Shown in pieces: positions 1 to 60,177 of a stretch of DNA of 60,177 nucleotides; positions within the stretch are counted from its first letter, which is position 1; the number at the start of each line of letters is the position of its first letter. A model generated the notes under the pieces. The model saw only the letters and a program-made list of their open reading frames with translations, had not been told where the DNA came from and searched no databases. The stretch is from Clostridia bacterium. Its GTDB lineage: Bacteria > Bacillota > Clostridia > Oscillospirales > Acutalibacteraceae. The translations under genes were made by a program, and so were the position numbers. The stretch lies in contig JAFQKF010000024.1 in the NCBI GenBank assembly GCA_017397105.1, positions 1 through 60,177 of the forward strand, in the 5' to 3' direction.

Positions 1-489
1 CAGAAGAAAGAACATCCATATTCTCTGCATGCAGGCGAGCTGATAATTTTCGGGGTCATCATTCGGGTCATCGCTGACTGCTTTATCATACCACTCAACC
101 GCAATGTCCCTGCAATAATTCATCATATACATATGAATCCAACCGTATAGCCACTTATCTTCGGTTGACATCTCGCCATTTTTTATAAGCTTTTCGTATT
201 CGATACGGCAACGCATAAAGTCCTCAGGGTCACGCGATTTCTCATAAACAGAAGCCAAACGCTGTGCATAGTTATCGTATGCAACGGTGTTCTTTTTATA
301 GAAATCATCAACCGTCACTTCGTAGAGTCTTGCGAGTTCGGGTAAAGTCAGAACGTCGGGAAGAGTTGCTGAGCACTCCCAACGGGAAACGGTCTGAGAA
401 TTTACGTTCAGTTTTTCTGCAACCTGCTCTTGGGTCAAGCCTTTTGCAAGACGGAATTTCTTGAGATTGTCGCTGAATATATTGTTCAT
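1..489 (-). CDS. XRE-family HTH transcriptional regulator, C-terminus cut by window edge
   Basis: Read on the minus strand from an ATG at 487-489, preceded by AAAAGGTG about 5 bases upstream. The first 60 residues form a Cro/C1-type helix-turn-helix: it opens MNNIFSDNLKKFRLAKGLTQ and continues through QVAEKLNVNSQTVSRWE and LPELARLYEVTVDDFY. The next roughly 100 residues are helical and rich in Tyr, Trp and Asp, resembling the TPR-like tail of such regulators, and run off the window, so 163 codons are visible. Cytoplasmic DNA-binding repressor or activator; target unknown. The gene has its own promoter and lies divergent from the P-loop gene at 999. Confidence 0.9.
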   Translation of the reverse strand, partial: MNNIFSDNLKKFRLAKGLTQEQVAEKLNVNSQTVSRWECSATLPDVLTLPELARLYEVTVDDFYKKNTVAYDNYAQRLASVYEKSRDPEDFMRCRIEYEKLIKNGEMSTEDKWLYGWIHMYMMNYCRDIAVEWYDKAVSDDPNDDPENYQLACMQRIWMFFLL

Positions 490-529
490 CGTTTTCACCT
501 TTTCATTTTTTCTCGAAGCTTCTGATATG

Positions 530-558
530 ATTATATCATTCAACTTCAAATTTGATAA
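530..558 (-). promoter_or_regulatory. sigma-A promoter of the XRE regulator
   Basis: On the minus strand, -35 TTATCA (553-558), a 17-base spacer and -10 TATAAT (530-535), about 40 bases before the start codon. Confidence 0.6.
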
Positions 559-607
559 GGTCTTATTTTGTGAACAGACTCTTGATTTATGTATAGTCAA
601 ACGCAAA

Positions 608-641
608 AACTCCGCTTACCGATTGCTCGGTAAACGGAGTT
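608..641 (-). terminator. intrinsic terminator, minus strand
   Basis: Inverted repeat with AACTCCG arms and CTTACCG/CGGTAAA inner arms around a five-base loop. On the minus strand it is followed by TTTTTGCG. It lies just after the stop codon of the coding remnant at 646, which suggests that remnant was once a transcribed gene. Confidence 0.7.
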
Positions 642-645
642 CATT

Positions 646-853
646 TTAAATATAGAGGTTAACTTCAATATCTCGCCAGTTTCTTACACGCTTTGTCGGA
701 GATATGGAATAAGCATATTCCTGTGCATCCTCGAGTGTCAGAGTAAACTGAGCGAACTTGAAGAAGTTCTCCATTAGTCCTTTATAGCTGCCTGGGCTAC
801 AATTAGGCGTGCAATAATAAAATCTTAAAACTATCCTTAAGAGTACGACTCAT
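646..853 (-). pseudogene. possible remnant of a small gene, two overlapping frames
   Basis: A minus-strand frame with an ATG at 774 encodes 42 residues starting MENFFKFAQFTLTLEDAQEY and ending just before the terminator at 608-641. The frame stays open upstream to a TGA just past 849. A second frame starting at 853 gives MSRTLKDSFKILLLHA and stops at 803, overlapping the first. Together they look like the start and end of one protein joined by a frameshift, or the tail of a gene whose front is lost. There is no convincing ribosome site for either ATG. The family is not recognised. Confidence 0.3.
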
Positions 854-936
854 ACTGCTTGGATTTTTTTATTTATGAACGCAGGGTATAAATGAATGAA
901 GTTGTCTTACAGCAAACGGATTATAACCGCATCAGA

Positions 937-965
937 TTGTAAATTCTCATTAAGTGTGATATAAT
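937..965 (+). promoter_or_regulatory. sigma-A promoter of the P-loop kinase-like gene
   Basis: -35 TTGTAA (937-942), 17-base spacer, -10 TATAAT (960-965), 33 bases before the ATG at 999. Confidence 0.75.
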
Positions 966-998
966 TAACTCGACAAATTAGAATTTGTAGGTGAGATA

Positions 999-1514
999 AT
1001 GATTATTATAATCACGGGGGCATCGCATACGGGTAAAACTGCACTTGCTCAAAAATTGCTTGAAAAATATAAATACCCATATCTTTCGATAGACCATCTG
1101 AAAATGGGTTTAATTCGCAGCGGCAACACAGAACTTACCTCTACGGATGATAATGAATTAACCGAATATTTGTGGCCGATTGTTCGAGAAATGATAAAAA
1201 CTGCTATTGAGAATAATCAGAACTTAATTGTCGAAGGTTGCTATATTCCTTTCGATTGGCAAAAAGACTTTGAGCAGGAATATCTTGAACATATTAAATA
1301 CTATTGTTTGGTAATGAGTGAGGACTATATAAGAAATCATTTTGCTGACATAAAGAAATATGCAAACGTTATTGAAAATCGTTTGGATGACGAATGGTGT
1401 ACAATTGAGAGTGTTTTGATAGATAATGCGGAAGTCCTCGCTCTTGCGCAAAAGCATAATACAAACTTTATTCTCATTGATGACCAATATGAGATTAACA
1501 TTAATTTAGATTGA
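999..1514 (+). CDS. P-loop nucleotide kinase-like ATPase
   Basis: A 171-residue cytoplasmic protein opening with a Walker A motif GASHTGKT (residues 7-14) after a beta strand of isoleucines, followed by a short LID-like region. This is the pattern of small P-loop kinases such as adenylate, gluconate or 2-phosphoglycerate kinase-like AAA proteins. A possible Walker B-like strand is NLIVEGCYIPFDW around residues 75-87. No substrate-specificity motif is recognisable, so the phosphate acceptor is unknown; it could be a toxin- or antibiotic-modifying kinase as easily as a metabolic one. The ATG follows AGGTGAG. It is a single-gene unit with its own promoter and terminator. Confidence 0.85.
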   Translation: MIIIITGASHTGKTALAQKLLEKYKYPYLSIDHLKMGLIRSGNTELTSTDDNELTEYLWPIVREMIKTAIENNQNLIVEGCYIPFDWQKDFEQEYLEHIKYYCLVMSEDYIRNHFADIKKYANVIENRLDDEWCTIESVLIDNAEVLALAQKHNTNFILIDDQYEININLD

Positions 1515-1562
1515 TAAAATCCAATTTATAGAGATGTTTTTGATTTGAGCTATAAATGCAGG

Positions 1563-1593
1563 AAAAAGCAAGTCGAAAGACTTGCTTTTTTTG
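1563..1593 (+). terminator. intrinsic terminator after the P-loop gene
   Basis: Perfect 12-base arms AAAAAGCAAGTC / GACTTGCTTTTT closed by a GAAA tetraloop and followed by further T residues. Confidence 0.9.
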
Positions 1594-1693
1594 TTTGCCG
1601 TGTTTTATATTCACACAGCAGTTCTATACGAACCAAATAATCTGTCTGGCGGTCTTCTGCATATGCTCTTGCATCGCGTTCCAAGGATTTGAA

Positions 1694-1783
1694 TTAAAAA
1701 AGAAGACCGAAAAGTATAATCAGCGCAAGCGCGCGGAATGCCGGTAAATATAAGTTGTTTTCTTTGTTGACTGCAGTTTGCAT
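1694..1783 (-). CDS. small membrane-peptide frame, possibly a disrupted gene
   Basis: A minus-strand ATG at 1781-1783 preceded by AAAGGG nine bases upstream gives a 29-residue peptide with a charged start (MQTAVNKENN) and a hydrophobic end (ALALIILFGLLF) before TAA. The same frame stays open beyond the TAA for about 48 more codons, to TAG at 1550-1552, including KSLERDARAYAEDRQ, and reads through the terminator hairpin at 1563-1593. Either a real short transmembrane peptide or a pseudogene with one nonsense change; no family recognised. Confidence 0.3.
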   Translation of the reverse strand: MQTAVNKENNLYLPAFRALALIILFGLLF

Positions 1784-1861
1784 ATTTGCACACCCTTTTC
1801 TTTTGTTTGATACAATATAAAACACGGCATCTTTTCAAACAAGAAAAGTGGGGTAAAGTAA

Positions 1862-1898
1862 AACTGAACAGATCCGTTAAAAACGGTCCTGTTCAGTT
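1862..1898 (-). terminator. intrinsic terminator of the transhydrogenase operon
   Basis: Arms AACTGAACAG / CTGTTCAGTT with an inner CCGTT/AACGG stem, 14 bases beyond the stop codon of the last minus-strand gene; T-rich on the minus strand. Confidence 0.85.
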
Positions 1899-1911
1899 CT
1901 TTTAATACTGT

Positions 1912-3945
1912 TTATTTCAGGTTTAAAAGCTTCAATGCTCCTGTGGGGCAGGCGGTGACGCACTTGAGGCAATCCTTGCAAACGCTGATTGTTTCAGGCT
2001 TGTTGAATTCGGGGCGGATAACAGTGCCGAAGCCTCTGCCTACAAGACCTATGATGCCCTGCTTTGCATCCTCGCGGCAGATTCTTACACAGAGGTTGCA
2101 GAGTATGCATTTGCCCTGGTCACGCTCGATTATTTCAAGCTTGCGCTCAGTGAAGCATTCATGCTTTTCGCCTGCGAGCTTGCAGGTATCGATGCGGTAA
2201 CGGTCAGCGTATCTTATAAGCTTGCAATCCGCATAATCGTGGCATCCGCATTCAAGGCAGCGAGCGGCTTCTTTACGCGCGGCACACTCTTCAAAGCCGA
2301 GGTTGATTTCCTTGAAATCGTGCTTTCTTTCTTCTGCAGGACGTACAGGCATTTTGATTCTCTCTGCTTTTTCAAATTGCTCAAAGAAGGTTTCGTCAGG
2401 CTCACGCTTTGAAAGCACGGGAGCTGTGTAGGGAGTATCAAGACCGTAGAGATAACCGTCAATAACGTTTGCGGCTTTGTTTGCTTCGCCGATAGCATCA
2501 ATAGCGATTGAAGCACCCTTGTTGGTTGCATCGCCTACTGCGAAAACTCCCTCGAGGGAAGTGGTGAAATATCTTTCGTCGCTCGAGATGATGCCCCAGG
2601 GATTGAGCTCAAGCTCTTCGAAGCCTGCAACGTTTACTTTCTGACCGATAGCGCAGATAACGCTGTCAAGTGCGATTGTTTCAAACTTGCCTTCAACGGG
2701 TACGGGGGAGCGTCTGCCGCTTGCATCGGACTCGCCGAGCTCCATAATCTGAAGCTTTACGGCGTTGACTTTACCGTTTTCGCCAAGGATTTCGGCGGGA
2801 TTTGTGAGGAATTTGAAGTTTACGCCTTCCTCCATAGCTTCGCTGATTTCAATTTTTTCCGCAGGCATTTCATCCCTTGTTCTGCGGTAGATTACGTATA
2901 CGTTTTCAGCGCCCAGACGTACTGCTGTACGGCAGGCATCCATTGCGGTGTTGCCGCCGCCGACAACCGCTACGTTTTTGCCGATATCAACCTTTTCGCC
3001 GAGAGCTACGCGGCGCAGGAAATCAATGCCGCCCATAACGCCTTCAAGATCTTCGCCCTTGCAGCGAAGGCCTGTATTTTTCCATGCACCTATGGCAACA
3101 AGTACGGCGCCGTTTTGTTTACGCAGTTCGTCGAGAGTGATATCCTTGCCTATTTTAACGTTGTTTACAAGCTTTACGCCAACGGATTCAATTTCTGCAA
3201 TTTCTGCATCAAGAACCTTTTTTGGTAAACGGTATTCGGGGATACCGTAGCGGAGCATACCGCCCATTTTGGGCATTGCATCGTAAACCGTTACGCCATG
3301 ACCCTTGAGTGCAAGGTAATATGCTGCGGTAAGGCCTGCAGGTCCGCCGCCAACAACAGCAACGCTTTTACCGCTTGCGGGAGCGGCTTCGGGGACGTAG
3401 GGATTATCAGCAAGAACTCTGTCGGCTGCAAAGTATTTAAGGAAAGCAATGGAAATCGGCTCTTCAACCTTTGTTCTTCTGCAGGCGGTTTCGCAAGGAT
3501 GGGGGCATACTCTGCCGATTGATGCAGGCAGAGGAAGCTTATCCTTGATGATTTTAACGGCTTCTCTGTCGTTACCCATAGCTATCTGCTTTACGTAACC
3601 CTGGCAGTCTGTGCCTGCAGGGCAGTTGAGAGTGCAGGGACCTCTGCAATCACCCTCGTGGTCGCTCATAAGCAGTTCAAGAGCTACGGCACGTACCTTT
3701 TTAACTCTTTCAGAGTCGGTATAAAGCTCCATACCGTCAGCCGCAACGGTAGAGCAGGCACGCATAAGCTTGGGCATATTTTTGCCCTCAACAAGGCAGA
3801 TGCCGCACGCTCCGTAGAGCTTAACGTTTTCGTGGTGGCAAAGGGTTGGGATTTCAATACCGTTTTCTTTTGCTATTTCAAGAATTGTCTTACCCTTGTC
3901 GGCAATACATTCTGTTGAATTTATTGTAATTTTAATCTTTTCCAT
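1912..3945 (-). CDS. GltD-type FAD/NAD(P)H oxidoreductase with ferredoxin domains (StnA-like subunit)
   Basis: A 677-residue iron-sulfur flavoprotein. Residues 1-80 are a plant-type [2Fe-2S] domain with Cys 36, 47, 50 and 64. Residues 95-160 carry the Cys-rich GltD linker (Cys 100, 104, 108, 147, 151, 155). An FAD-binding motif VAVVGGGPAG (195-204) and an NAD(P)H motif VAVVGGGNTAMDA near 325 follow, as in glutamate synthase small subunit and NfnB. The C-terminus has two [4Fe-4S] motifs, CILCNLCVRIC and CKDCLKCVTACP. There is no hydrogenase H-cluster motif. Following NuoE- and NuoF-like genes, this matches the Sporomusa-type Nfn transhydrogenase (StnABC), which couples NADH, NADPH and ferredoxin. 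The assignment rests on domain order; a formate dehydrogenase or hydrogenase partner elsewhere in the genome is an alternative. Confidence 0.8.
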   Translation of the reverse strand: MEKIKITINSTECIADKGKTILEIAKENGIEIPTLCHHENVKLYGACGICLVEGKNMPKLMRACSTVAADGMELYTDSERVKKVRAVALELLMSDHEGDCRGPCTLNCPAGTDCQGYVKQIAMGNDREAVKIIKDKLPLPASIGRVCPHPCETACRRTKVEEPISIAFLKYFAADRVLADNPYVPEAAPASGKSVAVVGGGPAGLTAAYYLALKGHGVTVYDAMPKMGGMLRYGIPEYRLPKKVLDAEIAEIESVGVKLVNNVKIGKDITLDELRKQNGAVLVAIGAWKNTGLRCKGEDLEGVMGGIDFLRRVALGEKVDIGKNVAVVGGGNTAMDACRTAVRLGAENVYVIYRRTRDEMPAEKIEISEAMEEGVNFKFLTNPAEILGENGKVNAVKLQIMELGESDASGRRSPVPVEGKFETIALDSVICAIGQKVNVAGFEELELNPWGIISSDERYFTTSLEGVFAVGDATNKGASIAIDAIGEANKAANVIDGYLYGLDTPYTAPVLSKREPDETFFEQFEKAERIKMPVRPAEERKHDFKEINLGFEECAARKEAARCLECGCHDYADCKLIRYADRYRIDTCKLAGEKHECFTERKLEIIERDQGKCILCNLCVRICREDAKQGIIGLVGRGFGTVIRPEFNKPETISVCKDCLKCVTACPTGALKLLNLK

Positions 3946-3949
3946 ACAC

Positions 3950-5686
3950 TCACCTCTTAATTACGGCATCAAAACGGCAAACTGCTGCGCACTGACCGCA
4001 CTTTATGCACTTTTCACTGTCAATAACGTGGGGAGTTTTTACACTGCCGCTTATAGCGTTTACGGGGCATTTCTTAGCGCAGAGAGTACAGCCGCGGCAC
4101 TTGTCAGCATCAATGGAATACGTAACAAGATCCGCACATTCGCCTGTGGGGCATCTCTTCTCATTTATATGCGCTTCGTATTCGTCACGGAAATATCTTA
4201 TAGTTGAAAGAACGGGGTTGGGCGCAGTCTGACCGAGGCCGCAAAGAGCGCCGTCCTTAACGGCTTCGCACAGCTCGGTGAGCAGGTCGATGTCGCCCTG
4301 AAGACCGTTACCCTTTGTGATTCTGTCAAGAATCTCAAGCAGACGCTTTGTGCCTATTCTGCAATGAACGCACTTGCCGCAGGATTCTTTTGCGGTAAAG
4401 TCAAGGAAGAACTTTGCCATTCCTACCATGCAGGTGGTGTCATCCATAACAACCATACCGCCCGAGCCCATGATTGCGCCCGTTGCAGCAAGTTCTTTAT
4501 AATCAATAAGAGTGTCAAATTTATCTGACGGAATACATCCGCCGGAGGGTCCGCCGAGCTGAACGGCTTTGCACTCTCTACCGCCGCGGATACCGCCGCC
4601 GATATCGTAGATGATATCTTTAATAGTCATACCCATAGGTACTTCAACAAGACCGCCTCTGCGGATTTTACCCGTGAGGGCAAATACTTTCGTACCCTTG
4701 CTGTTCTCCGTGCCCATAGCTGCAAAGGCTTTACCGCCGTTGTTGATAATCCACGCAACGTTTGCAAAGGTTTCAACGTTGTTGATGTTGGAGGGCTCGT
4801 CGTTGTAACCTCTCTGGGCAGGGAAGGGGGGCTTGAGACGGGGCATACCTCTTTTGCCCTCAAGGGATTCTATAAGAGCGGTTTCTTCGCCGCATACAAA
4901 TGCGCCTGCACCTGCCTTGATTCTCATCTTGCAGGAGAAATCGCTGCCGAGGATGTTTTTGCCGAGATATCCTGCTTTTTCCGCCTGAGCAATAGCTTCC
5001 TGCAGGCGTACGATTGCAAGAGGATATTCAGCTCTTACGTATACTACCGCTTCGCTTGCGCCTATGGAATAAGCGCCTATAAGCATACCTTCAATAAGAT
5101 TGTGGGGGTCACTTTCAATAACGGCTCTGTCCATGAAAGCGCCGGGGTCGCCTTCGTCAGCGTTGCAGATAAGGTACTTTGTGTCCGAAACAGACTGACG
5201 AGCCGCATTCCATTTGAACCACGTGGGGAAGCCGGCGCCGCCTCTTCCTGCAAGGCCTGAAATCTTGATTTCTTCAATAACCTCTTCGGGGGTCATACCA
5301 AGAACTTTTCTCAGAGCAATGTAGCCGCCGTTTGCGGTGTAAGCGTTTATATCGGTGGGGTCGATAACTCCGCAGTTACGAAGAGCGATTCTTGTCTGCT
5401 TTGAAAGGAAAGCTGCATCTTCATCGGAGATTGTTATGCTGTCAAGCAAAGATAAATCTCCCGTTTTTTCAGCCTCAGCGATAGTTGCGGCATCATCGGG
5501 CTTTACCTTTACAAGGCGGCGCATAAGCTCGCCGCCGTCGGAATAAATATCAACTATCGGCTCAAGGAAGCACATACCGACACAGCCTGTAATCTGAGGG
5601 GTAATACCTGCAGCTTCAAGGGATTCGTATACTTTATGAGCGCCTGCGGCAATACCGCAGCTGCCTTCGCCAACTATTATTCTCAT
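3950..5686 (-). CDS. NuoF/HydB-like NADH-binding flavoprotein subunit (StnB-like)
   Basis: A 578-residue homologue of the 51-kDa subunit of complex I and of HydB of bifurcating hydrogenases. Order: an N-terminal thioredoxin-like segment with only Cys 10, 35 and 39; the NADH/FMN domain with GLAGRGGAGFPTWFKW near 145-160; an SLBB region; the [4Fe-4S] motif ESCGKCVHCRIGTKR near 440; and a C-terminal two-cluster ferredoxin (CRGCTLCAKKCP and CIKCGQCAAVC). It should bind FMN and oxidise or reduce NAD(H), and in the Bfu family of enzymes this subunit is the site of electron bifurcation. It overlaps the upstream NuoE-like gene by four bases (ATGA) and lies four bases before the next gene. The missing fourth Cys in the N-terminal domain suggests that cluster may be absent. 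Confidence 0.9.
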   Translation of the reverse strand: MRIIVGEGSCGIAAGAHKVYESLEAAGITPQITGCVGMCFLEPIVDIYSDGGELMRRLVKVKPDDAATIAEAEKTGDLSLLDSITISDEDAAFLSKQTRIALRNCGVIDPTDINAYTANGGYIALRKVLGMTPEEVIEEIKISGLAGRGGAGFPTWFKWNAARQSVSDTKYLICNADEGDPGAFMDRAVIESDPHNLIEGMLIGAYSIGASEAVVYVRAEYPLAIVRLQEAIAQAEKAGYLGKNILGSDFSCKMRIKAGAGAFVCGEETALIESLEGKRGMPRLKPPFPAQRGYNDEPSNINNVETFANVAWIINNGGKAFAAMGTENSKGTKVFALTGKIRRGGLVEVPMGMTIKDIIYDIGGGIRGGRECKAVQLGGPSGGCIPSDKFDTLIDYKELAATGAIMGSGGMVVMDDTTCMVGMAKFFLDFTAKESCGKCVHCRIGTKRLLEILDRITKGNGLQGDIDLLTELCEAVKDGALCGLGQTAPNPVLSTIRYFRDEYEAHINEKRCPTGECADLVTYSIDADKCRGCTLCAKKCPVNAISGSVKTPHVIDSEKCIKCGQCAAVCRFDAVIKR

Positions 5687-6177
5687 GCGTTGCTCTCCTT
5701 TCTGAGGTTTTCAAGCACGCCTATTGCTGAATCGGGAGTGAGGCTGCCGTATGTTTCGCCGTTTATCATCATTACGGGGGAAAGGCTGCAGCAACCGAGG
5801 CAGGCAACGTTTTTGAGCGTGAAAAGACCGTCGCTGGTGGTTTCGCCGTCTTTGATTCCGAGATGTTCGCAGATTGCGGTTTCGATTCTTTCTGAGCCGT
5901 TTACGTGGCAAGCCGTACCCTGGCAAAGCATAATAAGATACTTGCCTACGGGCTTTAACCTGAACTGTGTGTAAAAGGTGGCAACGCCGATAACCTCTGC
6001 CGGTGTTGTGCCTATGGCTTCAGCAATGTGATACATTACGTCCGTGGGCAGATAACCGTAAATATCCTGCGCTTTCTGAAGGATGGTGATAAGGCTTCCT
6101 TTAACGCCGGCATATTCCTTCAGAACGCCGTCAAGTGCTGAAAGGTCGCTGTTTTCGTTACATTTGCAGTGACACAT
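5683..6177 (-). CDS. NuoE/HydC-like thioredoxin-fold [2Fe-2S] subunit (StnC-like)
   Basis: A 164-residue homologue of the 24-kDa subunit of complex I. The C-terminal thioredoxin-like domain carries the four ligands in CQGTACHVNG and ACLGCCSLSP. The N-terminal helical domain contains ILQKAQDIYGYLPTDVM, typical of the family. The start is taken as the ATG at 6175-6177 (MCHCKCNEN), which has AGGAG eight bases upstream; an in-frame GTG nine bases earlier sits inside that ribosome site. First gene of a three-gene operon; the short Cys/His N-terminus (CHCKC) is unusual. Confidence 0.9.
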   Translation of the reverse strand: MCHCKCNENSDLSALDGVLKEYAGVKGSLITILQKAQDIYGYLPTDVMYHIAEAIGTTPAEVIGVATFYTQFRLKPVGKYLIMLCQGTACHVNGSERIETAICEHLGIKDGETTSDGLFTLKNVACLGCCSLSPVMMINGETYGSLTPDSAIGVLENLRKESNA

Positions 6178-6209
6178 AAAGAACACTCCTTTTTATTTCT
6201 TCACCGATT

Positions 6210-6238
6210 ATTCTATAATATATTACATAAGATGTCAA
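6210..6238 (-). promoter_or_regulatory. sigma-A promoter of the transhydrogenase operon
   Basis: Minus strand: -35 TTGACA (6233-6238), 17-base spacer, -10 TAGAAT (6210-6215), 33 bases before the NuoE-like start. Confidence 0.85.
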
Positions 6239-6286
6239 ACTTAAAATTTAAGTTAAAAAGATCTGCAAATGTTTACAAATATGTAA

Positions 6287-6315
6287 TTGACAGTATTTTT
6301 TTAAAATGCTATCAT
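6287..6315 (+). promoter_or_regulatory. sigma-A promoter of the first secreted paralogue
   Basis: TTGACA (6287-6292), 17-base spacer, TATCAT (6310-6315), 48 bases before the ATG. Divergent from the transhydrogenase promoter, leaving about 48 bases between the two -35 elements for shared regulation. Confidence 0.85.
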
Positions 6316-6362
6316 AAATTTGGTGAAAACCTCAGATTTTTCCGCTTAAGGAGGTATTTTTT

Positions 6363-7625
6363 ATGAAGAGAACATTCAAATCATTTTTCTGTGTACTGCT
6401 CAGCGTAATAATGGCATTTTCCGTTCTTTCTGTTTTTGCGGCGGCGCAGGGTGAAAACTTTGTGTGGCGTGATGCGGAATATTATTATGCAGGCGAAGCA
6501 AAGCTTGGGGACAACAGCTTTACGGTAAGCGAGGATAGTCTCTGCTTTGATTTTAATGTTGAAAACAGCGGATATTACTACGTAACCATGGATTATTACC
6601 AGGGAACTTACAGTGCCGGTGAAGTCTCTGTTCCCCTTACTTATAATGAATACACTTATGAAGAGAAACCTTGTTATTATTCCTATGATGTGTTAGAGGA
6701 CAATGACCTTGAAAAGTATATTTTCAATCTTGAAGCAGGTGCAGAAAAGTTTATGTTCAATCTGTTTCCTGAAGGTATGGAGATTGAAGAAAACTCACCC
6801 CTCAAATTCAATATCAAATATCTGGGCAGAGAGGTTACGGATATTGTCTTGAAAAACGGTACTGACAAGGATATCATACTCGGTTACGATTTGTATGATT
6901 GCTGGTACGAGGACTACTGTTATGATGATTATATGTACTGTTACAAGCTCAGGTGTGATTTTGATTTAGTTTTTGATAATCAGGAAAAGCTTGAGTTTGC
7001 AGAATCTGAGCTTACTCTCGGAACGGACTACGAAGTAGGTTACGGTGAAAACGAAGTCAATAATATCTTTTTTGAATATGACAATAAACTGACAATAACG
7101 GTAAATTCTGTTTTGGATTATATCGAGAGTGCTGAGGTTACTGGGCTTGATAATTGCTATTGCAAAGAGTTTTATGATGGCAGTTATACCGGAGAATACG
7201 GCACAACGGACGAAACTGCAATAACTGTTACTTATAAAGATGGCAGCAAGAAAAAATTTGACGGAGATACAGTTACACTTGTTGAAGGCGGTAAGGAATA
7301 CTATTGGGGTCTTGCCTTCCACTATGAAGACGACGAAGCGTGTATGGACATTCTGGTAGCAGATGAACTTGTGGGTACTGCACCTTGTGAATTGATTTAT
7401 GCAAGCTATGATGAAAACTTATCTCACCTTATGTACAGAATTAATGACAGAGTTTTCTGGATTAAATCGATGGTGAGAGAGCGATTTGCAGAGATTGCCT
7501 ATGCAGAGAATGCCTGGGATTATTTTACGGCTGTGCGTGATGCGTTTATTTATGCAGGCGACAGTGTGGTGTATATCTTCAGAGGAGTAATAGAAGAAAT
7601 AAGATATTTCAGAGCAGCGGTTTGA
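6363..7625 (+). CDS. secreted protein of unknown function (tandem paralogue 1)
   Basis: A 420-residue exported protein. The signal peptide is Lys/Arg-led and hydrophobic (residues 1 to about 28, ending VFAAAQG). The mature part is acidic, very rich in Tyr, Asp and Glu and predicted mostly beta, with a C-terminal segment starting NAWDYFTAVRDAFIYAGD that could lie on a membrane. No catalytic motif or known domain is seen. It shares with the next gene a KLGDNS/RLGDNS motif after the signal peptide, VTDI..L.NGT-(D/E)K midway and the WDY(F/Y)T..RDA end, so they arose by duplication. The start is an ATG eight bases after AAGGAGG. Each copy has its own promoter and terminator. Confidence 0.85.
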   Translation: MKRTFKSFFCVLLSVIMAFSVLSVFAAAQGENFVWRDAEYYYAGEAKLGDNSFTVSEDSLCFDFNVENSGYYYVTMDYYQGTYSAGEVSVPLTYNEYTYEEKPCYYSYDVLEDNDLEKYIFNLEAGAEKFMFNLFPEGMEIEENSPLKFNIKYLGREVTDIVLKNGTDKDIILGYDLYDCWYEDYCYDDYMYCYKLRCDFDLVFDNQEKLEFAESELTLGTDYEVGYGENEVNNIFFEYDNKLTITVNSVLDYIESAEVTGLDNCYCKEFYDGSYTGEYGTTDETAITVTYKDGSKKKFDGDTVTLVEGGKEYYWGLAFHYEDDEACMDILVADELVGTAPCELIYASYDENLSHLMYRINDRVFWIKSMVRERFAEIAYAENAWDYFTAVRDAFIYAGDSVVYIFRGVIEEIRYFRAAV

Positions 7626-7646
7626 TTTGAATCAGATTAAGCAAAG

Positions 7647-7680
7647 CCACGGCACCGGATTCCCGATGCCGTGGTTTTTA
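7647..7680 (+). terminator. intrinsic terminator after paralogue 1
   Basis: CCACGGCA / TGCCGTGG arms followed by TTTTTA. Its core closely matches the terminator after paralogue 2 (9067-9100). Confidence 0.9.
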
Positions 7681-7753
7681 TACCATAATGGTTTTTCAAT
7701 AAATCGTTATAGAGTGCAGGGGAAACGTTAACAAGTTCGTAACAAAACGTTAA

Positions 7754-7782
7754 TTGACAATTTTTTTCTTATAATATAGAAT
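7754..7782 (+). promoter_or_regulatory. sigma-A promoter of the second secreted paralogue
   Basis: TTGACA (7754-7759), 17-base spacer, TAGAAT (7777-7782). A second candidate -10, TATAAT at 7770-7775, is too close to this -35. Confidence 0.75.
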
Positions 7783-7819
7783 GAGTTTAAATCAATTTAA
7801 AGCTTAAGGAGGATTTGTT

Positions 7820-9046
7820 GTGAAAAAAAGAATAAAATCTGTTTTCTGCGCATTCCTTGCTCTTGTAATGCTGGTTTCAGCTATGCCTATATTTGCGACA
7901 GCAGCAGAGTTGGTTGATAGCGCACCGGAAGACAGTTCTTCTATCGGTCAGGCACGGCTTGGAGACAATTCCATTGCTTATGTTGGAGACAGATTTTCGG
8001 ATATTTGTGTTGATTTTGATGTTGAGAAAAGCGGCTATTACTGCATAACAACTCAATTTAATGAAAACGGCAGAGAGATATTCATAGATTCTGTTTGGCT
8101 GGAAGATTCTCGTGTAACAGAGTATGATAGAATATACAGCGATGCCGGCGGAAAGGGAACAGACAAATATATATTTAAAACCGAGCAGGGCGAAGCGCAA
8201 TTTTTAATAGATCCGTATGATGATATAGACGGATATGTAAATTTTAAAATTGAATATATGGGAAGCGAAGTTACCGATATAGGTTTGCTTAACGGAACTG
8301 AAAAGAATAATCTTTTAGAGTGCGATTTTTCTCACGAAGGTGAATACGGAACAAGGTTTACATACGAGTTTTACTGTGATTTTTATATAATGTTTGACAG
8401 TGTAAACAGGTTTGAGTTTGATGATTGCACTTTGAAAGTATATTCTGACAAAAAGTTAGAGGCAGGAGAAAACAATATAGCATTATCTTTTTTTGGATTT
8501 GAAAAAGAAACAACCGTAACTGTGTGTGAACTATCGGATTTAATTGAAAAGGTTGAACTTGAGGGCAAAGAAAAAGGAGCAAGTATAATTTACTATACTG
8601 GTAGGATATATGGAGATTATAAGGGAATAGAAAACACAAATCTTGTTGTCACTTATAGCGACGGCACAAAGGCAACTTTTTCACCCGATGAAAAACTGAC
8701 TGTGACACCCGAAGGAAACAGAAAATACAGATGGTATATCGAAATTGATTACGATATTCTGCTTATTTTTATCGAAACATATTACTTGATTGAAAGAGTC
8801 CCGTGTGAAATAAGGGAAGCAACCCGCGAGGAGAATCTTGAGTACTATAAAGAGAATGTCGGAAATTATATCGAAAGTGCAAAAAGACAAATTTACAGGG
8901 AGTTTGACAGATTGTTTGTTTTTGCCTATACACCGTGGGATTACTATACCGACCTTCGCGATGCGTTAATCGGTGCAGGGGATATTGTTGCTGTTACCGT
9001 CAACATGTTTGTGGAAGATACAATGAAGCTTCTTGCAACACTCTGA
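7820..9046 (+). CDS. secreted protein of unknown function (tandem paralogue 2)
   Basis: A 408-residue paralogue of the preceding gene, starting at a GTG seven bases after AAGGAGG. Signal peptide residues 1 to about 29 (hydrophobic core FLALVMLVSAMPIFA). The mature protein is acidic and beta-rich, with the shared ARLGDNS motif at about residue 45, the VTDIGLLNGTEK motif midway and the C-terminal PWDYYTDLRDALIGAGD segment. A bacterial Ig-like fold repeated twice would fit the strand pattern, but that is inference. Function unknown; probably cell-surface or extracellular. Confidence 0.85.
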   Translation: MKKRIKSVFCAFLALVMLVSAMPIFATAAELVDSAPEDSSSIGQARLGDNSIAYVGDRFSDICVDFDVEKSGYYCITTQFNENGREIFIDSVWLEDSRVTEYDRIYSDAGGKGTDKYIFKTEQGEAQFLIDPYDDIDGYVNFKIEYMGSEVTDIGLLNGTEKNNLLECDFSHEGEYGTRFTYEFYCDFYIMFDSVNRFEFDDCTLKVYSDKKLEAGENNIALSFFGFEKETTVTVCELSDLIEKVELEGKEKGASIIYYTGRIYGDYKGIENTNLVVTYSDGTKATFSPDEKLTVTPEGNRKYRWYIEIDYDILLIFIETYYLIERVPCEIREATREENLEYYKENVGNYIESAKRQIYREFDRLFVFAYTPWDYYTDLRDALIGAGDIVAVTVNMFVEDTMKLLATL

Positions 9047-9066
9047 TTTTTATAAACAAAATTCAA

Positions 9067-9100
9067 TCACGGCATCGGTTACTCGATGCCGTGATTTTTT
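9067..9100 (+). terminator. intrinsic terminator after paralogue 2
   Basis: Perfect 11-base arms TCACGGCATCG / CGATGCCGTGA then TTTTTT. It lies between convergent genes and can serve both strands. Confidence 0.9.
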
Positions 9101-9111
9101 ATAGCAGTATT

Positions 9112-11418
9112 TTATTTGTAAAGAGTCATTTCAAAGGATTTATCCTCAATTATTCTGCTCATCCATTCGCCCTCGATTTTCCAGCCGTTGAGAAGCAAAA
9201 CGGTGCATTCAAGCTCTTCAGGGAAGTCACATTTAAGGTTGATTTTGTCCCCCTCGCGTTTCCATTCCGCGGTGATTCTGCCATAGGGCGAATCAAAGTG
9301 AGCCTTTGCAAAGTCAAGTGTATCAATAAATGCGGGGCGCAGAGTGAATTCACGGTGATTATCGCCGTTGGGATTGTACTTTATACCCGCAACGCTTGTG
9401 ATAAACCAGTTTGAAATATCACCCATAAAGTGATGGTTGAGGGAGTTGATTTTGCGTCCGTGCAGGAAATCCTCGGGCAGTGCAGTAAGACCTTCCTCAA
9501 GGAAATAACCGTATGAGGGCCAATCCCTGCGGCAAATCATTTTATATGCAAGGTCAGCCTTGCCGAAATCTGAAAGCACGTGGAAGAGGCAGCGTGAGCC
9601 GAGCAGACCGAAATCAATATGCTCGTCACTCTCTTTAATTATCTCAAGCAGCACGTCGAATGCGGCGGTCTTTTCGCCCGGTTCAAAAACGTCGTAGAAG
9701 ATAGCCATTGCCTGTGAGGTCTGGCATCTTGTGTCAGCGGTCATTGTGTTGAGGTCAATAAAATATTTCCTTACGCAAGCCTTGATATCCTCATAAAGAC
9801 CCAAAGCAAAATCCTTCTGGAGCTTCATTGAGAGCACGTCGAAAATGAATGCAGCCATCCTGGCAATGCTCATGATTATAACACTGTCGGTGTATTCACG
9901 GGTGGGCTTGAGCCTGCCTGCTACGGGGCACCAGTCGCTCAGACCGAGGGAAACGGTGCCTCTCTTTGTGCGGTTGAGGGAAATGTAGTTGAGGTAACGC
10001 AGGATTGCGGTTGCGTTTTCTTCAAGAATCTGAGTGTTACCCGTGTAAATATAGGTGTAATAGGGCAGATAGGTGAGCACGGCATCCCATGCAGGGCCGT
10101 TACCCCATTCGTAGCCCCAGGTGCCTGTGGGGATTATTCCGGGCAGCTGACCGCTTTCAAGCATAGCGGCCCTTATATTCCTGAGCCATTCGATATAGCT
10201 CTTTTCGGGTGTGAAGTTGAGAAGCATCTGCTCTGCGGATACAGCAGCATCGCCCGTCCAGCCGTTTTTCTCTCTGTGAGGGCAATCGGTGGGAAAGTAG
10301 AAGAAGTTGGAAAGGTCGGAAATTCTGACCATTTCCTGCAGAGTGTTGGCTGTTTCGTCGGAGCATTCAAACGAGCCTCTTTCTCTCAAATCGGAGTTGC
10401 ATACAACGTAGGTGAGCAAATCTTCCGTTGCCTGACCCTCTTCAAGACCTATTACTGCGCAGTAACGGAAGCCGTGATAGGTGAAAACGGGGGTGAAGAT
10501 TTCTTCCTCGCCGCCCTTGCAGATGTAAACGTCTCTCTGAGCGTAGCCGTCGGGATAAAAATCGATGTTTGCATAGTAGACCTTGCCGTCATCGTCAATA
10601 TGCTCCGCAAACTGAAGCTCGATTTTCTGCCCTGCCTTGCCGTTGATTTTAAGGCGGCAATATCCCGTCTTATTTACGCCGAAGTCATAAAGAACACACT
10701 TTGTTTCATCGGGAAGCTCCTGAGGCACGATGTCCTTTACCTGATGGGAGGGATAGAAAGGCGCAAGCTCGGCCTCACGGATTGAAACGGGGGCAATTTC
10801 TTCGCCTGTTTCAACAACGGGGTCAGCTTCGCAGAGCCTGAATTCTCCTCTGGGCTTTTCGCAGATTACGGAATCCTGCCACGTGCTGTCGTCAAAATCG
10901 GGAAGAAGCCAGCCGTCGATTTCTTTTCTTGCATCATAGCGTACGCCTGAGCGCAAATCGTCAAAGTAAAGGGGCGAGCGAGCAGTCTTAACGCTTTCGT
11001 CAGCTTCAATGCTGAAAGCTTCGCCGTTTACGGTGTATTCAATGCAAAAAGCAAGCCTTGGCGCACCTCTGAAACGGGCCTTTTCAAAATCCCACACAGC
11101 ACCGCCGGGAGCATTCTGCATACCGTTGCCAAGCTGAAAAGCTACGGTGTTTTTGCCTGCTGTGAGAAGCTCTGCAATATCGTAATTATCAAAATAAACT
11201 ATATGGTCGGGGTTTGAAATATAGGGGGCGATAAGACCCTTGGTGATTTCCGTGCCGTTTATCCAGATGCGGTAAAAACCGAGGCCGCTTACAGTGATTT
11301 CACATTTTTCCGGTGTACTTTCAAAAGTGATGTTTTTCCTGAAATACGGAGCGGCTACGAATTTTTCGTAGGAAGTGTATTCGGATGAAGCATAAATAAA
11401 TGCTGATGAAAATTTCAT
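9112..11418 (-). CDS. alpha-L-rhamnosidase, GH78 family
   Basis: A 768-residue glycoside hydrolase releasing terminal alpha-L-rhamnose. The N-terminal half holds the beta-sandwich carbohydrate-binding domains (GLGFYRIWINGTEITKG near residues 45-60). The (alpha/alpha)6 barrel starts near 350 with the GH78 signature TDCPHREKNGWTGD near 377-390, which supplies the acidic residues of the active site; GLTALPEDF near 640 would hold the catalytic base, and LNHHFMGDISNWF follows. No signal peptide, so it likely acts in the cytoplasm on imported rhamnosides. The ATG follows AGGAGG. It is a single-gene unit; the second GH78 at 17621 is only distantly similar. Confidence 0.92.
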   Translation of the reverse strand: MKFSSAFIYASSEYTSYEKFVAAPYFRKNITFESTPEKCEITVSGLGFYRIWINGTEITKGLIAPYISNPDHIVYFDNYDIAELLTAGKNTVAFQLGNGMQNAPGGAVWDFEKARFRGAPRLAFCIEYTVNGEAFSIEADESVKTARSPLYFDDLRSGVRYDARKEIDGWLLPDFDDSTWQDSVICEKPRGEFRLCEADPVVETGEEIAPVSIREAELAPFYPSHQVKDIVPQELPDETKCVLYDFGVNKTGYCRLKINGKAGQKIELQFAEHIDDDGKVYYANIDFYPDGYAQRDVYICKGGEEEIFTPVFTYHGFRYCAVIGLEEGQATEDLLTYVVCNSDLRERGSFECSDETANTLQEMVRISDLSNFFYFPTDCPHREKNGWTGDAAVSAEQMLLNFTPEKSYIEWLRNIRAAMLESGQLPGIIPTGTWGYEWGNGPAWDAVLTYLPYYTYIYTGNTQILEENATAILRYLNYISLNRTKRGTVSLGLSDWCPVAGRLKPTREYTDSVIIMSIARMAAFIFDVLSMKLQKDFALGLYEDIKACVRKYFIDLNTMTADTRCQTSQAMAIFYDVFEPGEKTAAFDVLLEIIKESDEHIDFGLLGSRCLFHVLSDFGKADLAYKMICRRDWPSYGYFLEEGLTALPEDFLHGRKINSLNHHFMGDISNWFITSVAGIKYNPNGDNHREFTLRPAFIDTLDFAKAHFDSPYGRITAEWKREGDKINLKCDFPEELECTVLLLNGWKIEGEWMSRIIEDKSFEMTLYK

Positions 11419-11445
11419 GGTAAATCCTCCTGTGCGTTTTAAATA

Positions 11446-11474
11446 ATCCTATCACTTTTTTGAGCTTAAGGCAA
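11446..11474 (-). promoter_or_regulatory. sigma-A promoter of the first rhamnosidase
   Basis: Minus strand: -35 TTGCCT (11469-11474), 17-base spacer, -10 TAGGAT (11446-11451). Confidence 0.6.
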
Positions 11475-11514
11475 CCTTTGACGGGCAGATTTTTTAAAGT
11501 AAAACGGCTTTTTG

Positions 11515-11543
11515 TTGACTTTTTTTTACAGCAGTGTTATCGT
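11515..11543 (+). promoter_or_regulatory. sigma-A promoter of the secreted esterase operon
   Basis: TTGACT (11515-11520), 17-base spacer, TATCGT (11538-11543). Confidence 0.65.
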
Positions 11544-11576
11544 AATACTACAATAAAGAAATAAGGAGAAGAGAAA

Positions 11577-12641
11577 ATGAAAAAACTGTTTTGCATTGCA
11601 CTGGCTGTTCTTATGCTTTTGTCAAGTGTATCCGTTATGGCAGGTGCCGTAAAGATTGAGGACGGTCTTGATGCGCTTAAGGCTCAGTTTACGGCAGGCG
11701 AAGGTCCCAAGGCAGGAGAGTACAGTGTAGATTACAGGTATTATTCCCCCGTTAAAGGTTCGGAAAGTAAAAAATACCCTCTCGTTATCTGGCTTCACGG
11801 CATGGGTGACGGAAGCGAAGAGGGCGCTCAGGTGGCAAAAAGTGAGATAGCTTACTGGGCAAGCGAAGAATTTCAGGCACGCTTTGAGCCTGCAGGCGGA
11901 GCGTTTATTTTTGCGCCCCGTTCAAGAGAGGAGAATTCCGTATTCTGGGGTGACAAGATGCTTGAGCCTCTCATGGCTGCGGTTAACGATTTTATATCAA
12001 AGAACAGTGCAAATATTGACGTTACAAGGATTTACATGGGCGGTTACTCAATGGGCGGAAAAATGACCCTTGAAACAGCCGTTGCATTCCCTGAAATGTT
12101 TGCGGCAATCTTCCCGATTTGTCCTGCGTGGGTGCCTGATGAAAGCACCGCGGCGCTTATTGCCGATATTCCCGTATGGATTACTTCAAGCACAAGAGAT
12201 CCTCTGGTGAATTATCATTTTGCCGTTACCCCTGCGTGGAACAATATAGTAAAAACAAATGAACGTCTTGAGGATTGCAGATTCTCAACTCTTACCAAGG
12301 TCTGCTATGCAAACGGTAAAAAGACTCCCAGCAGCCACCACGCATGGTTTGCGGTAAATTATGATATGTTTACCGTTGATAACGGCGCATATCACTATAT
12401 GAACACCGTAAACGGCGCAGGTGAAGAGGTGACTCTTTCTTATCCCGACGGAATGATTTCATGGCTTTCTCAGTTTACTTCGGATTATGACGGCACACCG
12501 TGCACCGGCATGGGCAATATAAACGGCGAAATTGATACGGGTACACTCTTTACCTTTGAGCCTGTATGGGATTTCTTCAGAAGTATTTTTGACAAGATAT
12601 TCTCTGCTTTCGGTTTAGATATTTTCAAGGTGAAAAAATGA
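11577..12641 (+). CDS. secreted alpha/beta-hydrolase, esterase/peptidase type
   Basis: A 354-residue exported hydrolase. Signal peptide residues 1 to about 24 (MKKLFCIALAVLMLLSSVSV..AGA). The fold markers are YPLVIWLHGMGDGS (oxyanion region, about 62-75), the nucleophile elbow GGYSMGG with Ser near 156, an Asp candidate in TSSTRDPLV near 207 and a His in SSHHAWF near 253. This resembles the feruloyl esterase / PHB depolymerase-like group often found with polysaccharide-degrading genes. The C-terminus is an aromatic amphipathic segment (WDFFRSIFDKIFSAFG). ATG after AAGGAG. Overlaps the downstream transporter by four bases, so the two are translationally coupled. Substrate unknown. Confidence 0.87.
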   Translation: MKKLFCIALAVLMLLSSVSVMAGAVKIEDGLDALKAQFTAGEGPKAGEYSVDYRYYSPVKGSESKKYPLVIWLHGMGDGSEEGAQVAKSEIAYWASEEFQARFEPAGGAFIFAPRSREENSVFWGDKMLEPLMAAVNDFISKNSANIDVTRIYMGGYSMGGKMTLETAVAFPEMFAAIFPICPAWVPDESTAALIADIPVWITSSTRDPLVNYHFAVTPAWNNIVKTNERLEDCRFSTLTKVCYANGKKTPSSHHAWFAVNYDMFTVDNGAYHYMNTVNGAGEEVTLSYPDGMISWLSQFTSDYDGTPCTGMGNINGEIDTGTLFTFEPVWDFFRSIFDKIFSAFGLDIFKVKK

Positions 12642-13534
12642 AAAAATATTCCTACGCATTTGTACTTGCAAGCGGAATCCTCTGGGGAATGATTGGCGTT
12701 TTTGTAAACAATCTGCTCGCTTCAGGATTTACAAGAATGCAGATAACGGTTATCCGCATGGCGGTTGCCACGGCAGTCCTCGGCATATATATGCTTTTGC
12801 GCGAGAAAAAGGATTTTAAAATCAGACTTCGAGATTTGTGGTGCTTTCTCGGCACGGGGCTTGCAAGTATACTCCTTCTCAACGTTACGTATTTTTATTC
12901 TATTGAACAAAACGGGATGTCCGTGGCGGCTGTGTTGCTTTACACTTCTCCCGTATTTGTAATGCTGATGTCAGCCGTACTGTTCAAAGAAAAGCTTACC
13001 GCAAAAAAGATTGCGGTGTTGCCGCTCGTGATTGCAGGCTGTGTGCTTGTTACCGGGCTTGCGGAGAGTTTTTCGGGCGCAACGGTTAATACCGTCGGTA
13101 TTCTTATGGGTATCGCTTCGGGATTTGCCTATGCGCTTTACAGCATTTTCGGCAGATATGCGCTTGATAAAGGCTATTCATGCTATACTATTTCCTTTTA
13201 TTCATTTGCCTTTTCTGCGGCGGCCGCAATTCCTTTTTCAGGTTTTTCGGCAAATCTCCATTTATTTGCGGATGCAAAGAATATTCTGTTTTCTCTCGGG
13301 CTCGGGATTATCAGCTGTGTGCTTCCTTACATTTTTTATACCAAAGGTCTTGAGGGCACGGAAAACAGCAAGGCGGCGGTTATCGCAACCGTTGAGCCTG
13401 TAACGGCGGCAGTTGTCGGAATTCTTCTTTTTAAAGAGAGTATTACGGCGGCTAAGCTTGCGGGCATGGTTTTAATTCTTCTGGGAATAGTGATGCTGAA
13501 TATCAATTTTTCCAAAAAATCCAAACAGATATGA
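12638..13534 (+). CDS. EamA/DMT-family transporter
   Basis: A 298-residue integral membrane protein with ten predicted transmembrane helices in two EamA repeats. It opens SYAFVLASGILWGMIGVF and has the second-repeat signature ATVEPVTAAVVGILLFKES near the end. The drug/metabolite transporter superfamily usually exports amino acids, nucleosides or other metabolites; the substrate cannot be read from the sequence. Its ATG overlaps the stop of the esterase (ATGA). Ends just before a strong hairpin. Confidence 0.9.
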   Translation: MKKYSYAFVLASGILWGMIGVFVNNLLASGFTRMQITVIRMAVATAVLGIYMLLREKKDFKIRLRDLWCFLGTGLASILLLNVTYFYSIEQNGMSVAAVLLYTSPVFVMLMSAVLFKEKLTAKKIAVLPLVIAGCVLVTGLAESFSGATVNTVGILMGIASGFAYALYSIFGRYALDKGYSCYTISFYSFAFSAAAAIPFSGFSANLHLFADAKNILFSLGLGIISCVLPYIFYTKGLEGTENSKAAVIATVEPVTAAVVGILLFKESITAAKLAGMVLILLGIVMLNINFSKKSKQI

Positions 13535-13539
13535 AAAAT

Positions 13540-13570
13540 CCCCTTGATGTACTTACTGCACATCAAGGGG
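13540..13570 (-). terminator. intrinsic terminator between convergent genes
   Basis: Perfect 11-base arms CCCCTTGATGT / ACATCAAGGGG. The T-run (ATTTTTC) is on the minus strand, so it mainly ends the phosphoesterase transcript. Confidence 0.85.
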
Positions 13571-13585
13571 AAATTTGTTGTTTGT

Positions 13586-14566
13586 TTAAGCAACGGTTGT
13601 AGCTGCTACGGGGATTTTGATGTCATAATCAGGCAGCCAGGTTCCCTTTGCAAAGTCTCTTGCTCTGAAGATGATTTCATCATCATAAACCTCAACCATG
13701 TAGCCGATGCCTGCATCGTTGTAAGAACCGTCCTTATTCTCAATGCAGAGAGAGGGGAGGTTTACAAGATGAGCCTTGCCCTTGGTTTCGTATGTGTACT
13801 CGCCGAGACCGGTATGAAGATGACCGGTAATGAACACAACGTTATCATACTTGGTGATGATTGCTTCAACAGCGTCGCTCTGGTCGCCGATGTGTCCTGC
13901 ACCTTCATTATTGCCGCTGCCCCAGGTAGTGGGAAGACCGTGTGTAAGTTTAAGAGGCTGATGAGTAATAACGAATACAGGTTTGCCGTTTTCGCCTGCG
14001 ATTTCATTCTCAAGCCATTCAAGTTTAGCATCGGTAAAGTAAGCTTCTTCAAAAGTTGCTTTGTCAGAACCGAGAACGATGAATTTATATCCGTTGATAA
14101 CTTCGGAAAAGCTGAGATTTTTCATAGATTCATCTTCGTTAAGGGCGTTTGCGAATGAGGTGAAGCGATTAACACACTGTGAATAGCTTCTGAGTCTTAT
14201 GTCGTGATTGCCTGATGCGCAGATGTAACGGGCATCAAGACCTGAAAGCTCGTCGTAAACAAGCTGATATTCTTCAGCAAGGCCGTTTTCAGCAATGTCG
14301 CCTGCAAGAAGAACTGCATCAATGTCGCACTCGCTTGCGTGCAAGTCATCGCTTGCAGCCTGGAGAACGGGGTATCTGCCAAACATATAGTTTGAAATCT
14401 GAGGGTCGGCAAGAGCAGCAAAAACAACGTTAGCGCCGTCACGGCTGGTATTGATGGGGTTTTCGGTTGAGGGTGCTGTGTATCCGCCTGAGGTTGAATA
14501 GATAATGGAAATGATAAATGCGAACAGACGGAAGAAGAATTGTTGAACAGCTGTGGTAAGAAGCAA
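13586..14566 (-). CDS. exported calcineurin-like metallophosphoesterase
   Basis: A 326-residue phosphoesterase with an N-terminal hydrophobic export or anchor segment (FFFRLFAFIISIIYS). Metal-binding motifs in order: ALADPQIS (D-x-Q in place of the common D-x-H), LLAGDIAENG, ASGNHDIR, VITHQPLK and FITGHLHTG. These bind two metal ions for phosphate-ester hydrolysis outside the membrane; the substrate is unknown. The start is TTG at 14564-14566, eight bases after AGGAGG; no upstream ATG is available. It lies 58 bases after the acyl-CoA synthetase on the same strand, probably in one transcript. Confidence 0.88.
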   Translation of the reverse strand: MLLTTAVQQFFFRLFAFIISIIYSTSGGYTAPSTENPINTSRDGANVVFAALADPQISNYMFGRYPVLQAASDDLHASECDIDAVLLAGDIAENGLAEEYQLVYDELSGLDARYICASGNHDIRLRSYSQCVNRFTSFANALNEDESMKNLSFSEVINGYKFIVLGSDKATFEEAYFTDAKLEWLENEIAGENGKPVFVITHQPLKLTHGLPTTWGSGNNEGAGHIGDQSDAVEAIITKYDNVVFITGHLHTGLGEYTYETKGKAHLVNLPSLCIENKDGSYNDAGIGYMVEVYDDEIIFRARDFAKGTWLPDYDIKIPVAATTVA

Positions 14567-14624
14567 TGCGAGGACCTCCTTAAAAAATTTTTTAATGATT
14601 TTAAATAAACTGCCTTAAGCAGAA

Positions 14625-16280
14625 TTATTTCGTATTCTGACCGAAACGCTTGATTTTCTGAGTGGTTGTTTTTTCAAGCGCGGCGGAAAGTACTTCAAAC
14701 GCTTTTATGTTTTTGTACTTGGGGATTTTTTTGTTTACGCTTTTAACGGTATCCTGAATGGCGGAGCGGACTTCGTCATCGTTGGGATGGCGGCCGAATT
14801 TTTCCTTAAGATAATCAATGTTCGGGAAGATTTTGGCCTTAACGTTGGTGGTGCCGTTGTCTTCAAAGCCGTAAACAAGAACTTCGCTGATTTCGGGGAA
14901 CTTTGAAAGTCTTGTTTCAAGCTCCTCGGGGTAGATGTTTTTGCCGTTCTCGGTAACTATAACGTTCTTGATTCTGCCCTTGATGAAAAGGTCACCGTTT
15001 TCATCAAATTTGCCGAGGTCGCCGGTGTGGAACCAACCGTCCTTGAGCACGGCGGCAGTGGATTCCTCGTCGTTGTAGTAGCCGAGCATGATGTTTTCGC
15101 CCTTTGCGATGATTTCACCTACGCCCTCATCGTTGGGATTTTCAATCTTAAGCTCAACGTCGGGAATAGCAACGCCCGTTGAACGGGGATTGAAATGGAA
15201 ATCGTTATTGGCGGCAAGAAGGGGAGAGCACTCGGTAAGTCCGTAGCCCTGAAGCGTTCTGATTCCCAGCGCCATAAAATCTTCAACAAGAGTGCAGTCA
15301 AGGTCTGCCGCACCAACAATGAAAAGGCGGATTTTGCCGCCGAGGGATTTCATTACCTTACCGCAGATGACCTTGCGGATGAGGAACGGAGTTTTCTCAA
15401 GAGCTTCACTCAGCGAGTAATTCTCAAAATTGCTGCGGTATTTTTCGGGGCAATCCTTTATAATTGCGGCCTTGATTCTTTTGTTGAGTACCTTGAGCAA
15501 TGCAGGCACAACAACGAGTGCCGTGGGAGAATATTCGGTAAGATTCTTTGCAACCTTCGTAACACCTTCGCAGTATGAAATGCAGCAGCCTTTGGACAAA
15601 ACAAGCAGGCAGTCAAGCGTGCATTCATAGGTGTGGTGAAGGGGGAGAATGGAAAGAACGGAATCATCGGGCTTTATTTTTACCATTTTCAAGGTAGAGT
15701 GGATGTTTGCGCAGACGTTGCTTTGTGAAAGGCATACGCCTTTTGAGTTGCCTGTTGTGCCAGAGGTGAAAATGAGAATGCTCATTGCCTTGGGGTCGAT
15801 GGGTAACGTGTCAACAACGGAATAATCAGCGCCGGACATACTTTTGCAAATACTTTCAAGGTCGGCAAAGTCAATGTATTCCATTTTTCTTTTAACTACG
15901 GGTTTCAGGGCACTGATTCTTGAAGAATCGGTGCAAATAACACTGCTATAGGAAGAATCCAGAAAATCGTTTACGTCATCTGCGCCGAGTTCTTTATCAA
16001 TAGGAACGGCAACGCCGACGGTTGCGGCGCCGAGATAGCTGAGAACCCATTCAAAGCAGTTGCTGCCGGAAACGGCGATTCTTTTGCCGCCGAAGCCGTT
16101 TTTAAGAAGGTAAGCACAAAAGCGGTAATAATAATCCCTGAGTTGCGTGTAGGTAATTTCCCTGTATTTTCCTTCGGATATTTTCAGCTTAAAAGCGATT
16201 CTCTTCGGATAGAGGTTTGCGGAGTTGTTAATGAGGTCTCTGTAGTCGCGCAGTCTTTTTTCGTTATAATATTGCGGCAT
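14625..16280 (-). CDS. AMP-forming acyl-CoA synthetase (long-chain fatty acid-CoA ligase type)
   Basis: A 551-residue adenylate-forming enzyme. The ATP-binding P-loop is LIFTSGTTGNSKGVCLSQ near 165-182; then GAADLDCTLVEDFMALGIR, LQGYGLTECSPL, GWFHTGDLGKFDENG and the hinge KGRIKNVIVTENGKNIYP. It activates a fatty or other carboxylic acid to acyl-AMP and then acyl-CoA in the cytoplasm. The C-terminal Lys-containing segment TTTQKIKR supports an active enzyme. ATG after GGAGGATG. It has its own promoter and lies between two exported phosphoesterases of the same family, an arrangement that hints at lipid handling. Confidence 0.9.
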   Translation of the reverse strand: MPQYYNEKRLRDYRDLINNSANLYPKRIAFKLKISEGKYREITYTQLRDYYYRFCAYLLKNGFGGKRIAVSGSNCFEWVLSYLGAATVGVAVPIDKELGADDVNDFLDSSYSSVICTDSSRISALKPVVKRKMEYIDFADLESICKSMSGADYSVVDTLPIDPKAMSILIFTSGTTGNSKGVCLSQSNVCANIHSTLKMVKIKPDDSVLSILPLHHTYECTLDCLLVLSKGCCISYCEGVTKVAKNLTEYSPTALVVVPALLKVLNKRIKAAIIKDCPEKYRSNFENYSLSEALEKTPFLIRKVICGKVMKSLGGKIRLFIVGAADLDCTLVEDFMALGIRTLQGYGLTECSPLLAANNDFHFNPRSTGVAIPDVELKIENPNDEGVGEIIAKGENIMLGYYNDEESTAAVLKDGWFHTGDLGKFDENGDLFIKGRIKNVIVTENGKNIYPEELETRLSKFPEISEVLVYGFEDNGTTNVKAKIFPNIDYLKEKFGRHPNDDEVRSAIQDTVKSVNKKIPKYKNIKAFEVLSAALEKTTTQKIKRFGQNTK

Positions 16281-16338
16281 GCGTCATCCTCCGAAAAATT
16301 ATATTAAGCATTTTAATATTACAAACATAAACACAAAT

Positions 16339-16367
16339 ACTATAACATTATTAATATGATTTTTCAA
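16339..16367 (-). promoter_or_regulatory. sigma-A promoter of the acyl-CoA synthetase
   Basis: Minus strand: TTGAAA (16362-16367), 17-base spacer, TATAGT (16339-16344). Confidence 0.7.
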
Positions 16368-16468
16368 TTAAAAATGGAAACTTTGTAGGATTTAGAAAAA
16401 AAGTAGCTGAAAACGCACGGTTTTTAGTTGATTTTTTTGCGGTGTTATAAAGGGTCTGCAAATAAAAA

Positions 16469-16496
16469 CTCCCGATTCCGTTTGAGAAATCGGGAG
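16469..16496 (-). terminator. intrinsic terminator of the second phosphoesterase
   Basis: Arms CTCCCGATT / AATCGGGAG; on the minus strand followed by TTTTTATTT. Confidence 0.88.
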
Positions 16497-16505
16497 AATT
16501 TTTGG

Positions 16506-17462
16506 TCATACAAGAGGAACGCTGAATTCGTGGAATGCATACCATCTTGAAACAAGGAATCTTCTTGCACGAAGCACAACCTCATCCTCGTAAACCTCGA
16601 GGTGGAAGCCCATGCCGTTCCAGGGGATGCCGTAGCGGTTTACAAGCAGATATGTGGGCAGATTGATGTAGGTTACGCCGTTTCTTGTTTCAACGCAACT
16701 GAAGCCGAATGCGTTCTGAACGAGGGCGCCGTTGATGCCCGTATGAACGTGACCGCTGATAAAGAAAACGTTGTTGTATTTTTCCATAATATCAACTATG
16801 GGTTGGCTGTATTCTTCAAGGGAGCCTTCTTCCCATACCTGCATCTGGCCGTTAACACCTTCAACGGGGATGTGGCAAACTACGAATGCAGGCTTACCTT
16901 CGGCGGTAGCTCTTGCAAGCTCAGTGTCAAGGAATTGGAGCTGGTCCTCGTAAATGTCATAATGGTCCCAGTTGTCATCACCCTGGTCGCCGAGAACGAT
17001 GAAGGTGTAGCCTTTTACGTCAAGGCTGTAATAAATATTCTCATTCTCAGAGCCGGTGTAATCGTTGTAATGCTTTATGTTCCATTCGCGTGCTTCAGCG
17101 TTTGTGAAGCCTTCAACGTGACCGATATCGTGGTTGCCGTGAGCGATTACCCAGCTGTCTGCAGGGCTGTGCTCCTTGAGAATTTCATAGAAAGCGATGA
17201 GAGATTCTTCATCTGCGTAGTTTGTAAGGTCACCTGCAACTATAACTGCATCAAGGGGAGTATCGCATCTTTTCATGTCTTCTAATCCCGCTGCGAGCAT
17301 TTCCTGACCGCAGGGGAGAGATGCATCAATGTGAACGTCGGAAATCATTGCTGCGTTGAGGAGAAGCTCATCCTCGTTTTTGGGTGAATAATCAACAAAG
17401 GGAATAAGCGTGTAAATGAGGGACATCAGAAAAGCAAGCACCTGAGTAAAAGCAGAAGTCAT
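16506..17462 (-). CDS. exported calcineurin-like metallophosphoesterase
   Basis: A 318-residue phosphoesterase, paralogous to the 13586 gene. An N-terminal hydrophobic segment (FTQVLAFLMSLIYTLIPFV) serves as signal or anchor. Full metal-site set: AMISDVHID (D-x-H), IVAGDLTNYADE, AHGNHDIGH, VVCHIPVEG and FISGHVHTG. It should be an extracytoplasmic dinuclear-metal phosphoesterase; substrate unknown. ATG after GAAAGGAATTA. Both ends are defined by a promoter and a terminator, so it is a single-gene unit. Confidence 0.88.
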   Translation of the reverse strand: MTSAFTQVLAFLMSLIYTLIPFVDYSPKNEDELLLNAAMISDVHIDASLPCGQEMLAAGLEDMKRCDTPLDAVIVAGDLTNYADEESLIAFYEILKEHSPADSWVIAHGNHDIGHVEGFTNAEAREWNIKHYNDYTGSENENIYYSLDVKGYTFIVLGDQGDDNWDHYDIYEDQLQFLDTELARATAEGKPAFVVCHIPVEGVNGQMQVWEEGSLEEYSQPIVDIMEKYNNVFFISGHVHTGINGALVQNAFGFSCVETRNGVTYINLPTYLLVNRYGIPWNGMGFHLEVYEDEVVLRARRFLVSRWYAFHEFSVPLV

Positions 17463-17504
17463 GGCATTAATTCCTTTCTTTTATTGTCATGTTGTAATAT
17501 TAAA

Positions 17505-17533
17505 AGTATACACAAAAAAATTCTTAAAGGCAA
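17505..17533 (-). promoter_or_regulatory. sigma-A promoter of the second phosphoesterase
   Basis: Minus strand: TTGCCT (17528-17533), 17-base spacer, TATACT (17505-17510). Confidence 0.65.
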
Positions 17534-17559
17534 GAGATTTATAAAAAATAATTATTGAG

Positions 17560-17588
17560 TTGACATCAATAAAAGTGATTTGTATAAT
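17560..17588 (+). promoter_or_regulatory. consensus sigma-A promoter of the second rhamnosidase
   Basis: Exact consensus TTGACA (17560-17565), 17-base spacer, TATAAT (17583-17588), 32 bases before the ATG. Confidence 0.92.
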
Positions 17589-17620
17589 TAAACAGGAATA
17601 TTCAGCAGGAGGTTATATTT

Positions 17621-20062
17621 ATGCTTGAAAACTCAAAGTTTTTAATAAACACTTCCACGTCTTTCAGCAGGGAGCATCCGTGGGAAAATATGAAGTTCAA
17701 TAACCGCAAATTCGATTTACCCTCTCTGGGCGGAATTGCGTGTTTCCGCAAGGTTTTTAATATAGACAAGCCTGTAAAGGAGGCAAGCATCACCGCTACG
17801 GCGCTCGGCGTTTTTGAAGTTTACGTAAACGGAAAAAGAGTAGGCGGCAAGGACGGATTTGACGAACTCAAGCCCGGATGGACTGATTATAAATCCAGAG
17901 TTTTTGCATTTACATACGATATAAGCGAATATCTTGTTGAAGGTGAGAATACCGTTATAGGCGAGGTTTCATCAGGCTGGTACAGCGGAAGAATCTCTTT
18001 TGGTCTTTACGGCTTCAAGCATACCGCTTTCCGTGCGGAGCTTGATATAACTCTCGATGGCGGTGAAAAACTCGGCGTAAATACCGATGAAAGCTGGCAG
18101 ACCGCCATTAACGGTCCTTATCTCAATGCGTCAATCTGGGACGGTGTGCTGTATGACGCAAGGATTGACAGAAACTTTGCCGATTGGAAGCCGGCAGTTG
18201 TTTACGAGGATTACGAGGGCGAAATCACCGAGCCTCAGGGTCCTCCCATCAAGGTTAGAGAGCATCTTGAAAGAACACCTCGCAAGGCCGTTATATATGA
18301 AGGAACAAAGCGTAATTTCACTACCTACGGTGAAATCAATACCGTTTCCAAAAAAGCAAGTGACGGCTGTGAAAAGGGCTTGTTGAAAAAAGGACAGGCT
18401 CTTGTGCTTGATCTTAAGCAGAATATGGTTGGCAGACCTTACATCAGAGTAAAGGCCGGCAAGGGAACAAGAATTAACATTTACGTTGGCGAATTTCTTA
18501 ACGACAGCGGCAAAAAGAGCAGAGGAAACGATTATGCCAAGGGCAGCGTTTACATCAAGAATTACCGCTCCGCAATGGCAAGATGCATTTATATTGCAAC
18601 GGACGGTGAGCAGAGTTTTGCTCCGTGCCACACCTTCTACGGCTTCAGATATCTTGAAATCAGCGCAGATGCCGATATTGAAATCCTTGAAGTAAAGGGT
18701 CAGGTAATCGGCAGCGATAACCGTGAAACGGGTACGTTCACTTGCTCGCATGAAAAGGTAAACCGCTTCTTCTCCAACGTCGTATGGGGTCTGAGGGGCA
18801 ACTACCTGAGCATTCCTACCGATTGCCCTCAGCGTGACGAGCGTCTTGGCTGGACGGGCGATGCACAGATGTTCTTCAATGCAGGCAGTTATATTGCTGA
18901 TACGGAAGAATTCTTCAGAAAGTGGCTCAGAGATATGCGTGACTGCCAGAATCCTGAGGGCGGCTACTGTGATACAATTCCCAACGTGCTTGTAAATGAG
19001 GGCAATTACGGCAACGCTGCATGGGGCGATGCAGGTGTTATAATTCCTTACCAGATGTATCTGAAATACGGCAATCCTGCGGTTATAGAGGAATGCTATG
19101 AATCTATGGAAAAATACCTCGCTTACCTCAAAAGCAAGAATCCCGAAGGACCCAACCCCGGTTACTGTGACTGGCTCTGCTATGAAAAAACTGACGGCAG
19201 ATATATTGCCGATGCTTATTATGCAAACAGTCTTGACCTTATGGCAAAAATGTCTGCAATAATCGGCAAGGAGGACAGGAGCAAATACTATGCCTGTGAG
19301 CACGCAAGAATAAAGAAAGCATTTATTGATAAGTATATTGACGGCAAAAACAGCCTCAAGGAAAAAACACAGACCGCTTATCTGCTTGCGTTTGCGTTTG
19401 ATTTACTTCCCGAAGAGCTCAGGGAAGCTCATATTCTCAAGCTCAGAAAGAAGATTGAGGATAATGATTATACCCTTTCCACAGGCTTTGTAGGCACCTG
19501 CCTTCTCAATCAGACTCTTGATAAACTCGGCCTTGAGGATTTGTGCTATTCGCTCCTGCTTCAGGAGAAAGATCCCTCGTGGCTTTACAGTGTAAATCAG
19601 GGCGCTACCACCGTATGGGAGCGCTGGAATTCATACACAATTGAAAAGGGCTTCGGCGACGTTGGCATGAACTCCTTCAACCATTACGCATACGGCGCTG
19701 TTGCTCAGTGGCTGTTTGAAAAGGTTGCAGGTATTGCAACGGATGTAAACTATCCCGGCTTTGCAAGGATTATCCTTGAACCCAAGCCTGATATGAGAAA
19801 GAATCCGCCCTGCAATCAGGAGCGTATCACCTTTGCCAACGCTTCTTACGATTCAAGGGCAGGTATGATTAAATCAGGCTGGAAAGCAGAAAACGGCGGA
19901 TTTGTATACGATTTCGAAATCCCTGAGGGTGTTGAAGCTCAGGTTATCCTTTTCAAAACGGCATCGGGCGTTACCGTAAACGGAGAAGCTGCGGATGCCG
20001 CAACCGTAAACGGCAAGTGGAATTTTGTTCTTAAAGGCGGAAAATATACCGTAAAGGCATAA
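17621..20062 (+). CDS. alpha-L-rhamnosidase, GH78 family
   Basis: An 813-residue GH78 enzyme. The N-terminal beta domains contain TALGVFEVYVNGKRVG (about 60-75) and SSGWYSGRISFG. The catalytic (alpha/alpha)6 barrel carries TDCPQRDERLGWTGDAQMF near 398-416 (acid residues), GATTVWERWNSY near 660 with the likely base Glu, and NSFNHYAYGAVAQWLF. A C-terminal beta domain follows. No signal peptide: intracellular removal of alpha-L-rhamnose from imported glycosides or pectic fragments. ATG after AGGAGG. The maturase gene hydF follows 85 bases later on the same strand with no terminator between them, so read-through is possible although the functions are unrelated. Confidence 0.95.
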   Translation: MLENSKFLINTSTSFSREHPWENMKFNNRKFDLPSLGGIACFRKVFNIDKPVKEASITATALGVFEVYVNGKRVGGKDGFDELKPGWTDYKSRVFAFTYDISEYLVEGENTVIGEVSSGWYSGRISFGLYGFKHTAFRAELDITLDGGEKLGVNTDESWQTAINGPYLNASIWDGVLYDARIDRNFADWKPAVVYEDYEGEITEPQGPPIKVREHLERTPRKAVIYEGTKRNFTTYGEINTVSKKASDGCEKGLLKKGQALVLDLKQNMVGRPYIRVKAGKGTRINIYVGEFLNDSGKKSRGNDYAKGSVYIKNYRSAMARCIYIATDGEQSFAPCHTFYGFRYLEISADADIEILEVKGQVIGSDNRETGTFTCSHEKVNRFFSNVVWGLRGNYLSIPTDCPQRDERLGWTGDAQMFFNAGSYIADTEEFFRKWLRDMRDCQNPEGGYCDTIPNVLVNEGNYGNAAWGDAGVIIPYQMYLKYGNPAVIEECYESMEKYLAYLKSKNPEGPNPGYCDWLCYEKTDGRYIADAYYANSLDLMAKMSAIIGKEDRSKYYACEHARIKKAFIDKYIDGKNSLKEKTQTAYLLAFAFDLLPEELREAHILKLRKKIEDNDYTLSTGFVGTCLLNQTLDKLGLEDLCYSLLLQEKDPSWLYSVNQGATTVWERWNSYTIEKGFGDVGMNSFNHYAYGAVAQWLFEKVAGIATDVNYPGFARIILEPKPDMRKNPPCNQERITFANASYDSRAGMIKSGWKAENGGFVYDFEIPEGVEAQVILFKTASGVTVNGEAADAATVNGKWNFVLKGGKYTVKA

Positions 20063-20147
20063 CGAACGAAGACGGAGTGCGTATGGATTACAAAGTTTCT
20101 GCCAAAATTAACATGATGAATTGATCAAAGCTTTTTAAGGAGTAATT

Positions 20148-21350
20148 ATGTCACTCAATGATACACCCTCTGCAAACAGAACACATATCGGCTTTTTCGG
20201 CATGAGAAATGCAGGCAAATCGAGCCTCGTCAATGCCGTAACGGGTCAGGAAATGTCCGTGGTTTCCGACACGAAGGGAACCACAACCGACCCCGTTTAC
20301 AAGGCTATGGAGTTGCTCGGATTGGGCCCTGTTATGATTATAGACACCCCCGGCTTTGACGATGTGGGCGAGCTGGGTGCGCTCAGGGTGGAAAGAACTC
20401 TGCGTGTGCTTTCAAAAACAGATATCGCCGTGCTTGTGGCGGATGCTTCAAAACCTCTGAGTAAGGAGGATGAGGAGCTTATAGATTTGTTCAGAAGCAA
20501 GGGTGTAAATTATATTATTGCTTATAATAAGGCTGATACCGTTGAAAGCCACGCCGCAGCAAAGGAGAACGAAATCTATGTCAGCGCGCTTAAAAATGAC
20601 GGCATAGGCCGCTTGCGTGAAAAGATTGCATTCCTTGCAAAAAAAGAAGATACGGATTTGCATCTTGTGGGCGATTTGTTAAAGCCTGACGATATAGCGG
20701 TGCTTGTAACGCCCATTGATGAGGCGGCGCCAAAGGGCAGGCTGATACTTCCCCAGCAGCAGACTATAAGGGATATACTTGATGCAGGCGCTCAGGCACT
20801 TGTTGTTAAAGAGGACGGGCTTACCGCTGCGCTTTCCGCTCTTGCAAAGAAGCCTGCCATGGTTATCACGGACAGTCAGGTTTTCAGGCTTGTAAGCGAG
20901 CTGACACCTGATGATATTCCGCTCACGTCTTTCTCGGTGCTTATGGCAAGGTACAAGGGTTTCCTTGAGCTTGCGGTAAATGGCGTTGCGCAGATAGATA
21001 AGCTTAAAGACGGCGATACGGTGCTTATCTCCGAGGGCTGCACGCATCACAGGCAGTGCGGAGATATCGGCAGCGTAAAGCTTCCTGCATTGCTTAAAAA
21101 GTATACGGGAAAGAGCTTCAATATTGAGCTTTCTTCGGGTGCGGGTTTCCCTCAGGATTTATCCCGTTTTGCTTTGGTTATCCATTGCGGCGGATGTATG
21201 CTCAACGCAAGGGAAATGAATTACCGCATGAATCTTGCCGCAGAGCAGGGTGTGCCGATTACTAATTACGGCACGGCGATTGCGTATATGAACGGTATTC
21301 TCAAGCGTTCACTAAGCGTATTCCCCGAAGTTAAAAAAATTATCGAATAA
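20148..21350 (+). CDS. hydF: [FeFe]-hydrogenase maturation GTPase HydF
   Basis: A 400-residue scaffold GTPase that assembles the 2Fe subcluster of [FeFe] hydrogenases. The N-terminal TrmE-like GTPase domain has GMRNAGKSSLVN (P-loop, about 18-29), the KGTTTDP switch, IDTPGFDD and AYNKAD. The C-terminal cluster domain has the family signature C-T-H near residue 298, then HCGGC near 345, which bind the [4Fe-4S] cluster. ATG after AAGGAG. Neither HydE, HydG nor an H-cluster hydrogenase is in the window, so those lie elsewhere. A 13-codon frame at 20083-20124 with a weak ribosome site precedes it and is probably noise. Confidence 0.95.
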   Translation: MSLNDTPSANRTHIGFFGMRNAGKSSLVNAVTGQEMSVVSDTKGTTTDPVYKAMELLGLGPVMIIDTPGFDDVGELGALRVERTLRVLSKTDIAVLVADASKPLSKEDEELIDLFRSKGVNYIIAYNKADTVESHAAAKENEIYVSALKNDGIGRLREKIAFLAKKEDTDLHLVGDLLKPDDIAVLVTPIDEAAPKGRLILPQQQTIRDILDAGAQALVVKEDGLTAALSALAKKPAMVITDSQVFRLVSELTPDDIPLTSFSVLMARYKGFLELAVNGVAQIDKLKDGDTVLISEGCTHHRQCGDIGSVKLPALLKKYTGKSFNIELSSGAGFPQDLSRFALVIHCGGCMLNAREMNYRMNLAAEQGVPITNYGTAIAYMNGILKRSLSVFPEVKKIIE

Positions 21351-21355
21351 ATAAT

Positions 21356-21383
21356 GCGCCTCCGACCATTCGGTCGGGGGCGC
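21356..21383. terminator. hairpin between convergent genes
   Basis: GC-rich arms GCGCCTCCGACC / GGTCGGGGGCGC with an ATTC loop; T-tracts are poor on both sides. Likely a bidirectional terminator for hydF and the GH99-like gene. Confidence 0.7.
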
Positions 21384-21398
21384 TGAGTTTATTGAAAG

Positions 21399-23273
21399 TT
21401 AAAATGCAAACATAAATCTGCCGCCGGGTGCAACGTCGCCGTTTACGTAAAAATCCGTGATATCGCCGTCGGTCTGCATATTGTCGGAAAGCTTGAAGTT
21501 GAAATGAACTTCATCGCCCTTAGCAAGACCTAAAGCACTTCTTGCAACGCAAACCTGCATTACGTTGTCTTTTACCGCATACTGAGCGGTGCCGGTTTCT
21601 TCAAAGCTCCAACCGCCGCAGGATTTTTCAACTTTCAAGCAAGATGCGTCTGCGTTATCGCGGTTTATGATGTATTCAAAGCCCTCCCAGTTTGCACTGT
21701 TGCCTGTGGAATCGGTGTCAATAAGAATTCTCATCCACGCTGGGTCGGTATATGCGGTGATGTCGTCAACCGTTTCTATTCTGAAATAAACATTCTCACT
21801 GTTGTAAGTAACCTTAACGCTTCGGAAATCGTTACGCATAGTGTTGTTTTCGTAATGAAGCCCTACCCAGCCGTCAGCATTGCGGCTGCGTGTGCTTCCC
21901 GTGTAGTGGAAGTATTCGTTTGTAACCGAATCCCATTGACTGTCCTCGCCGTTTATGTCAACTGTCTGACCTCCTGATGTTGTCTGCGGTTTGCTTATTC
22001 CCTTGAATCTGCGGATATTTGCGCAAAGCTGATAGTAATAATGATCCTTCATTATACCTGCCGAGGGTTCGATATCACGGCTGTATTCATCGCAGAACTG
22101 GTCAGGGAATGCATTTTCTGTTCCCTGCCAGGTATCGTGCCTTCCTGCAATCCATTCATTCCAGCCTGTAACAAAAATGAAATCAGGGTTGCATTTTATT
22201 GCGTAATCCCATTGCTGCTGGAAATTAAGACCGTAAAGCATAGCGTTTTCGGTTGAGGAATCAACCGTCACTGTTTCGGTTCCTTTTTTGTAAGAGTAAG
22301 AATATTTACCGTGGGTGAAGCTTCTGCCCTGAACGTTGCCGCCGTTATTCATAGCCACAAGCTTGCCGTCAGCGGCATTCTGTGCAACGGAAACACACAT
22401 CTGCTCAGGTTTTCCGAAAAGGGATTTACTGTACTTTGCCTGCGGATAATCGCTACACCATCCCCATTTTTTATCAATTATTGAATAATCGTCGTCAAAG
22501 TAGGAGGGGCTGTTTTCTCTGAAGGTGAAAAAGTCAAGAATTTCCTTTTCTTCGGGTAAGGATTTATCAAGAGCACCGGGATGAGCCATAATAAGCGGTT
22601 TTCCGTCCCACATAAACCACAGATGTCTGTATCTTCCCTTTGAATACACGTTTTCGTATAGGTCGTGCAGGGATTTGTTTGCATCTTCTGAATCGTTAAA
22701 GGGGAGCATAAATGCAATCTGAGGCACTTTTACGCCCTCTTTGATTGCTTCGTCAAATACCTTGAAAAGCACCTCGTATGCAGGCTGCCAGGTGTAGTTG
22801 CCGTTTGTGCAGTCAAATATTATAACGTCAACGCCTGCGTCGGCAATCAGCTCAGCGTGTTTTCTTACAACGTACTCGTCAAGATTCTGATAATATCCGT
22901 AAAGCGGCTCATTCCAATGGTAGGGCTTACCGCTCGGTGTGTTTTTCCATACGGGATGCGAAAAATCACGCACCGCTTCGGGGGCTTTCTTGAGTGTTTC
23001 GGTTACGTTGTCAGCCTCAAAATCCGAAGCGAAATTATAATGCCACGTCCAGTAAAACAGACCAACAAATTTTCCCTTGTCTTTTTCTCCGACATCTTCA
23101 TAATCGGGCAGATTTCTGCCGAGTCCGTCAACAGCGACCCAGGTGTCCGGCTTAACATCGCCATACGTGTTTTCGTTTATATTCCGGGTGCCGAAAAGAA
23201 AAATGTTAATTGCTGACGGCAGCATAAATATGGCGGTAAAAACCGAAATTATTGCTTTTAATATTGCAGCCAT
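21399..23273 (-). CDS. exported GH99/GH71-like glycosidase with C-terminal DOMON/CBM9-like domain
   Basis: A 624-residue exported protein. An N-terminal hydrophobic segment (AIISVFTAIFMLPSAINIFLFG) is a signal or anchor. Residues about 60-430 look like a TIM-barrel glycosidase of the GH99-like type: GKFVGLFYWTWHYN, ADAGVDVIIFDCTNGN, DGKPLIMAHPG and FVTGWNEWIAGRHD, where the Glu of WNEW is the likely catalytic acid. Residues about 440-624 form a beta-rich domain with DINGEDSQWDSV and MRILIDTDSTGN, the pattern of DOMON/CBM9 domains that bind sugars or haem. Probably hydrolyses a mannan or other alpha-glycan at the surface; exact substrate unknown. ATG nine bases after GGGAGG. Confidence 0.75.
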   Translation of the reverse strand: MAAILKAIISVFTAIFMLPSAINIFLFGTRNINENTYGDVKPDTWVAVDGLGRNLPDYEDVGEKDKGKFVGLFYWTWHYNFASDFEADNVTETLKKAPEAVRDFSHPVWKNTPSGKPYHWNEPLYGYYQNLDEYVVRKHAELIADAGVDVIIFDCTNGNYTWQPAYEVLFKVFDEAIKEGVKVPQIAFMLPFNDSEDANKSLHDLYENVYSKGRYRHLWFMWDGKPLIMAHPGALDKSLPEEKEILDFFTFRENSPSYFDDDYSIIDKKWGWCSDYPQAKYSKSLFGKPEQMCVSVAQNAADGKLVAMNNGGNVQGRSFTHGKYSYSYKKGTETVTVDSSTENAMLYGLNFQQQWDYAIKCNPDFIFVTGWNEWIAGRHDTWQGTENAFPDQFCDEYSRDIEPSAGIMKDHYYYQLCANIRRFKGISKPQTTSGGQTVDINGEDSQWDSVTNEYFHYTGSTRSRNADGWVGLHYENNTMRNDFRSVKVTYNSENVYFRIETVDDITAYTDPAWMRILIDTDSTGNSANWEGFEYIINRDNADASCLKVEKSCGGWSFEETGTAQYAVKDNVMQVCVARSALGLAKGDEVHFNFKLSDNMQTDGDITDFYVNGDVAPGGRFMFAF

Positions 23274-23305
23274 AAGCGGCGCCTCCCGTACTCTGTATTT
23301 CTTTA

Positions 23306-23334
23306 ATTATAAAATCAAATTTTTCTTATGTCAA
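23306..23334 (-). promoter_or_regulatory. consensus sigma-A promoter of the GH99-like gene
   Basis: Minus strand: TTGACA (23329-23334), 17-base spacer, TATAAT (23306-23311), 32 bases before the ATG. Confidence 0.9.
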
Positions 23335-23347
23335 CTTGTATAAAAAC

Positions 23348-23375
23348 AACCCTGCCTGAAAAATCAGACAGGGTT
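23348..23375 (-). terminator. intrinsic terminator of the third phosphoesterase
   Basis: Arms AACCCTGCCTGA / TCAGACAGGGTT; on the minus strand followed by GTTTTTA. Confidence 0.88.
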
Positions 23376-23382
23376 ATGAAGA

Positions 23383-24540
23383 TTAATACTTTTTGGGAAT
23401 CTGAAGGGAAATAAGAACTGCCTCATAGATGTAAAGGAAGAATGCTCTTATCTGTTCAGCAGTTGAGTATTCGCTTGCGCTGTAAATGAAACGGTAATTT
23501 GCAAGTGCGTTGTTTTCAACGTCAAAGATTTCACGCCAGAAAATAAGCTCGGTTTCGTAATTCCAGAGGTCGTTTTCATCAAGGTCGATTACTCTTGCGC
23601 CTCTTGAGTTGTCACCGTATGAGTGGAAGCCTGCACCGGGAGTATTAACAAGGTCAATGCCCTTGTGCTCAACTTCGTAGGTGTTTGTATGGTCGTGACC
23701 AAAGAACATTGCAAGCACGTCGCCCTGATTTACCATAGCGTCAAACTGGCCGTTTGAATAGTTGGGAGGGCAGGGGTCTTCTCCGAGTACGCCTGTAGCG
23801 CTTTCGGGGAGAGTATAACCGGTTTCGGTCTTTACAAGAGCATCATAAATCTCAGGTACAACGATATGCTGGAAAACAAGTGAAGGAACGGGTTTTCCGC
23901 CGTTTGCAGCCTTGAGTTCGTTTGAGGTTTTTACGTACCAGTCAATCTGATCCTTATGTACGCAGGCGTAGCCCTCAAGGTCGTTTTCGCAGTAGTTGTC
24001 TTTCTTATCGCTTTCATTGTAAGTAAGGGAGTCAATAAGCCAGAGGTTAAAAGCAACCTTGTCGCTGTCAGAAGCGTAGATGGGAAGGTTGTAGTTGCCG
24101 CAGCCTGTAAGGTCTTCGCCGGCACAGCCGATGAAGCAATCGTAGCTTTCGTACATTTTCATCATGTCTTCTTTTGTAGCGGCGCCTTCGCTGTCATGAT
24201 TTCCGAAAACAGCGGCAACGGGAATGCTGTATTCTTCAAAAATGCTCATGAACTGGTCGATTGACATACGGGTAAGGGGCTTGATAATGCCTGCACCGCC
24301 CGTGATATTGTCGCCGCCGAGAACAATAAGGTCAGGCTGAGCTTTTTCGATTGAGGCATGGATAAAATCTTTGGTAGCATTCATCATGTAGAAAATATCC
24401 TGGAAGTCGGCAAAGTGAAGAATCCTGAATTTGCCGTCGTCGCCGAACTTCAGTTTTGTTGTGTTTTCAGCGTGTGCAGGCATAATTACACAGCTGATAA
24501 GCATAACTGCGCAGAGTAACAGAGAAATAAATTTTTTCAA
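23383..24540 (-). CDS. secreted calcineurin-like metallophosphoesterase
   Basis: A 385-residue protein with a classical cleavable signal peptide (MKKFISLLLCAVMLISCVIM..AHA, residues 1-25). Metal motifs: FRILHFADFQDI (D-x-Q form), LIVLGGDNITGG, AVFGNHDSEG, LVFQHIVVPE and FFGHDHTN. This is the purple-acid-phosphatase-like subgroup of bacterial surface phosphoesterases. The C-terminus is an aromatic, amphipathic stretch (IRAFFLYIYEAVLISLQ) ending in KKY. Start is TTG at 24538-24540, seven bases after GGAGGAG. Divergent from the GH39-like gene. Confidence 0.9.
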   Translation of the reverse strand: MKKFISLLLCAVMLISCVIMPAHAENTTKLKFGDDGKFRILHFADFQDIFYMMNATKDFIHASIEKAQPDLIVLGGDNITGGAGIIKPLTRMSIDQFMSIFEEYSIPVAAVFGNHDSEGAATKEDMMKMYESYDCFIGCAGEDLTGCGNYNLPIYASDSDKVAFNLWLIDSLTYNESDKKDNYCENDLEGYACVHKDQIDWYVKTSNELKAANGGKPVPSLVFQHIVVPEIYDALVKTETGYTLPESATGVLGEDPCPPNYSNGQFDAMVNQGDVLAMFFGHDHTNTYEVEHKGIDLVNTPGAGFHSYGDNSRGARVIDLDENDLWNYETELIFWREIFDVENNALANYRFIYSASEYSTAEQIRAFFLYIYEAVLISLQIPKKY

Positions 24541-24574
24541 AGCAGAACTCCTCCTGAATAATTATAATGTAACA

Positions 24575-24602
24575 ATTATACCACGAATGTATTAATTTTC
24601 AA
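24575..24602 (-). promoter_or_regulatory. sigma-A promoter of the third phosphoesterase
   Basis: Minus strand: TTGAAA (24597-24602), 16-base spacer, TATAAT (24575-24580). Confidence 0.75.
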
Positions 24603-24625
24603 GGATAATATTAAAAAAATAACGC

Positions 24626-24654
24626 TTGACACAAACGCAAGGATGTGACATATT
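24626..24654 (+). promoter_or_regulatory. sigma-A promoter of the GH39-like operon
   Basis: TTGACA (24626-24631), 17-base spacer, CATATT (24649-24654). Confidence 0.7.
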
Positions 24655-24686
24655 TAAAATCAGAAAAACTATCGTAGAGGTGTTGT

Positions 24687-26345
24687 ATGAACTCTTTAAT
24701 CGCACGTATCGTTTCATTTTTTACAGCGGCGGCAACTTTTGTTATGGGAATAGGAAGCAGCTATACCTTCAGCATTGACGCTTCGCAAAAGGGTGAAACT
24801 CTTGTAAATCCCGTAAGTAATGTAAATATATGGGATATGAACACGGATTCTCAATTTACAGACCCCGAAATCAACAGTGAGTATAATGTTTTTGAGTTCG
24901 TAGATTACGTCCAGCTCATGCAGTGCACGGGCGGCAATGCTTCAAGGGATTTGTTCAAAGACCCTCTTGATAAAACCGTGCTTGACGATTACGATTTTAC
25001 CAGACTTGTTGAGAATTGCAGAGGGATTATTGAAATCGGCGCAAAGCCTCATCTTAAGCTCGGAAGCGTGCCGCTTAAGTACTCGGCGGCTGCAAGCGAG
25101 GATGAGTATTTCGGTACAAACGTTTATCCGCCCGATGATTACGATGTGTATTACAATTACATAGCTGCTGTGGCTCAGGCTCTTGTTGACGAATTCGGCG
25201 CAGAGGAAGTGCTGAAATGGCGCTTCGGAGTTATGACCGAGTATGAAAATGCGGATTGGTTCAAGGCTGTCAGCGGTGACCCTCAGGAATCTGCCGAGGC
25301 ATATTTCAAGCTTTACGATTACACCGTTCAGGCGCTTATTGACGTGATAGGTGAGGACGTTTTTGTAGGTGCTCATTCTATGACGGTAAGCGAAGGCTTG
25401 TGGGATGAAGCTCTTTTCATTCAGCACTGTGCAAACGGCACTAACTATAAAACGGGCGGGAAATCAAGCAGAATCTGCTTTCTTGCCACATCGTTTTACG
25501 ATATGCGCCCCGGTGAATACACTCAGGGCAGAACTCTCCCTGAGTGTATAGCTTACCTCAGGGAAACTGCTGAAGCAGCAGGGCTTAAAAATCTTATTAT
25601 CGGAGTGGATGAGGGCAGGATTCATTCGGGCAACGTCAGCGGCAAGGATGGTGCAGACCTTTTTTCAAGAACCTGCGGCTACACCTATCAGGCGGCTTAT
25701 GATGCAAGACTTTATAAGCAGCTGCTTGACGAGGGCGGAGATTATCTTTCCTCATGGTATTACCTTTCGGGAGGGCTTTTCAAAGGCAATCCCACCGTCA
25801 GTTATCACGTGGCAAGCAAGATTGCCGGTTTTGCAGGTGCGGCGCGGGTTGCCGTTAAAAAAGTAATGAGTGGCTTGCTTTTCCGTACAGAGGCAGACTG
25901 CCTTAGCGCTTATGACGACTCAACGGACACTCTTCGCATTATGGCATACAACTTCAGAAACGACGTTGAATACAACAGAAGCATCAATCTTAAATTCAAA
26001 ATCAACGCTCCTCAGTTTGACGGCAAAAAGGTTAAAATAACGGCATATACCGTCGATGATGACTGTAACTATTTTGATGAATGGGTTGAGGACAGAAAAA
26101 CGTACGGCATCACAGACGATTGCTTTGCGTGGTCACCCGAAGACCCGTATATTGAGTCCGTCAATACTCTTCATGATGAAGCGGCGAGGGAGATATATTT
26201 CACTGAACTTTACGATAAATACAGCGAATGCTCACGCCTTGAGCCCGTTGTGACTGAAGGTGAGGTTACTGACGGTAAGCTTACCGTAAAGGGTAAGCTT
26301 GCGGCAAACGGCGTTGTTTTCTATGAGATTACACCTTGTGAGTAA
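24687..26345 (+). CDS. exported GH39-like (clan GH-A) glycosidase
   Basis: A 552-residue exported protein with an N-terminal hydrophobic segment (IVSFFTAAATFVMGIGS). A TIM barrel follows: FVDYVQLMQCTGGNASRDLF, then WRFGVMTEYENADWF (Trp 178) at the position of the WNEPN acid/base motif of GH39, and LIIGVDEGRIH with Glu 309 as the likely nucleophile. A C-terminal beta domain resembles that of GH39 beta-xylosidases and alpha-iduronidases. Glu 185 or Glu 187 could be the acid/base; the usual Asn-Glu pair is not conserved, so activity may differ. The ATG follows AGAGGTG. First gene of a three-gene operon with a sugar isomerase-like and a Gfo/Idh gene 12 and 14 bases apart. Confidence 0.75.
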   Translation: MNSLIARIVSFFTAAATFVMGIGSSYTFSIDASQKGETLVNPVSNVNIWDMNTDSQFTDPEINSEYNVFEFVDYVQLMQCTGGNASRDLFKDPLDKTVLDDYDFTRLVENCRGIIEIGAKPHLKLGSVPLKYSAAASEDEYFGTNVYPPDDYDVYYNYIAAVAQALVDEFGAEEVLKWRFGVMTEYENADWFKAVSGDPQESAEAYFKLYDYTVQALIDVIGEDVFVGAHSMTVSEGLWDEALFIQHCANGTNYKTGGKSSRICFLATSFYDMRPGEYTQGRTLPECIAYLRETAEAAGLKNLIIGVDEGRIHSGNVSGKDGADLFSRTCGYTYQAAYDARLYKQLLDEGGDYLSSWYYLSGGLFKGNPTVSYHVASKIAGFAGAARVAVKKVMSGLLFRTEADCLSAYDDSTDTLRIMAYNFRNDVEYNRSINLKFKINAPQFDGKKVKITAYTVDDDCNYFDEWVEDRKTYGITDDCFAWSPEDPYIESVNTLHDEAAREIYFTELYDKYSECSRLEPVVTEGEVTDGKLTVKGKLAANGVVFYEITPCE

Positions 26346-26357
26346 GGGAGTGTTGAT

Positions 26358-27206
26358 ATGTGGAAATATAAGCTGTGCCTGGGAACAAGCGGTGCGTTTC
26401 CGATATCGCTGTGTGAGCAGGTGAGGCTGTTTCACCGAACGGGCTTTGAAGCGTTTTTTACGGAGTGGCAGCGTGGCGACGATTTAACTGCTCTTGCGGC
26501 GCTTTCAAAAGAACTCGGTATGATTTTTCAGTCGGTCCACGCTCCTTTTGGTAAATCGAGGGATATGTGGCACGGCGATGCTGAAAAGGCAAAGCAGGCT
26601 GTCAGCGAGCTTGTTGAGTGTGTGGATGAGTGTGCAAAGCAGAGTGTGCCGCTTATGGTAGCTCATGCGTTTATCGGATTTGAGGACCATACTCCAACGG
26701 CGCAGGGGCTTGAGAATTACGGAAAGGTAATAGAATACGCACGGGAAAAGGGCGTTAAAATCGCATTTGAGAATACCGAGGGTGAGGAGTATCTTGCGGC
26801 GTTGATGAATGAGTTTTCAAGATGCGAAAACGTCGGTTTCTGCTGGGATACGGGGCACGAGATGTGCTATAACCGCTCGCAGGATTTGCTGAGTCTTTAC
26901 GGCGACAGATTGCTGTGCACTCACATAAACGACAACCTGGGCATACGTGATTCCGACGGCAGAATAACCTATATCGACGATTTACATCTTTTGCCGTTTG
27001 ACGGTATTGCAGATTGGGATGATATAGCTGCAAGGCTTGATAAATGCGGGTTTGACGGTGTTATGACCTTTGAACTCTCAACCGTATCAAAGCCCGGTCG
27101 TCATGAAAACGATATTTACCGTGATATGAAGTTTGATTCTTATATTGCGGAGTGTTATAAGCGTGCCTGCCGTGTGGCGGCAAAGCGCAAAGGTTATAAA
27201 AAATAA
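26358..27206 (+). CDS. sugar phosphate isomerase/epimerase-like TIM-barrel protein
   Basis: A 282-residue cytoplasmic protein of the xylose isomerase-like / AP endonuclease family 2 fold. Metal-site features are FQSVHAPFG (about 55-63), KIAFENTEGEEY (Glu, about 135), VGFCWDTGHE (Asp-His, about 158-167) and LLCTHINDN (His, about 190). It likely isomerises or epimerises a sugar or inositol derivative, or hydrates a keto-sugar. The pairing with a Gfo/Idh oxidoreductase directly downstream is a common catabolic module for oxidised sugars. ATG after GGGAGTG. Confidence 0.85.
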   Translation: MWKYKLCLGTSGAFPISLCEQVRLFHRTGFEAFFTEWQRGDDLTALAALSKELGMIFQSVHAPFGKSRDMWHGDAEKAKQAVSELVECVDECAKQSVPLMVAHAFIGFEDHTPTAQGLENYGKVIEYAREKGVKIAFENTEGEEYLAALMNEFSRCENVGFCWDTGHEMCYNRSQDLLSLYGDRLLCTHINDNLGIRDSDGRITYIDDLHLLPFDGIADWDDIAARLDKCGFDGVMTFELSTVSKPGRHENDIYRDMKFDSYIAECYKRACRVAAKRKGYKK

Positions 27207-27220
27207 GGGAGGAAAAATTA

Positions 27221-28279
27221 ATGGCACTTAAAGTCGGAGTTATAGGTAACGGAGGAATCAGCCGTTGCCACGCAAGAGGATATAAGGCGCTGGGTGACAG
27301 AGTTGAGATTGTTGCCTGCTGCGATATTGTTGAGGAAAAAGCAAAGGCTTTCGCTGAAGAATTTGACGTAAAGAATTATTACACCGATTGCAAGACGATG
27401 CTTGAGGAAAATGAGCTTGACCTTGTAAGCGTCTGCACATGGAACAGCGCCCACGCAGAGTGCACAATAGCTGCACTCAACGCAGGCTGCAACGTAATAT
27501 GCGAAAAGCCGATGGCTATGAATGCTCAGCAGGCAATCGAAATGAAGGAAGCGGCTGAGAAAAACGGCAAATTGCTTATGGTGGGCTTTGTGCGCCGTCA
27601 GGGCAACGATGCCGCCGCCGCAATTGATTTTATAAATAAGGGATACCTCGGTGATATTTATTTTGCAAAGGCAACCTATCTTCGCCGCTGCGGCTTCCCC
27701 GGCGGATGGTTCGGCAACAAGAGCCTTTCCGGCGGAGGACCTCTTATCGATCTTGGCGTTCACGTTATTGACCTTACAAGATATATTATGGGTAATCCCA
27801 GACCCGTTACCGTTTTCGGCGCAACGTTTGATAAAATCGGCGCAAGAAGTCATATAAAAACTACCGCGTGGGAATCCGAAACGGTAGTGGAGAAGCCTGT
27901 TTTTGACGTTGAGGATCTTGCTGTTGCAATGATTCGTTTTGATAACGGAGCGGTTTTACAGGTTGAAACAAGCTTCAATCTTAACACCAAATCCTCAAGC
28001 GGTGATATTGAACTGTTCGGCGACAAGGCGGGTCTTACCCTTGAACCCTTTGAACTTCATACCGAGTGCAACGGCAGAATAGCCGATATCTCAATTTCAG
28101 GCGATAACGGTTTTGATTTTGACAGGGATTTCAACAGAGAAATCAAAAACTTTGCAGATGCCGTTGAGGGTAAGGCGCAGTGTATTGCCACAGCCGATGA
28201 CGGTGTAGAGCTTATGAAGATTCTTGATGCGGTATATCTTTCCGCAAAAACAGGAAAATCTGTTGATATAGCAAGATAA
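27221..28279 (+). CDS. Gfo/Idh/MocA-family oxidoreductase
   Basis: A 352-residue NAD(P)-dependent dehydrogenase. The N-terminal Rossmann domain begins VGVIGNGGISRCHARGY; CNVICEKPMAMNAQQA holds the conserved E-K-P motif with the catalytic Lys near 96; the C-terminal domain has GGPLIDLGVHVIDLTRYIMG, including the His of the active site. It probably oxidises or reduces a sugar or inositol ring hydroxyl. ATG after GGGAGG. Last gene of the GH39-like operon. Confidence 0.92.
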   Translation: MALKVGVIGNGGISRCHARGYKALGDRVEIVACCDIVEEKAKAFAEEFDVKNYYTDCKTMLEENELDLVSVCTWNSAHAECTIAALNAGCNVICEKPMAMNAQQAIEMKEAAEKNGKLLMVGFVRRQGNDAAAAIDFINKGYLGDIYFAKATYLRRCGFPGGWFGNKSLSGGGPLIDLGVHVIDLTRYIMGNPRPVTVFGATFDKIGARSHIKTTAWESETVVEKPVFDVEDLAVAMIRFDNGAVLQVETSFNLNTKSSSGDIELFGDKAGLTLEPFELHTECNGRIADISISGDNGFDFDRDFNREIKNFADAVEGKAQCIATADDGVELMKILDAVYLSAKTGKSVDIAR

Positions 28280-28282
28280 CTG

Positions 28283-28311
28283 TTGATTTTTCAGGAAAAC
28301 TGTTTTATTCT
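28283..28311 (+). promoter_or_regulatory. sigma-A promoter of the TM2 gene
   Basis: TTGATT (28283-28288), 17-base spacer, TATTCT (28306-28311), immediately after the stop codon of the oxidoreductase. Confidence 0.65.
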
Positions 28312-28342
28312 GTAATTAACAACAAGCCAAGGAGGTAATATT

Positions 28343-28756
28343 ATGTTTTGCACAAATTGCGGAGCACAGCAGCCTGAAGGAGCAAAATTCTGCGAATTCT
28401 GCGGCACACCCGTAGGAGCGGCTCAGCCCGTTCAGCCTGAGCAACCCGCACAGCCTGCTCCCGAGGTTAATAATCAGCAGCCCCCTCAGCAGCCGCCCGT
28501 GTATCAGCAGCCGGTTTACCAGCAGCCCGTGTACGCACAGCCTCAGCCTCCCGTTGAAAGTAAAAACAAGATTGTGGCTCTTCTTCTCTGCTTCTTCCTT
28601 GGAGCGTTGGGTATCCACAGATTCTACGTCGGCAAAATCGGCACGGGAGTTATCTGGCTTCTTACGGCAGGTCTGTTCGGCTTTGGCGCATTGATTGATT
28701 TTATCATGATTCTTGTAGGTGCATTCAAGGATTCCAACGGAAACAAACTCGCATAA
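28343..28756 (+). CDS. zinc-ribbon and TM2-domain membrane protein
   Basis: A 137-residue protein. The N-terminal zinc ribbon is [20 protein letters not shown] with two CxxC pairs. A Pro/Gln/Tyr-rich linker follows, repeating [10 protein letters not shown]. The C-terminal TM2 domain has two hydrophobic helices around [16 protein letters not shown], the family signature, and ends in a short polar tail. Role unknown; TM2 proteins are small inner-membrane proteins of uncertain function. ATG after AAGGAGG. A hairpin follows. Confidence 0.93.
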
Positions 28757-28764
28757 ATAAAAGC

Positions 28765-28797
28765 GTCCGCAAAAGGAAATCTTTTGCGGACATTTTT
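28765..28797. terminator. intrinsic terminator between convergent genes
   Basis: Perfect arms GTCCGCAAAAG / CTTTTGCGGAC followed by ATTTTTTAT. It can also end the minus-strand gene, whose stop codon overlaps its edge. Confidence 0.9.
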
Positions 28798-30743
28798 TAT
28801 CGGGTGATAATTTTTAATTCTTTGCCGCATTCAGGCAGGTCAACGGTTATACTGCCGTCAGGGGCATCACCGCTGAGGGTGACAATTCTTTGACTTGCGG
28901 TGATTTTTATATCAAGGTCAAGCCTTTTAAGCGATGAAAGGGGATACTTTTTCACGGTTATGCGTGCACCGTCGTATATCCACTCGGCAGGGATACCTCT
29001 GCCAATTATGATATCTCCGTTCGCTTTTTCACATATTATGGAGTCAAACAGTACCTTTGTGGCGGTTGACTGACCCCAGATATGCTGGCATGACCCTCCG
29101 CCGCCTGCGGCATGAGGAATGCTCCACGGCGATTTTTCATCAGGGTAGTCAATGCCTTCCCACCAGGAGAAGGGACCCGACTGCGCCTGTTCAATCATAA
29201 ACTGATACGCTTTTATTCCGCAGTCACGGTATTTGTCGCCCCTGAGTGCGGCACCGCCGTAGCCTGCGTTATAGGCGCTGCAGAAATATCCGTGCGGATA
29301 TCCGCCGAAGTTATAGATGCTGTTGCTTATATCTTTTCTGCGTTCAAAGCCGTGGGTGTAGGTTTCGTCGATTAAATCAAGGCTTACTCCGTATTGCTTT
29401 GCACCGAAAAGATAGCCGTCCCATGCCCAACGTCCGAAAAGGAACATCGAAGCCCAGTTTGCATCCCTTGGGTCACTTCTCGGGCCTGCCTCGTTAGGCT
29501 CGGTAACGGAAATGGGAATATAGTTGATACCGTTGTCGCTCAGCGTTCTTTCAAGCCTTGTATTCAATGCGTTGAGCAGGGAATCGTACTCTTTCTGAGC
29601 CCATTGCGCCTCGTCCTCTTCCGAAAGCTTTTCGCATATATAACGGTAACAGCAAAGCCCGGTAAGGGCGGACCAGTTATCAATAGTCCAGTTTCCGTGG
29701 GAGTCGATAGCGTTTGTTTTTTTGATTATTGAATCGGGTGTTTCACGGGATTCGGCAACAAAGCGAGCGTTTTCTTTGATATCCCTGAAGTTTTCGCGGA
29801 TGTAACTTATATCGCCCGTTTTTTGCAGATAAAGGGCAAAAAACCAGCTGTATTTCCAACGTGCATCGGGATACTGGATATTTTTGAGAATGTGCTTTGC
29901 ATACTCTTTTAAATCCTTGAAATCGCCTACGGTAACAAGAGCAGCGAGAATTCCTATTATGTCGTGGTCGAACACTCTGTCATATCCGTTTTCGCCAACG
30001 TGAAGCTCGGTGCCGTCCTTTACAATCATTGTGTAAATATAGCCTGCCTTATAGGCGTTGATGAGCCTCTCGTCAGGGAGATTGGTAATCTCGGCAAGGG
30101 GCTCAAGTCTTTTGAGCCAATACTCTTTCATGCTGTTGTAATGCTCGTCAAAGCCGCCGGCAAGGGCGATTTTTTCATTGCTCGGGTAGGGATACTTTTT
30201 GCCGAAACGGTCAGCACCCACCGCATAATCCCTTACCACCGTTTTGCCTGCACCCACCGTTTTGGGGCACTCGGTTAACGGTATAAGCATAGAGGAAACC
30301 TTTGACAGGTTTTTTTCTTTATCTGAAAGGTTTACCGCAGTTATGCGTGAATACGCTATCACGTAATCGTAAGAATCAACGGTTACTTTGTCAGCAAAAT
30401 TCTCTACGGTGTATTTTACGCAATCCTTTTCCATTTCACTTACAAAGCATGGCAGGAAGCCTTCTTTGTTGTACCAGTTGATTTTGCCCTCGGGGGCTGA
30501 GATGCCGAAGGTTATAAAAGTGTGATTTCTGTCACGCAGAAGATAGCTTCCGTCAATAAAAGCAATGGGTGCATCCTTGTCACCCTCAAAGCCGAAGCAG
30601 GCGGTAAGCTCGGGAAAACGCTTGCAGGCATAGCCGCTTTTTCCTATCAGACCTTTTTTGAAAGAAACTCGCAGTTTGTTGGTAAGCTTGAAGTACACTG
30701 CGGCAATGTTGGAAAACAGAGGCTTTTTTTCTTTATCGGGCAT
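28797..30743 (-). CDS. cytosolic (alpha/alpha)6-barrel glycosidase-like protein, family unclear
   Basis: A 648-residue protein without a signal peptide. The first 220 residues look like a beta-sandwich (ACFGFEGDKDAPIAFIDGSY). From about 225 on it is helical and Trp/Tyr-rich, with repeated hairpins such as LINAYKAGYIYTMIV, NGYDRVFDHDIIGIL, HGNWTIDNWSALTG and GPFSWWEGIDYPDE, the pattern of six-hairpin glycosidases. Candidate acids are the Asp pair in RVFDHD and the Glu in WWEGID. It lacks the GH78 signature, so the family is not assigned. The GGGGSCQHIWGQ segment near 560 is distinctive. ATG after GGGAGG. Divergent from the alpha/beta-hydrolase. Confidence 0.7.
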   Translation of the reverse strand: MPDKEKKPLFSNIAAVYFKLTNKLRVSFKKGLIGKSGYACKRFPELTACFGFEGDKDAPIAFIDGSYLLRDRNHTFITFGISAPEGKINWYNKEGFLPCFVSEMEKDCVKYTVENFADKVTVDSYDYVIAYSRITAVNLSDKEKNLSKVSSMLIPLTECPKTVGAGKTVVRDYAVGADRFGKKYPYPSNEKIALAGGFDEHYNSMKEYWLKRLEPLAEITNLPDERLINAYKAGYIYTMIVKDGTELHVGENGYDRVFDHDIIGILAALVTVGDFKDLKEYAKHILKNIQYPDARWKYSWFFALYLQKTGDISYIRENFRDIKENARFVAESRETPDSIIKKTNAIDSHGNWTIDNWSALTGLCCYRYICEKLSEEDEAQWAQKEYDSLLNALNTRLERTLSDNGINYIPISVTEPNEAGPRSDPRDANWASMFLFGRWAWDGYLFGAKQYGVSLDLIDETYTHGFERRKDISNSIYNFGGYPHGYFCSAYNAGYGGAALRGDKYRDCGIKAYQFMIEQAQSGPFSWWEGIDYPDEKSPWSIPHAAGGGGSCQHIWGQSTATKVLFDSIICEKANGDIIIGRGIPAEWIYDGARITVKKYPLSSLKRLDLDIKITASQRIVTLSGDAPDGSITVDLPECGKELKIITR

Positions 30744-30773
30744 TTTGATTCCTCCCGTATGTGTGATACTTTT

Positions 30774-30802
30774 ATTTTAAATTCCTGTTATAAAAAAGTC
30801 AA
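30774..30802 (-). promoter_or_regulatory. sigma-A promoter of the (alpha/alpha)6-barrel gene
   Basis: Minus strand: TTGACT (30797-30802), 17-base spacer, TAAAAT (30774-30779). Confidence 0.75.
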
Positions 30803-30807
30803 CAGTA

Positions 30808-30835
30808 TTGATTTTTTAATGCACACTATGATAAT
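30808..30835 (+). promoter_or_regulatory. sigma-A promoter of the alpha/beta-hydrolase
   Basis: TTGATT (30808-30813), 16-base spacer, GATAAT (30830-30835). Its -35 lies only five bases from the divergent -35. Confidence 0.6.
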
Positions 30836-30860
30836 ATATTTTTAAGAAAGGTGTGATTTT

Positions 30861-31799
30861 ATGAAAGCGGTTTCCAAAATTTTTACAGCCGCGGGTGCCG
30901 TTACGGCATTTGCCGCAGTTACGGGTGCGATTGCTTATTGCCACGCCATTATACCCAAAAGAGTACCCAAAACACCTACGGATGAAAAAAGAATAGCACG
31001 CATTGATATAAGAAAACGCAATAACGATTATCTGTATTCTCACAACCCTGAGGATCTGGAGCTTGTTACCGACGGACTTAAATTAAGAACGTGGTTTGTG
31101 CCTGCAAAGGAGCCTTCAAAACGTTTTGTGATATGCATTCACGGCTATAACTGCAACGGTCCCGATGAGTGCAGCCACCTTTTCGGATTTTATCACGACG
31201 TGCTCGGCTATAATTATTTCCTGCCGGACTTAAGAGGTCACGGCAGAAGCGAGGGCAATGCCGTCGGCTTCGGTGCGCTTGACAGTAAGGATATAAAGCT
31301 GTGGATTGATTATCTTGTAAACCGCTTCGGTGAGGATATTGAAATTATTATTCACGGCATTTCTATGGGTGCGGCAACGGCTATGCTTGTGAATTCGCAG
31401 AATCCCCCGCCGCAGGTAAAGCTTATTATTGAGGATTGCGGCTTTACGAATGCACTTGAAGAAATGATGAGCACGGTAAAGACTGCCGCAGGCTACGGCT
31501 TTCCGCTTGTGATGAATCTCGGCAATATTTTCTGCCGCCTTATCGCAGGGTATGACCTTAAGAAGGATGCCGACCCTTTGGGCAAAATGAAGGATGCCGT
31601 AAATCCCGTTTTGTTCATTCACGGCAGCGAAGATACTTTCGTGCCCACCTATATGTGCCATGAACTTTACGATGCCTGCCCCACGCCGAAGGATAAGCTG
31701 ATAGTGGAGGGCGCAATGCACGCTTACAGCTACTATGACGGCAAGGAAGAGTATGAAAAGAAAGTAACGGAATTTATTGATAAACATATTGGTTTGTAA
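30861..31799 (+). CDS. membrane-anchored alpha/beta-hydrolase
   Basis: A 312-residue hydrolase with an N-terminal hydrophobic anchor (AAGAVTAFAAVTGAIAYCHA). Motifs: RFVICIHGYNCNGPDE (oxyanion), DLRGHGRSEGNAVGFG, the nucleophile elbow HGISMGAATAM with Ser near 168, VLFIHGSEDTFVP (Asp near 255) and EGAMHAYSYY (His near 286), giving a complete catalytic triad. This matches the YqkD/FrsA-like family of Firmicutes hydrolases. Substrate unknown. ATG after GAAAGGTG. Confidence 0.92.
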   Translation: MKAVSKIFTAAGAVTAFAAVTGAIAYCHAIIPKRVPKTPTDEKRIARIDIRKRNNDYLYSHNPEDLELVTDGLKLRTWFVPAKEPSKRFVICIHGYNCNGPDECSHLFGFYHDVLGYNYFLPDLRGHGRSEGNAVGFGALDSKDIKLWIDYLVNRFGEDIEIIIHGISMGAATAMLVNSQNPPPQVKLIIEDCGFTNALEEMMSTVKTAAGYGFPLVMNLGNIFCRLIAGYDLKKDADPLGKMKDAVNPVLFIHGSEDTFVPTYMCHELYDACPTPKDKLIVEGAMHAYSYYDGKEEYEKKVTEFIDKHIGL

Positions 31800-31804
31800 A
31801 AAGC

Positions 31805-31838
31805 GAGCACCGCAGGATTTCCCTGCGGTGCTCTTTTT
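31805..31838. terminator. intrinsic terminator between convergent genes
   Basis: Perfect 12-base arms GAGCACCGCAGG / CCTGCGGTGCTC followed by TTTTTG. Confidence 0.92.
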
Positions 31839-31863
31839 GTGAAGCAACAATTAAACTGAAGTA

Positions 31864-34524
31864 TTACTGATTAAGCGGCAGACGTACGGTTGCCTTGAAT
31901 AAATCGCCGTCAATGGTAAGCAACAGCTCGCCGCCCTGTAGTGCGCACAGGTCACGGGCAATGGAAAGTCCGAGTCCGTTGCCGCCGTCCGTCCTTGAGG
32001 AGTCGCCTCTTACAAAGCGCTCCGTAAGCTCATCTGCGGTAATGTTGAGGCAATCTCTTGAAATATTTTTTATTTCAAATATGCCGAAGCTTTCATCACG
32101 GGAAACGCTGATATAAACCCTTGAAAACGGGGCGGAATACTTGCTTGCGTTTGATAGCAGATTGTCAATAATGCGGTAGGTTTTTTGGCTGTCTGCAAAA
32201 ACGGTAACCGCTTCTTCGCTGACGTTGAGCTTTACGTCGAGATTTAACTGCTCAAAGCTTTCTGCGCTTTCGCCAACTGCCTGCAGCGTAAGCTCGCAGA
32301 GATTGAGCGCCGCCTTGTTGAGATTTATAGTGCCTGCGGAAGCTTTTGAAGCCTCCACAAGGTCCTCGATAAGGCTCTTCAATCTTGCCGATTTTTCGTC
32401 GAGTACGTTGAGGTAACCCAGAGCGGTTTCGTCGTTTATATCGCATTTTTTGAGCAGGTCAACGTAGTTTATAACCGCCGTGAGGGGAGTCTTGAGGTCG
32501 TGCGAAACGTTGGTGATAAGCTCGGTTTTCATTCGCTCATCCTTGGTTGCGGTTTCTATTGCTCTTTCAAGCTCTTCACGGTTTAGGCGAAGTCCGCTTT
32601 CGAGCATTCTGAGGGATTCGTCGCAGCCGATAAGCTCCGCAGGATTGGGCGCTGTATGCTCGCAGGCGCAGCAGATAAGCGTATCAAGCTGCTGAATGTA
32701 GCGGAGAACCTTGCGTATAACAAAGAAATTGAATACCGCCGCTGCGGCAAAAATGAACAAGGAAACAACAGTTAATCTCCAGAAGAAAATGCCGCCTGCA
32801 AGCAGGAGAACAAGGTTGATTACAAAGTAAACCGCAAGCTGTATTAAGAATTTCTTTTTGAACTGTCGGGGTTTGTATTCAAAAAGTCTCTTTATATCAC
32901 AGAAGATTTTCTTTACGGGAGTTTTGATTTTACGGAAAATGAAGCTGATGATTCTTACTCCGGTAAAGTGTCCGAACCAGCTTTTTCCTGCACGCTTTAT
33001 GCGTACGGTTGAGCAAAGCCACTCCATAAAAACAAGAGCGGAAAGAGCAAAGAGCGTGCACGCAATAACGTGGGGCAAGGGTGTGTATTCAAGACCCTCA
33101 AGCTGACGGAATATCGGCAGACCGATATATGTTGTGCCGGCTATGAAAGTGCCGAAAAGCAGAGCAAACATCAGCCCCGCGCTTATAATAAGATGAATAT
33201 CGGTGGGCAGCTTGTCGGTAAACGAAAGTCTGACTCCCTCTTCGTTGTTGCTCAGTCCGCTGCCCTTCGCCGCAAGAATTATGAATATAAGGCAGGCAAT
33301 AAGGAACAGTACGGCCATAACAAACCAGCTCACGCAGCCGTTGTAGCAATCGTAATCGTTAAAGAAGGTCTGAGCCCTTGTGAGCAGGGTTTCATAGTTT
33401 GCAGCGGGTGAGTGATAAATGATAACGTCAATCCCGTTGTTGTCAACAAAGGAGCCCGGGCCGAAATATGAAGAAAGATTACCTGTGTTGAAATACTCGT
33501 TTACAACGGAAAATGCAGAATCGGTTATTCCGCTGTATCTGAGCTCTCCGCCGTCATAAATGATGTAAAAGCTGTCATTTTCAACGGTCTGCGCAGTTAT
33601 TGAAGGGTCAGCGGTAGCAAAGAGGATTTCCAGGGTTGCTCTGTCCCTGAAGCAGCAAAGGATTTCGGGATACTTTCTCAGCCTTGCTTCAGCAGATTTT
33701 GCGTAGGTTTTTTCGCTGTCATACCAGAAAATATGCTCATTGTCATATTGAGCTGAAAAGTCTTTTCTTATTTCGCTTTCGGTGTAATTGAAGCTTCCTT
33801 CATATAAATAACCGTGAGCGTACTCGCCTGAATTGAGCTGTATTTTGTAATTAAAGTTAAAATTGTCAAAAAACGCTTCGTCCCTTACAAGATGCTCATA
33901 GGCAAGGAAATCAAGACCGCTCGAGTTTTCAAGAGCTGTTTTCGCCTCTTTAAGTGCTGCGGAAGCATCAGAGGGGAGGATGATTACGGTTTTGTTGGCT
34001 GTTGTTACGGTTTCGGAAGTGGAATAATCTTCTGTAACGGTATTCCCTTCGTTTGCAACGTAAACCTCACTCATCTCTTCAAAGACAGCGGTTGTAACCT
34101 CGTCGGAAGGAAACGTTGTGGTTTCGTATTCGCCGGGCAGGGCGTATTCCGTGCCTGCATTGTTTACTGCATACCTGAGCTCATTTTCAATGATTTTTGC
34201 TTTTCTTTCAAGGAATTCGTTGGTTGCGGCGTCAACAATCTGAGCCTTGCTGTTGCACCATGCGAGATTGTTTTCTTCAAGCTCATAGGAAGTGATCAGC
34301 CTTACTGCGCTGCTCATATATTCGCTCAGGGCACGCACGAAAACGCCGCTTTCGTAAAAGTTGTCGCACCCCTCGGTTATTGACGCAACAGTAGAGCAGA
34401 CGTAAATTTTTGCTGCTCCGACTGCCGCCGTGCAGGCGCCTGCAAAAGCAAAAATCACCGCAAGGAAAACGCATATTGCTTTAAAAACAGGGCTTTTACT
34501 TAATTTTTTCGATTTTGTAGCCAA
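31864..34524 (-). CDS. sensor histidine kinase with a large extracytoplasmic domain
   Basis: An 886-residue kinase. One transmembrane helix near residues 12-40 is followed by an exported sensor region of about 360 residues, then a cluster of roughly five helices (starting WFVMAVLFLIACLIFIILAA). The cytoplasmic part has the HisKA box NVSHDLKTPLTAVINYVDLL with His near 672, the N box NLLSNASKYS and the G box RTDGGNGLGLSIARD. This is an OmpR-class (VanS-like) kinase. Start is TTG at 34522-34524, overlapping the upstream regulator's 3' end by 29 bases, so the two are co-translated. The sensor domain resembles no family I recognise. Confidence 0.92.
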   Translation of the reverse strand: MATKSKKLSKSPVFKAICVFLAVIFAFAGACTAAVGAAKIYVCSTVASITEGCDNFYESGVFVRALSEYMSSAVRLITSYELEENNLAWCNSKAQIVDAATNEFLERKAKIIENELRYAVNNAGTEYALPGEYETTTFPSDEVTTAVFEEMSEVYVANEGNTVTEDYSTSETVTTANKTVIILPSDASAALKEAKTALENSSGLDFLAYEHLVRDEAFFDNFNFNYKIQLNSGEYAHGYLYEGSFNYTESEIRKDFSAQYDNEHIFWYDSEKTYAKSAEARLRKYPEILCCFRDRATLEILFATADPSITAQTVENDSFYIIYDGGELRYSGITDSAFSVVNEYFNTGNLSSYFGPGSFVDNNGIDVIIYHSPAANYETLLTRAQTFFNDYDCYNGCVSWFVMAVLFLIACLIFIILAAKGSGLSNNEEGVRLSFTDKLPTDIHLIISAGLMFALLFGTFIAGTTYIGLPIFRQLEGLEYTPLPHVIACTLFALSALVFMEWLCSTVRIKRAGKSWFGHFTGVRIISFIFRKIKTPVKKIFCDIKRLFEYKPRQFKKKFLIQLAVYFVINLVLLLAGGIFFWRLTVVSLFIFAAAAVFNFFVIRKVLRYIQQLDTLICCACEHTAPNPAELIGCDESLRMLESGLRLNREELERAIETATKDERMKTELITNVSHDLKTPLTAVINYVDLLKKCDINDETALGYLNVLDEKSARLKSLIEDLVEASKASAGTINLNKAALNLCELTLQAVGESAESFEQLNLDVKLNVSEEAVTVFADSQKTYRIIDNLLSNASKYSAPFSRVYISVSRDESFGIFEIKNISRDCLNITADELTERFVRGDSSRTDGGNGLGLSIARDLCALQGGELLLTIDGDLFKATVRLPLNQ

Positions 34525-35188
34525 TTCCCCACACCACCTTTAAATATTTCGGGTTCTTAGGGTCGATTTCAATTTTTTCTCTGATTTTTCTGATGTGAAC
34601 GGTTACCGTTTTGTCGCTGGTATATGACGGCTCATTCCACACCGCCTCGTAAATCTGCGAGGTGGAAAGCACTCTGCCCATGTTCTGCATAAGATGCTCA
34701 AGGATTCCGTATTCACGGGCGGTGAGTCTTACGGGGTCGCCGTCAAGGGTTACAAGCTTGCTTTCCGTATCAAGCGAGAGCGAGCCCGTGGTGAGCAGAG
34801 TTTCCTTTACCGTCATACTGCCGAGAGAGGTGTAGCGCCTTATCTGTGAGCGCACTCTTGCGGTAAGCTCCAGGGGATTGAAGGGCTTTGTTATGTAATC
34901 GTCAGCGCCGAAGTTGAGTCCCGAAATTTTATCGGTATCCTCACTTTTTGCCGAAAGCATAATGATTGGAATATTGTGCTTCTCGCGTATTTTAAGCGTA
35001 GCCCCCATTCCGTCAAGAAGCGGCATCATTATGTCAAGCACAATGCAGTGAACCTCGTTTTCGTTAACGAGCTGCACTGCCTCAGCCCCGTTTTGTGCTT
35101 TAAGTACCTCATAGCCCTCCAGCTTGAGATACACCTCGATTGAATCGAGGATTGCCTTGTCATCGTCGCAGACGAGTACACGGTACAT
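34496..35188 (-). CDS. OmpR/PhoB-family response regulator
   Basis: A 230-residue regulator. Receiver domain: DDDK acidic pocket (8-11), phosphoacceptor Asp 52 in IVLDIMMP, Ser/Thr near 80 (MLSAKSED) and Lys near 101 (YITKPF). The C-terminal winged-helix DNA-binding domain has LTAREYGILEHLM and TVTVHIRKIREKIE. Partner of the kinase that overlaps it. ATG after AGGAGATGAAGAA. Its long leader carries two AAGAATCGG repeats that could be its own binding site. Confidence 0.96.
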   Translation of the reverse strand: MYRVLVCDDDKAILDSIEVYLKLEGYEVLKAQNGAEAVQLVNENEVHCIVLDIMMPLLDGMGATLKIREKHNIPIIMLSAKSEDTDKISGLNFGADDYITKPFNPLELTARVRSQIRRYTSLGSMTVKETLLTTGSLSLDTESKLVTLDGDPVRLTAREYGILEHLMQNMGRVLSTSQIYEAVWNEPSYTSDKTVTVHIRKIREKIEIDPKNPKYLKVVWGIGYKIEKIK

Positions 35189-35258
35189 TTCTTCATCTCC
35201 TGTTCGTTGAATATCAGAGAAATATCACCCGATGGCTATATTAAAACACGCCAAAGTA

Positions 35259-35290
35259 AAGAATCGGGAAGTAAATTTATTAAGAATCGG
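35259..35290. promoter_or_regulatory. possible operator: direct repeat of AAGAATCGG
   Basis: Two copies of AAGAATCGG (35259-35267 and 35282-35290), 23 bases apart start to start, roughly two helical turns. They lie just downstream of the -10 element of the two-component promoter. OmpR-class regulators bind such direct repeats, so autoregulation is possible. Confidence 0.35.
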
Positions 35291-35305
35291 TAAAGATTCA
35301 ATTTT

Positions 35306-35334
35306 ATTATACCGCTTGCCGATGCAAAAAACAA
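35306..35334 (-). promoter_or_regulatory. sigma-A promoter of the two-component operon
   Basis: Minus strand: TTGTTT (35329-35334), 17-base spacer, TATAAT (35306-35311), leaving a leader of about 110 bases. Confidence 0.75.
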
Positions 35335-35340
35335 CATAAA

Positions 35341-35375
35341 AAGACCTGCACGGAATTATTTACCGCGCAGGTCTT
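35341..35375 (-). terminator. intrinsic terminator of the lipase-like gene
   Basis: Arms AAGACCTGC / GCAGGTCTT with an inner CGG/CCG; on the minus strand followed by TTTTTATG. Confidence 0.85.
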
Positions 35376-35388
35376 AGAGATTATGAAT

Positions 35389-37302
35389 TTATCTGAAAAG
35401 GATTATGTCTGAGAAGCCCTTGCCGCCGAAGAATCTGTAAAGGAAATTGCTGAAAGCGACAATGAAAGAGGTGAGAGCTTCGTTTGCGCCGTCTGAAACC
35501 TTATCGGAGAAAGTGGGTTCTTCAACGGTAACGCCGTTGATTTTATCACGGATAGCGTTGAGCCTTGCCTCTGCAGCTACGCTGGCTTCGGGGTCGATGG
35601 CGGTTTTTTCAATCTGAGCTTCGCCTTCAGCGATTGCTGCTGCAAGCTCCTGAGCGTCCTCAGCGGAAAGAGCGGAAGCGTCAATAGCTTTTGCGGCTTT
35701 AACAGCATTTGTTAAATCTCTGCCGTCTCTGGATTCGTTGAACTGAGGATATCTGTCAGGGTAAGAATTAACGCTTGTGAAGTTGTTATCGGTAAGAAGG
35801 CTGATTGCAAGCTTCATGATAACGTCGTTGCTTGCGGTGCGCTCGTGATTCTGATTGTGGAAGTAGAAGGTATGGTCAGGAAGAAGACCTGTGCCTGCGT
35901 CAACAATCTTGTGGGGGTCAACGTACTTGCCGCCTTCAACGGGAGTGTAGGAGGAGGGGAGAGTTACGTCAACGCCGTAGCTTGTAGCGCCGAAGGATGT
36001 TGAATCAAGGTGGATAACACCGTCGCCGTTTACGTCATCCCATGAATCAACGATGGGATAAAGGGAAACGTTATAGTCAGCAATGTCAAATACCTCTACG
36101 CCGTAGGTTTCAATCTGATAAAGGATGTTGTCATAATGATCAAGCTGAGCCTGATAGTGAACGTCGGTCTGTGCTCTTATAAAAGCGTCTTCGTTTTCGT
36201 TAAGATACTTCTTTGCTGCTGCGGGGTAGTTTTTGCTGGGGAGAAGAGCCCAGATGGTGGTGCTGTATCTGAGATATTCGCCTGCGAGTACGTCGATAGC
36301 CTCGTCAATAAGTCCGTTTACTGCGGAGTTGGGGAGAATTCTGAGAACGATGTTGATGAGATGGCCGAGCCAGGGAGTATCGTCGTCAGCAATGAGGATG
36401 GGGAACATCTCGTTGTAAAGAGCCTCATCATCGTCAATAAGACCGAACTCAAAGATTTCACCGAGGAGCATTGTGCCGTCAGCGGCAGGAACGATGAAAA
36501 TGATTCTGTCAAGATACTGACCTACTTCGGGGTAACGCTCAAGAAGGTTTACTGCAAGTGAGCCGCCCTGGCTGATGGGAACGATGTTTGCCTTGCCTGT
36601 GGGGGAAGCGGCAGCAGCTTTCTTTATGTAAGCGTAAAGCTCGTCAACGAGAGAGTTGATATTGCCGAAGGAGCAGTATGAATAGAAATAAAGATGCTCT
36701 TCACCGCAGATTTCTGCATAATCGTTAAGGGGAATCTGATCGTAAATGTATTCTTTTTCTTCCTCGGTGCATTCTGCAACGCTGCCTTCATATTTGTCAG
36801 CCTTTACGTTGTAGATGAATTCACCCTTGGAGTTGTTCTGAGCCTTTGCGCCGAGAACTTCGCCGAGAACTGCGGAAACCTTCTTTGCAAGCATTCCGTT
36901 CCAGTCATGCTGGGTGATGAGGGTGAGAAGCAGGGGGAAGAGGCATTCCTTGAGCGCAACCTTTACGATATCGTTTGTGCTTTCAAGGAAGAAGGGGGCT
37001 TCGTAAGGCTCGCCCTCTGAGTTGAGAGCAAGAGTGCCGTCTTCATTGTAAAGAGCGGTTTTGGACTGGAAAACACCGGGGATAACAACGGAGTTACTGC
37101 ATTCCTCGGGGTTGACGTCGGGGTCGGTAAGGTAGCTGAAGAGAGCCTGTGAGGTGGCTTCGTCTTCGCTGAGGGTAACGGTTTTAACTGTGGCGGCATC
37201 TGCTTCGGCAGGCTGATTTGCAAATGCAAATACGCTTGCAACGGAGAGAACCATAGTCAGAACCAAAAGGAGTGCTGTGATTTTTAATGAGAGTTTTTTC
37301 AC
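35389..37302 (-). CDS. secreted lipase-like alpha/beta-hydrolase
   Basis: A 637-residue exported protein. The signal peptide is KKLSLKITALLLVLTMVL.. to about residue 30. Residues 50-400 have an alpha/beta-hydrolase look: NSVVIPGVFQSK (oxyanion strand), NIVPISQGGSLAVNLL with a candidate nucleophile Ser near 245, and IIFIVPAADG. The elbow is P-I-S-Q-G, not G-x-S-x-G, so catalysis is uncertain. A helical Ala/Glu-rich domain near 540-600 and a hydrophobic end (SFIVAFSNFLYRFFGG) follow. The start chosen is GTG at 37300-37302, nine bases after AAAGGA; an ATG 18 bases upstream has no ribosome site. Possibly an LCAT/PGAP1-like lipase. Confidence 0.7.
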   Translation of the reverse strand: MKKLSLKITALLLVLTMVLSVASVFAFANQPAEADAATVKTVTLSEDEATSQALFSYLTDPDVNPEECSNSVVIPGVFQSKTALYNEDGTLALNSEGEPYEAPFFLESTNDIVKVALKECLFPLLLTLITQHDWNGMLAKKVSAVLGEVLGAKAQNNSKGEFIYNVKADKYEGSVAECTEEEKEYIYDQIPLNDYAEICGEEHLYFYSYCSFGNINSLVDELYAYIKKAAAASPTGKANIVPISQGGSLAVNLLERYPEVGQYLDRIIFIVPAADGTMLLGEIFEFGLIDDDEALYNEMFPILIADDDTPWLGHLINIVLRILPNSAVNGLIDEAIDVLAGEYLRYSTTIWALLPSKNYPAAAKKYLNENEDAFIRAQTDVHYQAQLDHYDNILYQIETYGVEVFDIADYNVSLYPIVDSWDDVNGDGVIHLDSTSFGATSYGVDVTLPSSYTPVEGGKYVDPHKIVDAGTGLLPDHTFYFHNQNHERTASNDVIMKLAISLLTDNNFTSVNSYPDRYPQFNESRDGRDLTNAVKAAKAIDASALSAEDAQELAAAIAEGEAQIEKTAIDPEASVAAEARLNAIRDKINGVTVEEPTFSDKVSDGANEALTSFIVAFSNFLYRFFGGKGFSDIILFR

Positions 37303-37335
37303 AATAACAAGTCCTTTCATAATGAATATAAATAA

Positions 37336-37364
37336 TTATTATCACATTTGAAGGAAAATTACAA
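37336..37364 (-). promoter_or_regulatory. sigma-A promoter of the lipase-like gene
   Basis: Minus strand: TTGTAA (37359-37364), 17-base spacer, TAATAA (37336-37341); GATAAT with a 16-base spacer is an alternative -10. Confidence 0.6.
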
Positions 37365-37392
37365 GAGAAATTTAACAGATTCAACGAAAAGA

Positions 37393-37422
37393 TTGACTTT
37401 TTATGCCTTTTAGTTGTACCAT
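37393..37422 (+). promoter_or_regulatory. sigma-A promoter of thiN
   Basis: TTGACT (37393-37398), 18-base spacer, TACCAT (37417-37422). No TPP riboswitch is seen before the gene. Confidence 0.55.
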
Positions 37423-37438
37423 AGGCTAAGGTGATGAT

Positions 37439-38065
37439 ATGAATATTAAAAAATGTTTCGTGTTTGCGGCGGGAGAATATTACAGCTGCGAGAAGCCTGA
37501 CGTTGACGGCTATGTTGTTGCCGCCGATGCAGGTTACAAAAGGCTTGAGGAATGGGGAATAACTCCCGATGCCGTTATAGGTGATTTTGATTCGGCGCAG
37601 AAGCCTGAAAACGTTGACGTTATTCAGCTTAATCCCGTTAAGGATGAAACGGATACCTGGGAGGCCGTAAGGCTCGGCATTGAAAACGGCTGCACGGATT
37701 TTTATATTTACGGCGGTACCGGCGGCAGGAGTGACCACACCTTTGCCAATATTCAGCTTATTACAATGCTTGCAAAAAAAGGTATGAAAGCAAGGCTTTT
37801 CGGCAACGGTGAAATTATGACGGTTGTTCATAATTCCTCCATTGCTTTTTCTGCTGATTCGCAGGGTATGGTTTCAGTGTTTTCCCTTTGCGAAAAGAGT
37901 GATGGCGTAAGCGAGAAAGGGCTTAAATATCTGCTTGACGGTTATGATATGACCAACGATTACGCCATAGGAGTAAGCAATGAATTTGTTGGCGAGAGAG
38001 CTGAAATTTCCGTAAAAAAAGGCACCCTGCTCGTGATATACACGGACAGGGCGACTGTTGAATAA
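37439..38065 (+). CDS. thiN: thiamine pyrophosphokinase
   Basis: A 208-residue enzyme transferring pyrophosphate from ATP to thiamine to give thiamine diphosphate. Conserved motifs: VVAADAGYKRL, DAVIGDFDSA (metal/ATP site), KDETDTWEAVRLGIENG and YGGTGGRSDHTFANIQLI; the C-terminal domain binds thiamine. Length is normal for the family. ATG after AAGGTGATG. Its stop codon is one base from the convergent stop of the CLC gene, with no terminator between. Confidence 0.95.
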   Translation: MNIKKCFVFAAGEYYSCEKPDVDGYVVAADAGYKRLEEWGITPDAVIGDFDSAQKPENVDVIQLNPVKDETDTWEAVRLGIENGCTDFYIYGGTGGRSDHTFANIQLITMLAKKGMKARLFGNGEIMTVVHNSSIAFSADSQGMVSVFSLCEKSDGVSEKGLKYLLDGYDMTNDYAIGVSNEFVGERAEISVKKGTLLVIYTDRATVE

Positions 38066-38066
38066 T

Positions 38067-39329
38067 TTATTTTACGTCTGCGTTTACGTATTTTGCGGAG
38101 AGCTTGGAGTATACGATTTTCTGGCTTGTGTAAAGGCCGAAATATCCGCTGAGCATATAGCTCACTGCGCAGGAAGTAACGTAAGGGATTATCTGAGAGG
38201 TGCCGAAAAGCTCTATGCTCAGTATTATTGATGCTATGGGGCAGTTTACAACCGCACAGAACATGGAAACAAGACCGAGCGAAGCGCCGAAGCCCTTGTT
38301 TAATCCTATGAAAGAGGAAACGGTGCTGCCGAGCGTGGAACCGATAAAGAAAGTGGGTACAATTTCTCCGCCCTTATACCCGGAGCAGATTGTAAGCACG
38401 GTAAACAGAATTTTTAAAGCGAATGCCTCAGGTCTTGCAACGCCTGTGCATATCGCTTTTTCTATTATCTGAGAGCCTGCGCCGAAATAATCCTGAGTGC
38501 CGATAAGAGTGCCGAGGAGCACTATTACAAGTCCGCCGACGGCGGCACGAAGGAAAGTGTTCTTAATGAATTTTTCAAGCAGGAATTCGCCTTTGTGGAG
38601 CATAACGCAGAATATAATTCCGGCAATGGCGCTGACTGCGCCGATTGCGGCGGATTGAAGCACAATCTGCCACGAAAGCTCGGGTATGAGTGCAAGCTGA
38701 TAGCTTACGGGGTGAGAGCCGAGAAGAGCGGATACACCGTAAGCCGCAAGTGAAGATACAAGGCAGGGAATAAGAGCGGCATAGTGCATTATTCCGATGC
38801 TGATTACTTCAATTGCAAATATGGCGGCGGTCATGGGAGTGCCGAAAAGAGCCGAGAAAACCGCGCTCATGCCGCACATTACCGCAATTGGTACGTCTTT
38901 CTCGCCAAGCCTGAAAAACTTGCTGAGGTATTTTCCGATTGTGCCGCCGAGCTGAAGCGCCGCGCCCTCACGGCCTGCAGAGCCACCGAAAAGATGAGTG
39001 ATAACAGTGCTTATAAATATTGCGGGCGCAAGCAAAAACGGAACTTTTTCGCTTGAACGAACGGAGTCTATTATTTTGTTTGTTCCCGTGTGGCCGAGCT
39101 TGAAAAGCTTGTAAACAGCGGCGATTACTATACCGCCTACGGGCAGAAACCATATTATGTACGGGTGGCTTTCACGAAAGGCGGTAGCATATTCTATGCT
39201 TGTGTGAAATACCCAGCCCACAAGTCCGCCTGAAAGTCCGCTGACCCCTGCCACAATTATCCATTTCACAAAGGTGAAAACGTACTTTTTAATTCTCAGA
39301 AGTATGTTTTTTATGCAAGGTTTTTCCAA
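38067..39329 (-). CDS. CLC-family anion/proton antiporter, filter unlike canonical chloride channels
   Basis: A 420-residue CLC membrane protein. The anion-path motifs are GTNKIID (canonical GSGIP), GGSAGREGAALQLGG (GREGP, gating Glu present) and YKGGEIVPTFFIG (GxFxP). Loss of GSGIP and the short length fit the fluoride-exporting CLC-F branch better than chloride antiporters; ion identity is inferred. The start is taken as TTG at 39327-39329 after CCGGAG, because a good promoter lies at 39370-39398 inside the longer frame that could start at 39473; that extension (residues rich in Cys, Phe and His) does not look like CLC sequence. It would act in the cytoplasmic membrane. Confidence 0.88.
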   Translation of the reverse strand: MEKPCIKNILLRIKKYVFTFVKWIIVAGVSGLSGGLVGWVFHTSIEYATAFRESHPYIIWFLPVGGIVIAAVYKLFKLGHTGTNKIIDSVRSSEKVPFLLAPAIFISTVITHLFGGSAGREGAALQLGGTIGKYLSKFFRLGEKDVPIAVMCGMSAVFSALFGTPMTAAIFAIEVISIGIMHYAALIPCLVSSLAAYGVSALLGSHPVSYQLALIPELSWQIVLQSAAIGAVSAIAGIIFCVMLHKGEFLLEKFIKNTFLRAAVGGLVIVLLGTLIGTQDYFGAGSQIIEKAICTGVARPEAFALKILFTVLTICSGYKGGEIVPTFFIGSTLGSTVSSFIGLNKGFGASLGLVSMFCAVVNCPIASIILSIELFGTSQIIPYVTSCAVSYMLSGYFGLYTSQKIVYSKLSAKYVNADVK

Positions 39330-39369
39330 TTCTAATTCATCTCCGGACAGTGTTAAAAAATCGGTATTT

Positions 39370-39398
39370 ATGGTATCACAGGAGCTTGTTTCTTTCAA
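39370..39398 (-). promoter_or_regulatory. sigma-A promoter of the CLC gene
   Basis: Minus strand: TTGAAA (39393-39398), 17-base spacer, TACCAT (39370-39375), placed 41 bases before the TTG start. The leader is too short for a fluoride riboswitch. Confidence 0.65.
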
Positions 39399-39466
39399 TC
39401 GTAAAGCTGACGAAAAATGCGGTAAAAATGCAAAAAAACATCGGCATTTTGACCGATTATGACAGA

Positions 39467-39495
39467 TTGACATTATTATAATAAGGTGTTAAAAT
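39467..39495 (+). promoter_or_regulatory. sigma-A promoter of the 18-gene hydrogenase operon
   Basis: TTGACA (39467-39472), 17-base spacer, TAAAAT (39490-39495), 59 bases before hypA. No other promoter or terminator is apparent until 54941. Confidence 0.85.
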
Positions 39496-39553
39496 AACAA
39501 CACAGCCGCTGTCATCAACGACCGTGGCTTTTTGATGTTTTTTGGAGGCGATT

Positions 39554-39919
39554 ATGCACGAAACGGCGCTTACGCAAAATCTGATAAACATAGCCTGCAG
39601 GGCTCTTGAGGGTAAGGGTGTTACAAAAGTGAACAGCGTTACCTTGTGCGTGGGTGCTTTGTCGGGTGTGCTTTACGATGCTATGGAGTTTGCTTTTGAT
39701 GCAATGAAGCAGGGCACCGTGCTTGAAACCGCCGACCTTGACTTTGAAGAATTGCCTGTAACGGCAAGGTGCAGGGATTGCGCCTACGAATATAATCCCG
39801 TCGGGTTTCCGTATATCTGCCCCGTGTGCGGCGGAAGATATTTTGAAATAATCGGCGGAGAGGAAGTTTATATAAAAAACATTGACTGTATCGGAGATGA
39901 TGACGTTGTCACAGATTAA
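39554..39919 (+). CDS. hypA: hydrogenase nickel-insertion protein HypA
   Basis: A 121-residue metallochaperone that delivers Ni2+ with HypB to the [NiFe] large subunit. It begins MHETALTQNL with the nickel-binding His 2, and has the structural zinc site CRDCAYEY...CPVCGG (about residues 73-95). The ATG at 39554 follows GGAGG; an in-frame start 12 bases earlier overlaps that ribosome site and would bury His 2, which must be near the N-terminus. First gene of the operon; overlaps hypB by about 23 bases. Confidence 0.95.
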   Translation: MHETALTQNLINIACRALEGKGVTKVNSVTLCVGALSGVLYDAMEFAFDAMKQGTVLETADLDFEELPVTARCRDCAYEYNPVGFPYICPVCGGRYFEIIGGEEVYIKNIDCIGDDDVVTD

Positions 39920-40565
39920 AGTTAATACGGATTTGAAAGCGCTTAACAATGAAATTGCGGCGCAGAATAAAGAGAAGCTCCATTCCTGCGGTATTCTCAC
40001 CGTTGACGTGCTGGGTTCTCCCGGCTCAGGCAAAACAACCTTGCTTGAAAATATCCTTCCCGAGCTTGCGGCCAAGTGCCGTGTGGCGGTAATCGAGGGT
40101 GACCTTGCAACCGAGAACGATGCAAGGAGAATTGAAAAAACAGGCGTTAAGGCTGTTCAGATTAATACAAACGGCGGCTGTCATCTTGATGCTAAAATGA
40201 TTGAACGCCAGTTTGAAAAAATCGACCTTGAGAATACCGACGTGCTTGTTATTGAAAACGTTGGCAATCTCGTATGCCCCGTATCGTTTGCGCTGGGCGA
40301 GGATTTGAGAATAGTTGTGCTCAGCACCGCCGAGGGCGAGGATAAGCCTCTCAAGTATCCCACCGCAATGCTTAAAACGGATGCGGTTGTCGTTTCAAAA
40401 ACGGATATTGCAGAATACGTTTGCGTAAGCACTGATAAGCTTATCGGAAATATCGGAACGGTGAATCCCGACGTAAAGATTTTCACCGCCGGCAAAACGG
40501 ACGGTGAATACCGTGCTGAAGGTCTTGTTGAGTATATTCTTGAAGCAAGGAAAAATCTGAAATGA
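39897..40565 (+). CDS. hypB: hydrogenase/urease nickel-incorporation GTPase HypB
   Basis: A 222-residue GTPase. Motifs: VDVLGSPGSGKTTLLE (P-loop), VIEGDLATENDA, CHLDAKMI (metal site Cys-His), VIENVGNLVCP and VVVSKTDIAEY. It lacks the His-rich and CxxCGC N-terminal nickel-storage regions seen in some HypB proteins. The start is uncertain: ATG at 39897 or 39900 (GGAG only 0-3 bases away) or TTG at 39906 with GGAG nine bases upstream; all lie inside the hypA 3' end. Confidence 0.93.
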   Translation: MMTLSQIKVNTDLKALNNEIAAQNKEKLHSCGILTVDVLGSPGSGKTTLLENILPELAAKCRVAVIEGDLATENDARRIEKTGVKAVQINTNGGCHLDAKMIERQFEKIDLENTDVLVIENVGNLVCPVSFALGEDLRIVVLSTAEGEDKPLKYPTAMLKTDAVVVSKTDIAEYVCVSTDKLIGNIGTVNPDVKIFTAGKTDGEYRAEGLVEYILEARKNLK

Positions 40566-42787
40566 TGCCTGTAAGACGGGAAATCAGAATACGCGGTACC
40601 GTTCAGGGTGTCGGATTCAGACCTTTTGTGTTCAACTGCGCAAAAGAATTCGGGTTAAGCGGTTTCATTGCAAACACTCCTCACGGAGTGGAGATTCAGG
40701 TGCAGGGCAGGGAAACTGAGATTGACGGGTTTGTGAAAAAAATCCGAGTCTGTCCGCCTCCTGCATCTCGGATTGAAGAAATCGCTGTAAAAGAGATTGA
40801 AACTGTTGAAGAAAGCGGATTCTTTATAAGACCGAGCATTGACGGGAGCGCCGATACGTTTGTATCGCCCGATATCGGAACGTGCAAAGCGTGCTTTGAG
40901 GAGATAAGCAATCCCCACAGCAGAAGATACGCCTACGCTTTTACAAACTGCACTTCCTGCGGTCCGAGGTTTTCGATGATTGAAGCCGTACCGTATGACC
41001 GTAAGAATACAACTATGAGCGGCTTTGAGATGTGCGGCAAGTGCAGGGAAGAATATGAAAACGTTGAAGACAGACGCTTTCACGCCGAGCCTGTTGCGTG
41101 TGCTGATTGCGGGCCCGAGCTTGAATTTGTTGCGGGGTCAGAGGTTTATTCCGATGCGCTTAAGGCTTTTAAAGATTTTGTTTCACGGGGCAAAACCGTT
41201 GCGGTCAAGGGTCTCGGCGGTTATCATCTTGCATGCGATGCGTTTAATGAAAACGCCGTATCCCGTCTGAGGGCGCGCAAGCACCGCTTTGATAAACCGT
41301 TTGCCGTTATGGTAAAGACCGTTGAGCAGGCAGAAAAGCTCTGCGTCATAGATGATACGGAAAAGAAGCTTCTCCAAAGCCCTGCAAGGCCGATAGTCCT
41401 GCTGCGCAAGAGAGAGGACTGTGCCGTAGCACCGAGTGTTGCGCCTCAGAATAACCGTTTAGGCGTGATGCTTGCGTACACTCCGCTTCATTATCTGCTT
41501 ATGGACGGATTCGATGCGCTTGTTATGACGAGCGCAAATCTCAGCGATGAGCCCACCGTATTTGCGGATGAAGATGCGCTGAGGCTTGAAAGCGTTGCCG
41601 ATGCATTTCTCAGGCATAACAGAAGAATATGCCGTAGGGTGGATGACAGCGTTTGTGCCGTGGTTAACGGCAAGGTAAGGATTATAAGGAGGGCGAGGGG
41701 GTACGCTCCCGAGCCGTTATATATAGGCGCAGGCAAGGGGGACTTGCTTGCCTGCGGAGCTCAGCAGAAAAATACGTTCTGCCTGCTTCGCAACGGTTAC
41801 GCCTTTGTTTCGGGTCACATGGGTGACCTTGACGAAGAGTCTGCCGAAAAAAGCTATAAGAAAGAAATCGAAAGCTTTAAAAATCTTTTCTCGGCAAAGC
41901 CTGAGCTTGCGGTGTGCGATATGCATCCCGATTACGTTTCTGCAAGATTCGCTTTTGCTTCGGGTTTTCCCGTAAAACAGATTCAGCACCATAAGGCTCA
42001 TTTTATCAGCGTGCTTGCCGAGCACTCAGTGTTGGATGAAGACGTTCTGGGTTTCATTTTTGATGGCACCGGACTTGGTGAGGATATGAAAATATGGGGC
42101 GGAGAGATGTTCCTCGGCTCTGCCCGTTCGTGCAAAAGAGTCGGCCATCTGCGTGAGTTTCACCTTGCAGGAGCTCAGGCCGCAATCAACGAGCCGTGGA
42201 GATGCGCCGTTGCTGTGGCAGAGCAGGCAGAAAAGGGGAGTGCAGTCAGACTCTTTGATAAAGCGGAAATTATTCTGCGCAGTATCGAAGCGGGTATCAA
42301 CAGCCCCGAAACCTCGTCTATGGGAAGGCTGTTTGATGCAGTTTGCGCAATAGCAGGTGTCTGCACCGAGGTGACCTATGAGGGTCAGGCGGCAATTCTC
42401 CTTGAACAGATTGCCGATGAAAGCGCAGAGGGTGAATACCGCTTTGATATCTGTGAAGAGAAATCTCAGCTTATATTCGATTGGCGCAATCTTGTAAGAC
42501 GCGCGGTTGAGGACAGATTGTCCGGTGTTGGCGCAGGGGTTATATCAATGCGTTTTCACAGGGCTGTTATCAATCTCATAACGCAGTGCGCCGATATTGT
42601 GTACAGAAAATACAACATTAAAAAAATCGCCCTTTCAGGCGGATGCTTTCAGAATTTCATTCTGCTTGAAAATGCCGAAAACATTCTGACTCGCAACGGA
42701 TTTGAAGTTTATTCAAACGAGCGTATACCCGTAAACGACGGCGGTATTTCCTTCGGTCAGGCGGCAGCGGCGGTTTATTCGGAGTGA
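40562..42787 (+). CDS. hypF: carbamoyltransferase HypF
   Basis: A 741-residue enzyme that converts carbamoyl phosphate into the thiocarboxamide on HypE, the source of the CN ligands of the NiFe site. Domains: acylphosphatase (RGTVQGVGFRPFVF, 11-24), two zinc fingers (CKACFEE...CTSCGPR and CGKCREEY...CADCGPE, about 109-185), YrdC-like (about 200-380; KGLGGYHLACDA) and Kae1-like (about 395-741; HHKAHFISVLAEH and ALSGGCFQN). Full length. ATG overlaps the hypB stop (ATGA). Confidence 0.97.
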   Translation: MMPVRREIRIRGTVQGVGFRPFVFNCAKEFGLSGFIANTPHGVEIQVQGRETEIDGFVKKIRVCPPPASRIEEIAVKEIETVEESGFFIRPSIDGSADTFVSPDIGTCKACFEEISNPHSRRYAYAFTNCTSCGPRFSMIEAVPYDRKNTTMSGFEMCGKCREEYENVEDRRFHAEPVACADCGPELEFVAGSEVYSDALKAFKDFVSRGKTVAVKGLGGYHLACDAFNENAVSRLRARKHRFDKPFAVMVKTVEQAEKLCVIDDTEKKLLQSPARPIVLLRKREDCAVAPSVAPQNNRLGVMLAYTPLHYLLMDGFDALVMTSANLSDEPTVFADEDALRLESVADAFLRHNRRICRRVDDSVCAVVNGKVRIIRRARGYAPEPLYIGAGKGDLLACGAQQKNTFCLLRNGYAFVSGHMGDLDEESAEKSYKKEIESFKNLFSAKPELAVCDMHPDYVSARFAFASGFPVKQIQHHKAHFISVLAEHSVLDEDVLGFIFDGTGLGEDMKIWGGEMFLGSARSCKRVGHLREFHLAGAQAAINEPWRCAVAVAEQAEKGSAVRLFDKAEIILRSIEAGINSPETSSMGRLFDAVCAIAGVCTEVTYEGQAAILLEQIADESAEGEYRFDICEEKSQLIFDWRNLVRRAVEDRLSGVGAGVISMRFHRAVINLITQCADIVYRKYNIKKIALSGGCFQNFILLENAENILTRNGFEVYSNERIPVNDGGISFGQAAAAVYSE

Positions 42788-42791
42788 TATT

Positions 42792-43010
42792 ATGTGCCTT
42801 GCAATGCCGGGTAAAATAATAAAAATTGAAGATTCGCAGGCTGTTATCGATTACGGTGCGGTTACAACCCGTGCGGATTTGAGGGTAAAGCCTGAGGCGA
42901 AGGTCGGGGATACCGTGCTGGTGCACGCAGGCTTTGTTATTGAGATTGTTTCGCCCGAATCGGCGCAAGAGATTGAAATGCTTGTAAAAGAAACTATGGG
43001 TGAAGCGTGA
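42792..43010 (+). CDS. hypC: hydrogenase assembly chaperone HypC
   Basis: A 72-residue chaperone starting MCLAMPGKIIKIE, with the invariant Cys 2 that carries the Fe(CN)2CO unit between HypD and the large subunit. Four bases after hypF and overlapping hypD by four bases. Confidence 0.96.
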   Translation: MCLAMPGKIIKIEDSQAVIDYGAVTTRADLRVKPEAKVGDTVLVHAGFVIEIVSPESAQEIEMLVKETMGEA

Positions 43011-44065
43011 TGAGAGCGGCGGAAATAATAGAGGCTATTCACAAAAAAGCCAAGGGGCTCGGTAATATAGCAATTATGGAAGTGTGCGGCACTCACACAA
43101 ACGAGCTTCACCGCCACGCCATTCCTCAGGCATTGCCCGACAATATCCGCCTTGTTTCCGGGCCGGGATGCCCTGTGTGCGTAACGGCGCAGAGTGATAT
43201 CCATGCGGCGCTCAGCATTGCAGGGATGAAAGATACCGTGCTTTGCTGCTACGGCGATATGCTCAGGGTGCCATGCGGTGATACGAGTCTGCTTGGTATG
43301 AAGAGTGATGGCGCTGACGTGAGAAGCGTTGTGAGTGCACTTGAGGCGCTTGAGATTGCGCGTGAGAATCCGTTGAAGCAGGTTGTGTTTTTTGCCGTAG
43401 GATTTGAAACAACAACTCCTCACACGGCGGTGCTTATTGAGGATGCGGCGAGAGAAAACGTCGGAAATCTCAGCGTGCTCTGTTCCCACAAAACGATGCC
43501 TGCCGCCGTCACCGCTTTACTTTCGGGTAAATCGGGAATTGATGCTTTGATGTGCCCCGGTCACGTTGCGTGCATTACGGGCAGAAAGGGCTTCGATTTT
43601 GTGCCCGAAAAGCTGAAAATCCCTGCCGCTATAGCGGGATTTGAGGCTTGCGATATGCTTTTTGCATTGCTTAAGATATGCGATATGTTGGAAAAATCTC
43701 AGCTTGAGTGCTTTAATGCCTACACAAGAGCCGTAAGCGAAAACGGCAATGATCCCGCACTCAGGCTTACTTATAAAATTTTTGAAGAAAGCGAATGCGA
43801 GTGGAGGGGGCTCGGAAGAATTACTGAAAGCGGACTCGTTATACGTGATGAGTATTCCTTCTTTGATGCACGCCGCCGTTTTGAAATTCCTGATTTTACA
43901 GAGAAAAACGCAAGAATGTGCATCTGCTCAAAAATCCTCAGGGGAGAAGCGCTTCCCTCAGACTGCCCGAGCTTTGCATCCGTGTGCACTCCCGAAACCC
44001 CGTTGGGTGCGTGCATGGTATCCTCGGAGGGCAGCTGCGCCGCTTACTACAAGTATGAGAGGTGA
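43007..44065 (+). CDS. hypD: hydrogenase maturation protein HypD
   Basis: A 352-residue [4Fe-4S] protein on which the iron centre and its CN ligands are assembled. Signatures: MEVCGTHTNELHRHAIPQAL, SGPGCPVCVT (redox Cys pair), GFETTTPHTA and MCPGHVACITG; cluster ligands lie in the C-terminal part (CICSKILRGEALPSDCPSF). Starts at GTGATG with the ATG overlapping hypC's stop. Confidence 0.96.
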   Translation: MMRAAEIIEAIHKKAKGLGNIAIMEVCGTHTNELHRHAIPQALPDNIRLVSGPGCPVCVTAQSDIHAALSIAGMKDTVLCCYGDMLRVPCGDTSLLGMKSDGADVRSVVSALEALEIARENPLKQVVFFAVGFETTTPHTAVLIEDAARENVGNLSVLCSHKTMPAAVTALLSGKSGIDALMCPGHVACITGRKGFDFVPEKLKIPAAIAGFEACDMLFALLKICDMLEKSQLECFNAYTRAVSENGNDPALRLTYKIFEESECEWRGLGRITESGLVIRDEYSFFDARRRFEIPDFTEKNARMCICSKILRGEALPSDCPSFASVCTPETPLGACMVSSEGSCAAYYKYER

Positions 44066-44070
44066 ATTCT

Positions 44071-45069
44071 ATGCAGGAAAAAATAACACTCGCCCACGGC
44101 TCGGGCGGTGAGCTTTACAGGGAAATGGTCAATGAAGTTTTCCTGCCTGCTTATTCAAACGAAATACTCTGCGAGCTTGGTGACAGTGCCGTATGCACCG
44201 CAGGTGAAAGAATCGCTTTCACTACGGACGGATTTGTGGTCAATCCCATATTCTTCCCGGGCGGAGATATCGGCAGGCTGTGCGTGTGCGGTACTGTAAA
44301 TGACCTTGCGGTGAGCGGTGCCGTGCCGCAGTATCTGAGCGTATCAATGATAATTGAAGCAGGGTTTGAGACCGAAAAGCTTCGATGTATATGCAAAAGC
44401 ATTGCCGATACCGCATCTGAAGCCGGTGTCAGGATTGTTACGGGTGATACCAAGGTGGTGGAAGGCAACAAGGCTGACGGTATATATATAACAACTTCAG
44501 GCGTCGGCGTTTTTACGGCTGACAGAAAGCCACTCGGGCAGAAGGTAGTGCAGGGTGACGTGATAATCTGCTCTGCTCCCGTTGCATCGCACGGTGTTGC
44601 CGTTACGGTTGCGAGGTCGGGTATGGATTTTTCGCCCGTGCCTTGCAGTGACGTAAAGCCGCTTTCGGGTGTGGTTGATGCTTTGCTTTCGAGCGGAGCC
44701 GAGGTGCACGCAATGCGTGACCCTACACGCGGAGGCGTTGCCGCGACTCTTTGCGAATGGGCAAGGGACGGTGTTGATATAACCGTTGATTTAAAAAATG
44801 TACCCGTTGAAGCTTCGGTCAGTGAAATATGCGCAGTGCTCGGGCTTGACCCGTTACAGCTTGCAAACGAGGGTGTGTTGCTCGCAAGTGTTGCAAAAAA
44901 AGACTGTGCAAAAGCGCTTGAAGCGCTGAGAAATTATCAGTATTCAACCTCTGCGGCGGTTATTGCGGAGGTTGAGAGCGGAAATTCCGAAGTGTGGGGA
45001 ATTACCGACATAGGAACAAAAAGAAGAATTCTTATGCCGCGCGGGGAAGTTCTGCCCCGTATTTGTTGA
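44071..45069 (+). CDS. hypE: hydrogenase maturation dehydratase HypE
   Basis: A 332-residue PurM-like enzyme that dehydrates its own C-terminal thiocarboxamide to thiocyanate. N-terminal LAHGSGGELYREM; ATP-site GDTKVVEGNKADGIY and MRDPTRGGVAATLCEWA; and the invariant C-terminal ending PRIC with the modified Cys. The start is the ATG at 44071, eight bases after GAGAGGTG; a GTG nine bases earlier overlaps the hypD stop. Confidence 0.96.
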   Translation: MQEKITLAHGSGGELYREMVNEVFLPAYSNEILCELGDSAVCTAGERIAFTTDGFVVNPIFFPGGDIGRLCVCGTVNDLAVSGAVPQYLSVSMIIEAGFETEKLRCICKSIADTASEAGVRIVTGDTKVVEGNKADGIYITTSGVGVFTADRKPLGQKVVQGDVIICSAPVASHGVAVTVARSGMDFSPVPCSDVKPLSGVVDALLSSGAEVHAMRDPTRGGVAATLCEWARDGVDITVDLKNVPVEASVSEICAVLGLDPLQLANEGVLLASVAKKDCAKALEALRNYQYSTSAAVIAEVESGNSEVWGITDIGTKRRILMPRGEVLPRIC

Positions 45070-45081
45070 GGTGGTAAAAAT

Positions 45082-46491
45082 ATGAACTCGAATATTTTGA
45101 TTGCAGGGGTTTGCACTCCTCTTTTCGGTGCATTCCTGCTTGTTTTGCTTGGAAAAATCAATCAGAAGCTCAGAAATGCTTGCTCGCTCGCTTTTGTGGG
45201 GGTGTCGCTTTGCTGTGCTGTTGCGGCGCTTGTGAGTCTGCTCAACGGTAACGTGCTTGCGGCAGGTCCGTGGGAGTTTCCGTTGGGGCTTACCTTCGGA
45301 TTCAGAGCGGACGCTCTTGCGGTTTTCATGGCGCTCACGGCGTGCGTTGTGAGCATGATAATAATTATATATTCCTACGGCTACATAAAGGAATATCCGA
45401 ATCAGAACGAATACTACATGATGGTAACGCTCTTTATCGGAGCGATGACGGGCCTTGTTTATTCAACAAACCTCATCATGATTTATATATTCTGGGAGAT
45501 TTCATCCCTTTGCTGCTGGCGACTTATCGGCTTCTACCGTGAGGAGATGATGATAAGACGTGCGGATAAAGCGTTTGTTGTTACCGTGCTCGGAGCGCTT
45601 GTGATGCTTATCGGCTTTATGGGTGTCTACGGTGAATACGGCACCTTTGACCTCAACGTACTCAGCGGCAGAAGCATACCCTCCTGGTGTGTATGGTGCA
45701 TACTCTGCGGTATCCTTTCAAAATCCGCAACCTTCCCGCTTCACAGCTGGCTGCCCGATGCAGGTGTTGCGCCGTCACCCGTTACCTCGCTTCTTCATGC
45801 GGCGGTGCTTGTTAAAATCGGTGTTTTCGCCTACGTAAGGCTTTTTGTAAAGTGCTTCGAGGTTGATGAAATCTTCACAACCGCAGTCCCTGTTATAGCT
45901 GCAGTCAGCGCACTTGTAAGCGCAGGCGCCGCCCTTAAAGCGAACGATATCAAGAGGGTTGTTGCATATTCCACAATAAGCCAGCTTGCATTCATTTTGC
46001 TCGGTCTTTCCTGCGGCAATGAAGTCGGCACTGTTGGCGGTCTGCTTTATATTCTTGCTCACAGCGTTGCAAAGGGCGGTCTTTTCCTTTGCTGCGGTAT
46101 TGTTGAGCACGCAGTTCATACAAAGGATATGAGCAAAATCTCAGGTATGATTAAAACTATGCCGAAAACTGCGGTTGCGTTTATTCTCTGCGCACTTTCG
46201 GTTATGGGTATTCCGCCATTTTCAGGCTTTTTTGCAAAGTACCTTGTAATAGAGGCGATAGTGCAGACGGGTCAGCTGTGGATAGCTGCGGTGTTTATTG
46301 TCGGCGCAGTTATGACCGTTATGTACCTTGTAAGACTTTTTGTAAAAGTATTTCTCGGCAAGCCCTCATTTCCTAAAGCAAAAGAGGGCTCGCCCGTTAT
46401 GGTTGCAAGCGTTCTGTTGCTTGGAGTGCTTGCACTTGTGCTCGGATTCGTAATCGCTGCACCTACGCAGCTTGCCATGGAGGTGATTTAA
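45082..46491 (+). CDS. antiporter-like membrane subunit 1 of the hydrogenase (NuoL/M-type)
   Basis: A 469-residue protein with about 14 transmembrane helices and the proton_antipo_M fold. Key polar residues of the ion path are visible: Glu in IYIFWEISSLCCW, the motif FPLHSWLPDAGVAPSPVT and Lys in LHAAVLVKIGVFAYVR. It should couple ferredoxin-driven H2 chemistry to H+ or Na+ transport. First structural gene, 12 bases after hypE and ending right where the next gene begins. Confidence 0.9.
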   Translation: MNSNILIAGVCTPLFGAFLLVLLGKINQKLRNACSLAFVGVSLCCAVAALVSLLNGNVLAAGPWEFPLGLTFGFRADALAVFMALTACVVSMIIIIYSYGYIKEYPNQNEYYMMVTLFIGAMTGLVYSTNLIMIYIFWEISSLCCWRLIGFYREEMMIRRADKAFVVTVLGALVMLIGFMGVYGEYGTFDLNVLSGRSIPSWCVWCILCGILSKSATFPLHSWLPDAGVAPSPVTSLLHAAVLVKIGVFAYVRLFVKCFEVDEIFTTAVPVIAAVSALVSAGAALKANDIKRVVAYSTISQLAFILLGLSCGNEVGTVGGLLYILAHSVAKGGLFLCCGIVEHAVHTKDMSKISGMIKTMPKTAVAFILCALSVMGIPPFSGFFAKYLVIEAIVQTGQLWIAAVFIVGAVMTVMYLVRLFVKVFLGKPSFPKAKEGSPVMVASVLLLGVLALVLGFVIAAPTQLAMEVI

Positions 46492-48372
46492 ATGAATGCG
46501 GTTTTTGAATTACTTTCAACAGGGCACAACCTTTTGCTTTTCACGGTTGGTCTGCCCGTGATTTTTGCCTTTGCCGTATGGGCGGCAGGTAAAAAGGATA
46601 TCCTGCGTACTGCAGTTACCGCTGTGGCAGGGATAGTGAATCTTATATTCGGCTGCGCATTGTATTTTGCAAAAGCAGAGATTGCCGATACCGTTAAAAT
46701 GACAGGCTTCGGGCTTGATATAGATATTCTGACGGACGAATTCTCTGCTCTGTTTATATTCCTTACAGCAGCGGCGTTTTCCGTTATAGGCATTTATTGC
46801 TCCGCATGGCTTAACAGCAAAAAATACGCAGGGCTGTTTATGTTCTATCTGTTTATAAGCCTTGCAATGATTAACGGCGCTTTTATGTGCGACAGTCTGG
46901 GTGCGATGCTCTTTTTCTGGGAGGGCTTGCTTTGTACTCTCTTCGGAATGCTGCTTATAAATAACCGTGAGAATTATAAATCCGCAGTCAAAGCGCTCAC
47001 ACTTTCGGGTATTGCGGATTTGCTTATGATGCTCGGTATAATCATAACCGCTTACATCGGCGGCAGTTCAAATATGAGCGGACTTTCAGGTCTTGAGGTC
47101 AAGGGTGCGGGAATTGCAGGCTTTGCTTGCCTTATGCTCGGTGCGCTCGGTAAATCGGGCTGTATGCCTTTCCATTCATGGATTCCCGAGGCTGCAGGAA
47201 GTGCACCTGCGGCATTTATGGCGGCATTCCCCGGCGCTCTTGAGAAATTGCTCGGAATATACCTTGGTGTAAGAGTTATGACTCAGATTTATTCTGTTGA
47301 GTCGGGAAGTGCGGCAAGTATTGCGGTTATGACTCTCGGAGCGGTAACGCTTGTTTGTGCGGTTGCAATGGCGCTCATTCAGAAGGATATGAAAAAGCTT
47401 TTGTCCTATCATGCCGTAAGTCAGGTAGGTTATATGGTGCTCGGCCTCGGCTCGGCATTGCCTGTAGGCATAGCAGGTGCACTTTTCCATATGCTCAACA
47501 ACGTTATTTATAAGAGCGCTCTCTTTATGATAGCGGGCTTTATGGAGAAAAAGCTCGGCACCACCGATTTGAGAAGCTTTTCGGGCCTTTTCAAAAAAAT
47601 GCCCGTTACCGCCGTATGCTTTACGGTTTGCGGTTTTTCAATTGCAGGCGTGCCCGGATTCAACGGCTTTTTCTCAAAGGAGCTTATCTTTGATGCGGCT
47701 CTGGAATCACATTGTAAACTCAATTATCTTTTCTACGCGCTCGCGCTTGTCGGTGCATTTATGACCGCCGTATCCTTCCTTAAAATGGGCAGGGGCGCAT
47801 TCTCAGGCAAAGAGCAGCTGCCCGAAAAGGTTAAGACTGCCGATGAAAAAGGCTTGCTTCTCAAGCTTCCGATTATTGTTATGTCGGCGCTTTGCGTTGT
47901 TTTCGGAATTTTCAACAGTGTTGCGGTTGACGGTTGGTTTGCCTGCGCAACGGGAGCTGAGGAAAAGCTCGGCGGCTGGCCGCACTCTGCGCTTCTTGTA
48001 ATAATTTCAGTATGTGTGCTTTTGCTTGCACTTGCGGACCATATTTACGGCTGCAAAAAAACAGGCAAGCCCATAAATGCGGCAGACCATATCCACTACG
48101 CTCCCGTGCTCAAGCAGATTTATTCCGCAGCGGAAAAGGGAAGATTTGACCCTTACAACTGGATAAACGGTATAGCTCAGGGCTTCTCGTTTGTATGTGT
48201 AAAGATTGAGCAGGGTGTCAGCTTTGTTTATGACAGAGCAATTCCCGGTATTGTTAAAAAGACGGGTGATATGCTTCACCGTTCGGATAACGGCTCGCTT
48301 TCAAGATATCTTGCAGGCGTGCTTCTCGGTGTGGCTGTTGCGGCTGTGATTCTTTTGTCAAAAGTTCTTTAA
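46492..48372 (+). CDS. antiporter-like membrane subunit 2 of the hydrogenase (NuoL/HyfB-type)
   Basis: A 626-residue protein, longest of the three antiporter-like subunits. The core has LFFWEGLLCTLFGMLLI (Glu) and MPFHSWIPEAAGSAPAAF with LEKLLGIYLGVR (Lys). Beyond helix 14 a C-terminal extension of about 130 residues contains FDPYNWINGIAQGFSFV and a last transmembrane helix, as in HyfB- and NuoL-like proteins where it forms the lateral arm. Directly abuts the previous stop codon. Confidence 0.9.
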   Translation: MNAVFELLSTGHNLLLFTVGLPVIFAFAVWAAGKKDILRTAVTAVAGIVNLIFGCALYFAKAEIADTVKMTGFGLDIDILTDEFSALFIFLTAAAFSVIGIYCSAWLNSKKYAGLFMFYLFISLAMINGAFMCDSLGAMLFFWEGLLCTLFGMLLINNRENYKSAVKALTLSGIADLLMMLGIIITAYIGGSSNMSGLSGLEVKGAGIAGFACLMLGALGKSGCMPFHSWIPEAAGSAPAAFMAAFPGALEKLLGIYLGVRVMTQIYSVESGSAASIAVMTLGAVTLVCAVAMALIQKDMKKLLSYHAVSQVGYMVLGLGSALPVGIAGALFHMLNNVIYKSALFMIAGFMEKKLGTTDLRSFSGLFKKMPVTAVCFTVCGFSIAGVPGFNGFFSKELIFDAALESHCKLNYLFYALALVGAFMTAVSFLKMGRGAFSGKEQLPEKVKTADEKGLLLKLPIIVMSALCVVFGIFNSVAVDGWFACATGAEEKLGGWPHSALLVIISVCVLLLALADHIYGCKKTGKPINAADHIHYAPVLKQIYSAAEKGRFDPYNWINGIAQGFSFVCVKIEQGVSFVYDRAIPGIVKKTGDMLHRSDNGSLSRYLAGVLLGVAVAAVILLSKVL

Positions 48373-48384
48373 GGAGGGGGAAAT

Positions 48385-49845
48385 ATGAATATGTTAAACT
48401 TAACCGTTCATGCCATGCTGGCGCTTCCCCTTGTGGTGCTTGCGGCAAATAATCTGCTTGCAAAGCAGACTGCCAGAAAAATCGCTTTATACGTGTGCGC
48501 AGCCGTTGCATTTTTTCAGATAGCGTCAAGCGTTACACTTTTCGTTATGTACACCCGTTACGGGATAACGCATTACGATTTCAACATTTTTGATCCCGGT
48601 CAGGTAAGCGCGGATTATTTCTCGGTAAACCGCCTTGATTTATTCCTTATGGTTTGCATAGGAATTGTGGTTTTTGTTTCCGTAATGCTTGCGTTGGAAA
48701 CCATCAAAGACCATAAACGCTCTTACGTTAATCTGCTTATGTGCCTGCTTCTCGGAATGAACGGCATGGTAATGGCGACTGACCTTTTCAGCCTTTACGT
48801 GTTCCTTGAAATCGTAGGAATTACAAGCTTTGTTATGATTGCAATGTTCCGTTCAAAGGTCGGGCTTGAGGGCTCGTTCAAATATCTTGTTGTATCCTCG
48901 CTCGGCATTGTTCTTCTGCTCAGCGGTCTTGCGCTGATTTTTATGCAGACGGGTACACTCGACTTTAAAGCAATCGGTGAAAGCTTGCTTGATACGCAGG
49001 ACAGTTCACGCAGAGCTCTTACTTACTCGGCGGTTGTTCTTATGATTTCGGGCTTTGCCGTAAAAGCAGGTGCAGTGCCTTTCCACAGCTGGCTGCCCGA
49101 TGCTCACCAGAGTGCGGACACCGCAGTATCCGTATTACTCAGCGGCATAGTTATCAAAATCGCAGGTATTTACGGTCTTATAGTTGTGCTTGACCTTTTC
49201 GGTTCACTCGAAGCGGTAAGGATTATTTATCAGGTTATCGGCCTTGTTTCAACAATAACGGGTGCGGTTCTTGCCGCAAGGCAGCATCATTTCAAGCGCA
49301 TTGCCGCTTATTCGAGCGTAAGCCAGATGGGATATATTATTCTTGCTCTCAGCTCAGGCACTACCCTCGGTGTTGTTGGTGCGGCGGCTCATATTTTCAG
49401 CCACGCAATATTCAAATCAACCCTTTTCTCAAATGCGGCGGCTATTCACGAGGAGGTCGGCGTGCTTGACGTAACCAAGCTCGGAGGTCTTGAAAAGAAG
49501 ATGCCCATAACGGCTTTTTCATCCGTTATTGCATTTTTATCAACCGCCGGTGTTCCTCCGTTCTGCGGATTCTGGAGCAAGCTTCTCATAGTAATTGCTC
49601 TTTGGAAAAGCGGCGATACTGTGTGGGCAGGAGCGGCTCTTGCGGCAAGTATTTTCACTGCCGTTTATTTCCTGCGTCTTCAGCGCAAGGTTTTCTTCGG
49701 CAAGCTTGCCGACGGTATGCAGGACGTCCGCGAGGCAAAAAATTCTATCGGATTTATTGAGGCTGCCCTTACTGCGGTAACCGTGGGAGCGGGCTTGCTC
49801 TTCCCGTTTGCGCTGCAGTATCTTCAGACAGCAGGCATTATTTAA
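48385..49845 (+). CDS. antiporter-like membrane subunit 3 of the hydrogenase (NuoN/MrpD-type)
   Basis: A 486-residue protein with about 14 transmembrane helices. Shows LYVFLEIVGITSFVMIAMF (Glu), VPFHSWLPDAHQSADTAVSV, GIVIKIAGIYGLIVV (Lys) and SVSQMGYIILALSSG. Closest in appearance to NuoN/MrpD. ATG after AAGGAGGGGG. A third antiporter-like unit gives this hydrogenase the same number as bacterial complex I. Confidence 0.9.
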   Translation: MNMLNLTVHAMLALPLVVLAANNLLAKQTARKIALYVCAAVAFFQIASSVTLFVMYTRYGITHYDFNIFDPGQVSADYFSVNRLDLFLMVCIGIVVFVSVMLALETIKDHKRSYVNLLMCLLLGMNGMVMATDLFSLYVFLEIVGITSFVMIAMFRSKVGLEGSFKYLVVSSLGIVLLLSGLALIFMQTGTLDFKAIGESLLDTQDSSRRALTYSAVVLMISGFAVKAGAVPFHSWLPDAHQSADTAVSVLLSGIVIKIAGIYGLIVVLDLFGSLEAVRIIYQVIGLVSTITGAVLAARQHHFKRIAAYSSVSQMGYIILALSSGTTLGVVGAAAHIFSHAIFKSTLFSNAAAIHEEVGVLDVTKLGGLEKKMPITAFSSVIAFLSTAGVPPFCGFWSKLLIVIALWKSGDTVWAGAALAASIFTAVYFLRLQRKVFFGKLADGMQDVREAKNSIGFIEAALTAVTVGAGLLFPFALQYLQTAGII

Positions 49846-49863
49846 AGAAAGGAGCGTAACTCA

Positions 49864-50358
49864 ATGGAAAATATTATAATCTACGTTTCTCTTGCTGCGC
49901 TCCTTGTTTGCGGAGTGCTTGCGGTAATGCTCAGGAGTATAATCAAGGACGCAATCTGCCTTGCGGCGGCAAGTGCGGCGCTTGCGATAATTATGTATAC
50001 TCTCGGCGCACCCTGGGCGGCGCTTTTTGAGGTGTCCGTTTGTGCAGGTCTTATAACGGTAATATTTATCAGCGGAATCAGCCTTTCGCACGATACAAAG
50101 GCTGAGGTAAGGCGTGAATATGACGATAAACGCAGAATGGGAGTTTTACCCGTTGTGCTTGTGGTCGCAGGAATCGTTATGATTGGGGCAGGCGCCGCAA
50201 TTCACTTTGAGATGCCTGTTGCGCAGAGACTTGTTCAGGATTTCAGAGAGGTTTTCTGGAACAGCAGGCAGGCTGATATCTGGGGTCAGATAATCGTTAT
50301 GCTTACGGGCGGCACCGCCATTTCCGTTCTTATAAAGGAGGAGAAGAAAAAGTCATGA
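49864..50358 (+). CDS. NuoJ/MbhD-like membrane subunit
   Basis: A 164-residue protein with about four transmembrane helices. The stretch IKDAICLAAASAALAIIMY and APWAALFEVSVCAGLITV resemble the helix 2-3 region of ND6/NuoJ and MbhD, which contains the functionally important bulge in complex I. A charged loop (EVRREYDDKRRMG) and a fourth helix follow. ATG after AAAGGAGCG. Overlaps the NuoK-like gene by four bases. Confidence 0.75.
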   Translation: MENIIIYVSLAALLVCGVLAVMLRSIIKDAICLAAASAALAIIMYTLGAPWAALFEVSVCAGLITVIFISGISLSHDTKAEVRREYDDKRRMGVLPVVLVVAGIVMIGAGAAIHFEMPVAQRLVQDFREVFWNSRQADIWGQIIVMLTGGTAISVLIKEEKKKS

Positions 50359-50660
50359 ATATGGAATTCGCTTTTCTGCTTGCAGGGGTATTGCTTATCC
50401 TTGCAGGGTGCTTTTGCCTAATAAGAACTTACCACTTGCTTAAAATCATAATCGGTATGGAGCTTTCAATGAAGGCTGTTACTTTGCTGTTTGTGATTGC
50501 AGGGCGTATCAACGGCAATATGGAGCTTTCTCAGGCGTTTATTATTACGATTATAGTTATAGAGGTTGTTATAACACTTGTTGCATCAGGTGTTGCACTT
50601 GATTTGTATAAGAAATACGGCAACCTTGACGTGCGCAATCTGCGCAACTTGAGAGGATAG
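50355..50660 (+). CDS. NuoK/MrpC-like membrane subunit
   Basis: A 101-residue, three-helix protein with the NuoK pattern: LIRTYHLLKIIIGMELSMKAVTL with a membrane-embedded Glu in IGMELS, and IITIIVIEVVITLVASGVAL with the second conserved Glu in VIEVV. Both glutamates are essential for ion coupling in complex I. ATG overlaps the upstream stop. Confidence 0.9.
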   Translation: MNMEFAFLLAGVLLILAGCFCLIRTYHLLKIIIGMELSMKAVTLLFVIAGRINGNMELSQAFIITIIVIEVVITLVASGVALDLYKKYGNLDVRNLRNLRG

Positions 50661-50668
50661 GTGAGAAT

Positions 50669-50995
50669 ATGAGTATAAAAGAAGTGCTTTATTCTCCGGC
50701 AGTTGTTTTCTTTCTTATTACTGCTTTGATTTCAGTGTTTGCTCTGTTTCTTTCAAGATACAGTGCAAAGGGCAAAAAAAGCAAAAGAACCCTTGATTCG
50801 TATGCCTGCGGCCAGCAGGGTTTCAAGGAATACGTAAACCCCGACTACAGCCAGTTTTTTACCTTTGCATTTGTTTTTACGGTGATGCACGTTCTTACAA
50901 TGGTAATTGCAACCGCTCCCGAAAAAATGACGGCAATGCCCATACTTTATATCCTTGCGGGTTTGTATGTGCTGGTGATTGTTCTTAAGAGGTGA
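50669..50995 (+). CDS. NuoA/ND3-like membrane subunit
   Basis: A 108-residue three-helix protein. Residues 38-60 read SKRTLDSYACGQQGFKEYVNP, matching the ND3/NuoA loop that normally reads YECG and sits near the quinone cavity; the next helix (FFTFAFVFTVMHVLTMVIA) aligns with NuoA helix 2. NuoA homologues are usual in complex I but rarely noted in [NiFe] hydrogenases. Starts after GATAGGTGAGA. The assignment rests on the Cys loop, size and gene position. Confidence 0.7.
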   Translation: MSIKEVLYSPAVVFFLITALISVFALFLSRYSAKGKKSKRTLDSYACGQQGFKEYVNPDYSQFFTFAFVFTVMHVLTMVIATAPEKMTAMPILYILAGLYVLVIVLKR

Positions 50996-51002
50996 ATTGG
51001 AT

Positions 51003-51452
51003 ATGGATTTAATAAGAAAAGCTTCGCAATGGGCGAGCGGAAAATCACCGTGGATTCTGCATTTCAATGCAGGCGCCTGCAACGGCTGTGATATTGAGGT
51101 TGTTGACTGTGTTACGCCGAGATATGACCTTGAACGCTTCGGCGTTGTAAAGCAGGGCAGTCCGAGGCACGCCGACGTGCTTATATGCACGGGCGCCGTA
51201 ACTCTTCAGACAAGGGACAGATTAAAGCAGATTTACGAGCAGATGCCCGAGCCCAAGCGTGTTATAGCTGTTGGTACCTGCGCCTGCACGGGCGGCGTTT
51301 TTGACGGTTGCTACTGCGTTACTGGCGGAATTGATACGGTTATACCCGTTGACGTGTACGTGCCGGGTTGCGCCGTAAGACCTGATGAAATAATAAGTGC
51401 GGTTGAGCGTGCACTTTCTCTTAAAACAGACGGGGAGGGCGATAAAAAATGA
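51003..51452 (+). CDS. hydrogenase small subunit, NuoB-like, with proximal [4Fe-4S] cluster
   Basis: A 149-residue group 4 hydrogenase small subunit. Cluster ligands are in NAGACNGCDIEV, VGTCACTGGVF and YVPGCAVRPDE, giving the proximal cluster next to the NiFe site. The chosen ATG at 51003 has GAGGTG nine bases upstream; an earlier in-frame start at 50979 lies inside the NuoA-like gene. Short form without extra ferredoxin domains, as expected for Ech/Hyc-like enzymes. Overlaps the NuoC-like gene by four bases. Confidence 0.94.
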   Translation: MDLIRKASQWASGKSPWILHFNAGACNGCDIEVVDCVTPRYDLERFGVVKQGSPRHADVLICTGAVTLQTRDRLKQIYEQMPEPKRVIAVGTCACTGGVFDGCYCVTGGIDTVIPVDVYVPGCAVRPDEIISAVERALSLKTDGEGDKK

Positions 51453-51955
51453 GCAATGAAGAAAGCAAGGTTTTGCAGATAATATCGAATTTCCCCAATC
51501 TTGACGGAAGAATCCGTCAGATTGCTCCCAAAAGGATTTTTACCGACCCTCTTGAAAGCGGCGAATTTCATCAGCTTGTGTCGTACATTCACGATGAAAT
51601 GGGCTTCTTCAGAGCGCACCACGCTGTAGGTGTTGACGACGGTGAGAATCTCGGATTTATCTATATCTTTTCCGATGAAGATAACACAATCCTTGCGGCA
51701 AAGCAGACCGTTCCCAAGGAAAATCCCGAAATAGAATCGCTCAACAAGCTCTATCCCTCTCTGCTTTTGCACGAGCTTGAGCTTGCCGACCTTTTCGGCG
51801 CCGTGATTTCGGGCTTGCCCGACGTACCTCATTATCCGTTGCCCGACGGTTGGCCCGAGGGCAGCTATCCCATGAGGAAAGAATGGAAGCCTGAGTATTT
51901 CAATAAAGAAACAATGACTTACGAGCCGCCCGAGGAGGTGCAGAAGAATGGCTGA
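51449..51955 (+). CDS. NuoC-like 30-kDa subunit of the hydrogenase
   Basis: A 168-residue soluble subunit with the family signature HELELADLFGAVISG followed by YPLPDGWPEGSYPMRKEW. It packs on the large subunit. In many group 4 enzymes NuoC is fused to NuoD; here it is separate, overlapping the large-subunit gene by eight bases. Confidence 0.93.
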   Translation: MSNEESKVLQIISNFPNLDGRIRQIAPKRIFTDPLESGEFHQLVSYIHDEMGFFRAHHAVGVDDGENLGFIYIFSDEDNTILAAKQTVPKENPEIESLNKLYPSLLLHELELADLFGAVISGLPDVPHYPLPDGWPEGSYPMRKEWKPEYFNKETMTYEPPEEVQKNG

Positions 51956-53165
51956 CGATAACAAAGTTATAATCCCGATAGGACCTCAGCACCCGTCGCT
52001 TGATGAGCCTGCAAGCTTCACCGTAACTCTCAGCGGTGAAAGGGTTGACAACGTAGTTATAGGTATCGGTTACAATCACCGAGGCCTCGAAAAAGCTTGC
52101 GAAAGCAGAACCTACGTGCAGGATTTATATATAGTTGAGCGTGTCTGCGGCATTTGCTCCCATTCTCACACAAGCGCATTCTGTATGGGTGTTGAACAGC
52201 TTGCAGGCGTTACCGTGCCTGACAGAGCGGAGTACATCAGAGCAATAGTTGCCGAACTTGAGAGGCTTCACAGCCATCTACTCTGGCTCGGAGTTGCAGG
52301 GCATGAAATAGGCTTTGATACTCTGTTTATGTACACGTGGAGGGACCGTGAAAAGGTGCTTGATCTTCTTGCGGCAATAGGCGGAAACAGAATCAACTAT
52401 TCGGTAAATACCTTCGGCGGAGTCCGCAGAGATCTGGATGAAAGCATTTTTGCCAAAATTACCGCAACTCTCAACGAGCTTGAAAAGCAGATAAATTATT
52501 ACCTTGAGCTTGCGCAGACAGAGCTTACTCTTAAAGCAAGACTTTCGGGTATCGGTTGCCTTTCAAAGGAGGATGCGCTTAAATTCGGCGCAACGGGTCC
52601 CGTTCTTCGTGCGGCAGGAGTTGCTCAGGATATAAGAACGGCTGAACCCTACGGCGCATATAAGAATTTTGAGGTGAACGTTATTACTCATACCGCTGCC
52701 GACGTTTTCGGACGAACTGCAGTCAGAATTCTTGAAATGCTTGAAAGCATCAGGATTATCCGCCATTGTATCAAGGAAATGCCTGAGGGTGCAATTCTTG
52801 CAAAGGTGCCCAGAAGAATCCCTGAGGGAGAGGTTATTGTAAGAATGGAAGCCCCCAGAGGTGAAAACATTCATTATATCCGCTCAAACGGTACCGATAA
52901 GCCTGACAGAATCCGTGTACGTGCCCCGTCTGAGGCCAACTGGCACGGTATGCAGCATATGCTTAAGGGTGAATATCTTGCGGACGTGCCCATAAGCATT
53001 GCCGCTATTGACCCCTGCTATTCCTGCACGGACAGAGCAATCACCGTAAATTCCGACGGCACCCGTAAGGTTACCGACTGGCAGTCAATACGCAAGTACG
53101 GTATTGATTGGTATAAAAAACGCGGGCTTGATATGGCTGATATAAGGCTTGAAAGAGGGGTGTGA
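51948..53165 (+). CDS. [NiFe]-hydrogenase large subunit, group 4 (NuoD-like)
   Basis: A 405-residue catalytic subunit. Both nickel-iron motifs are intact: RVCGICSHSHTSAF (about residues 64-77; C-x-x-C-x-x-x-H) and IDPCYSCTDR (about 355-364). NuoD of true complex I has lost these Cys residues, so this subunit should bind the NiFe(CN)2CO centre and reduce protons or oxidise H2. Forty-two residues follow Arg of DPCYSCTDR; as in HycE-type enzymes this tail is expected to be removed by the maturation protease encoded three genes downstream. GRRI-like conserved stretches (KVPRRIPEGEVIVRMEAPRG) are present. ATG after GAGGTG. Confidence 0.95.
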   Translation: MADDNKVIIPIGPQHPSLDEPASFTVTLSGERVDNVVIGIGYNHRGLEKACESRTYVQDLYIVERVCGICSHSHTSAFCMGVEQLAGVTVPDRAEYIRAIVAELERLHSHLLWLGVAGHEIGFDTLFMYTWRDREKVLDLLAAIGGNRINYSVNTFGGVRRDLDESIFAKITATLNELEKQINYYLELAQTELTLKARLSGIGCLSKEDALKFGATGPVLRAAGVAQDIRTAEPYGAYKNFEVNVITHTAADVFGRTAVRILEMLESIRIIRHCIKEMPEGAILAKVPRRIPEGEVIVRMEAPRGENIHYIRSNGTDKPDRIRVRAPSEANWHGMQHMLKGEYLADVPISIAAIDPCYSCTDRAITVNSDGTRKVTDWQSIRKYGIDWYKKRGLDMADIRLERGV

Positions 53166-53166
53166 A

Positions 53167-54108
53167 ATGGAAGTTTTACAGATGCTTTTTAAAGTGCTTT
53201 TGTTCCCCGGCTTTCTCTTTCTCACATCCTACGCCTTTGCGGCGGAATATATAGACCGTAAACTGCACGCAAGGATGCAGAACCGTAAAGGACCCAAGTG
53301 GTATATTCCTTTTGCGGATTTCTTCAAGCTTATAGGCAAGCAGACTATTATCCACGACGATGCTCACGCAGGAATTATAAAGGCGATGCCCGTGGTATCC
53401 CTCGCAGGCGTTGCAACGGCGTTCATTTATATTCCCGTTGTCGGTTCGTCCGCTGTTTTTTCGTTTGAGGGCGATATAATCATCGTTTTGTATTTCCTCT
53501 CCTTGCCCGTGCTTACTCAGTTCCTTGCAGGCTGGTATTCAAGAAGTCTTTACGCAACAATAGGTGCTTCAAGAGTAATAACCCAGATGTTTGCATATGA
53601 GGTGCCGCTGTTTATGTGCCTGCTTGCACCTTCGCTTATTGCAAATACCTGGTCTGTTTCGGGCATAACTCAGTATTATTCCGAGCATCCGCTTTATGCT
53701 CTTATCAATCTGCCTGCTTTTGCGGTTGCGCTTATAACTGTTCAGAGTAAGCTTTCAAAAGCTCCGTTTGATGCCCCCGAGGCGGAAACGGAAATCGTTT
53801 CAGGCCCTTACGTTGAATACACGGGTAGACCCCTTGCGTTTTTCAGAATGTCGGCAGACTGCGAAGAGGTTGTTCTTATTTCTCTTGTGAGCGCGATATT
53901 CCTTCCGTTCCTGAGTGGAAATGCAGTGATTGACGTAATCCTTTATTTTGTTAAAACCCTTGCGATTCTGTTTGTTCTCACTTTGATGAGAACCGTTACC
54001 GCAAGGCTCAGAGTTAACCAGACCGTTACACTCTGCTGGAGATATCTTGTGCCTGCGGCACTTTTGCAGATGATTGTCAATCTTATTGTGAGGGGGTGGC
54101 TTGCTTGA
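53167..54108 (+). CDS. NuoH-like membrane anchor subunit of the hydrogenase
   Basis: A 313-residue protein of about eight transmembrane helices that links the soluble and membrane arms. Conserved loops: RKLHARMQNRKGPKWYIPFADFF (shown in part), KAPFDAPEAETEIVSGPYVEYTG (key acidic residues) and LRVNQTVTLCWRYLVP. ATG at 53167 after GAGGGGTG; an in-frame TTG 18 bases earlier lies within the large-subunit gene. Confidence 0.94.
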   Translation: MEVLQMLFKVLLFPGFLFLTSYAFAAEYIDRKLHARMQNRKGPKWYIPFADFFKLIGKQTIIHDDAHAGIIKAMPVVSLAGVATAFIYIPVVGSSAVFSFEGDIIIVLYFLSLPVLTQFLAGWYSRSLYATIGASRVITQMFAYEVPLFMCLLAPSLIANTWSVSGITQYYSEHPLYALINLPAFAVALITVQSKLSKAPFDAPEAETEIVSGPYVEYTGRPLAFFRMSADCEEVVLISLVSAIFLPFLSGNAVIDVILYFVKTLAILFVLTLMRTVTARLRVNQTVTLCWRYLVPAALLQMIVNLIVRGWLA

Positions 54109-54464
54109 AAAAAATCAACGTGGCAGGCAGAATTGCCGCCGAAGCGCTTAAGAATCTTTTCAGAAAGCCTTCCTCGGAAACGGAGCAGTCTGCTGCCGTA
54201 CCCGACGGATACAGGGGGCTTATCGTTTACAATCCCGAAAACTGCATAGCCTGCGGACTTTGCGTGAGGGATTGCCCTGCAGGCGCAATAAAGATTGTTA
54301 ACGAAGGCACCAAAGAAGATAAAAAGCTCAACGCATCAATTGATACGGGCAGATGCATTTTCTGCTGCCAGTGCGTGGATTCCTGCATGAAGGGCTGCCT
54401 TTCTGTTTCGGATAATTACAATCTCAACGCAGTAAGCCGTGAAGAGATGGTGAAGAAGCTGTGA
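54105..54464 (+). CDS. NuoI-like two-[4Fe-4S] ferredoxin subunit of the hydrogenase
   Basis: A 119-residue electron-entry subunit with two cluster motifs, CIACGLCVRDCPAG and CIFCCQCVDSCMKG. The second has Lys in place of the usual Pro after the last ligand. The start is taken as TTG at 54105, eight bases after AGGGGG and overlapping the NuoH stop; a GTG at 54096 would lie inside the ribosome site. Electrons would come from reduced ferredoxin, because no NuoE/F/G genes are in this operon. Confidence 0.92.
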   Translation: MKKINVAGRIAAEALKNLFRKPSSETEQSAAVPDGYRGLIVYNPENCIACGLCVRDCPAGAIKIVNEGTKEDKKLNASIDTGRCIFCCQCVDSCMKGCLSVSDNYNLNAVSREEMVKKL

Positions 54465-54937
54465 ATATACCTGAAAGAATAGCCCCTTATTTCAGCAAAG
54501 GTAAAAAGTATGCGGTTATGGGGGTCGGCTCCGAGCTTCGTAACGATGATGCGGCAGGGATGATATTTGCCTGTGAGCTTGAATCGCTTATACAGAGTGA
54601 AAATCTTCTTGTGATAGGCGGCGGCTCTGCACCCGAAAATTTTACGGGAGTCATAAAGAAATTCAGACCCGATATCCTTTTTATCGTTGATGCTGCGTTT
54701 ATGGGACTTGAAACCGGAGAAATAAGCCTGCTTGATTCAAAACAGATTGAAGGAATTTCTTTTTCAACCCATATGCTTCCCTTGCCGCTTATGCTTGATT
54801 ATCTTAAAACCGAAGCGGGCTGTGAAACGGTGATAATCGGTATTCAGCCTGAAAATACGGGGCAGGGTCTTGATGTGTGCGAGGCCGTAAGGCGCAGCGC
54901 GCTTGAACTGGCGCAGATTTTTTCGTCATTATTGTAA
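54461..54937 (+). CDS. hydrogenase maturation endopeptidase (HycI/HyaD type)
   Basis: A 158-residue nickel-sensing protease. Signature sequence: VMGVGSELRNDDAAGM (first metal ligand in the N-terminal G-x-G-N/S region), FIVDAAFMG (acidic ligand), STHMLPLPLML (His ligand) and IGIQPENTG. It cleaves the C-terminal tail of the large subunit after nickel insertion. GTG start overlapping the NuoI stop (GTGA). Last gene of the operon. Confidence 0.94.
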   Translation: MNIPERIAPYFSKGKKYAVMGVGSELRNDDAAGMIFACELESLIQSENLLVIGGGSAPENFTGVIKKFRPDILFIVDAAFMGLETGEISLLDSKQIEGISFSTHMLPLPLMLDYLKTEAGCETVIIGIQPENTGQGLDVCEAVRRSALELAQIFSSLL

Positions 54938-54940
54938 TAA

Positions 54941-54982
54941 AACAGGTCAGAGCGGAGATCTTCCGTACTGGCCTGTTTTTTG
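54941..54982 (+). terminator. intrinsic terminator of the hydrogenase operon
   Basis: Arms AACAGGTCAG / CTGGCCTGTT with an inner CGGA/TCCG, followed by TTTTTG; four bases after the protease stop codon. Confidence 0.9.
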
Positions 54983-55002
54983 TGTTTTGTCAAAAATCCG
55001 TA

Positions 55003-55031
55003 TTGATAATTGTAAAAATAAATGCTATACT
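55003..55031 (+). promoter_or_regulatory. sigma-A promoter of the ASRT-family gene
   Basis: TTGATA (55003-55008), 17-base spacer, TATACT (55026-55031). Confidence 0.75.
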
Positions 55032-55061
55032 TTGCTTATAAGAAAATCAGGAGGTATAATC

Positions 55062-55433
55062 ATGAAAGAATACGGCAAAAAGGTATGGCTTATCCCCGAT
55101 TGTTTTCTCAATTCAGTTTCCAAAAACGAAAGCATCAGCCATGAGGCTATATGCGTTATAAACACCACTTCAAGAGAAGCAAAGATTGATTTTACACTTT
55201 TGTTTGAGGACAGAGAGGCTGTAACAGGCTACGGCGCAGTATGCGGCGCAATGAAAACTCACCATATAAGAATGGATAAGCAGGTAAATGCGCAGGGCGT
55301 GAAAATCCCGAGGGACGTACCTTATGCAGTGCTTGTTGAATCAAACGAGCCGATAGTTGTTCAGTACAGCAGGCTTGATACCTCTGCGGCAGAAATGGCG
55401 CTTATGACCACCATCGCTTATCCCGTAGAATAA
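55062..55433 (+). CDS. ASRT-family protein (Anabaena sensory rhodopsin transducer homologue)
   Basis: A 123-residue beta-sandwich protein. Family hallmarks are GKKVWLIPDCFLN, ISHEAICVINT, IDFTLLFEDREAV, HHIRMDKQ, VPYAVLVESNEPIVVQYSR and a closing MALMTTIAYPV. The founding member forms a tetramer that binds a photoreceptor's cytoplasmic side; most homologues occur in bacteria without rhodopsin, where ligand binding of sugars or regulation has been suggested. The ATG follows CAGGAGG. Single-gene unit, convergent with iolB. Confidence 0.88.
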   Translation: MKEYGKKVWLIPDCFLNSVSKNESISHEAICVINTTSREAKIDFTLLFEDREAVTGYGAVCGAMKTHHIRMDKQVNAQGVKIPRDVPYAVLVESNEPIVVQYSRLDTSAAEMALMTTIAYPVE

Positions 55434-55453
55434 TTATTAATGTATAAAATTAA

Positions 55454-55487
55454 GGCTTGTGCAGGATGATCCTGTACAAGCCTTTTT
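55454..55487. terminator. intrinsic terminator between convergent genes
   Basis: Arms GGCTTGTGCAGGA / TCCTGTACAAGCC (one mismatch) followed by TTTTTG. Confidence 0.88.
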
Positions 55488-55499
55488 GTTAAAAATTTA

Positions 55500-56273
55500 T
55501 CAGTCTGCATTTGCGAGCCATTCATGCTCTGCTTCATAGATTCTTGTTTTGTCCCACGGGTCGCCGTCAATGTGGCGTATCATCCATACATAATACATGG
55601 TATATCCGGGTGCGCAGACCTGCTGGTGTGCGCAATGGGGCTCAATACAAAGGAAGGAGCCGTCCGTGCTTTTCTCAACGTCATCGCCCATAAATGCAGC
55701 GCCGAAGCCCTGAGGATAATCAAACTGATAATAGTAAACCTCGGGTTGAGGATGATGGTGAGGGGGATAGCTGGACCATTTGCCGGGATGGTGGAATACT
55801 TCGCCAAGCACCATGTTGGAGTAGGGTGCGTTGCTCAAATCAAACATGGTAGCGCAGGTGCGGTGGCCCGTGCCTCCCCACTGGGAATTGCCAAATTCCT
55901 GGTAAAGACATTTTTCGGGAGTATAATAAACGGCATCAAAGATGCGTTCGTTGTCGGTCTGCTGAATAATAAACTCACTGTCTTCCCTGGCTTCGATTTC
56001 AACAGCCGTGCCCCTGCAAACGTGAAGAGCATAGGGCGTTTTGATGAAAGGGGATTCTCTTTTTGCCGTGGTGGCGCATTCTCCGTTCCATCTGAAGGCA
56101 AGCTGACCTTTTAAAAGCAGATAAGCGGTTTCGTTCTTTTCGTCACAAAGGCTGAAAACTTCGCCTCGGCTGAGCTTCTTGACTTTTATATTCATAAGCA
56201 TTGAAGCGTTTTTGCCGTTCATTTCGCAAAGGATTCTTTCGCCGTTTTCGTTGAATGAGGGTCTTTCAAGCAT
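55500..56273 (-). CDS. iolB: 5-deoxy-glucuronate isomerase
   Basis: A 257-residue bicupin of the IolB/KduI family acting in myo-inositol breakdown. It shows GKWSSYPPHHHPQPEVYYY with the metal-binding His cluster, QGFGAAFMGDD, HCAHQQVCAPGYTMYYVW and MIRHIDGDPWDKTR. The ATG at 56271-56273 has GGGAG eight bases upstream; an earlier in-frame GTG is within the ribosome site. The other iol genes are not in the window, so it may serve the inositol or uronate pathway from a separate locus. Confidence 0.92.
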   Translation of the reverse strand: MLERPSFNENGERILCEMNGKNASMLMNIKVKKLSRGEVFSLCDEKNETAYLLLKGQLAFRWNGECATTAKRESPFIKTPYALHVCRGTAVEIEAREDSEFIIQQTDNERIFDAVYYTPEKCLYQEFGNSQWGGTGHRTCATMFDLSNAPYSNMVLGEVFHHPGKWSSYPPHHHPQPEVYYYQFDYPQGFGAAFMGDDVEKSTDGSFLCIEPHCAHQQVCAPGYTMYYVWMIRHIDGDPWDKTRIYEAEHEWLANAD

Positions 56274-56303
56274 AGGTGTCACTCCCTGATTTATAATGTA
56301 AAC

Positions 56304-56332
56304 ATTTTATCACTTTTTCTTTCTGAATTCAA
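56304..56332 (-). promoter_or_regulatory. sigma-A promoter of iolB
   Basis: Minus strand: TTGAAT (56327-56332), 17-base spacer, TAAAAT (56304-56309). The following TGTTTACATTATAAATC could hold an operator half-site but is not a clear palindrome. Confidence 0.65.
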
Positions 56333-56371
56333 TCCTTTGTCCGAAACCTTTCAGTTTTTTTGCTTTTTCGG

Positions 56372-56400
56372 TTTACATTGACATAAAAATTCTATATAAT
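56372..56400 (+). promoter_or_regulatory. sigma-A promoter of the DivIVA-like operon
   Basis: TTTACA (56372-56377), 17-base spacer, TATAAT (56395-56400). Confidence 0.75.
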
Positions 56401-56434
56401 TATTTTGACGATTATTTTTCACGGAGGGTGTTTT

Positions 56435-56827
56435 ATGGAGAATACAAAGCTTTTTCAGGTAGGCGCAAACGGTTATAACTGCACTCAGGTTGATGAATAT
56501 ATCCGTATTCTTAAAGAGGAATACAAAAAGGTTTACGATTATGCCAAGGCAAAGGACGATTTGATTGCCAAGGCAAACGAAAAGCTTGTCGCCATGCAAA
56601 AGGAAAAGGAAGCCCTCAGAGCATCGGGTGTACAGCTTGAAGAAAGAATAAAGCAGCTTGAAGCTCAGCTTGCTCAGAAAGCATCAGCTCCCGCAGCTGC
56701 TGCGCAGGAGCCACAGGACAATGCCGTTTTGCTCAGAAGTATTTCTACCATGACTATGCTCAGCGAAGAAATTGTCAGGGAAAACAGAGAGCTTCGCAAA
56801 AGAGTGGAAGCGCTTGAGAATAAGTGA
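56435..56827 (+). CDS. DivIVA-like coiled-coil protein
   Basis: A 130-residue protein. The N-terminus FQVGANGYNCTQVDEYI..L resembles the DivIVA/GpsB N-terminal domain (GYN..QVD motif). A long coiled coil (about residues 25-85), an Ala/Gln-rich linker and a second helix ending RENRELRKRVEALENK follow. It probably marks membrane curvature or the division site and recruits partners. The ATG at 56435 follows GGAGGGTG. First gene of a short operon. Confidence 0.8.
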   Translation: MENTKLFQVGANGYNCTQVDEYIRILKEEYKKVYDYAKAKDDLIAKANEKLVAMQKEKEALRASGVQLEERIKQLEAQLAQKASAPAAAAQEPQDNAVLLRSISTMTMLSEEIVRENRELRKRVEALENK

Positions 56828-56844
56828 GAAAGGTTGGTTTAATT

Positions 56845-57690
56845 ATGGAGAATTTTAAACCAAAATCCCTTGAAGAGCTTGACAGTGCGTTTATGGAATC
56901 CGTAAGGGAGCTGAGCAGCGGTGCGCAGGAAACGGAAGAATCCGAGCCTGTAAAGCCTGCGCCGAGGCCTGAAAGTCAGCGTGAGAGTCTTTTGCCAAAG
57001 CCCGTTTTTTATAAGGCGGCACCCATGCAGGCGGATTTGCCGGTAAAGGAAAAGCCTCAGCCTGCTTACAGTGAAGAATTCAGAATAAATGTCCCTTCAT
57101 ATACTCCTCAGAGACCCGAAACGCAGCAGGAGGAATATGATATCCTGCCTGCATACCGTGCCGGTAAGGGGAGGGTTTTTGCAAGAGTGCTTGTGAGCAT
57201 TATGCTTGTGATTTCTGTTTTGCTCAGCGGCTTTTTTGCAGGGATGACGTATTTGTGCAATAACAGTAAAAGAGAGATTGCGGGATATCATCTTTATCCC
57301 GTTTTGCTTACAACCGCATCTCCCGCCCTTTCGAGGGGAGATCTTGTGGTGGTAAAGGACATAAGCAAGCAGGATGTTGACCGAGGGCTTATAATAGTTT
57401 ACCTTGATGAACGGTCGGAGGAATACCGCTGCGCCGTTGTGGAAAGTGCGGTATCCGATGCTGAAAGTGATCTTCTGATTACCGCAAGCTACGTTGATGC
57501 TTATTCAAAGCAACAAACCGTGCAGACCAAGTGGAGTGCCGTGCTGGGCGAAGCGAGTATTTATCTGCCTTATTGTCTGCACGTATATAACTTTATTTCT
57601 GCGCACACTTTGGCTTGCATAGCGGCGGCTGTGTTGCTTTGCCTTATGTGGCTGTTGCTTCTCATTTTGCTTTGTAAGAAGAGATATTAA
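56845..57690 (+). CDS. membrane protein resembling type I signal peptidase, catalytic Ser not seen
   Basis: A 281-residue protein. A Pro/Glu-rich cytoplasmic N-terminus (about 110 residues), a transmembrane helix (VLVSIMLVISVLLSGFFAG), an external beta domain, and a second helix near the C-terminus ending CKKRY. The beta domain starts YHLYPVLLTTASPALSRGDLVVVKDI, which aligns with the signal-peptidase motif x-G-S-M-x-P....G-D, but the catalytic Ser position reads Thr and no SM pair is present. It resembles the SipW-like branch in having two membrane helices. Probably a degenerate or altered peptidase. An alternative GTG start at 56824 overlaps the upstream stop. Confidence 0.65.
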   Translation: MENFKPKSLEELDSAFMESVRELSSGAQETEESEPVKPAPRPESQRESLLPKPVFYKAAPMQADLPVKEKPQPAYSEEFRINVPSYTPQRPETQQEEYDILPAYRAGKGRVFARVLVSIMLVISVLLSGFFAGMTYLCNNSKREIAGYHLYPVLLTTASPALSRGDLVVVKDISKQDVDRGLIIVYLDERSEEYRCAVVESAVSDAESDLLITASYVDAYSKQQTVQTKWSAVLGEASIYLPYCLHVYNFISAHTLACIAAAVLLCLMWLLLLILLCKKRY

Positions 57691-57701
57691 GGAGAATTTA
57701 A

Positions 57702-58385
57702 ATGATAAAAGCGGCAATTTTTGACCTGGACCACACCTTGTTTGACAGATATGCAACCCTTGCCGAGGTTGCCAAAAAATTCAGAACGCAGTTTGACGTT
57801 GCCGACGGTGTGACGGATGAACGCATTACACGGGAATTAGTCTGGGCAGATAAGCAGTACGTTCATTTTCATTGGCGTCACATTCATAAGCATCTTGTTG
57901 ATTGCGGTCTGTTTTCTCAGGCGCCCTCTTTTGAAGAATACAGGGATTTTGTGGTGTCGTGCTTTTATAAAACGGCGATACCCTTTGATTTTGCAATCCC
58001 TATGCTTGACGGCTTGAGAAAATCAGGAATAAAAACAGGCCTTATCACAAACGGCGCCCATGATTTGCAGTATGCAAAAATCAACCTTCTCGGCTTGCAG
58101 GATTCCTTTGACAGCATAATTGCAACGGGCGATATCGGCGTGCATAAGCCTGAAAGAGGACCTTTTGACATCATGGCGGCAAGGCTTCAGCTTGATGCAA
58201 AGGAGATGCTTTACATAGGCGATAATCCTTTGAATGACGTTGAGGGTGCAAGGCTTGCAGGCTATATTCCCGTATGGGTAAAAACCACGGGTACGTGGGT
58301 ATTCCCGGAAATTGAAAAGCCTGAGCTACAGGTGGAAACGGTTGAAGAAATCCCTGCACTGATTAAAAAACTCAATAAAGCTTAA
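57702..58385 (+). CDS. HAD-superfamily phosphatase (YjjG/pyrimidine nucleotidase-like)
   Basis: A 227-residue hydrolase. HAD motifs: IFDLDHTLFD (nucleophile Asp near 8), LITNGAHDLQ (motif II), Lys in GVHKPERG (motif III) and YIGDNPLNDVEGA (motif IV). The cap is alpha-helical, as in the subfamily I haloacid-dehalogenase/nucleotidase group. Dephosphorylates a small metabolite, likely a nucleotide. ATG after AAGGAG, 11 bases after the previous stop codon. Confidence 0.93.
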   Translation: MIKAAIFDLDHTLFDRYATLAEVAKKFRTQFDVADGVTDERITRELVWADKQYVHFHWRHIHKHLVDCGLFSQAPSFEEYRDFVVSCFYKTAIPFDFAIPMLDGLRKSGIKTGLITNGAHDLQYAKINLLGLQDSFDSIIATGDIGVHKPERGPFDIMAARLQLDAKEMLYIGDNPLNDVEGARLAGYIPVWVKTTGTWVFPEIEKPELQVETVEEIPALIKKLNKA

Positions 58386-58389
58386 TTTT

Positions 58390-58433
58390 AAATCCCGTTG
58401 TGTAAACGTAACAGTTTACAGGCGGGATTTTTG
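58390..58433 (+). terminator. intrinsic terminator after the HAD gene
   Basis: Outer arms AAATCCCG / CGGGATTT and inner arms TGTAAAC / GTTTACA, followed by TTTTTG. Confidence 0.88.
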
Positions 58434-58495
58434 TTACTGTTGCCCGCAATAAAAGGGCGGTAAAAATTGTTTTATTAATGAAAGGGGGACTGAAA

Positions 58496-60013
58496 ATGAA
58501 AAGACTTATATCTTTGATTGTTGCAGTGTTAATGTGCGTTACCTTTAACTCTACCGCTTTTGCGGACGTTATGGGGATATGGCAGGTGTTTGTGCCGTAT
58601 GACGTGGTTGTAACTCAGCAGGGCGGTTCGCAGGTGTACGGCTATGAAAATGGCGGAGATTTTGTTGATATGGACGGCTTTGTGCCTTTCGGTCAGCGCC
58701 TTACCGTGCAGTCGGAATATACCTTTGATGGCGAAAAATTCGTTTATGCCGTTCATCCCGATACGCGCGACGGTGCATATTACAAGGCAAGCACACTTAC
58801 TCTTGCAGAGGATTTGTATCCGCCCGAAAACGGAGTAAAGCACTCTTATAAGAAAGCTTACGTAAAGGATACGGGTCTTTTTCTGCTCAAGGGACCGTCG
58901 GATGCTTTTGAGGTATCAAGTGAAGAAATTCCCGTAGGCACTGAGCTTGAGTATGAGGTTTCAACCGCAAACGGCGGTACGTGGGGCTATACTTCCTACA
59001 ACGGGAAATACGGATGGTTTATAATTCATGACAGCTATTTCGGCGGTGATTTATATAAATATAAATGTAAAGTTGCCGAGTGGGTTCATAATTATAACTT
59101 GAACCTCGGAAAGCTTTACGTAATCGGGAGCGGATATGAGCTTCATCAGCAGCCAAGCAAATCCAGCCCTTGCGTCGGCGGTAAAATAGAGCCGCATACC
59201 GAGCTTTATTATCAGTATTCCTTTATTGATGGGGATGACGAGTGGGTGCTTACCGAGCACGGCGGCATGAGCGGCTGGCTGTGCAGAAAAAACGGATATG
59301 ACGGCGAGGTTGTCAGAGGAGCGGTATCTTCTTTGCTTCCTCTTGATATTTCCGAATTCACTCTTTACGAAAGGCCGCTTGATACCTCAAGTAAGGTTGA
59401 CGTAAAAATTCCTGAGAATCAGAGCCTTTCCTTTGATTACGAGATATATGACGACACAACGGGCGATTATTGGAGCAAGATATCGATTTATTACGGCGGT
59501 CAGTGCGATTTTGGCGGCTACTGGGCAAAATACAGCTCAGGTGCCGACGTTGCATATCCTTCGTCGGACAGATATATAACAGGTGCGGACAAAACACCGC
59601 TCTACGTTTTCCCTCGTGATACCGCAGAGATTGCGGATTATATGGAAAAGGATGTTGAAATAAAGGCGATGTATATTTACGCGGGTAACTCCGACCCGTG
59701 GATAGGCTTTGCGCATAACGGGAAAATCGTGTGGGCCGATTGCTGGGGGATGCAGTTTGTAAGCCACGGCACACTTGCCGAAACAACCGACCCGTATCCC
59801 GTTACACAGCCGTATCCCGTTACGCAGCCGTTTTTTCCCGAGAGTGATTCTGAAATTACCGAAGCAGCTGTTACAAGTGAGGAGATACGCAGCGAAGCAC
59901 CGACTGTGAAGAAGACAACTCTCAAGCCTGTTATTTTCTTTTCGGCAATGGCGGCAGGAGTTATAATTGTTACCGCAGGAATAATCGTATTCATAAAAAA
60001 ACGCAATAAATAA
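58496..60013 (+). CDS. secreted membrane-anchored protein with SH3-like repeats
   Basis: A 505-residue exported protein. Signal peptide residues 1 to about 24 (MKRLISLIVAVLMCV..AFA). The mature part has several beta-rich units of about 80-100 residues of the bacterial SH3 type (GGTWGYTSYNGKYGWFII, DEWVLTEHGGMSGWLC and DYWSKISIYYGGQ..GGYWAKY), a linker with the repeat DPYPVTQPYPVTQP, then an acidic Thr-rich stalk and a single C-terminal transmembrane helix followed by IKKRNK. No LPXTG motif. Surface protein likely binding cell wall or host glycans. ATG seven bases after GGGGGA; an upstream in-frame start overlaps that site. Confidence 0.85.
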   Translation: MKRLISLIVAVLMCVTFNSTAFADVMGIWQVFVPYDVVVTQQGGSQVYGYENGGDFVDMDGFVPFGQRLTVQSEYTFDGEKFVYAVHPDTRDGAYYKASTLTLAEDLYPPENGVKHSYKKAYVKDTGLFLLKGPSDAFEVSSEEIPVGTELEYEVSTANGGTWGYTSYNGKYGWFIIHDSYFGGDLYKYKCKVAEWVHNYNLNLGKLYVIGSGYELHQQPSKSSPCVGGKIEPHTELYYQYSFIDGDDEWVLTEHGGMSGWLCRKNGYDGEVVRGAVSSLLPLDISEFTLYERPLDTSSKVDVKIPENQSLSFDYEIYDDTTGDYWSKISIYYGGQCDFGGYWAKYSSGADVAYPSSDRYITGADKTPLYVFPRDTAEIADYMEKDVEIKAMYIYAGNSDPWIGFAHNGKIVWADCWGMQFVSHGTLAETTDPYPVTQPYPVTQPFFPESDSEITEAAVTSEEIRSEAPTVKKTTLKPVIFFSAMAAGVIIVTAGIIVFIKKRNK

Positions 60014-60039
60014 AAAGACACGGTACAGAAATCCGTTTT

Positions 60040-60064
60040 TGAAGTGAACCCCAAAGATTAGACA
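60040..60064. repeat. terminal inverted repeat of an IS3-family element
   Basis: TGAAGTGAACCCCAAAG followed by ATTAGACA has the TGAAxTGxACCCC...TTAGACA form typical of IS3-family ends, next to a transposase C-terminus. The 3' part of the SH3 gene's downstream region ends here. Confidence 0.75.
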
Positions 60065-60074
60065 AAATAAAATA

Positions 60075-60176
60075 TTAAATTGATAGAGAATGAGTTCGGT
60101 ATTGTACCGGGCTCATTCCTTTTAGTTTCAAGGAAATTCTTTCGTTGTTGTAATAATGAATATATTTCTTTAATTC
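60075..60176 (-). CDS. IS3-family transposase (OrfB) C-terminus, partial
   Basis: The minus strand encodes the last 33 residues: LKKYIHYYNNERISLKLKGM then SPVQYRTHSLSI and stop. The YNNERIS...LKGMSPVQYR ending is the C-terminal part of the integrase-core DDE transposase of IS3/IS150 elements. The rest is outside the window. Confidence 0.85.
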   Translation of the reverse strand, partial: ELKKYIHYYNNERISLKLKGMSPVQYRTHSLSI

Positions 60177-60177
60177 A

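Follow-up and report, generated by a model that had tools for sequence, protein, structure and literature searches.

A bacterial operon for a probable energy-converting [NiFe] hydrogenase with all core subunit types of complex I

Gene organization of the operon

The stretch of DNA that was analysed, here called the window, is 60,177 nucleotides long. Its ORF list contains 18 contiguous open genes, all on the plus strand, between positions 39554 and 54937 (Table 1). An earlier note, made from the sequence alone, described them as one operon with mostly overlapping or nearly touching frames between one promoter and one terminator. This description holds, as the junctions range from -38 to +18 bases, an 11/12 promoter match lies ahead and a strong hairpin terminator lies behind. 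An equally good promoter site occurred in 6 of 2000 shuffles of the 154-base stretch (plus strand only), while promoter-like sites across the whole region are at chance level (24 observed, 22.4 expected). The terminator hairpin was matched by none of 200 shuffles, and it is absent from the list of a simple consensus scan. GGAGG is found 5 nucleotides upstream of the hypA ATG. For the NuoB and NuoH homologues, the ATG codons at 51003 and 53167, respectively, are the likelier starts. No nickel riboswitch was seen in the window, which has no Rfam match at gathering thresholds. Chance open reading frames were rejected because the gene order recurs in relatives.

Table 1. Features of the operon and of a separate module on the same contig
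Feature	Position	Strand	Evidence
Promoter, sigma-70-type, TTGACA-17-TAAAAT, extended -10	39467..39495	+	11/12 consensus match
hypA, nickel chaperone	39554..39919	+	TIGR00100 91.9 bits, cut-off 88.1
hypB	39882..40565	+	TIGR00073 239 bits
hypF	40562..42787	+	TIGR00143 780 bits
hypC	42792..43010	+	TIGR00074 58 bits, cut-off 48
hypD	43007..44065	+	TIGR00075 409 bits
hypE	44062..45069	+	TIGR02124 382 bits
Antiporter-like subunit 1, 469 aa	45082..46491	+	PF00361 225 bits; invariant Glu/Lys columns
Antiporter-like subunit 2, 626 aa, NuoL-like	46492..48372	+	PF00361 159 bits
Antiporter-like subunit 3, 486 aa	48385..49845	+	PF00361 223 bits; alignment with E. coli NuoL/M/N
NuoJ homologue	49864..50358	+	PF00499 40 bits, cut-off 33.2
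NuoK homologue	50355..50660	+	PF00420 61 bits; Glu36 equivalent kept
NuoA homologue, full length	50669..50995	+	ND3/NuoA profile match; His74 at the place of E. coli Asp79
NuoB homologue, hydrogenase small subunit, CNGCDIE	50979..51452	+	PF01058 108 bits
NuoC homologue	51449..51955	+	PF00329 58 bits
NuoD homologue, [NiFe] large subunit	51948..53165	+	PF00346 and PF00374; L1/L2; MbhL and HycE alignments
NuoH homologue	53149..54108	+	PF00146 233 bits; acids kept
NuoI homologue, two [4Fe-4S] motifs	54096..54464	+	PRK08348 82 bits, TIGR01971 72 bits, both below cut-off
HycI-type maturation protease	54461..54937	+	TIGR00142 124 bits, cut-off 119
Intrinsic terminator hairpin, then U tract	54939..54979	+	-24.4 kcal/mol, z -5.3
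NuoE/NuoF/GltD-like module	1912-6186	other	NuoE and NuoF homologues, separate module

Profile assignments for all 18 genes agree with the gene content given in the earlier note: hypABFCDE, three antiporter-like subunits, homologues of NuoJ, K, A, B, C, D, H and I, and the protease. HypA, B, F, C, D and E and the HycI-type protease all score above the NCBIfam cut-offs. Pfam cut-offs are passed by three Proton_antipo_M proteins and by Oxidored_q3 (J), q2 (K), q6 (B), Complex1_30kDa (C), 49kDa (D) and NADHdh (H), and NuoA falls just below its cut-off (21.6 versus 23.3 bits). All eleven core subunit types of complex I are thus assigned. No NuoE, NuoF or NuoG and no MrpE/F/G/B-like gene of an Mrp module is found among the 18 assigned genes.

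The large and small hydrogenase subunits

Both CxxC motifs claimed for the NuoD homologue are present, as CGICSHSH (L1) and DPCYSCTDR (L2), so that all four NiFe cysteines are kept. The protein continues for 45 residues beyond the last of them. The MbhL chain in the structure 6cfw stops at an arginine that aligns with Arg363 of NuoD, from which we infer the cleavage site; residues 364-405 form a predicted cleaved tail of 42 amino acids, and a dedicated protease gene is present. Glu20 aligns with Glu21 of MbhL, which is described as a key residue in the parts of PMC7684303 and PMC11228991 that concern it, whereas Nqo4 has a histidine there. The best solved-structure match of NuoD is MbhL (317 bits). 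The NuoB homologue carries CNGCDIE, in contrast to the CC motif of E. coli NuoB. By its four NiFe cysteines, catalytic glutamate and putatively cleavable tail, the large subunit is identified as that of a hydrogenase, and the eleven core subunits together with these motifs uphold the reading as a complex I-shaped [NiFe] hydrogenase.

The membrane arm

A profile of 16 NuoA sequences finds the ND3/NuoA chains in solved structures of complex I, with a match over positions 14-106 of 109 and a best E value of 2.3e-6, which identifies the NuoA of the operon, as judged by profile, as a complete ND3/NuoA. The match of this profile to MbhI is limited to helix 1 and loop 1. MbhI of MBH has been equated with ND3 in passages of PMC10396290 and PMC7684303, and the idea that NuoA is wholly missing from Mbh was dropped, since profile comparison makes MbhI a partial NuoA. 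The full NuoA suggests that docking of the membrane arm should follow complex I and not MBH.

Several acidic residues of complex I are replaced. The equivalents of NuoA Asp79 and Glu81 are a histidine (His74) and a leucine in the window. This histidine is present in 57 of 58 NuoA sequences of window-type enzymes and relatives, and Asp79 is carried by complex I NuoA and by 30 of 31 Hfo rows. NuoH keeps E157, D213, E216, E218, E220 and E228, and does not retain Asp178, Asp223 and Glu241; NuoK has no acid aligned with Glu72. Because of these losses in NuoA, NuoH and NuoK, coupling may differ from that of complex I.

The pumping residues Glu139, Lys163, Lys214 and Lys291 (subunit 1 numbering) are invariant with E. 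coli NuoL/M/N. Antiporter-like subunit 2 covers positions 30-610 of the 615-position NuoL model, below its cut-off, and its C-terminal stretch aligns with E. coli NuoL across the lateral helix HL and the final helix. The predicted HL helix and mode of docking rest on alignment.

Comparison with known systems

The earlier note suggested an undescribed subgroup, which does not hold, as an archaeal complex with the same eleven subunits, the Fpo-like hydrogenase Hfo, has already been described from Bathyarchaeia (Loh et al. 2021, PMC7886697). The same source mentions similar complexes in Methanomethylicus and Pyrodictium, and regards Hfo as linked more closely to complex I than Mbh is. The earlier note also stated that known group 4 hydrogenases generally lack a NuoA homologue; Hfo has one among its eleven subunits, and MbhI of Mbh is a partial one. 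The window enzyme and Hfo share the eleven subunit types and the NiFe motifs, and neither has NuoEFG/FpoFO or an Mrp module. Unlike Hfo, the window enzyme is bacterial, has the order ant-ant-ant-J-K-A-B-C-D-H-I-protease rather than the Fpo order, has hyp genes inside the operon and has histidine for Asp79 in NuoA; NuoJ is one gene, versus two in many archaeal loci. Our Hfo rows were chosen by gene set from Bathyarchaeia-class and Thermoprotei genomes and are not the strains of the paper. Judged by its sequence, the window enzyme is Hfo-like in its presumed function, yet it stands outside Hfo in the strict sense, as the Fpo gene order is not found.

The MBH of Pyrococcus furiosus (group 4d, 6cfw) shares homologous core subunits, the antiporter family and, in MbhI, NuoA helix 1 and loop 1. 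It differs by its Mrp sodium module (described in PMC7886697), by a short HL above one pump, MbhH (described in PMC7684303), and by having MbhI in place of a full NuoA; neither the Mrp module nor this replacement is seen in the operon. Complex I and Fpo share with the window enzyme the eleven core subunits, three pumps, a NuoL-like lateral helix and a full NuoA. The Nuo/Fpo rows examined differ in having neither NiFe ligands nor tail, and complex I and Fpo differ in the CC motif (E. coli NuoB) and in NuoEFG or FpoFO as input. The window large subunit lies off the Nuo/Fpo branch and has its NiFe ligands.

The enzymes Ech (4e) and FHL/Hyc (4a) have homologues of B, C, D, H and I in common with the window. 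Ech has six subunits. It was rejected, as the window has eleven subunits and a large-subunit tail: Ech-like large subunits stop 3 residues beyond the last L2 cysteine, and an Ech-like cluster that was seen whole (L127) has no A, J or K. hypA/hypB adjoin 14 of 15 tail-less Ech-like loci. The complex I-like hydrogenase of PMC11291895 is from Asgard archaea, whereas the window is bacterial; the Asgard-labelled rows used here, from other genomes than those of that paper, branch separately and differ in gene order. The 4g enzymes are described as uncharacterised (PMC5037454, PMC7886697), as loosely clustered (PMC5037454) and as polyphyletic (PMC11291895).

Relatives were scanned for the 18 operon families. 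Window-type members, with a gene order unlike that of Hfo, recur in Bacillota and Elusimicrobia, and nearly so in Acidobacteria; permuted relatives occur in Chloroflexi and archaea.

Phylogenetic position

The first tree held 97 large subunits and the second 62. Of the 35 left out, L202, L130, L109 and L156 were flagged as long branches, and the other 31 were thinned by choice; they comprise near-copies and several rows with odd placement, L187 and L201 among them. Seven (L187, L201, L202, L156, L130, L143 and L148) were later restored to the large-subunit set, and five (L156, L187, L201, L202 and L130) were added to the four-subunit tree of 56 rows, in which 6 rows lack one or two subunits. 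The NuoA label was given by type and not by sight for two of four Ech rows (L094, L096) and four of eight complex I rows (L132, L139, L140, L146), which come from stretches of about 4 kb; L058 has J and K homologues but was classed as Ech because it lacks the tail. Group names (Clostr, Firm2, Hfo and so on) are labels of this analysis.

The large subunit falls inside a NuoA-bearing hydrogenase group with archaeal Hfo, with support of 96/92 in the 62-row tree and 93/93 with the odd rows restored, and apart from the Ech, Hyc and Mbh rows, the last of which form their own group (100/100). The earlier note proposed classification against all group 4 subgroups; the trees contain reference rows for some of the HydDB subgroups 4a-4i. 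Complex I rows form a separate 100/100 branch, which the NuoA-bearing group does not join when the large subunit is taken alone. With the seven rows restored, L187, L201 and L130 lie inside the NuoA-bearing group and the NuoA label needs 4 changes; at L187 and L201, the only subunit genes seen were B, D and I.

In the unrooted four-subunit tree, hydrogenases without full NuoA are split from NuoA-bearing ones and complex I (100/99); with the five rows added, the split has 97/99 and the label needs 2 changes. Among the single-gene quick trees, the split is seen in NuoH (SH-aLRT 99) and, without support, in NuoD (18); two of the four lack it, NuoB needing 3 changes and NuoI 2. On the large subunit, holding the window branch with complex I is weakly rejected (p-AU 0.034). 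In the four-subunit tree, the NuoA-bearing hydrogenases by themselves do not form a single group, yet such a group is not rejected (p-AU 0.396). The idea of a bridge between hydrogenases and complex I is thus partly supported for the wider NuoA-bearing group in the four-subunit tree, and finds no support from the large subunit alone or for the window branch itself as a direct bridge.

Discussion

Most likely, the product of the operon is an Hfo-like [NiFe] hydrogenase with a full NuoA that conserves energy, making H2 from reduced ferredoxin and pumping ions. HypABFCDE would assemble the NiFe site, and the protease of the last gene would cut NuoD after Arg363. Electrons from reduced ferredoxin would pass through the two NuoI clusters and the NuoB cluster and reduce protons to H2 at the NiFe site of NuoD. 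Loops of NuoA (TM1-2), NuoD (beta1-beta2) and NuoH (TM5-6) may relay the redox event to the membrane arm, in which three antiporter-like subunits, linked by the lateral helix of subunit 2, would move H+ or Na+ outwards. We infer the ferredoxin partner, direction, ion and stoichiometry. The two-cluster NuoI and the lack of NuoEFG in the operon favour the hydrogenase reading, and the organism's own genome, which is 76% complete, has two POR domains, one [FeFe] hydrogenase domain, an Rnf/Nqr-type D subunit with an RnfC-like neighbour and an ATP synthase alpha/beta-type pair, which makes a ferredoxin pool plausible. NADH or another donor is possible, as the contig also carries a NuoE/NuoF pair.

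An assumed yield of about 0.2 V per electron for the ferredoxin-to-H2 step would suffice for four ions per H2 only at a membrane potential below about 0.1 V. On this estimate, a forward reaction with four ions per H2 is disfavoured, and fewer ions would be pumped, the enzyme would operate at low potential, or it would run in reverse. In reverse, H2 uptake driven by the membrane potential would reduce ferredoxin, as proposed for the Hfo of Bathyarchaeia (PMC7886697, in its part on function), and three pumping subunits would give a strong drive for uphill electron flow. However, two POR domains fit a fermenter with excess reduced ferredoxin, and a CdhC-type acetyl-CoA synthase match of 23.4 bits stays below its cut-off of 24, which is weak evidence in a genome 76% complete; we regard reverse running as unlikely, with an appreciable chance of being right.

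The NuoE/NuoF/GltD-like module might dock on the enzyme and make it bifurcating, in the manner of the Mbh-Bfu complex proposed for Dehalococcoides. Its NuoE and NuoF homologues are on the same contig, and Mbh-Bfu clusters have been proposed in other systems (as described in PMC9304861), but it lies 33 kb from the operon on the opposite strand, which makes docking very improbable. An Mbh-type (4d) enzyme with rearranged genes would explain MbhL as the best structural match of NuoD and a weak, below cut-off match of NuoJ to MbhD. It was rejected as most improbable on the full-length NuoA, the lack of Mrp-like genes and the separate Mbh group. The view that the enzyme is a diverged complex I or Fpo, resembling a hydrogenase but reducing a quinone-like compound, deserves scarcely any credence: NuoD scores 359 bits on the NADH-quinone NuoD model (cut-off 360) and NuoB passes the NuoB model, but the four NiFe cysteines, catalytic glutamate, tail, protease and full Hyp set, together with the tree position apart from the complex I rows, led us to reject it.

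The origin of complex I from hydrogenases is an old question, for which Mbh, Ech and FHL, all without full NuoA, are the usual stand-ins. We tentatively propose that complex I forms one natural group, apart from Mbh, Ech and Hyc, with those hydrogenases, among them the bacterial ones, whose NuoA is full-length with three helices. In this proposal, the full NuoA, which sets membrane-arm docking, arose once, before NiFe loss and quinone use, and the window enzyme would be a present-day bacterial representative in which NuoA has undergone an Asp-to-His change of its own. Although the four-subunit split held at 97/99, the odds are somewhat against the proposal, because the grouping with complex I is not recovered from the large subunit alone and the group takes in two rows that have no NuoA beside them.

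A NiFe hydrogenase with the full 11-part complex I core has so far been described from archaea. The 11-subunit Hfo kind is already known; new here are bacterial members with their own gene order and NuoA histidine. Their subunits could be annotated as NADH-quinone oxidoreductase, since several score on those models. As the operon carries its own maturation set, the intermediate architecture would be open to assay and cryo-EM, provided that this operon or that of a relative lends itself to expression, and the relatives of the window enzyme may help explain the origin of complex I. In anaerobic bacteria, the enzyme may be a hydrogen source and an ion pump.

The Predicted Hydrogenase Operon

A frame scan of the window reveals open frames on a single strand from hypA to a protease gene, with junctions that range from -38 to +18 bases. 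Family profile searches identify hypA, B, F, C, D and E, three antiporter-like proteins, homologues of NuoJ, K, A, B, C, D, H and I, and a HycI-type protease. When the 154-base stretch around the promoter was shuffled with dinucleotides preserved, 6 of 2000 shuffles reached the promoter score. The terminator hairpin is absent from the list of a consensus scan of the window. The frames, profiles, promoter match and hairpin fold bear out the 18-gene operon with promoter and terminator described in the earlier note, and the NuoD homologue (the large subunit) contains both of the CxxC motifs reported there, as L1 CGICSHSH and L2 DPCYSCTDR.

Features of the window and of homologous loci (L handles; L156 by genome and contig)
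Feature	Position	Strand	Remark
Promoter	39467-39495	+	11/12 consensus bases
Operon	39554 (hypA ATG) to 54937 (protease stop)	+	18 open frames
Terminator hairpin	54939-54979	+	-24.4 kcal/mol, z -5.3
ClC-type channel/exchanger gene	38067-39473	-	Divergent, adjoins operon promoter; matches below family cut-offs
NuoE-like, NuoF-like (extra ferredoxin domain) and 677-aa 2Fe-2S/GltD-like proteins	1912-6186	-	Consecutive
Alpha-L-rhamnosidase	9112-11418	-
Alpha-L-rhamnosidase	17621-20062	+
HydF ([FeFe] hydrogenase maturation GTPase)	20148-21350	+	551 bits, cut-off 326
IolB-like protein	55500-56282	-	87 bits, below cut-off 205
MbhI-like protein, L056	8722-9063
MbhI-like protein, L128	5829-6161
MbhI-like protein, L129	4162-4503
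MbhI-like protein, L203	10641-11030
MbhI-like protein, L206	8087-8455
Large subunit, L130	7905-9662		HycE-sized
Large subunit, L156	G468:C11:95153-95881		L2 DLCIAC, tail-less

The top two solved-structure matches of the large subunit are Pyrococcus furiosus MbhL (317 bits) and HycE (264 bits). MbhL Glu21 aligns with Glu20 of the window protein, where Nqo4 has a His, and the end of the MbhL chain aligns with Arg363, leaving a 42-residue tail in the window protein; the Ech-like large subunits examined end 3 residues past the last L2 cysteine. In the small subunit, CNGCDIE stands at the site of the CC of E. coli NuoB. On its sequence, the window enzyme is a predicted hydrogenase.

The NuoA Subunit

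Alone, the window NuoA scores 21.6 bits against a Pfam cut-off of 23.3, but of 16 aligned NuoA sequences 13 hit Oxidored_q4 with E no higher than 0.1. The NuoA profile aligns to ND3/NuoA chains across positions 14-106 of 109 (best E 2.3e-6), whereas the match to MbhI of 6cfw is limited to positions 9-55 (E 0.015), and the alignment with six MbhI-like proteins is confined to columns 13-55 (probability 73%, E 3e-5). MbhI is paired with ND3 in a passage of PMC10396290. The comparison in PMC7684303 states that the two share loop 1 and the preceding helix, that later helices are least similar, and that the helices after loop 1 put the peripheral module at a different site in complex I. Together, the profile matches and the published comparison indicate that NuoA is partial in MBH and complete in the window enzyme. 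The MbhI-like proteins of five loci (see the table), encoded between antiporter and NuoB genes, have helix 1 and the FxSG loop in common with NuoA and diverge afterwards.

Conserved residues were counted at the site of E. coli NuoA Asp79 in 94 rows scoring >30 bits. The site is His in 57 of 58 rows comprising window-type, Chloroflexi-type and euryarchaeal-type hydrogenases and Chloroflexi row L156, the sole exception being L123 (Glu). In 31 rows of Hfo, the archaeal 11-subunit Fpo-like hydrogenase, some of which duplicate a single gene, it is Asp in 30 and His in 1. Two Asgard rows have Glu there, and Asp is found in both Nuo rows and in an Fpo-like row. Glu81 is retained in the two Nuo rows only.

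NuoK Glu36 is present in the window and 19/20 rows of its group; the site is Gln in 14/14 Chloroflexi rows and Ser in 6/10 euryarchaeal rows. In none of the hydrogenase rows does an acid align with NuoK Glu72; the window and the 12 other tails inspected have one three residues before that site. The window NuoH retains E157, D213, E216, E218, E220 and E228, and lacks D178, D223 and E241. In a six-way alignment of the antiporter-like subunits with E. coli NuoL, M and N, Glu139, Lys163, Lys214 and Lys291 (subunit 1 numbering) are invariant; we take these to belong to the TM5 Glu/TM7 Lys class of pumping residues. Subunit 2 has a C-terminal stretch that aligns to the lateral helix and the last helix of NuoL.

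Distribution and Gene Order

The nearest named relatives of the window's genome belong to Bacillota. A genome-contig scan yielded 63 loci, spread over Bacillota, Elusimicrobia, Acidobacteria and Chloroflexi as well as several archaeal groups and a few other groups; together with the window and 20 added stretches they make up a set of 84 that was surveyed with profiles. NuoA was called in 63 of the 84 after overlap filtering, and is also present in L004 and L006, though the filter removed these calls. The window's gene order is complete in 16/84 loci (Bacillota-type and three Elusimicrobia) and partial in 11 more, two Acidobacteria included, through a contig end or one uncalled gene. The order J-K-antiporters-A-B-C-D, a circular shift of nuoABCDHIJKLMN, occurs in 28 loci and A-B-C-D-H-I-J in 3; 26 are other or truncated. 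Complete hypABFCDE lies directly upstream in the window and L113; in other loci the set is partial, in most cases where a stretch ends. In L010 (Elusimicrobia), a 4.7 kb gap between the NuoB and NuoC homologues interrupts an otherwise window-type cluster.

Of the 398 genomes that sample the phylum, 75 match at 1e-90, own genome counted. Fourteen others match at 52-68% identity, all with NuoA, and 60 at 39-46%, of which 18 were examined: 15 are without the tail (short loci), and 3 are Mrp-linked or HycE-like. A 49-kDa-type subunit is found in 7/60 genomes of the family sample, own counted, and is missing from the single same-genus genome there. Three of the six other family genomes were examined; L111 and L112 are window-type and L127 is Ech-like. 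In the trees the window shares a clade with copies from other families and L111 and L112 lie outside that clade, which suggests transfer.

Relationship to Complex I

In a 62-row large-subunit tree, the 41 hydrogenases with adjacent NuoA (a clear call in 40; L055 scores a weak 18.8 bits) form one group (96/92), and its union with complex I has a support of just 64/8. The topology test weakly rejects a constraint joining the window clade to complex I (p 0.034); neither Hfo (p 0.363) nor Mbh (p 0.441) with complex I is rejected. Restoring seven left-out rows gives a 69-row tree in which the group has 45 rows (93/93), namely the 41, L156 with NuoA, and L187, L201 and L130 without, and complex I no longer joins it.

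A four-subunit tree (B+D+H+I, 56 rows, 982 columns; unrooted) contains a split (100/99) between 13 hydrogenases without full NuoA and 35 with full NuoA plus 8 complex I rows, so that the NuoA label changes once. Adding five left-out rows keeps the split at 97/99 with two label changes: L130 and L202 fall on the NuoA-lacking side, L156 with Chloroflexi, and L187 and L201 among Hfo rows, an apparent NuoA loss that is perhaps a secondary loss or a split cluster. By gene, the split is recovered for H (SH-aLRT 99), is without support for D (18), and is not found for B and I. An arrangement of the 35 NuoA-bearing hydrogenases as one group without complex I is not rejected (p 0.396), and placing Hfo or Asgard rows next to complex I gives p 0.467 and 0.312. 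The trees are suggestive of a grouping of NuoA-bearing hydrogenases and complex I apart from NuoA-lacking hydrogenases. The bridge to complex I proposed in the earlier note is partly favored, for the wider NuoA-bearing group, by the four-subunit split and not by the large subunit alone; the weak rejection of the window clade with complex I speaks against that clade as the direct bridge.

The loci L187, L201, L180 and L188 come from the class to which a Bathyarchaeota genome belongs; the homologues called there are limited to B, D and I, with no membrane subunits alongside. L156 is a second Chloroflexi large subunit and adjoins NuoA; it groups with the Chloroflexi rows in the large-subunit tree as well as the four-subunit tree. 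In L130, from a same-phylum genome, a pattern search found neither NiFe motif in the large subunit; a protease and hypABF lie close by. The Asgard contig G476:C2 encodes a NuoA-bearing [NiFe] hydrogenase and, ~17 kb apart, a Nuo-like complex that lacks NiFe motifs and whose large subunit has 549 aa (L050, L207).

Genome Context and Predicted Direction

The window's genome (1.85 Mb, 76% complete) contains one [FeFe] hydrogenase domain, an Rnf/Nqr-type D subunit, two POR domains and an ATP synthase alpha/beta-type pair; at this completeness, CdhC had no match above the cut-off. The simplest reading of this gene content is that the enzyme would dispose of electrons from ferredoxin as H2 and pump ions in the process, and the same enzyme may also run in reverse. 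The sole [FeFe] hydrogenase domain found sits on a different contig from HydF. The NuoE-like/NuoF-like module looks like a Bfu-type electron-bifurcating enzyme (PMC9304861).

Discussion

The idea of an undescribed subgroup was not upheld, because Hfo already has the same eleven subunits, and a link to complex I was argued for it by Loh et al. 2021 (PMC7886697). The HydDB paper (PMC5037454) refers to group 4g as loosely clustered and of unknown function; in PMC11291895, 4g is described as polyphyletic and an Asgard enzyme is modelled with a full HL helix, and an Endomicrobium 4g enzyme is mentioned in PMC11257099. In the open-access literature searched, mostly at listing level, no description of a bacterial 11-subunit [NiFe] hydrogenase with NuoA was recognised. 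The central claim is anticipated by Hfo; what is new here is the bacterial host, the distinct gene order, and the His in NuoA in place of the usual Hfo Asp. The bacterial spread, together with the four-subunit tree, brings the complex I question closer to a test.
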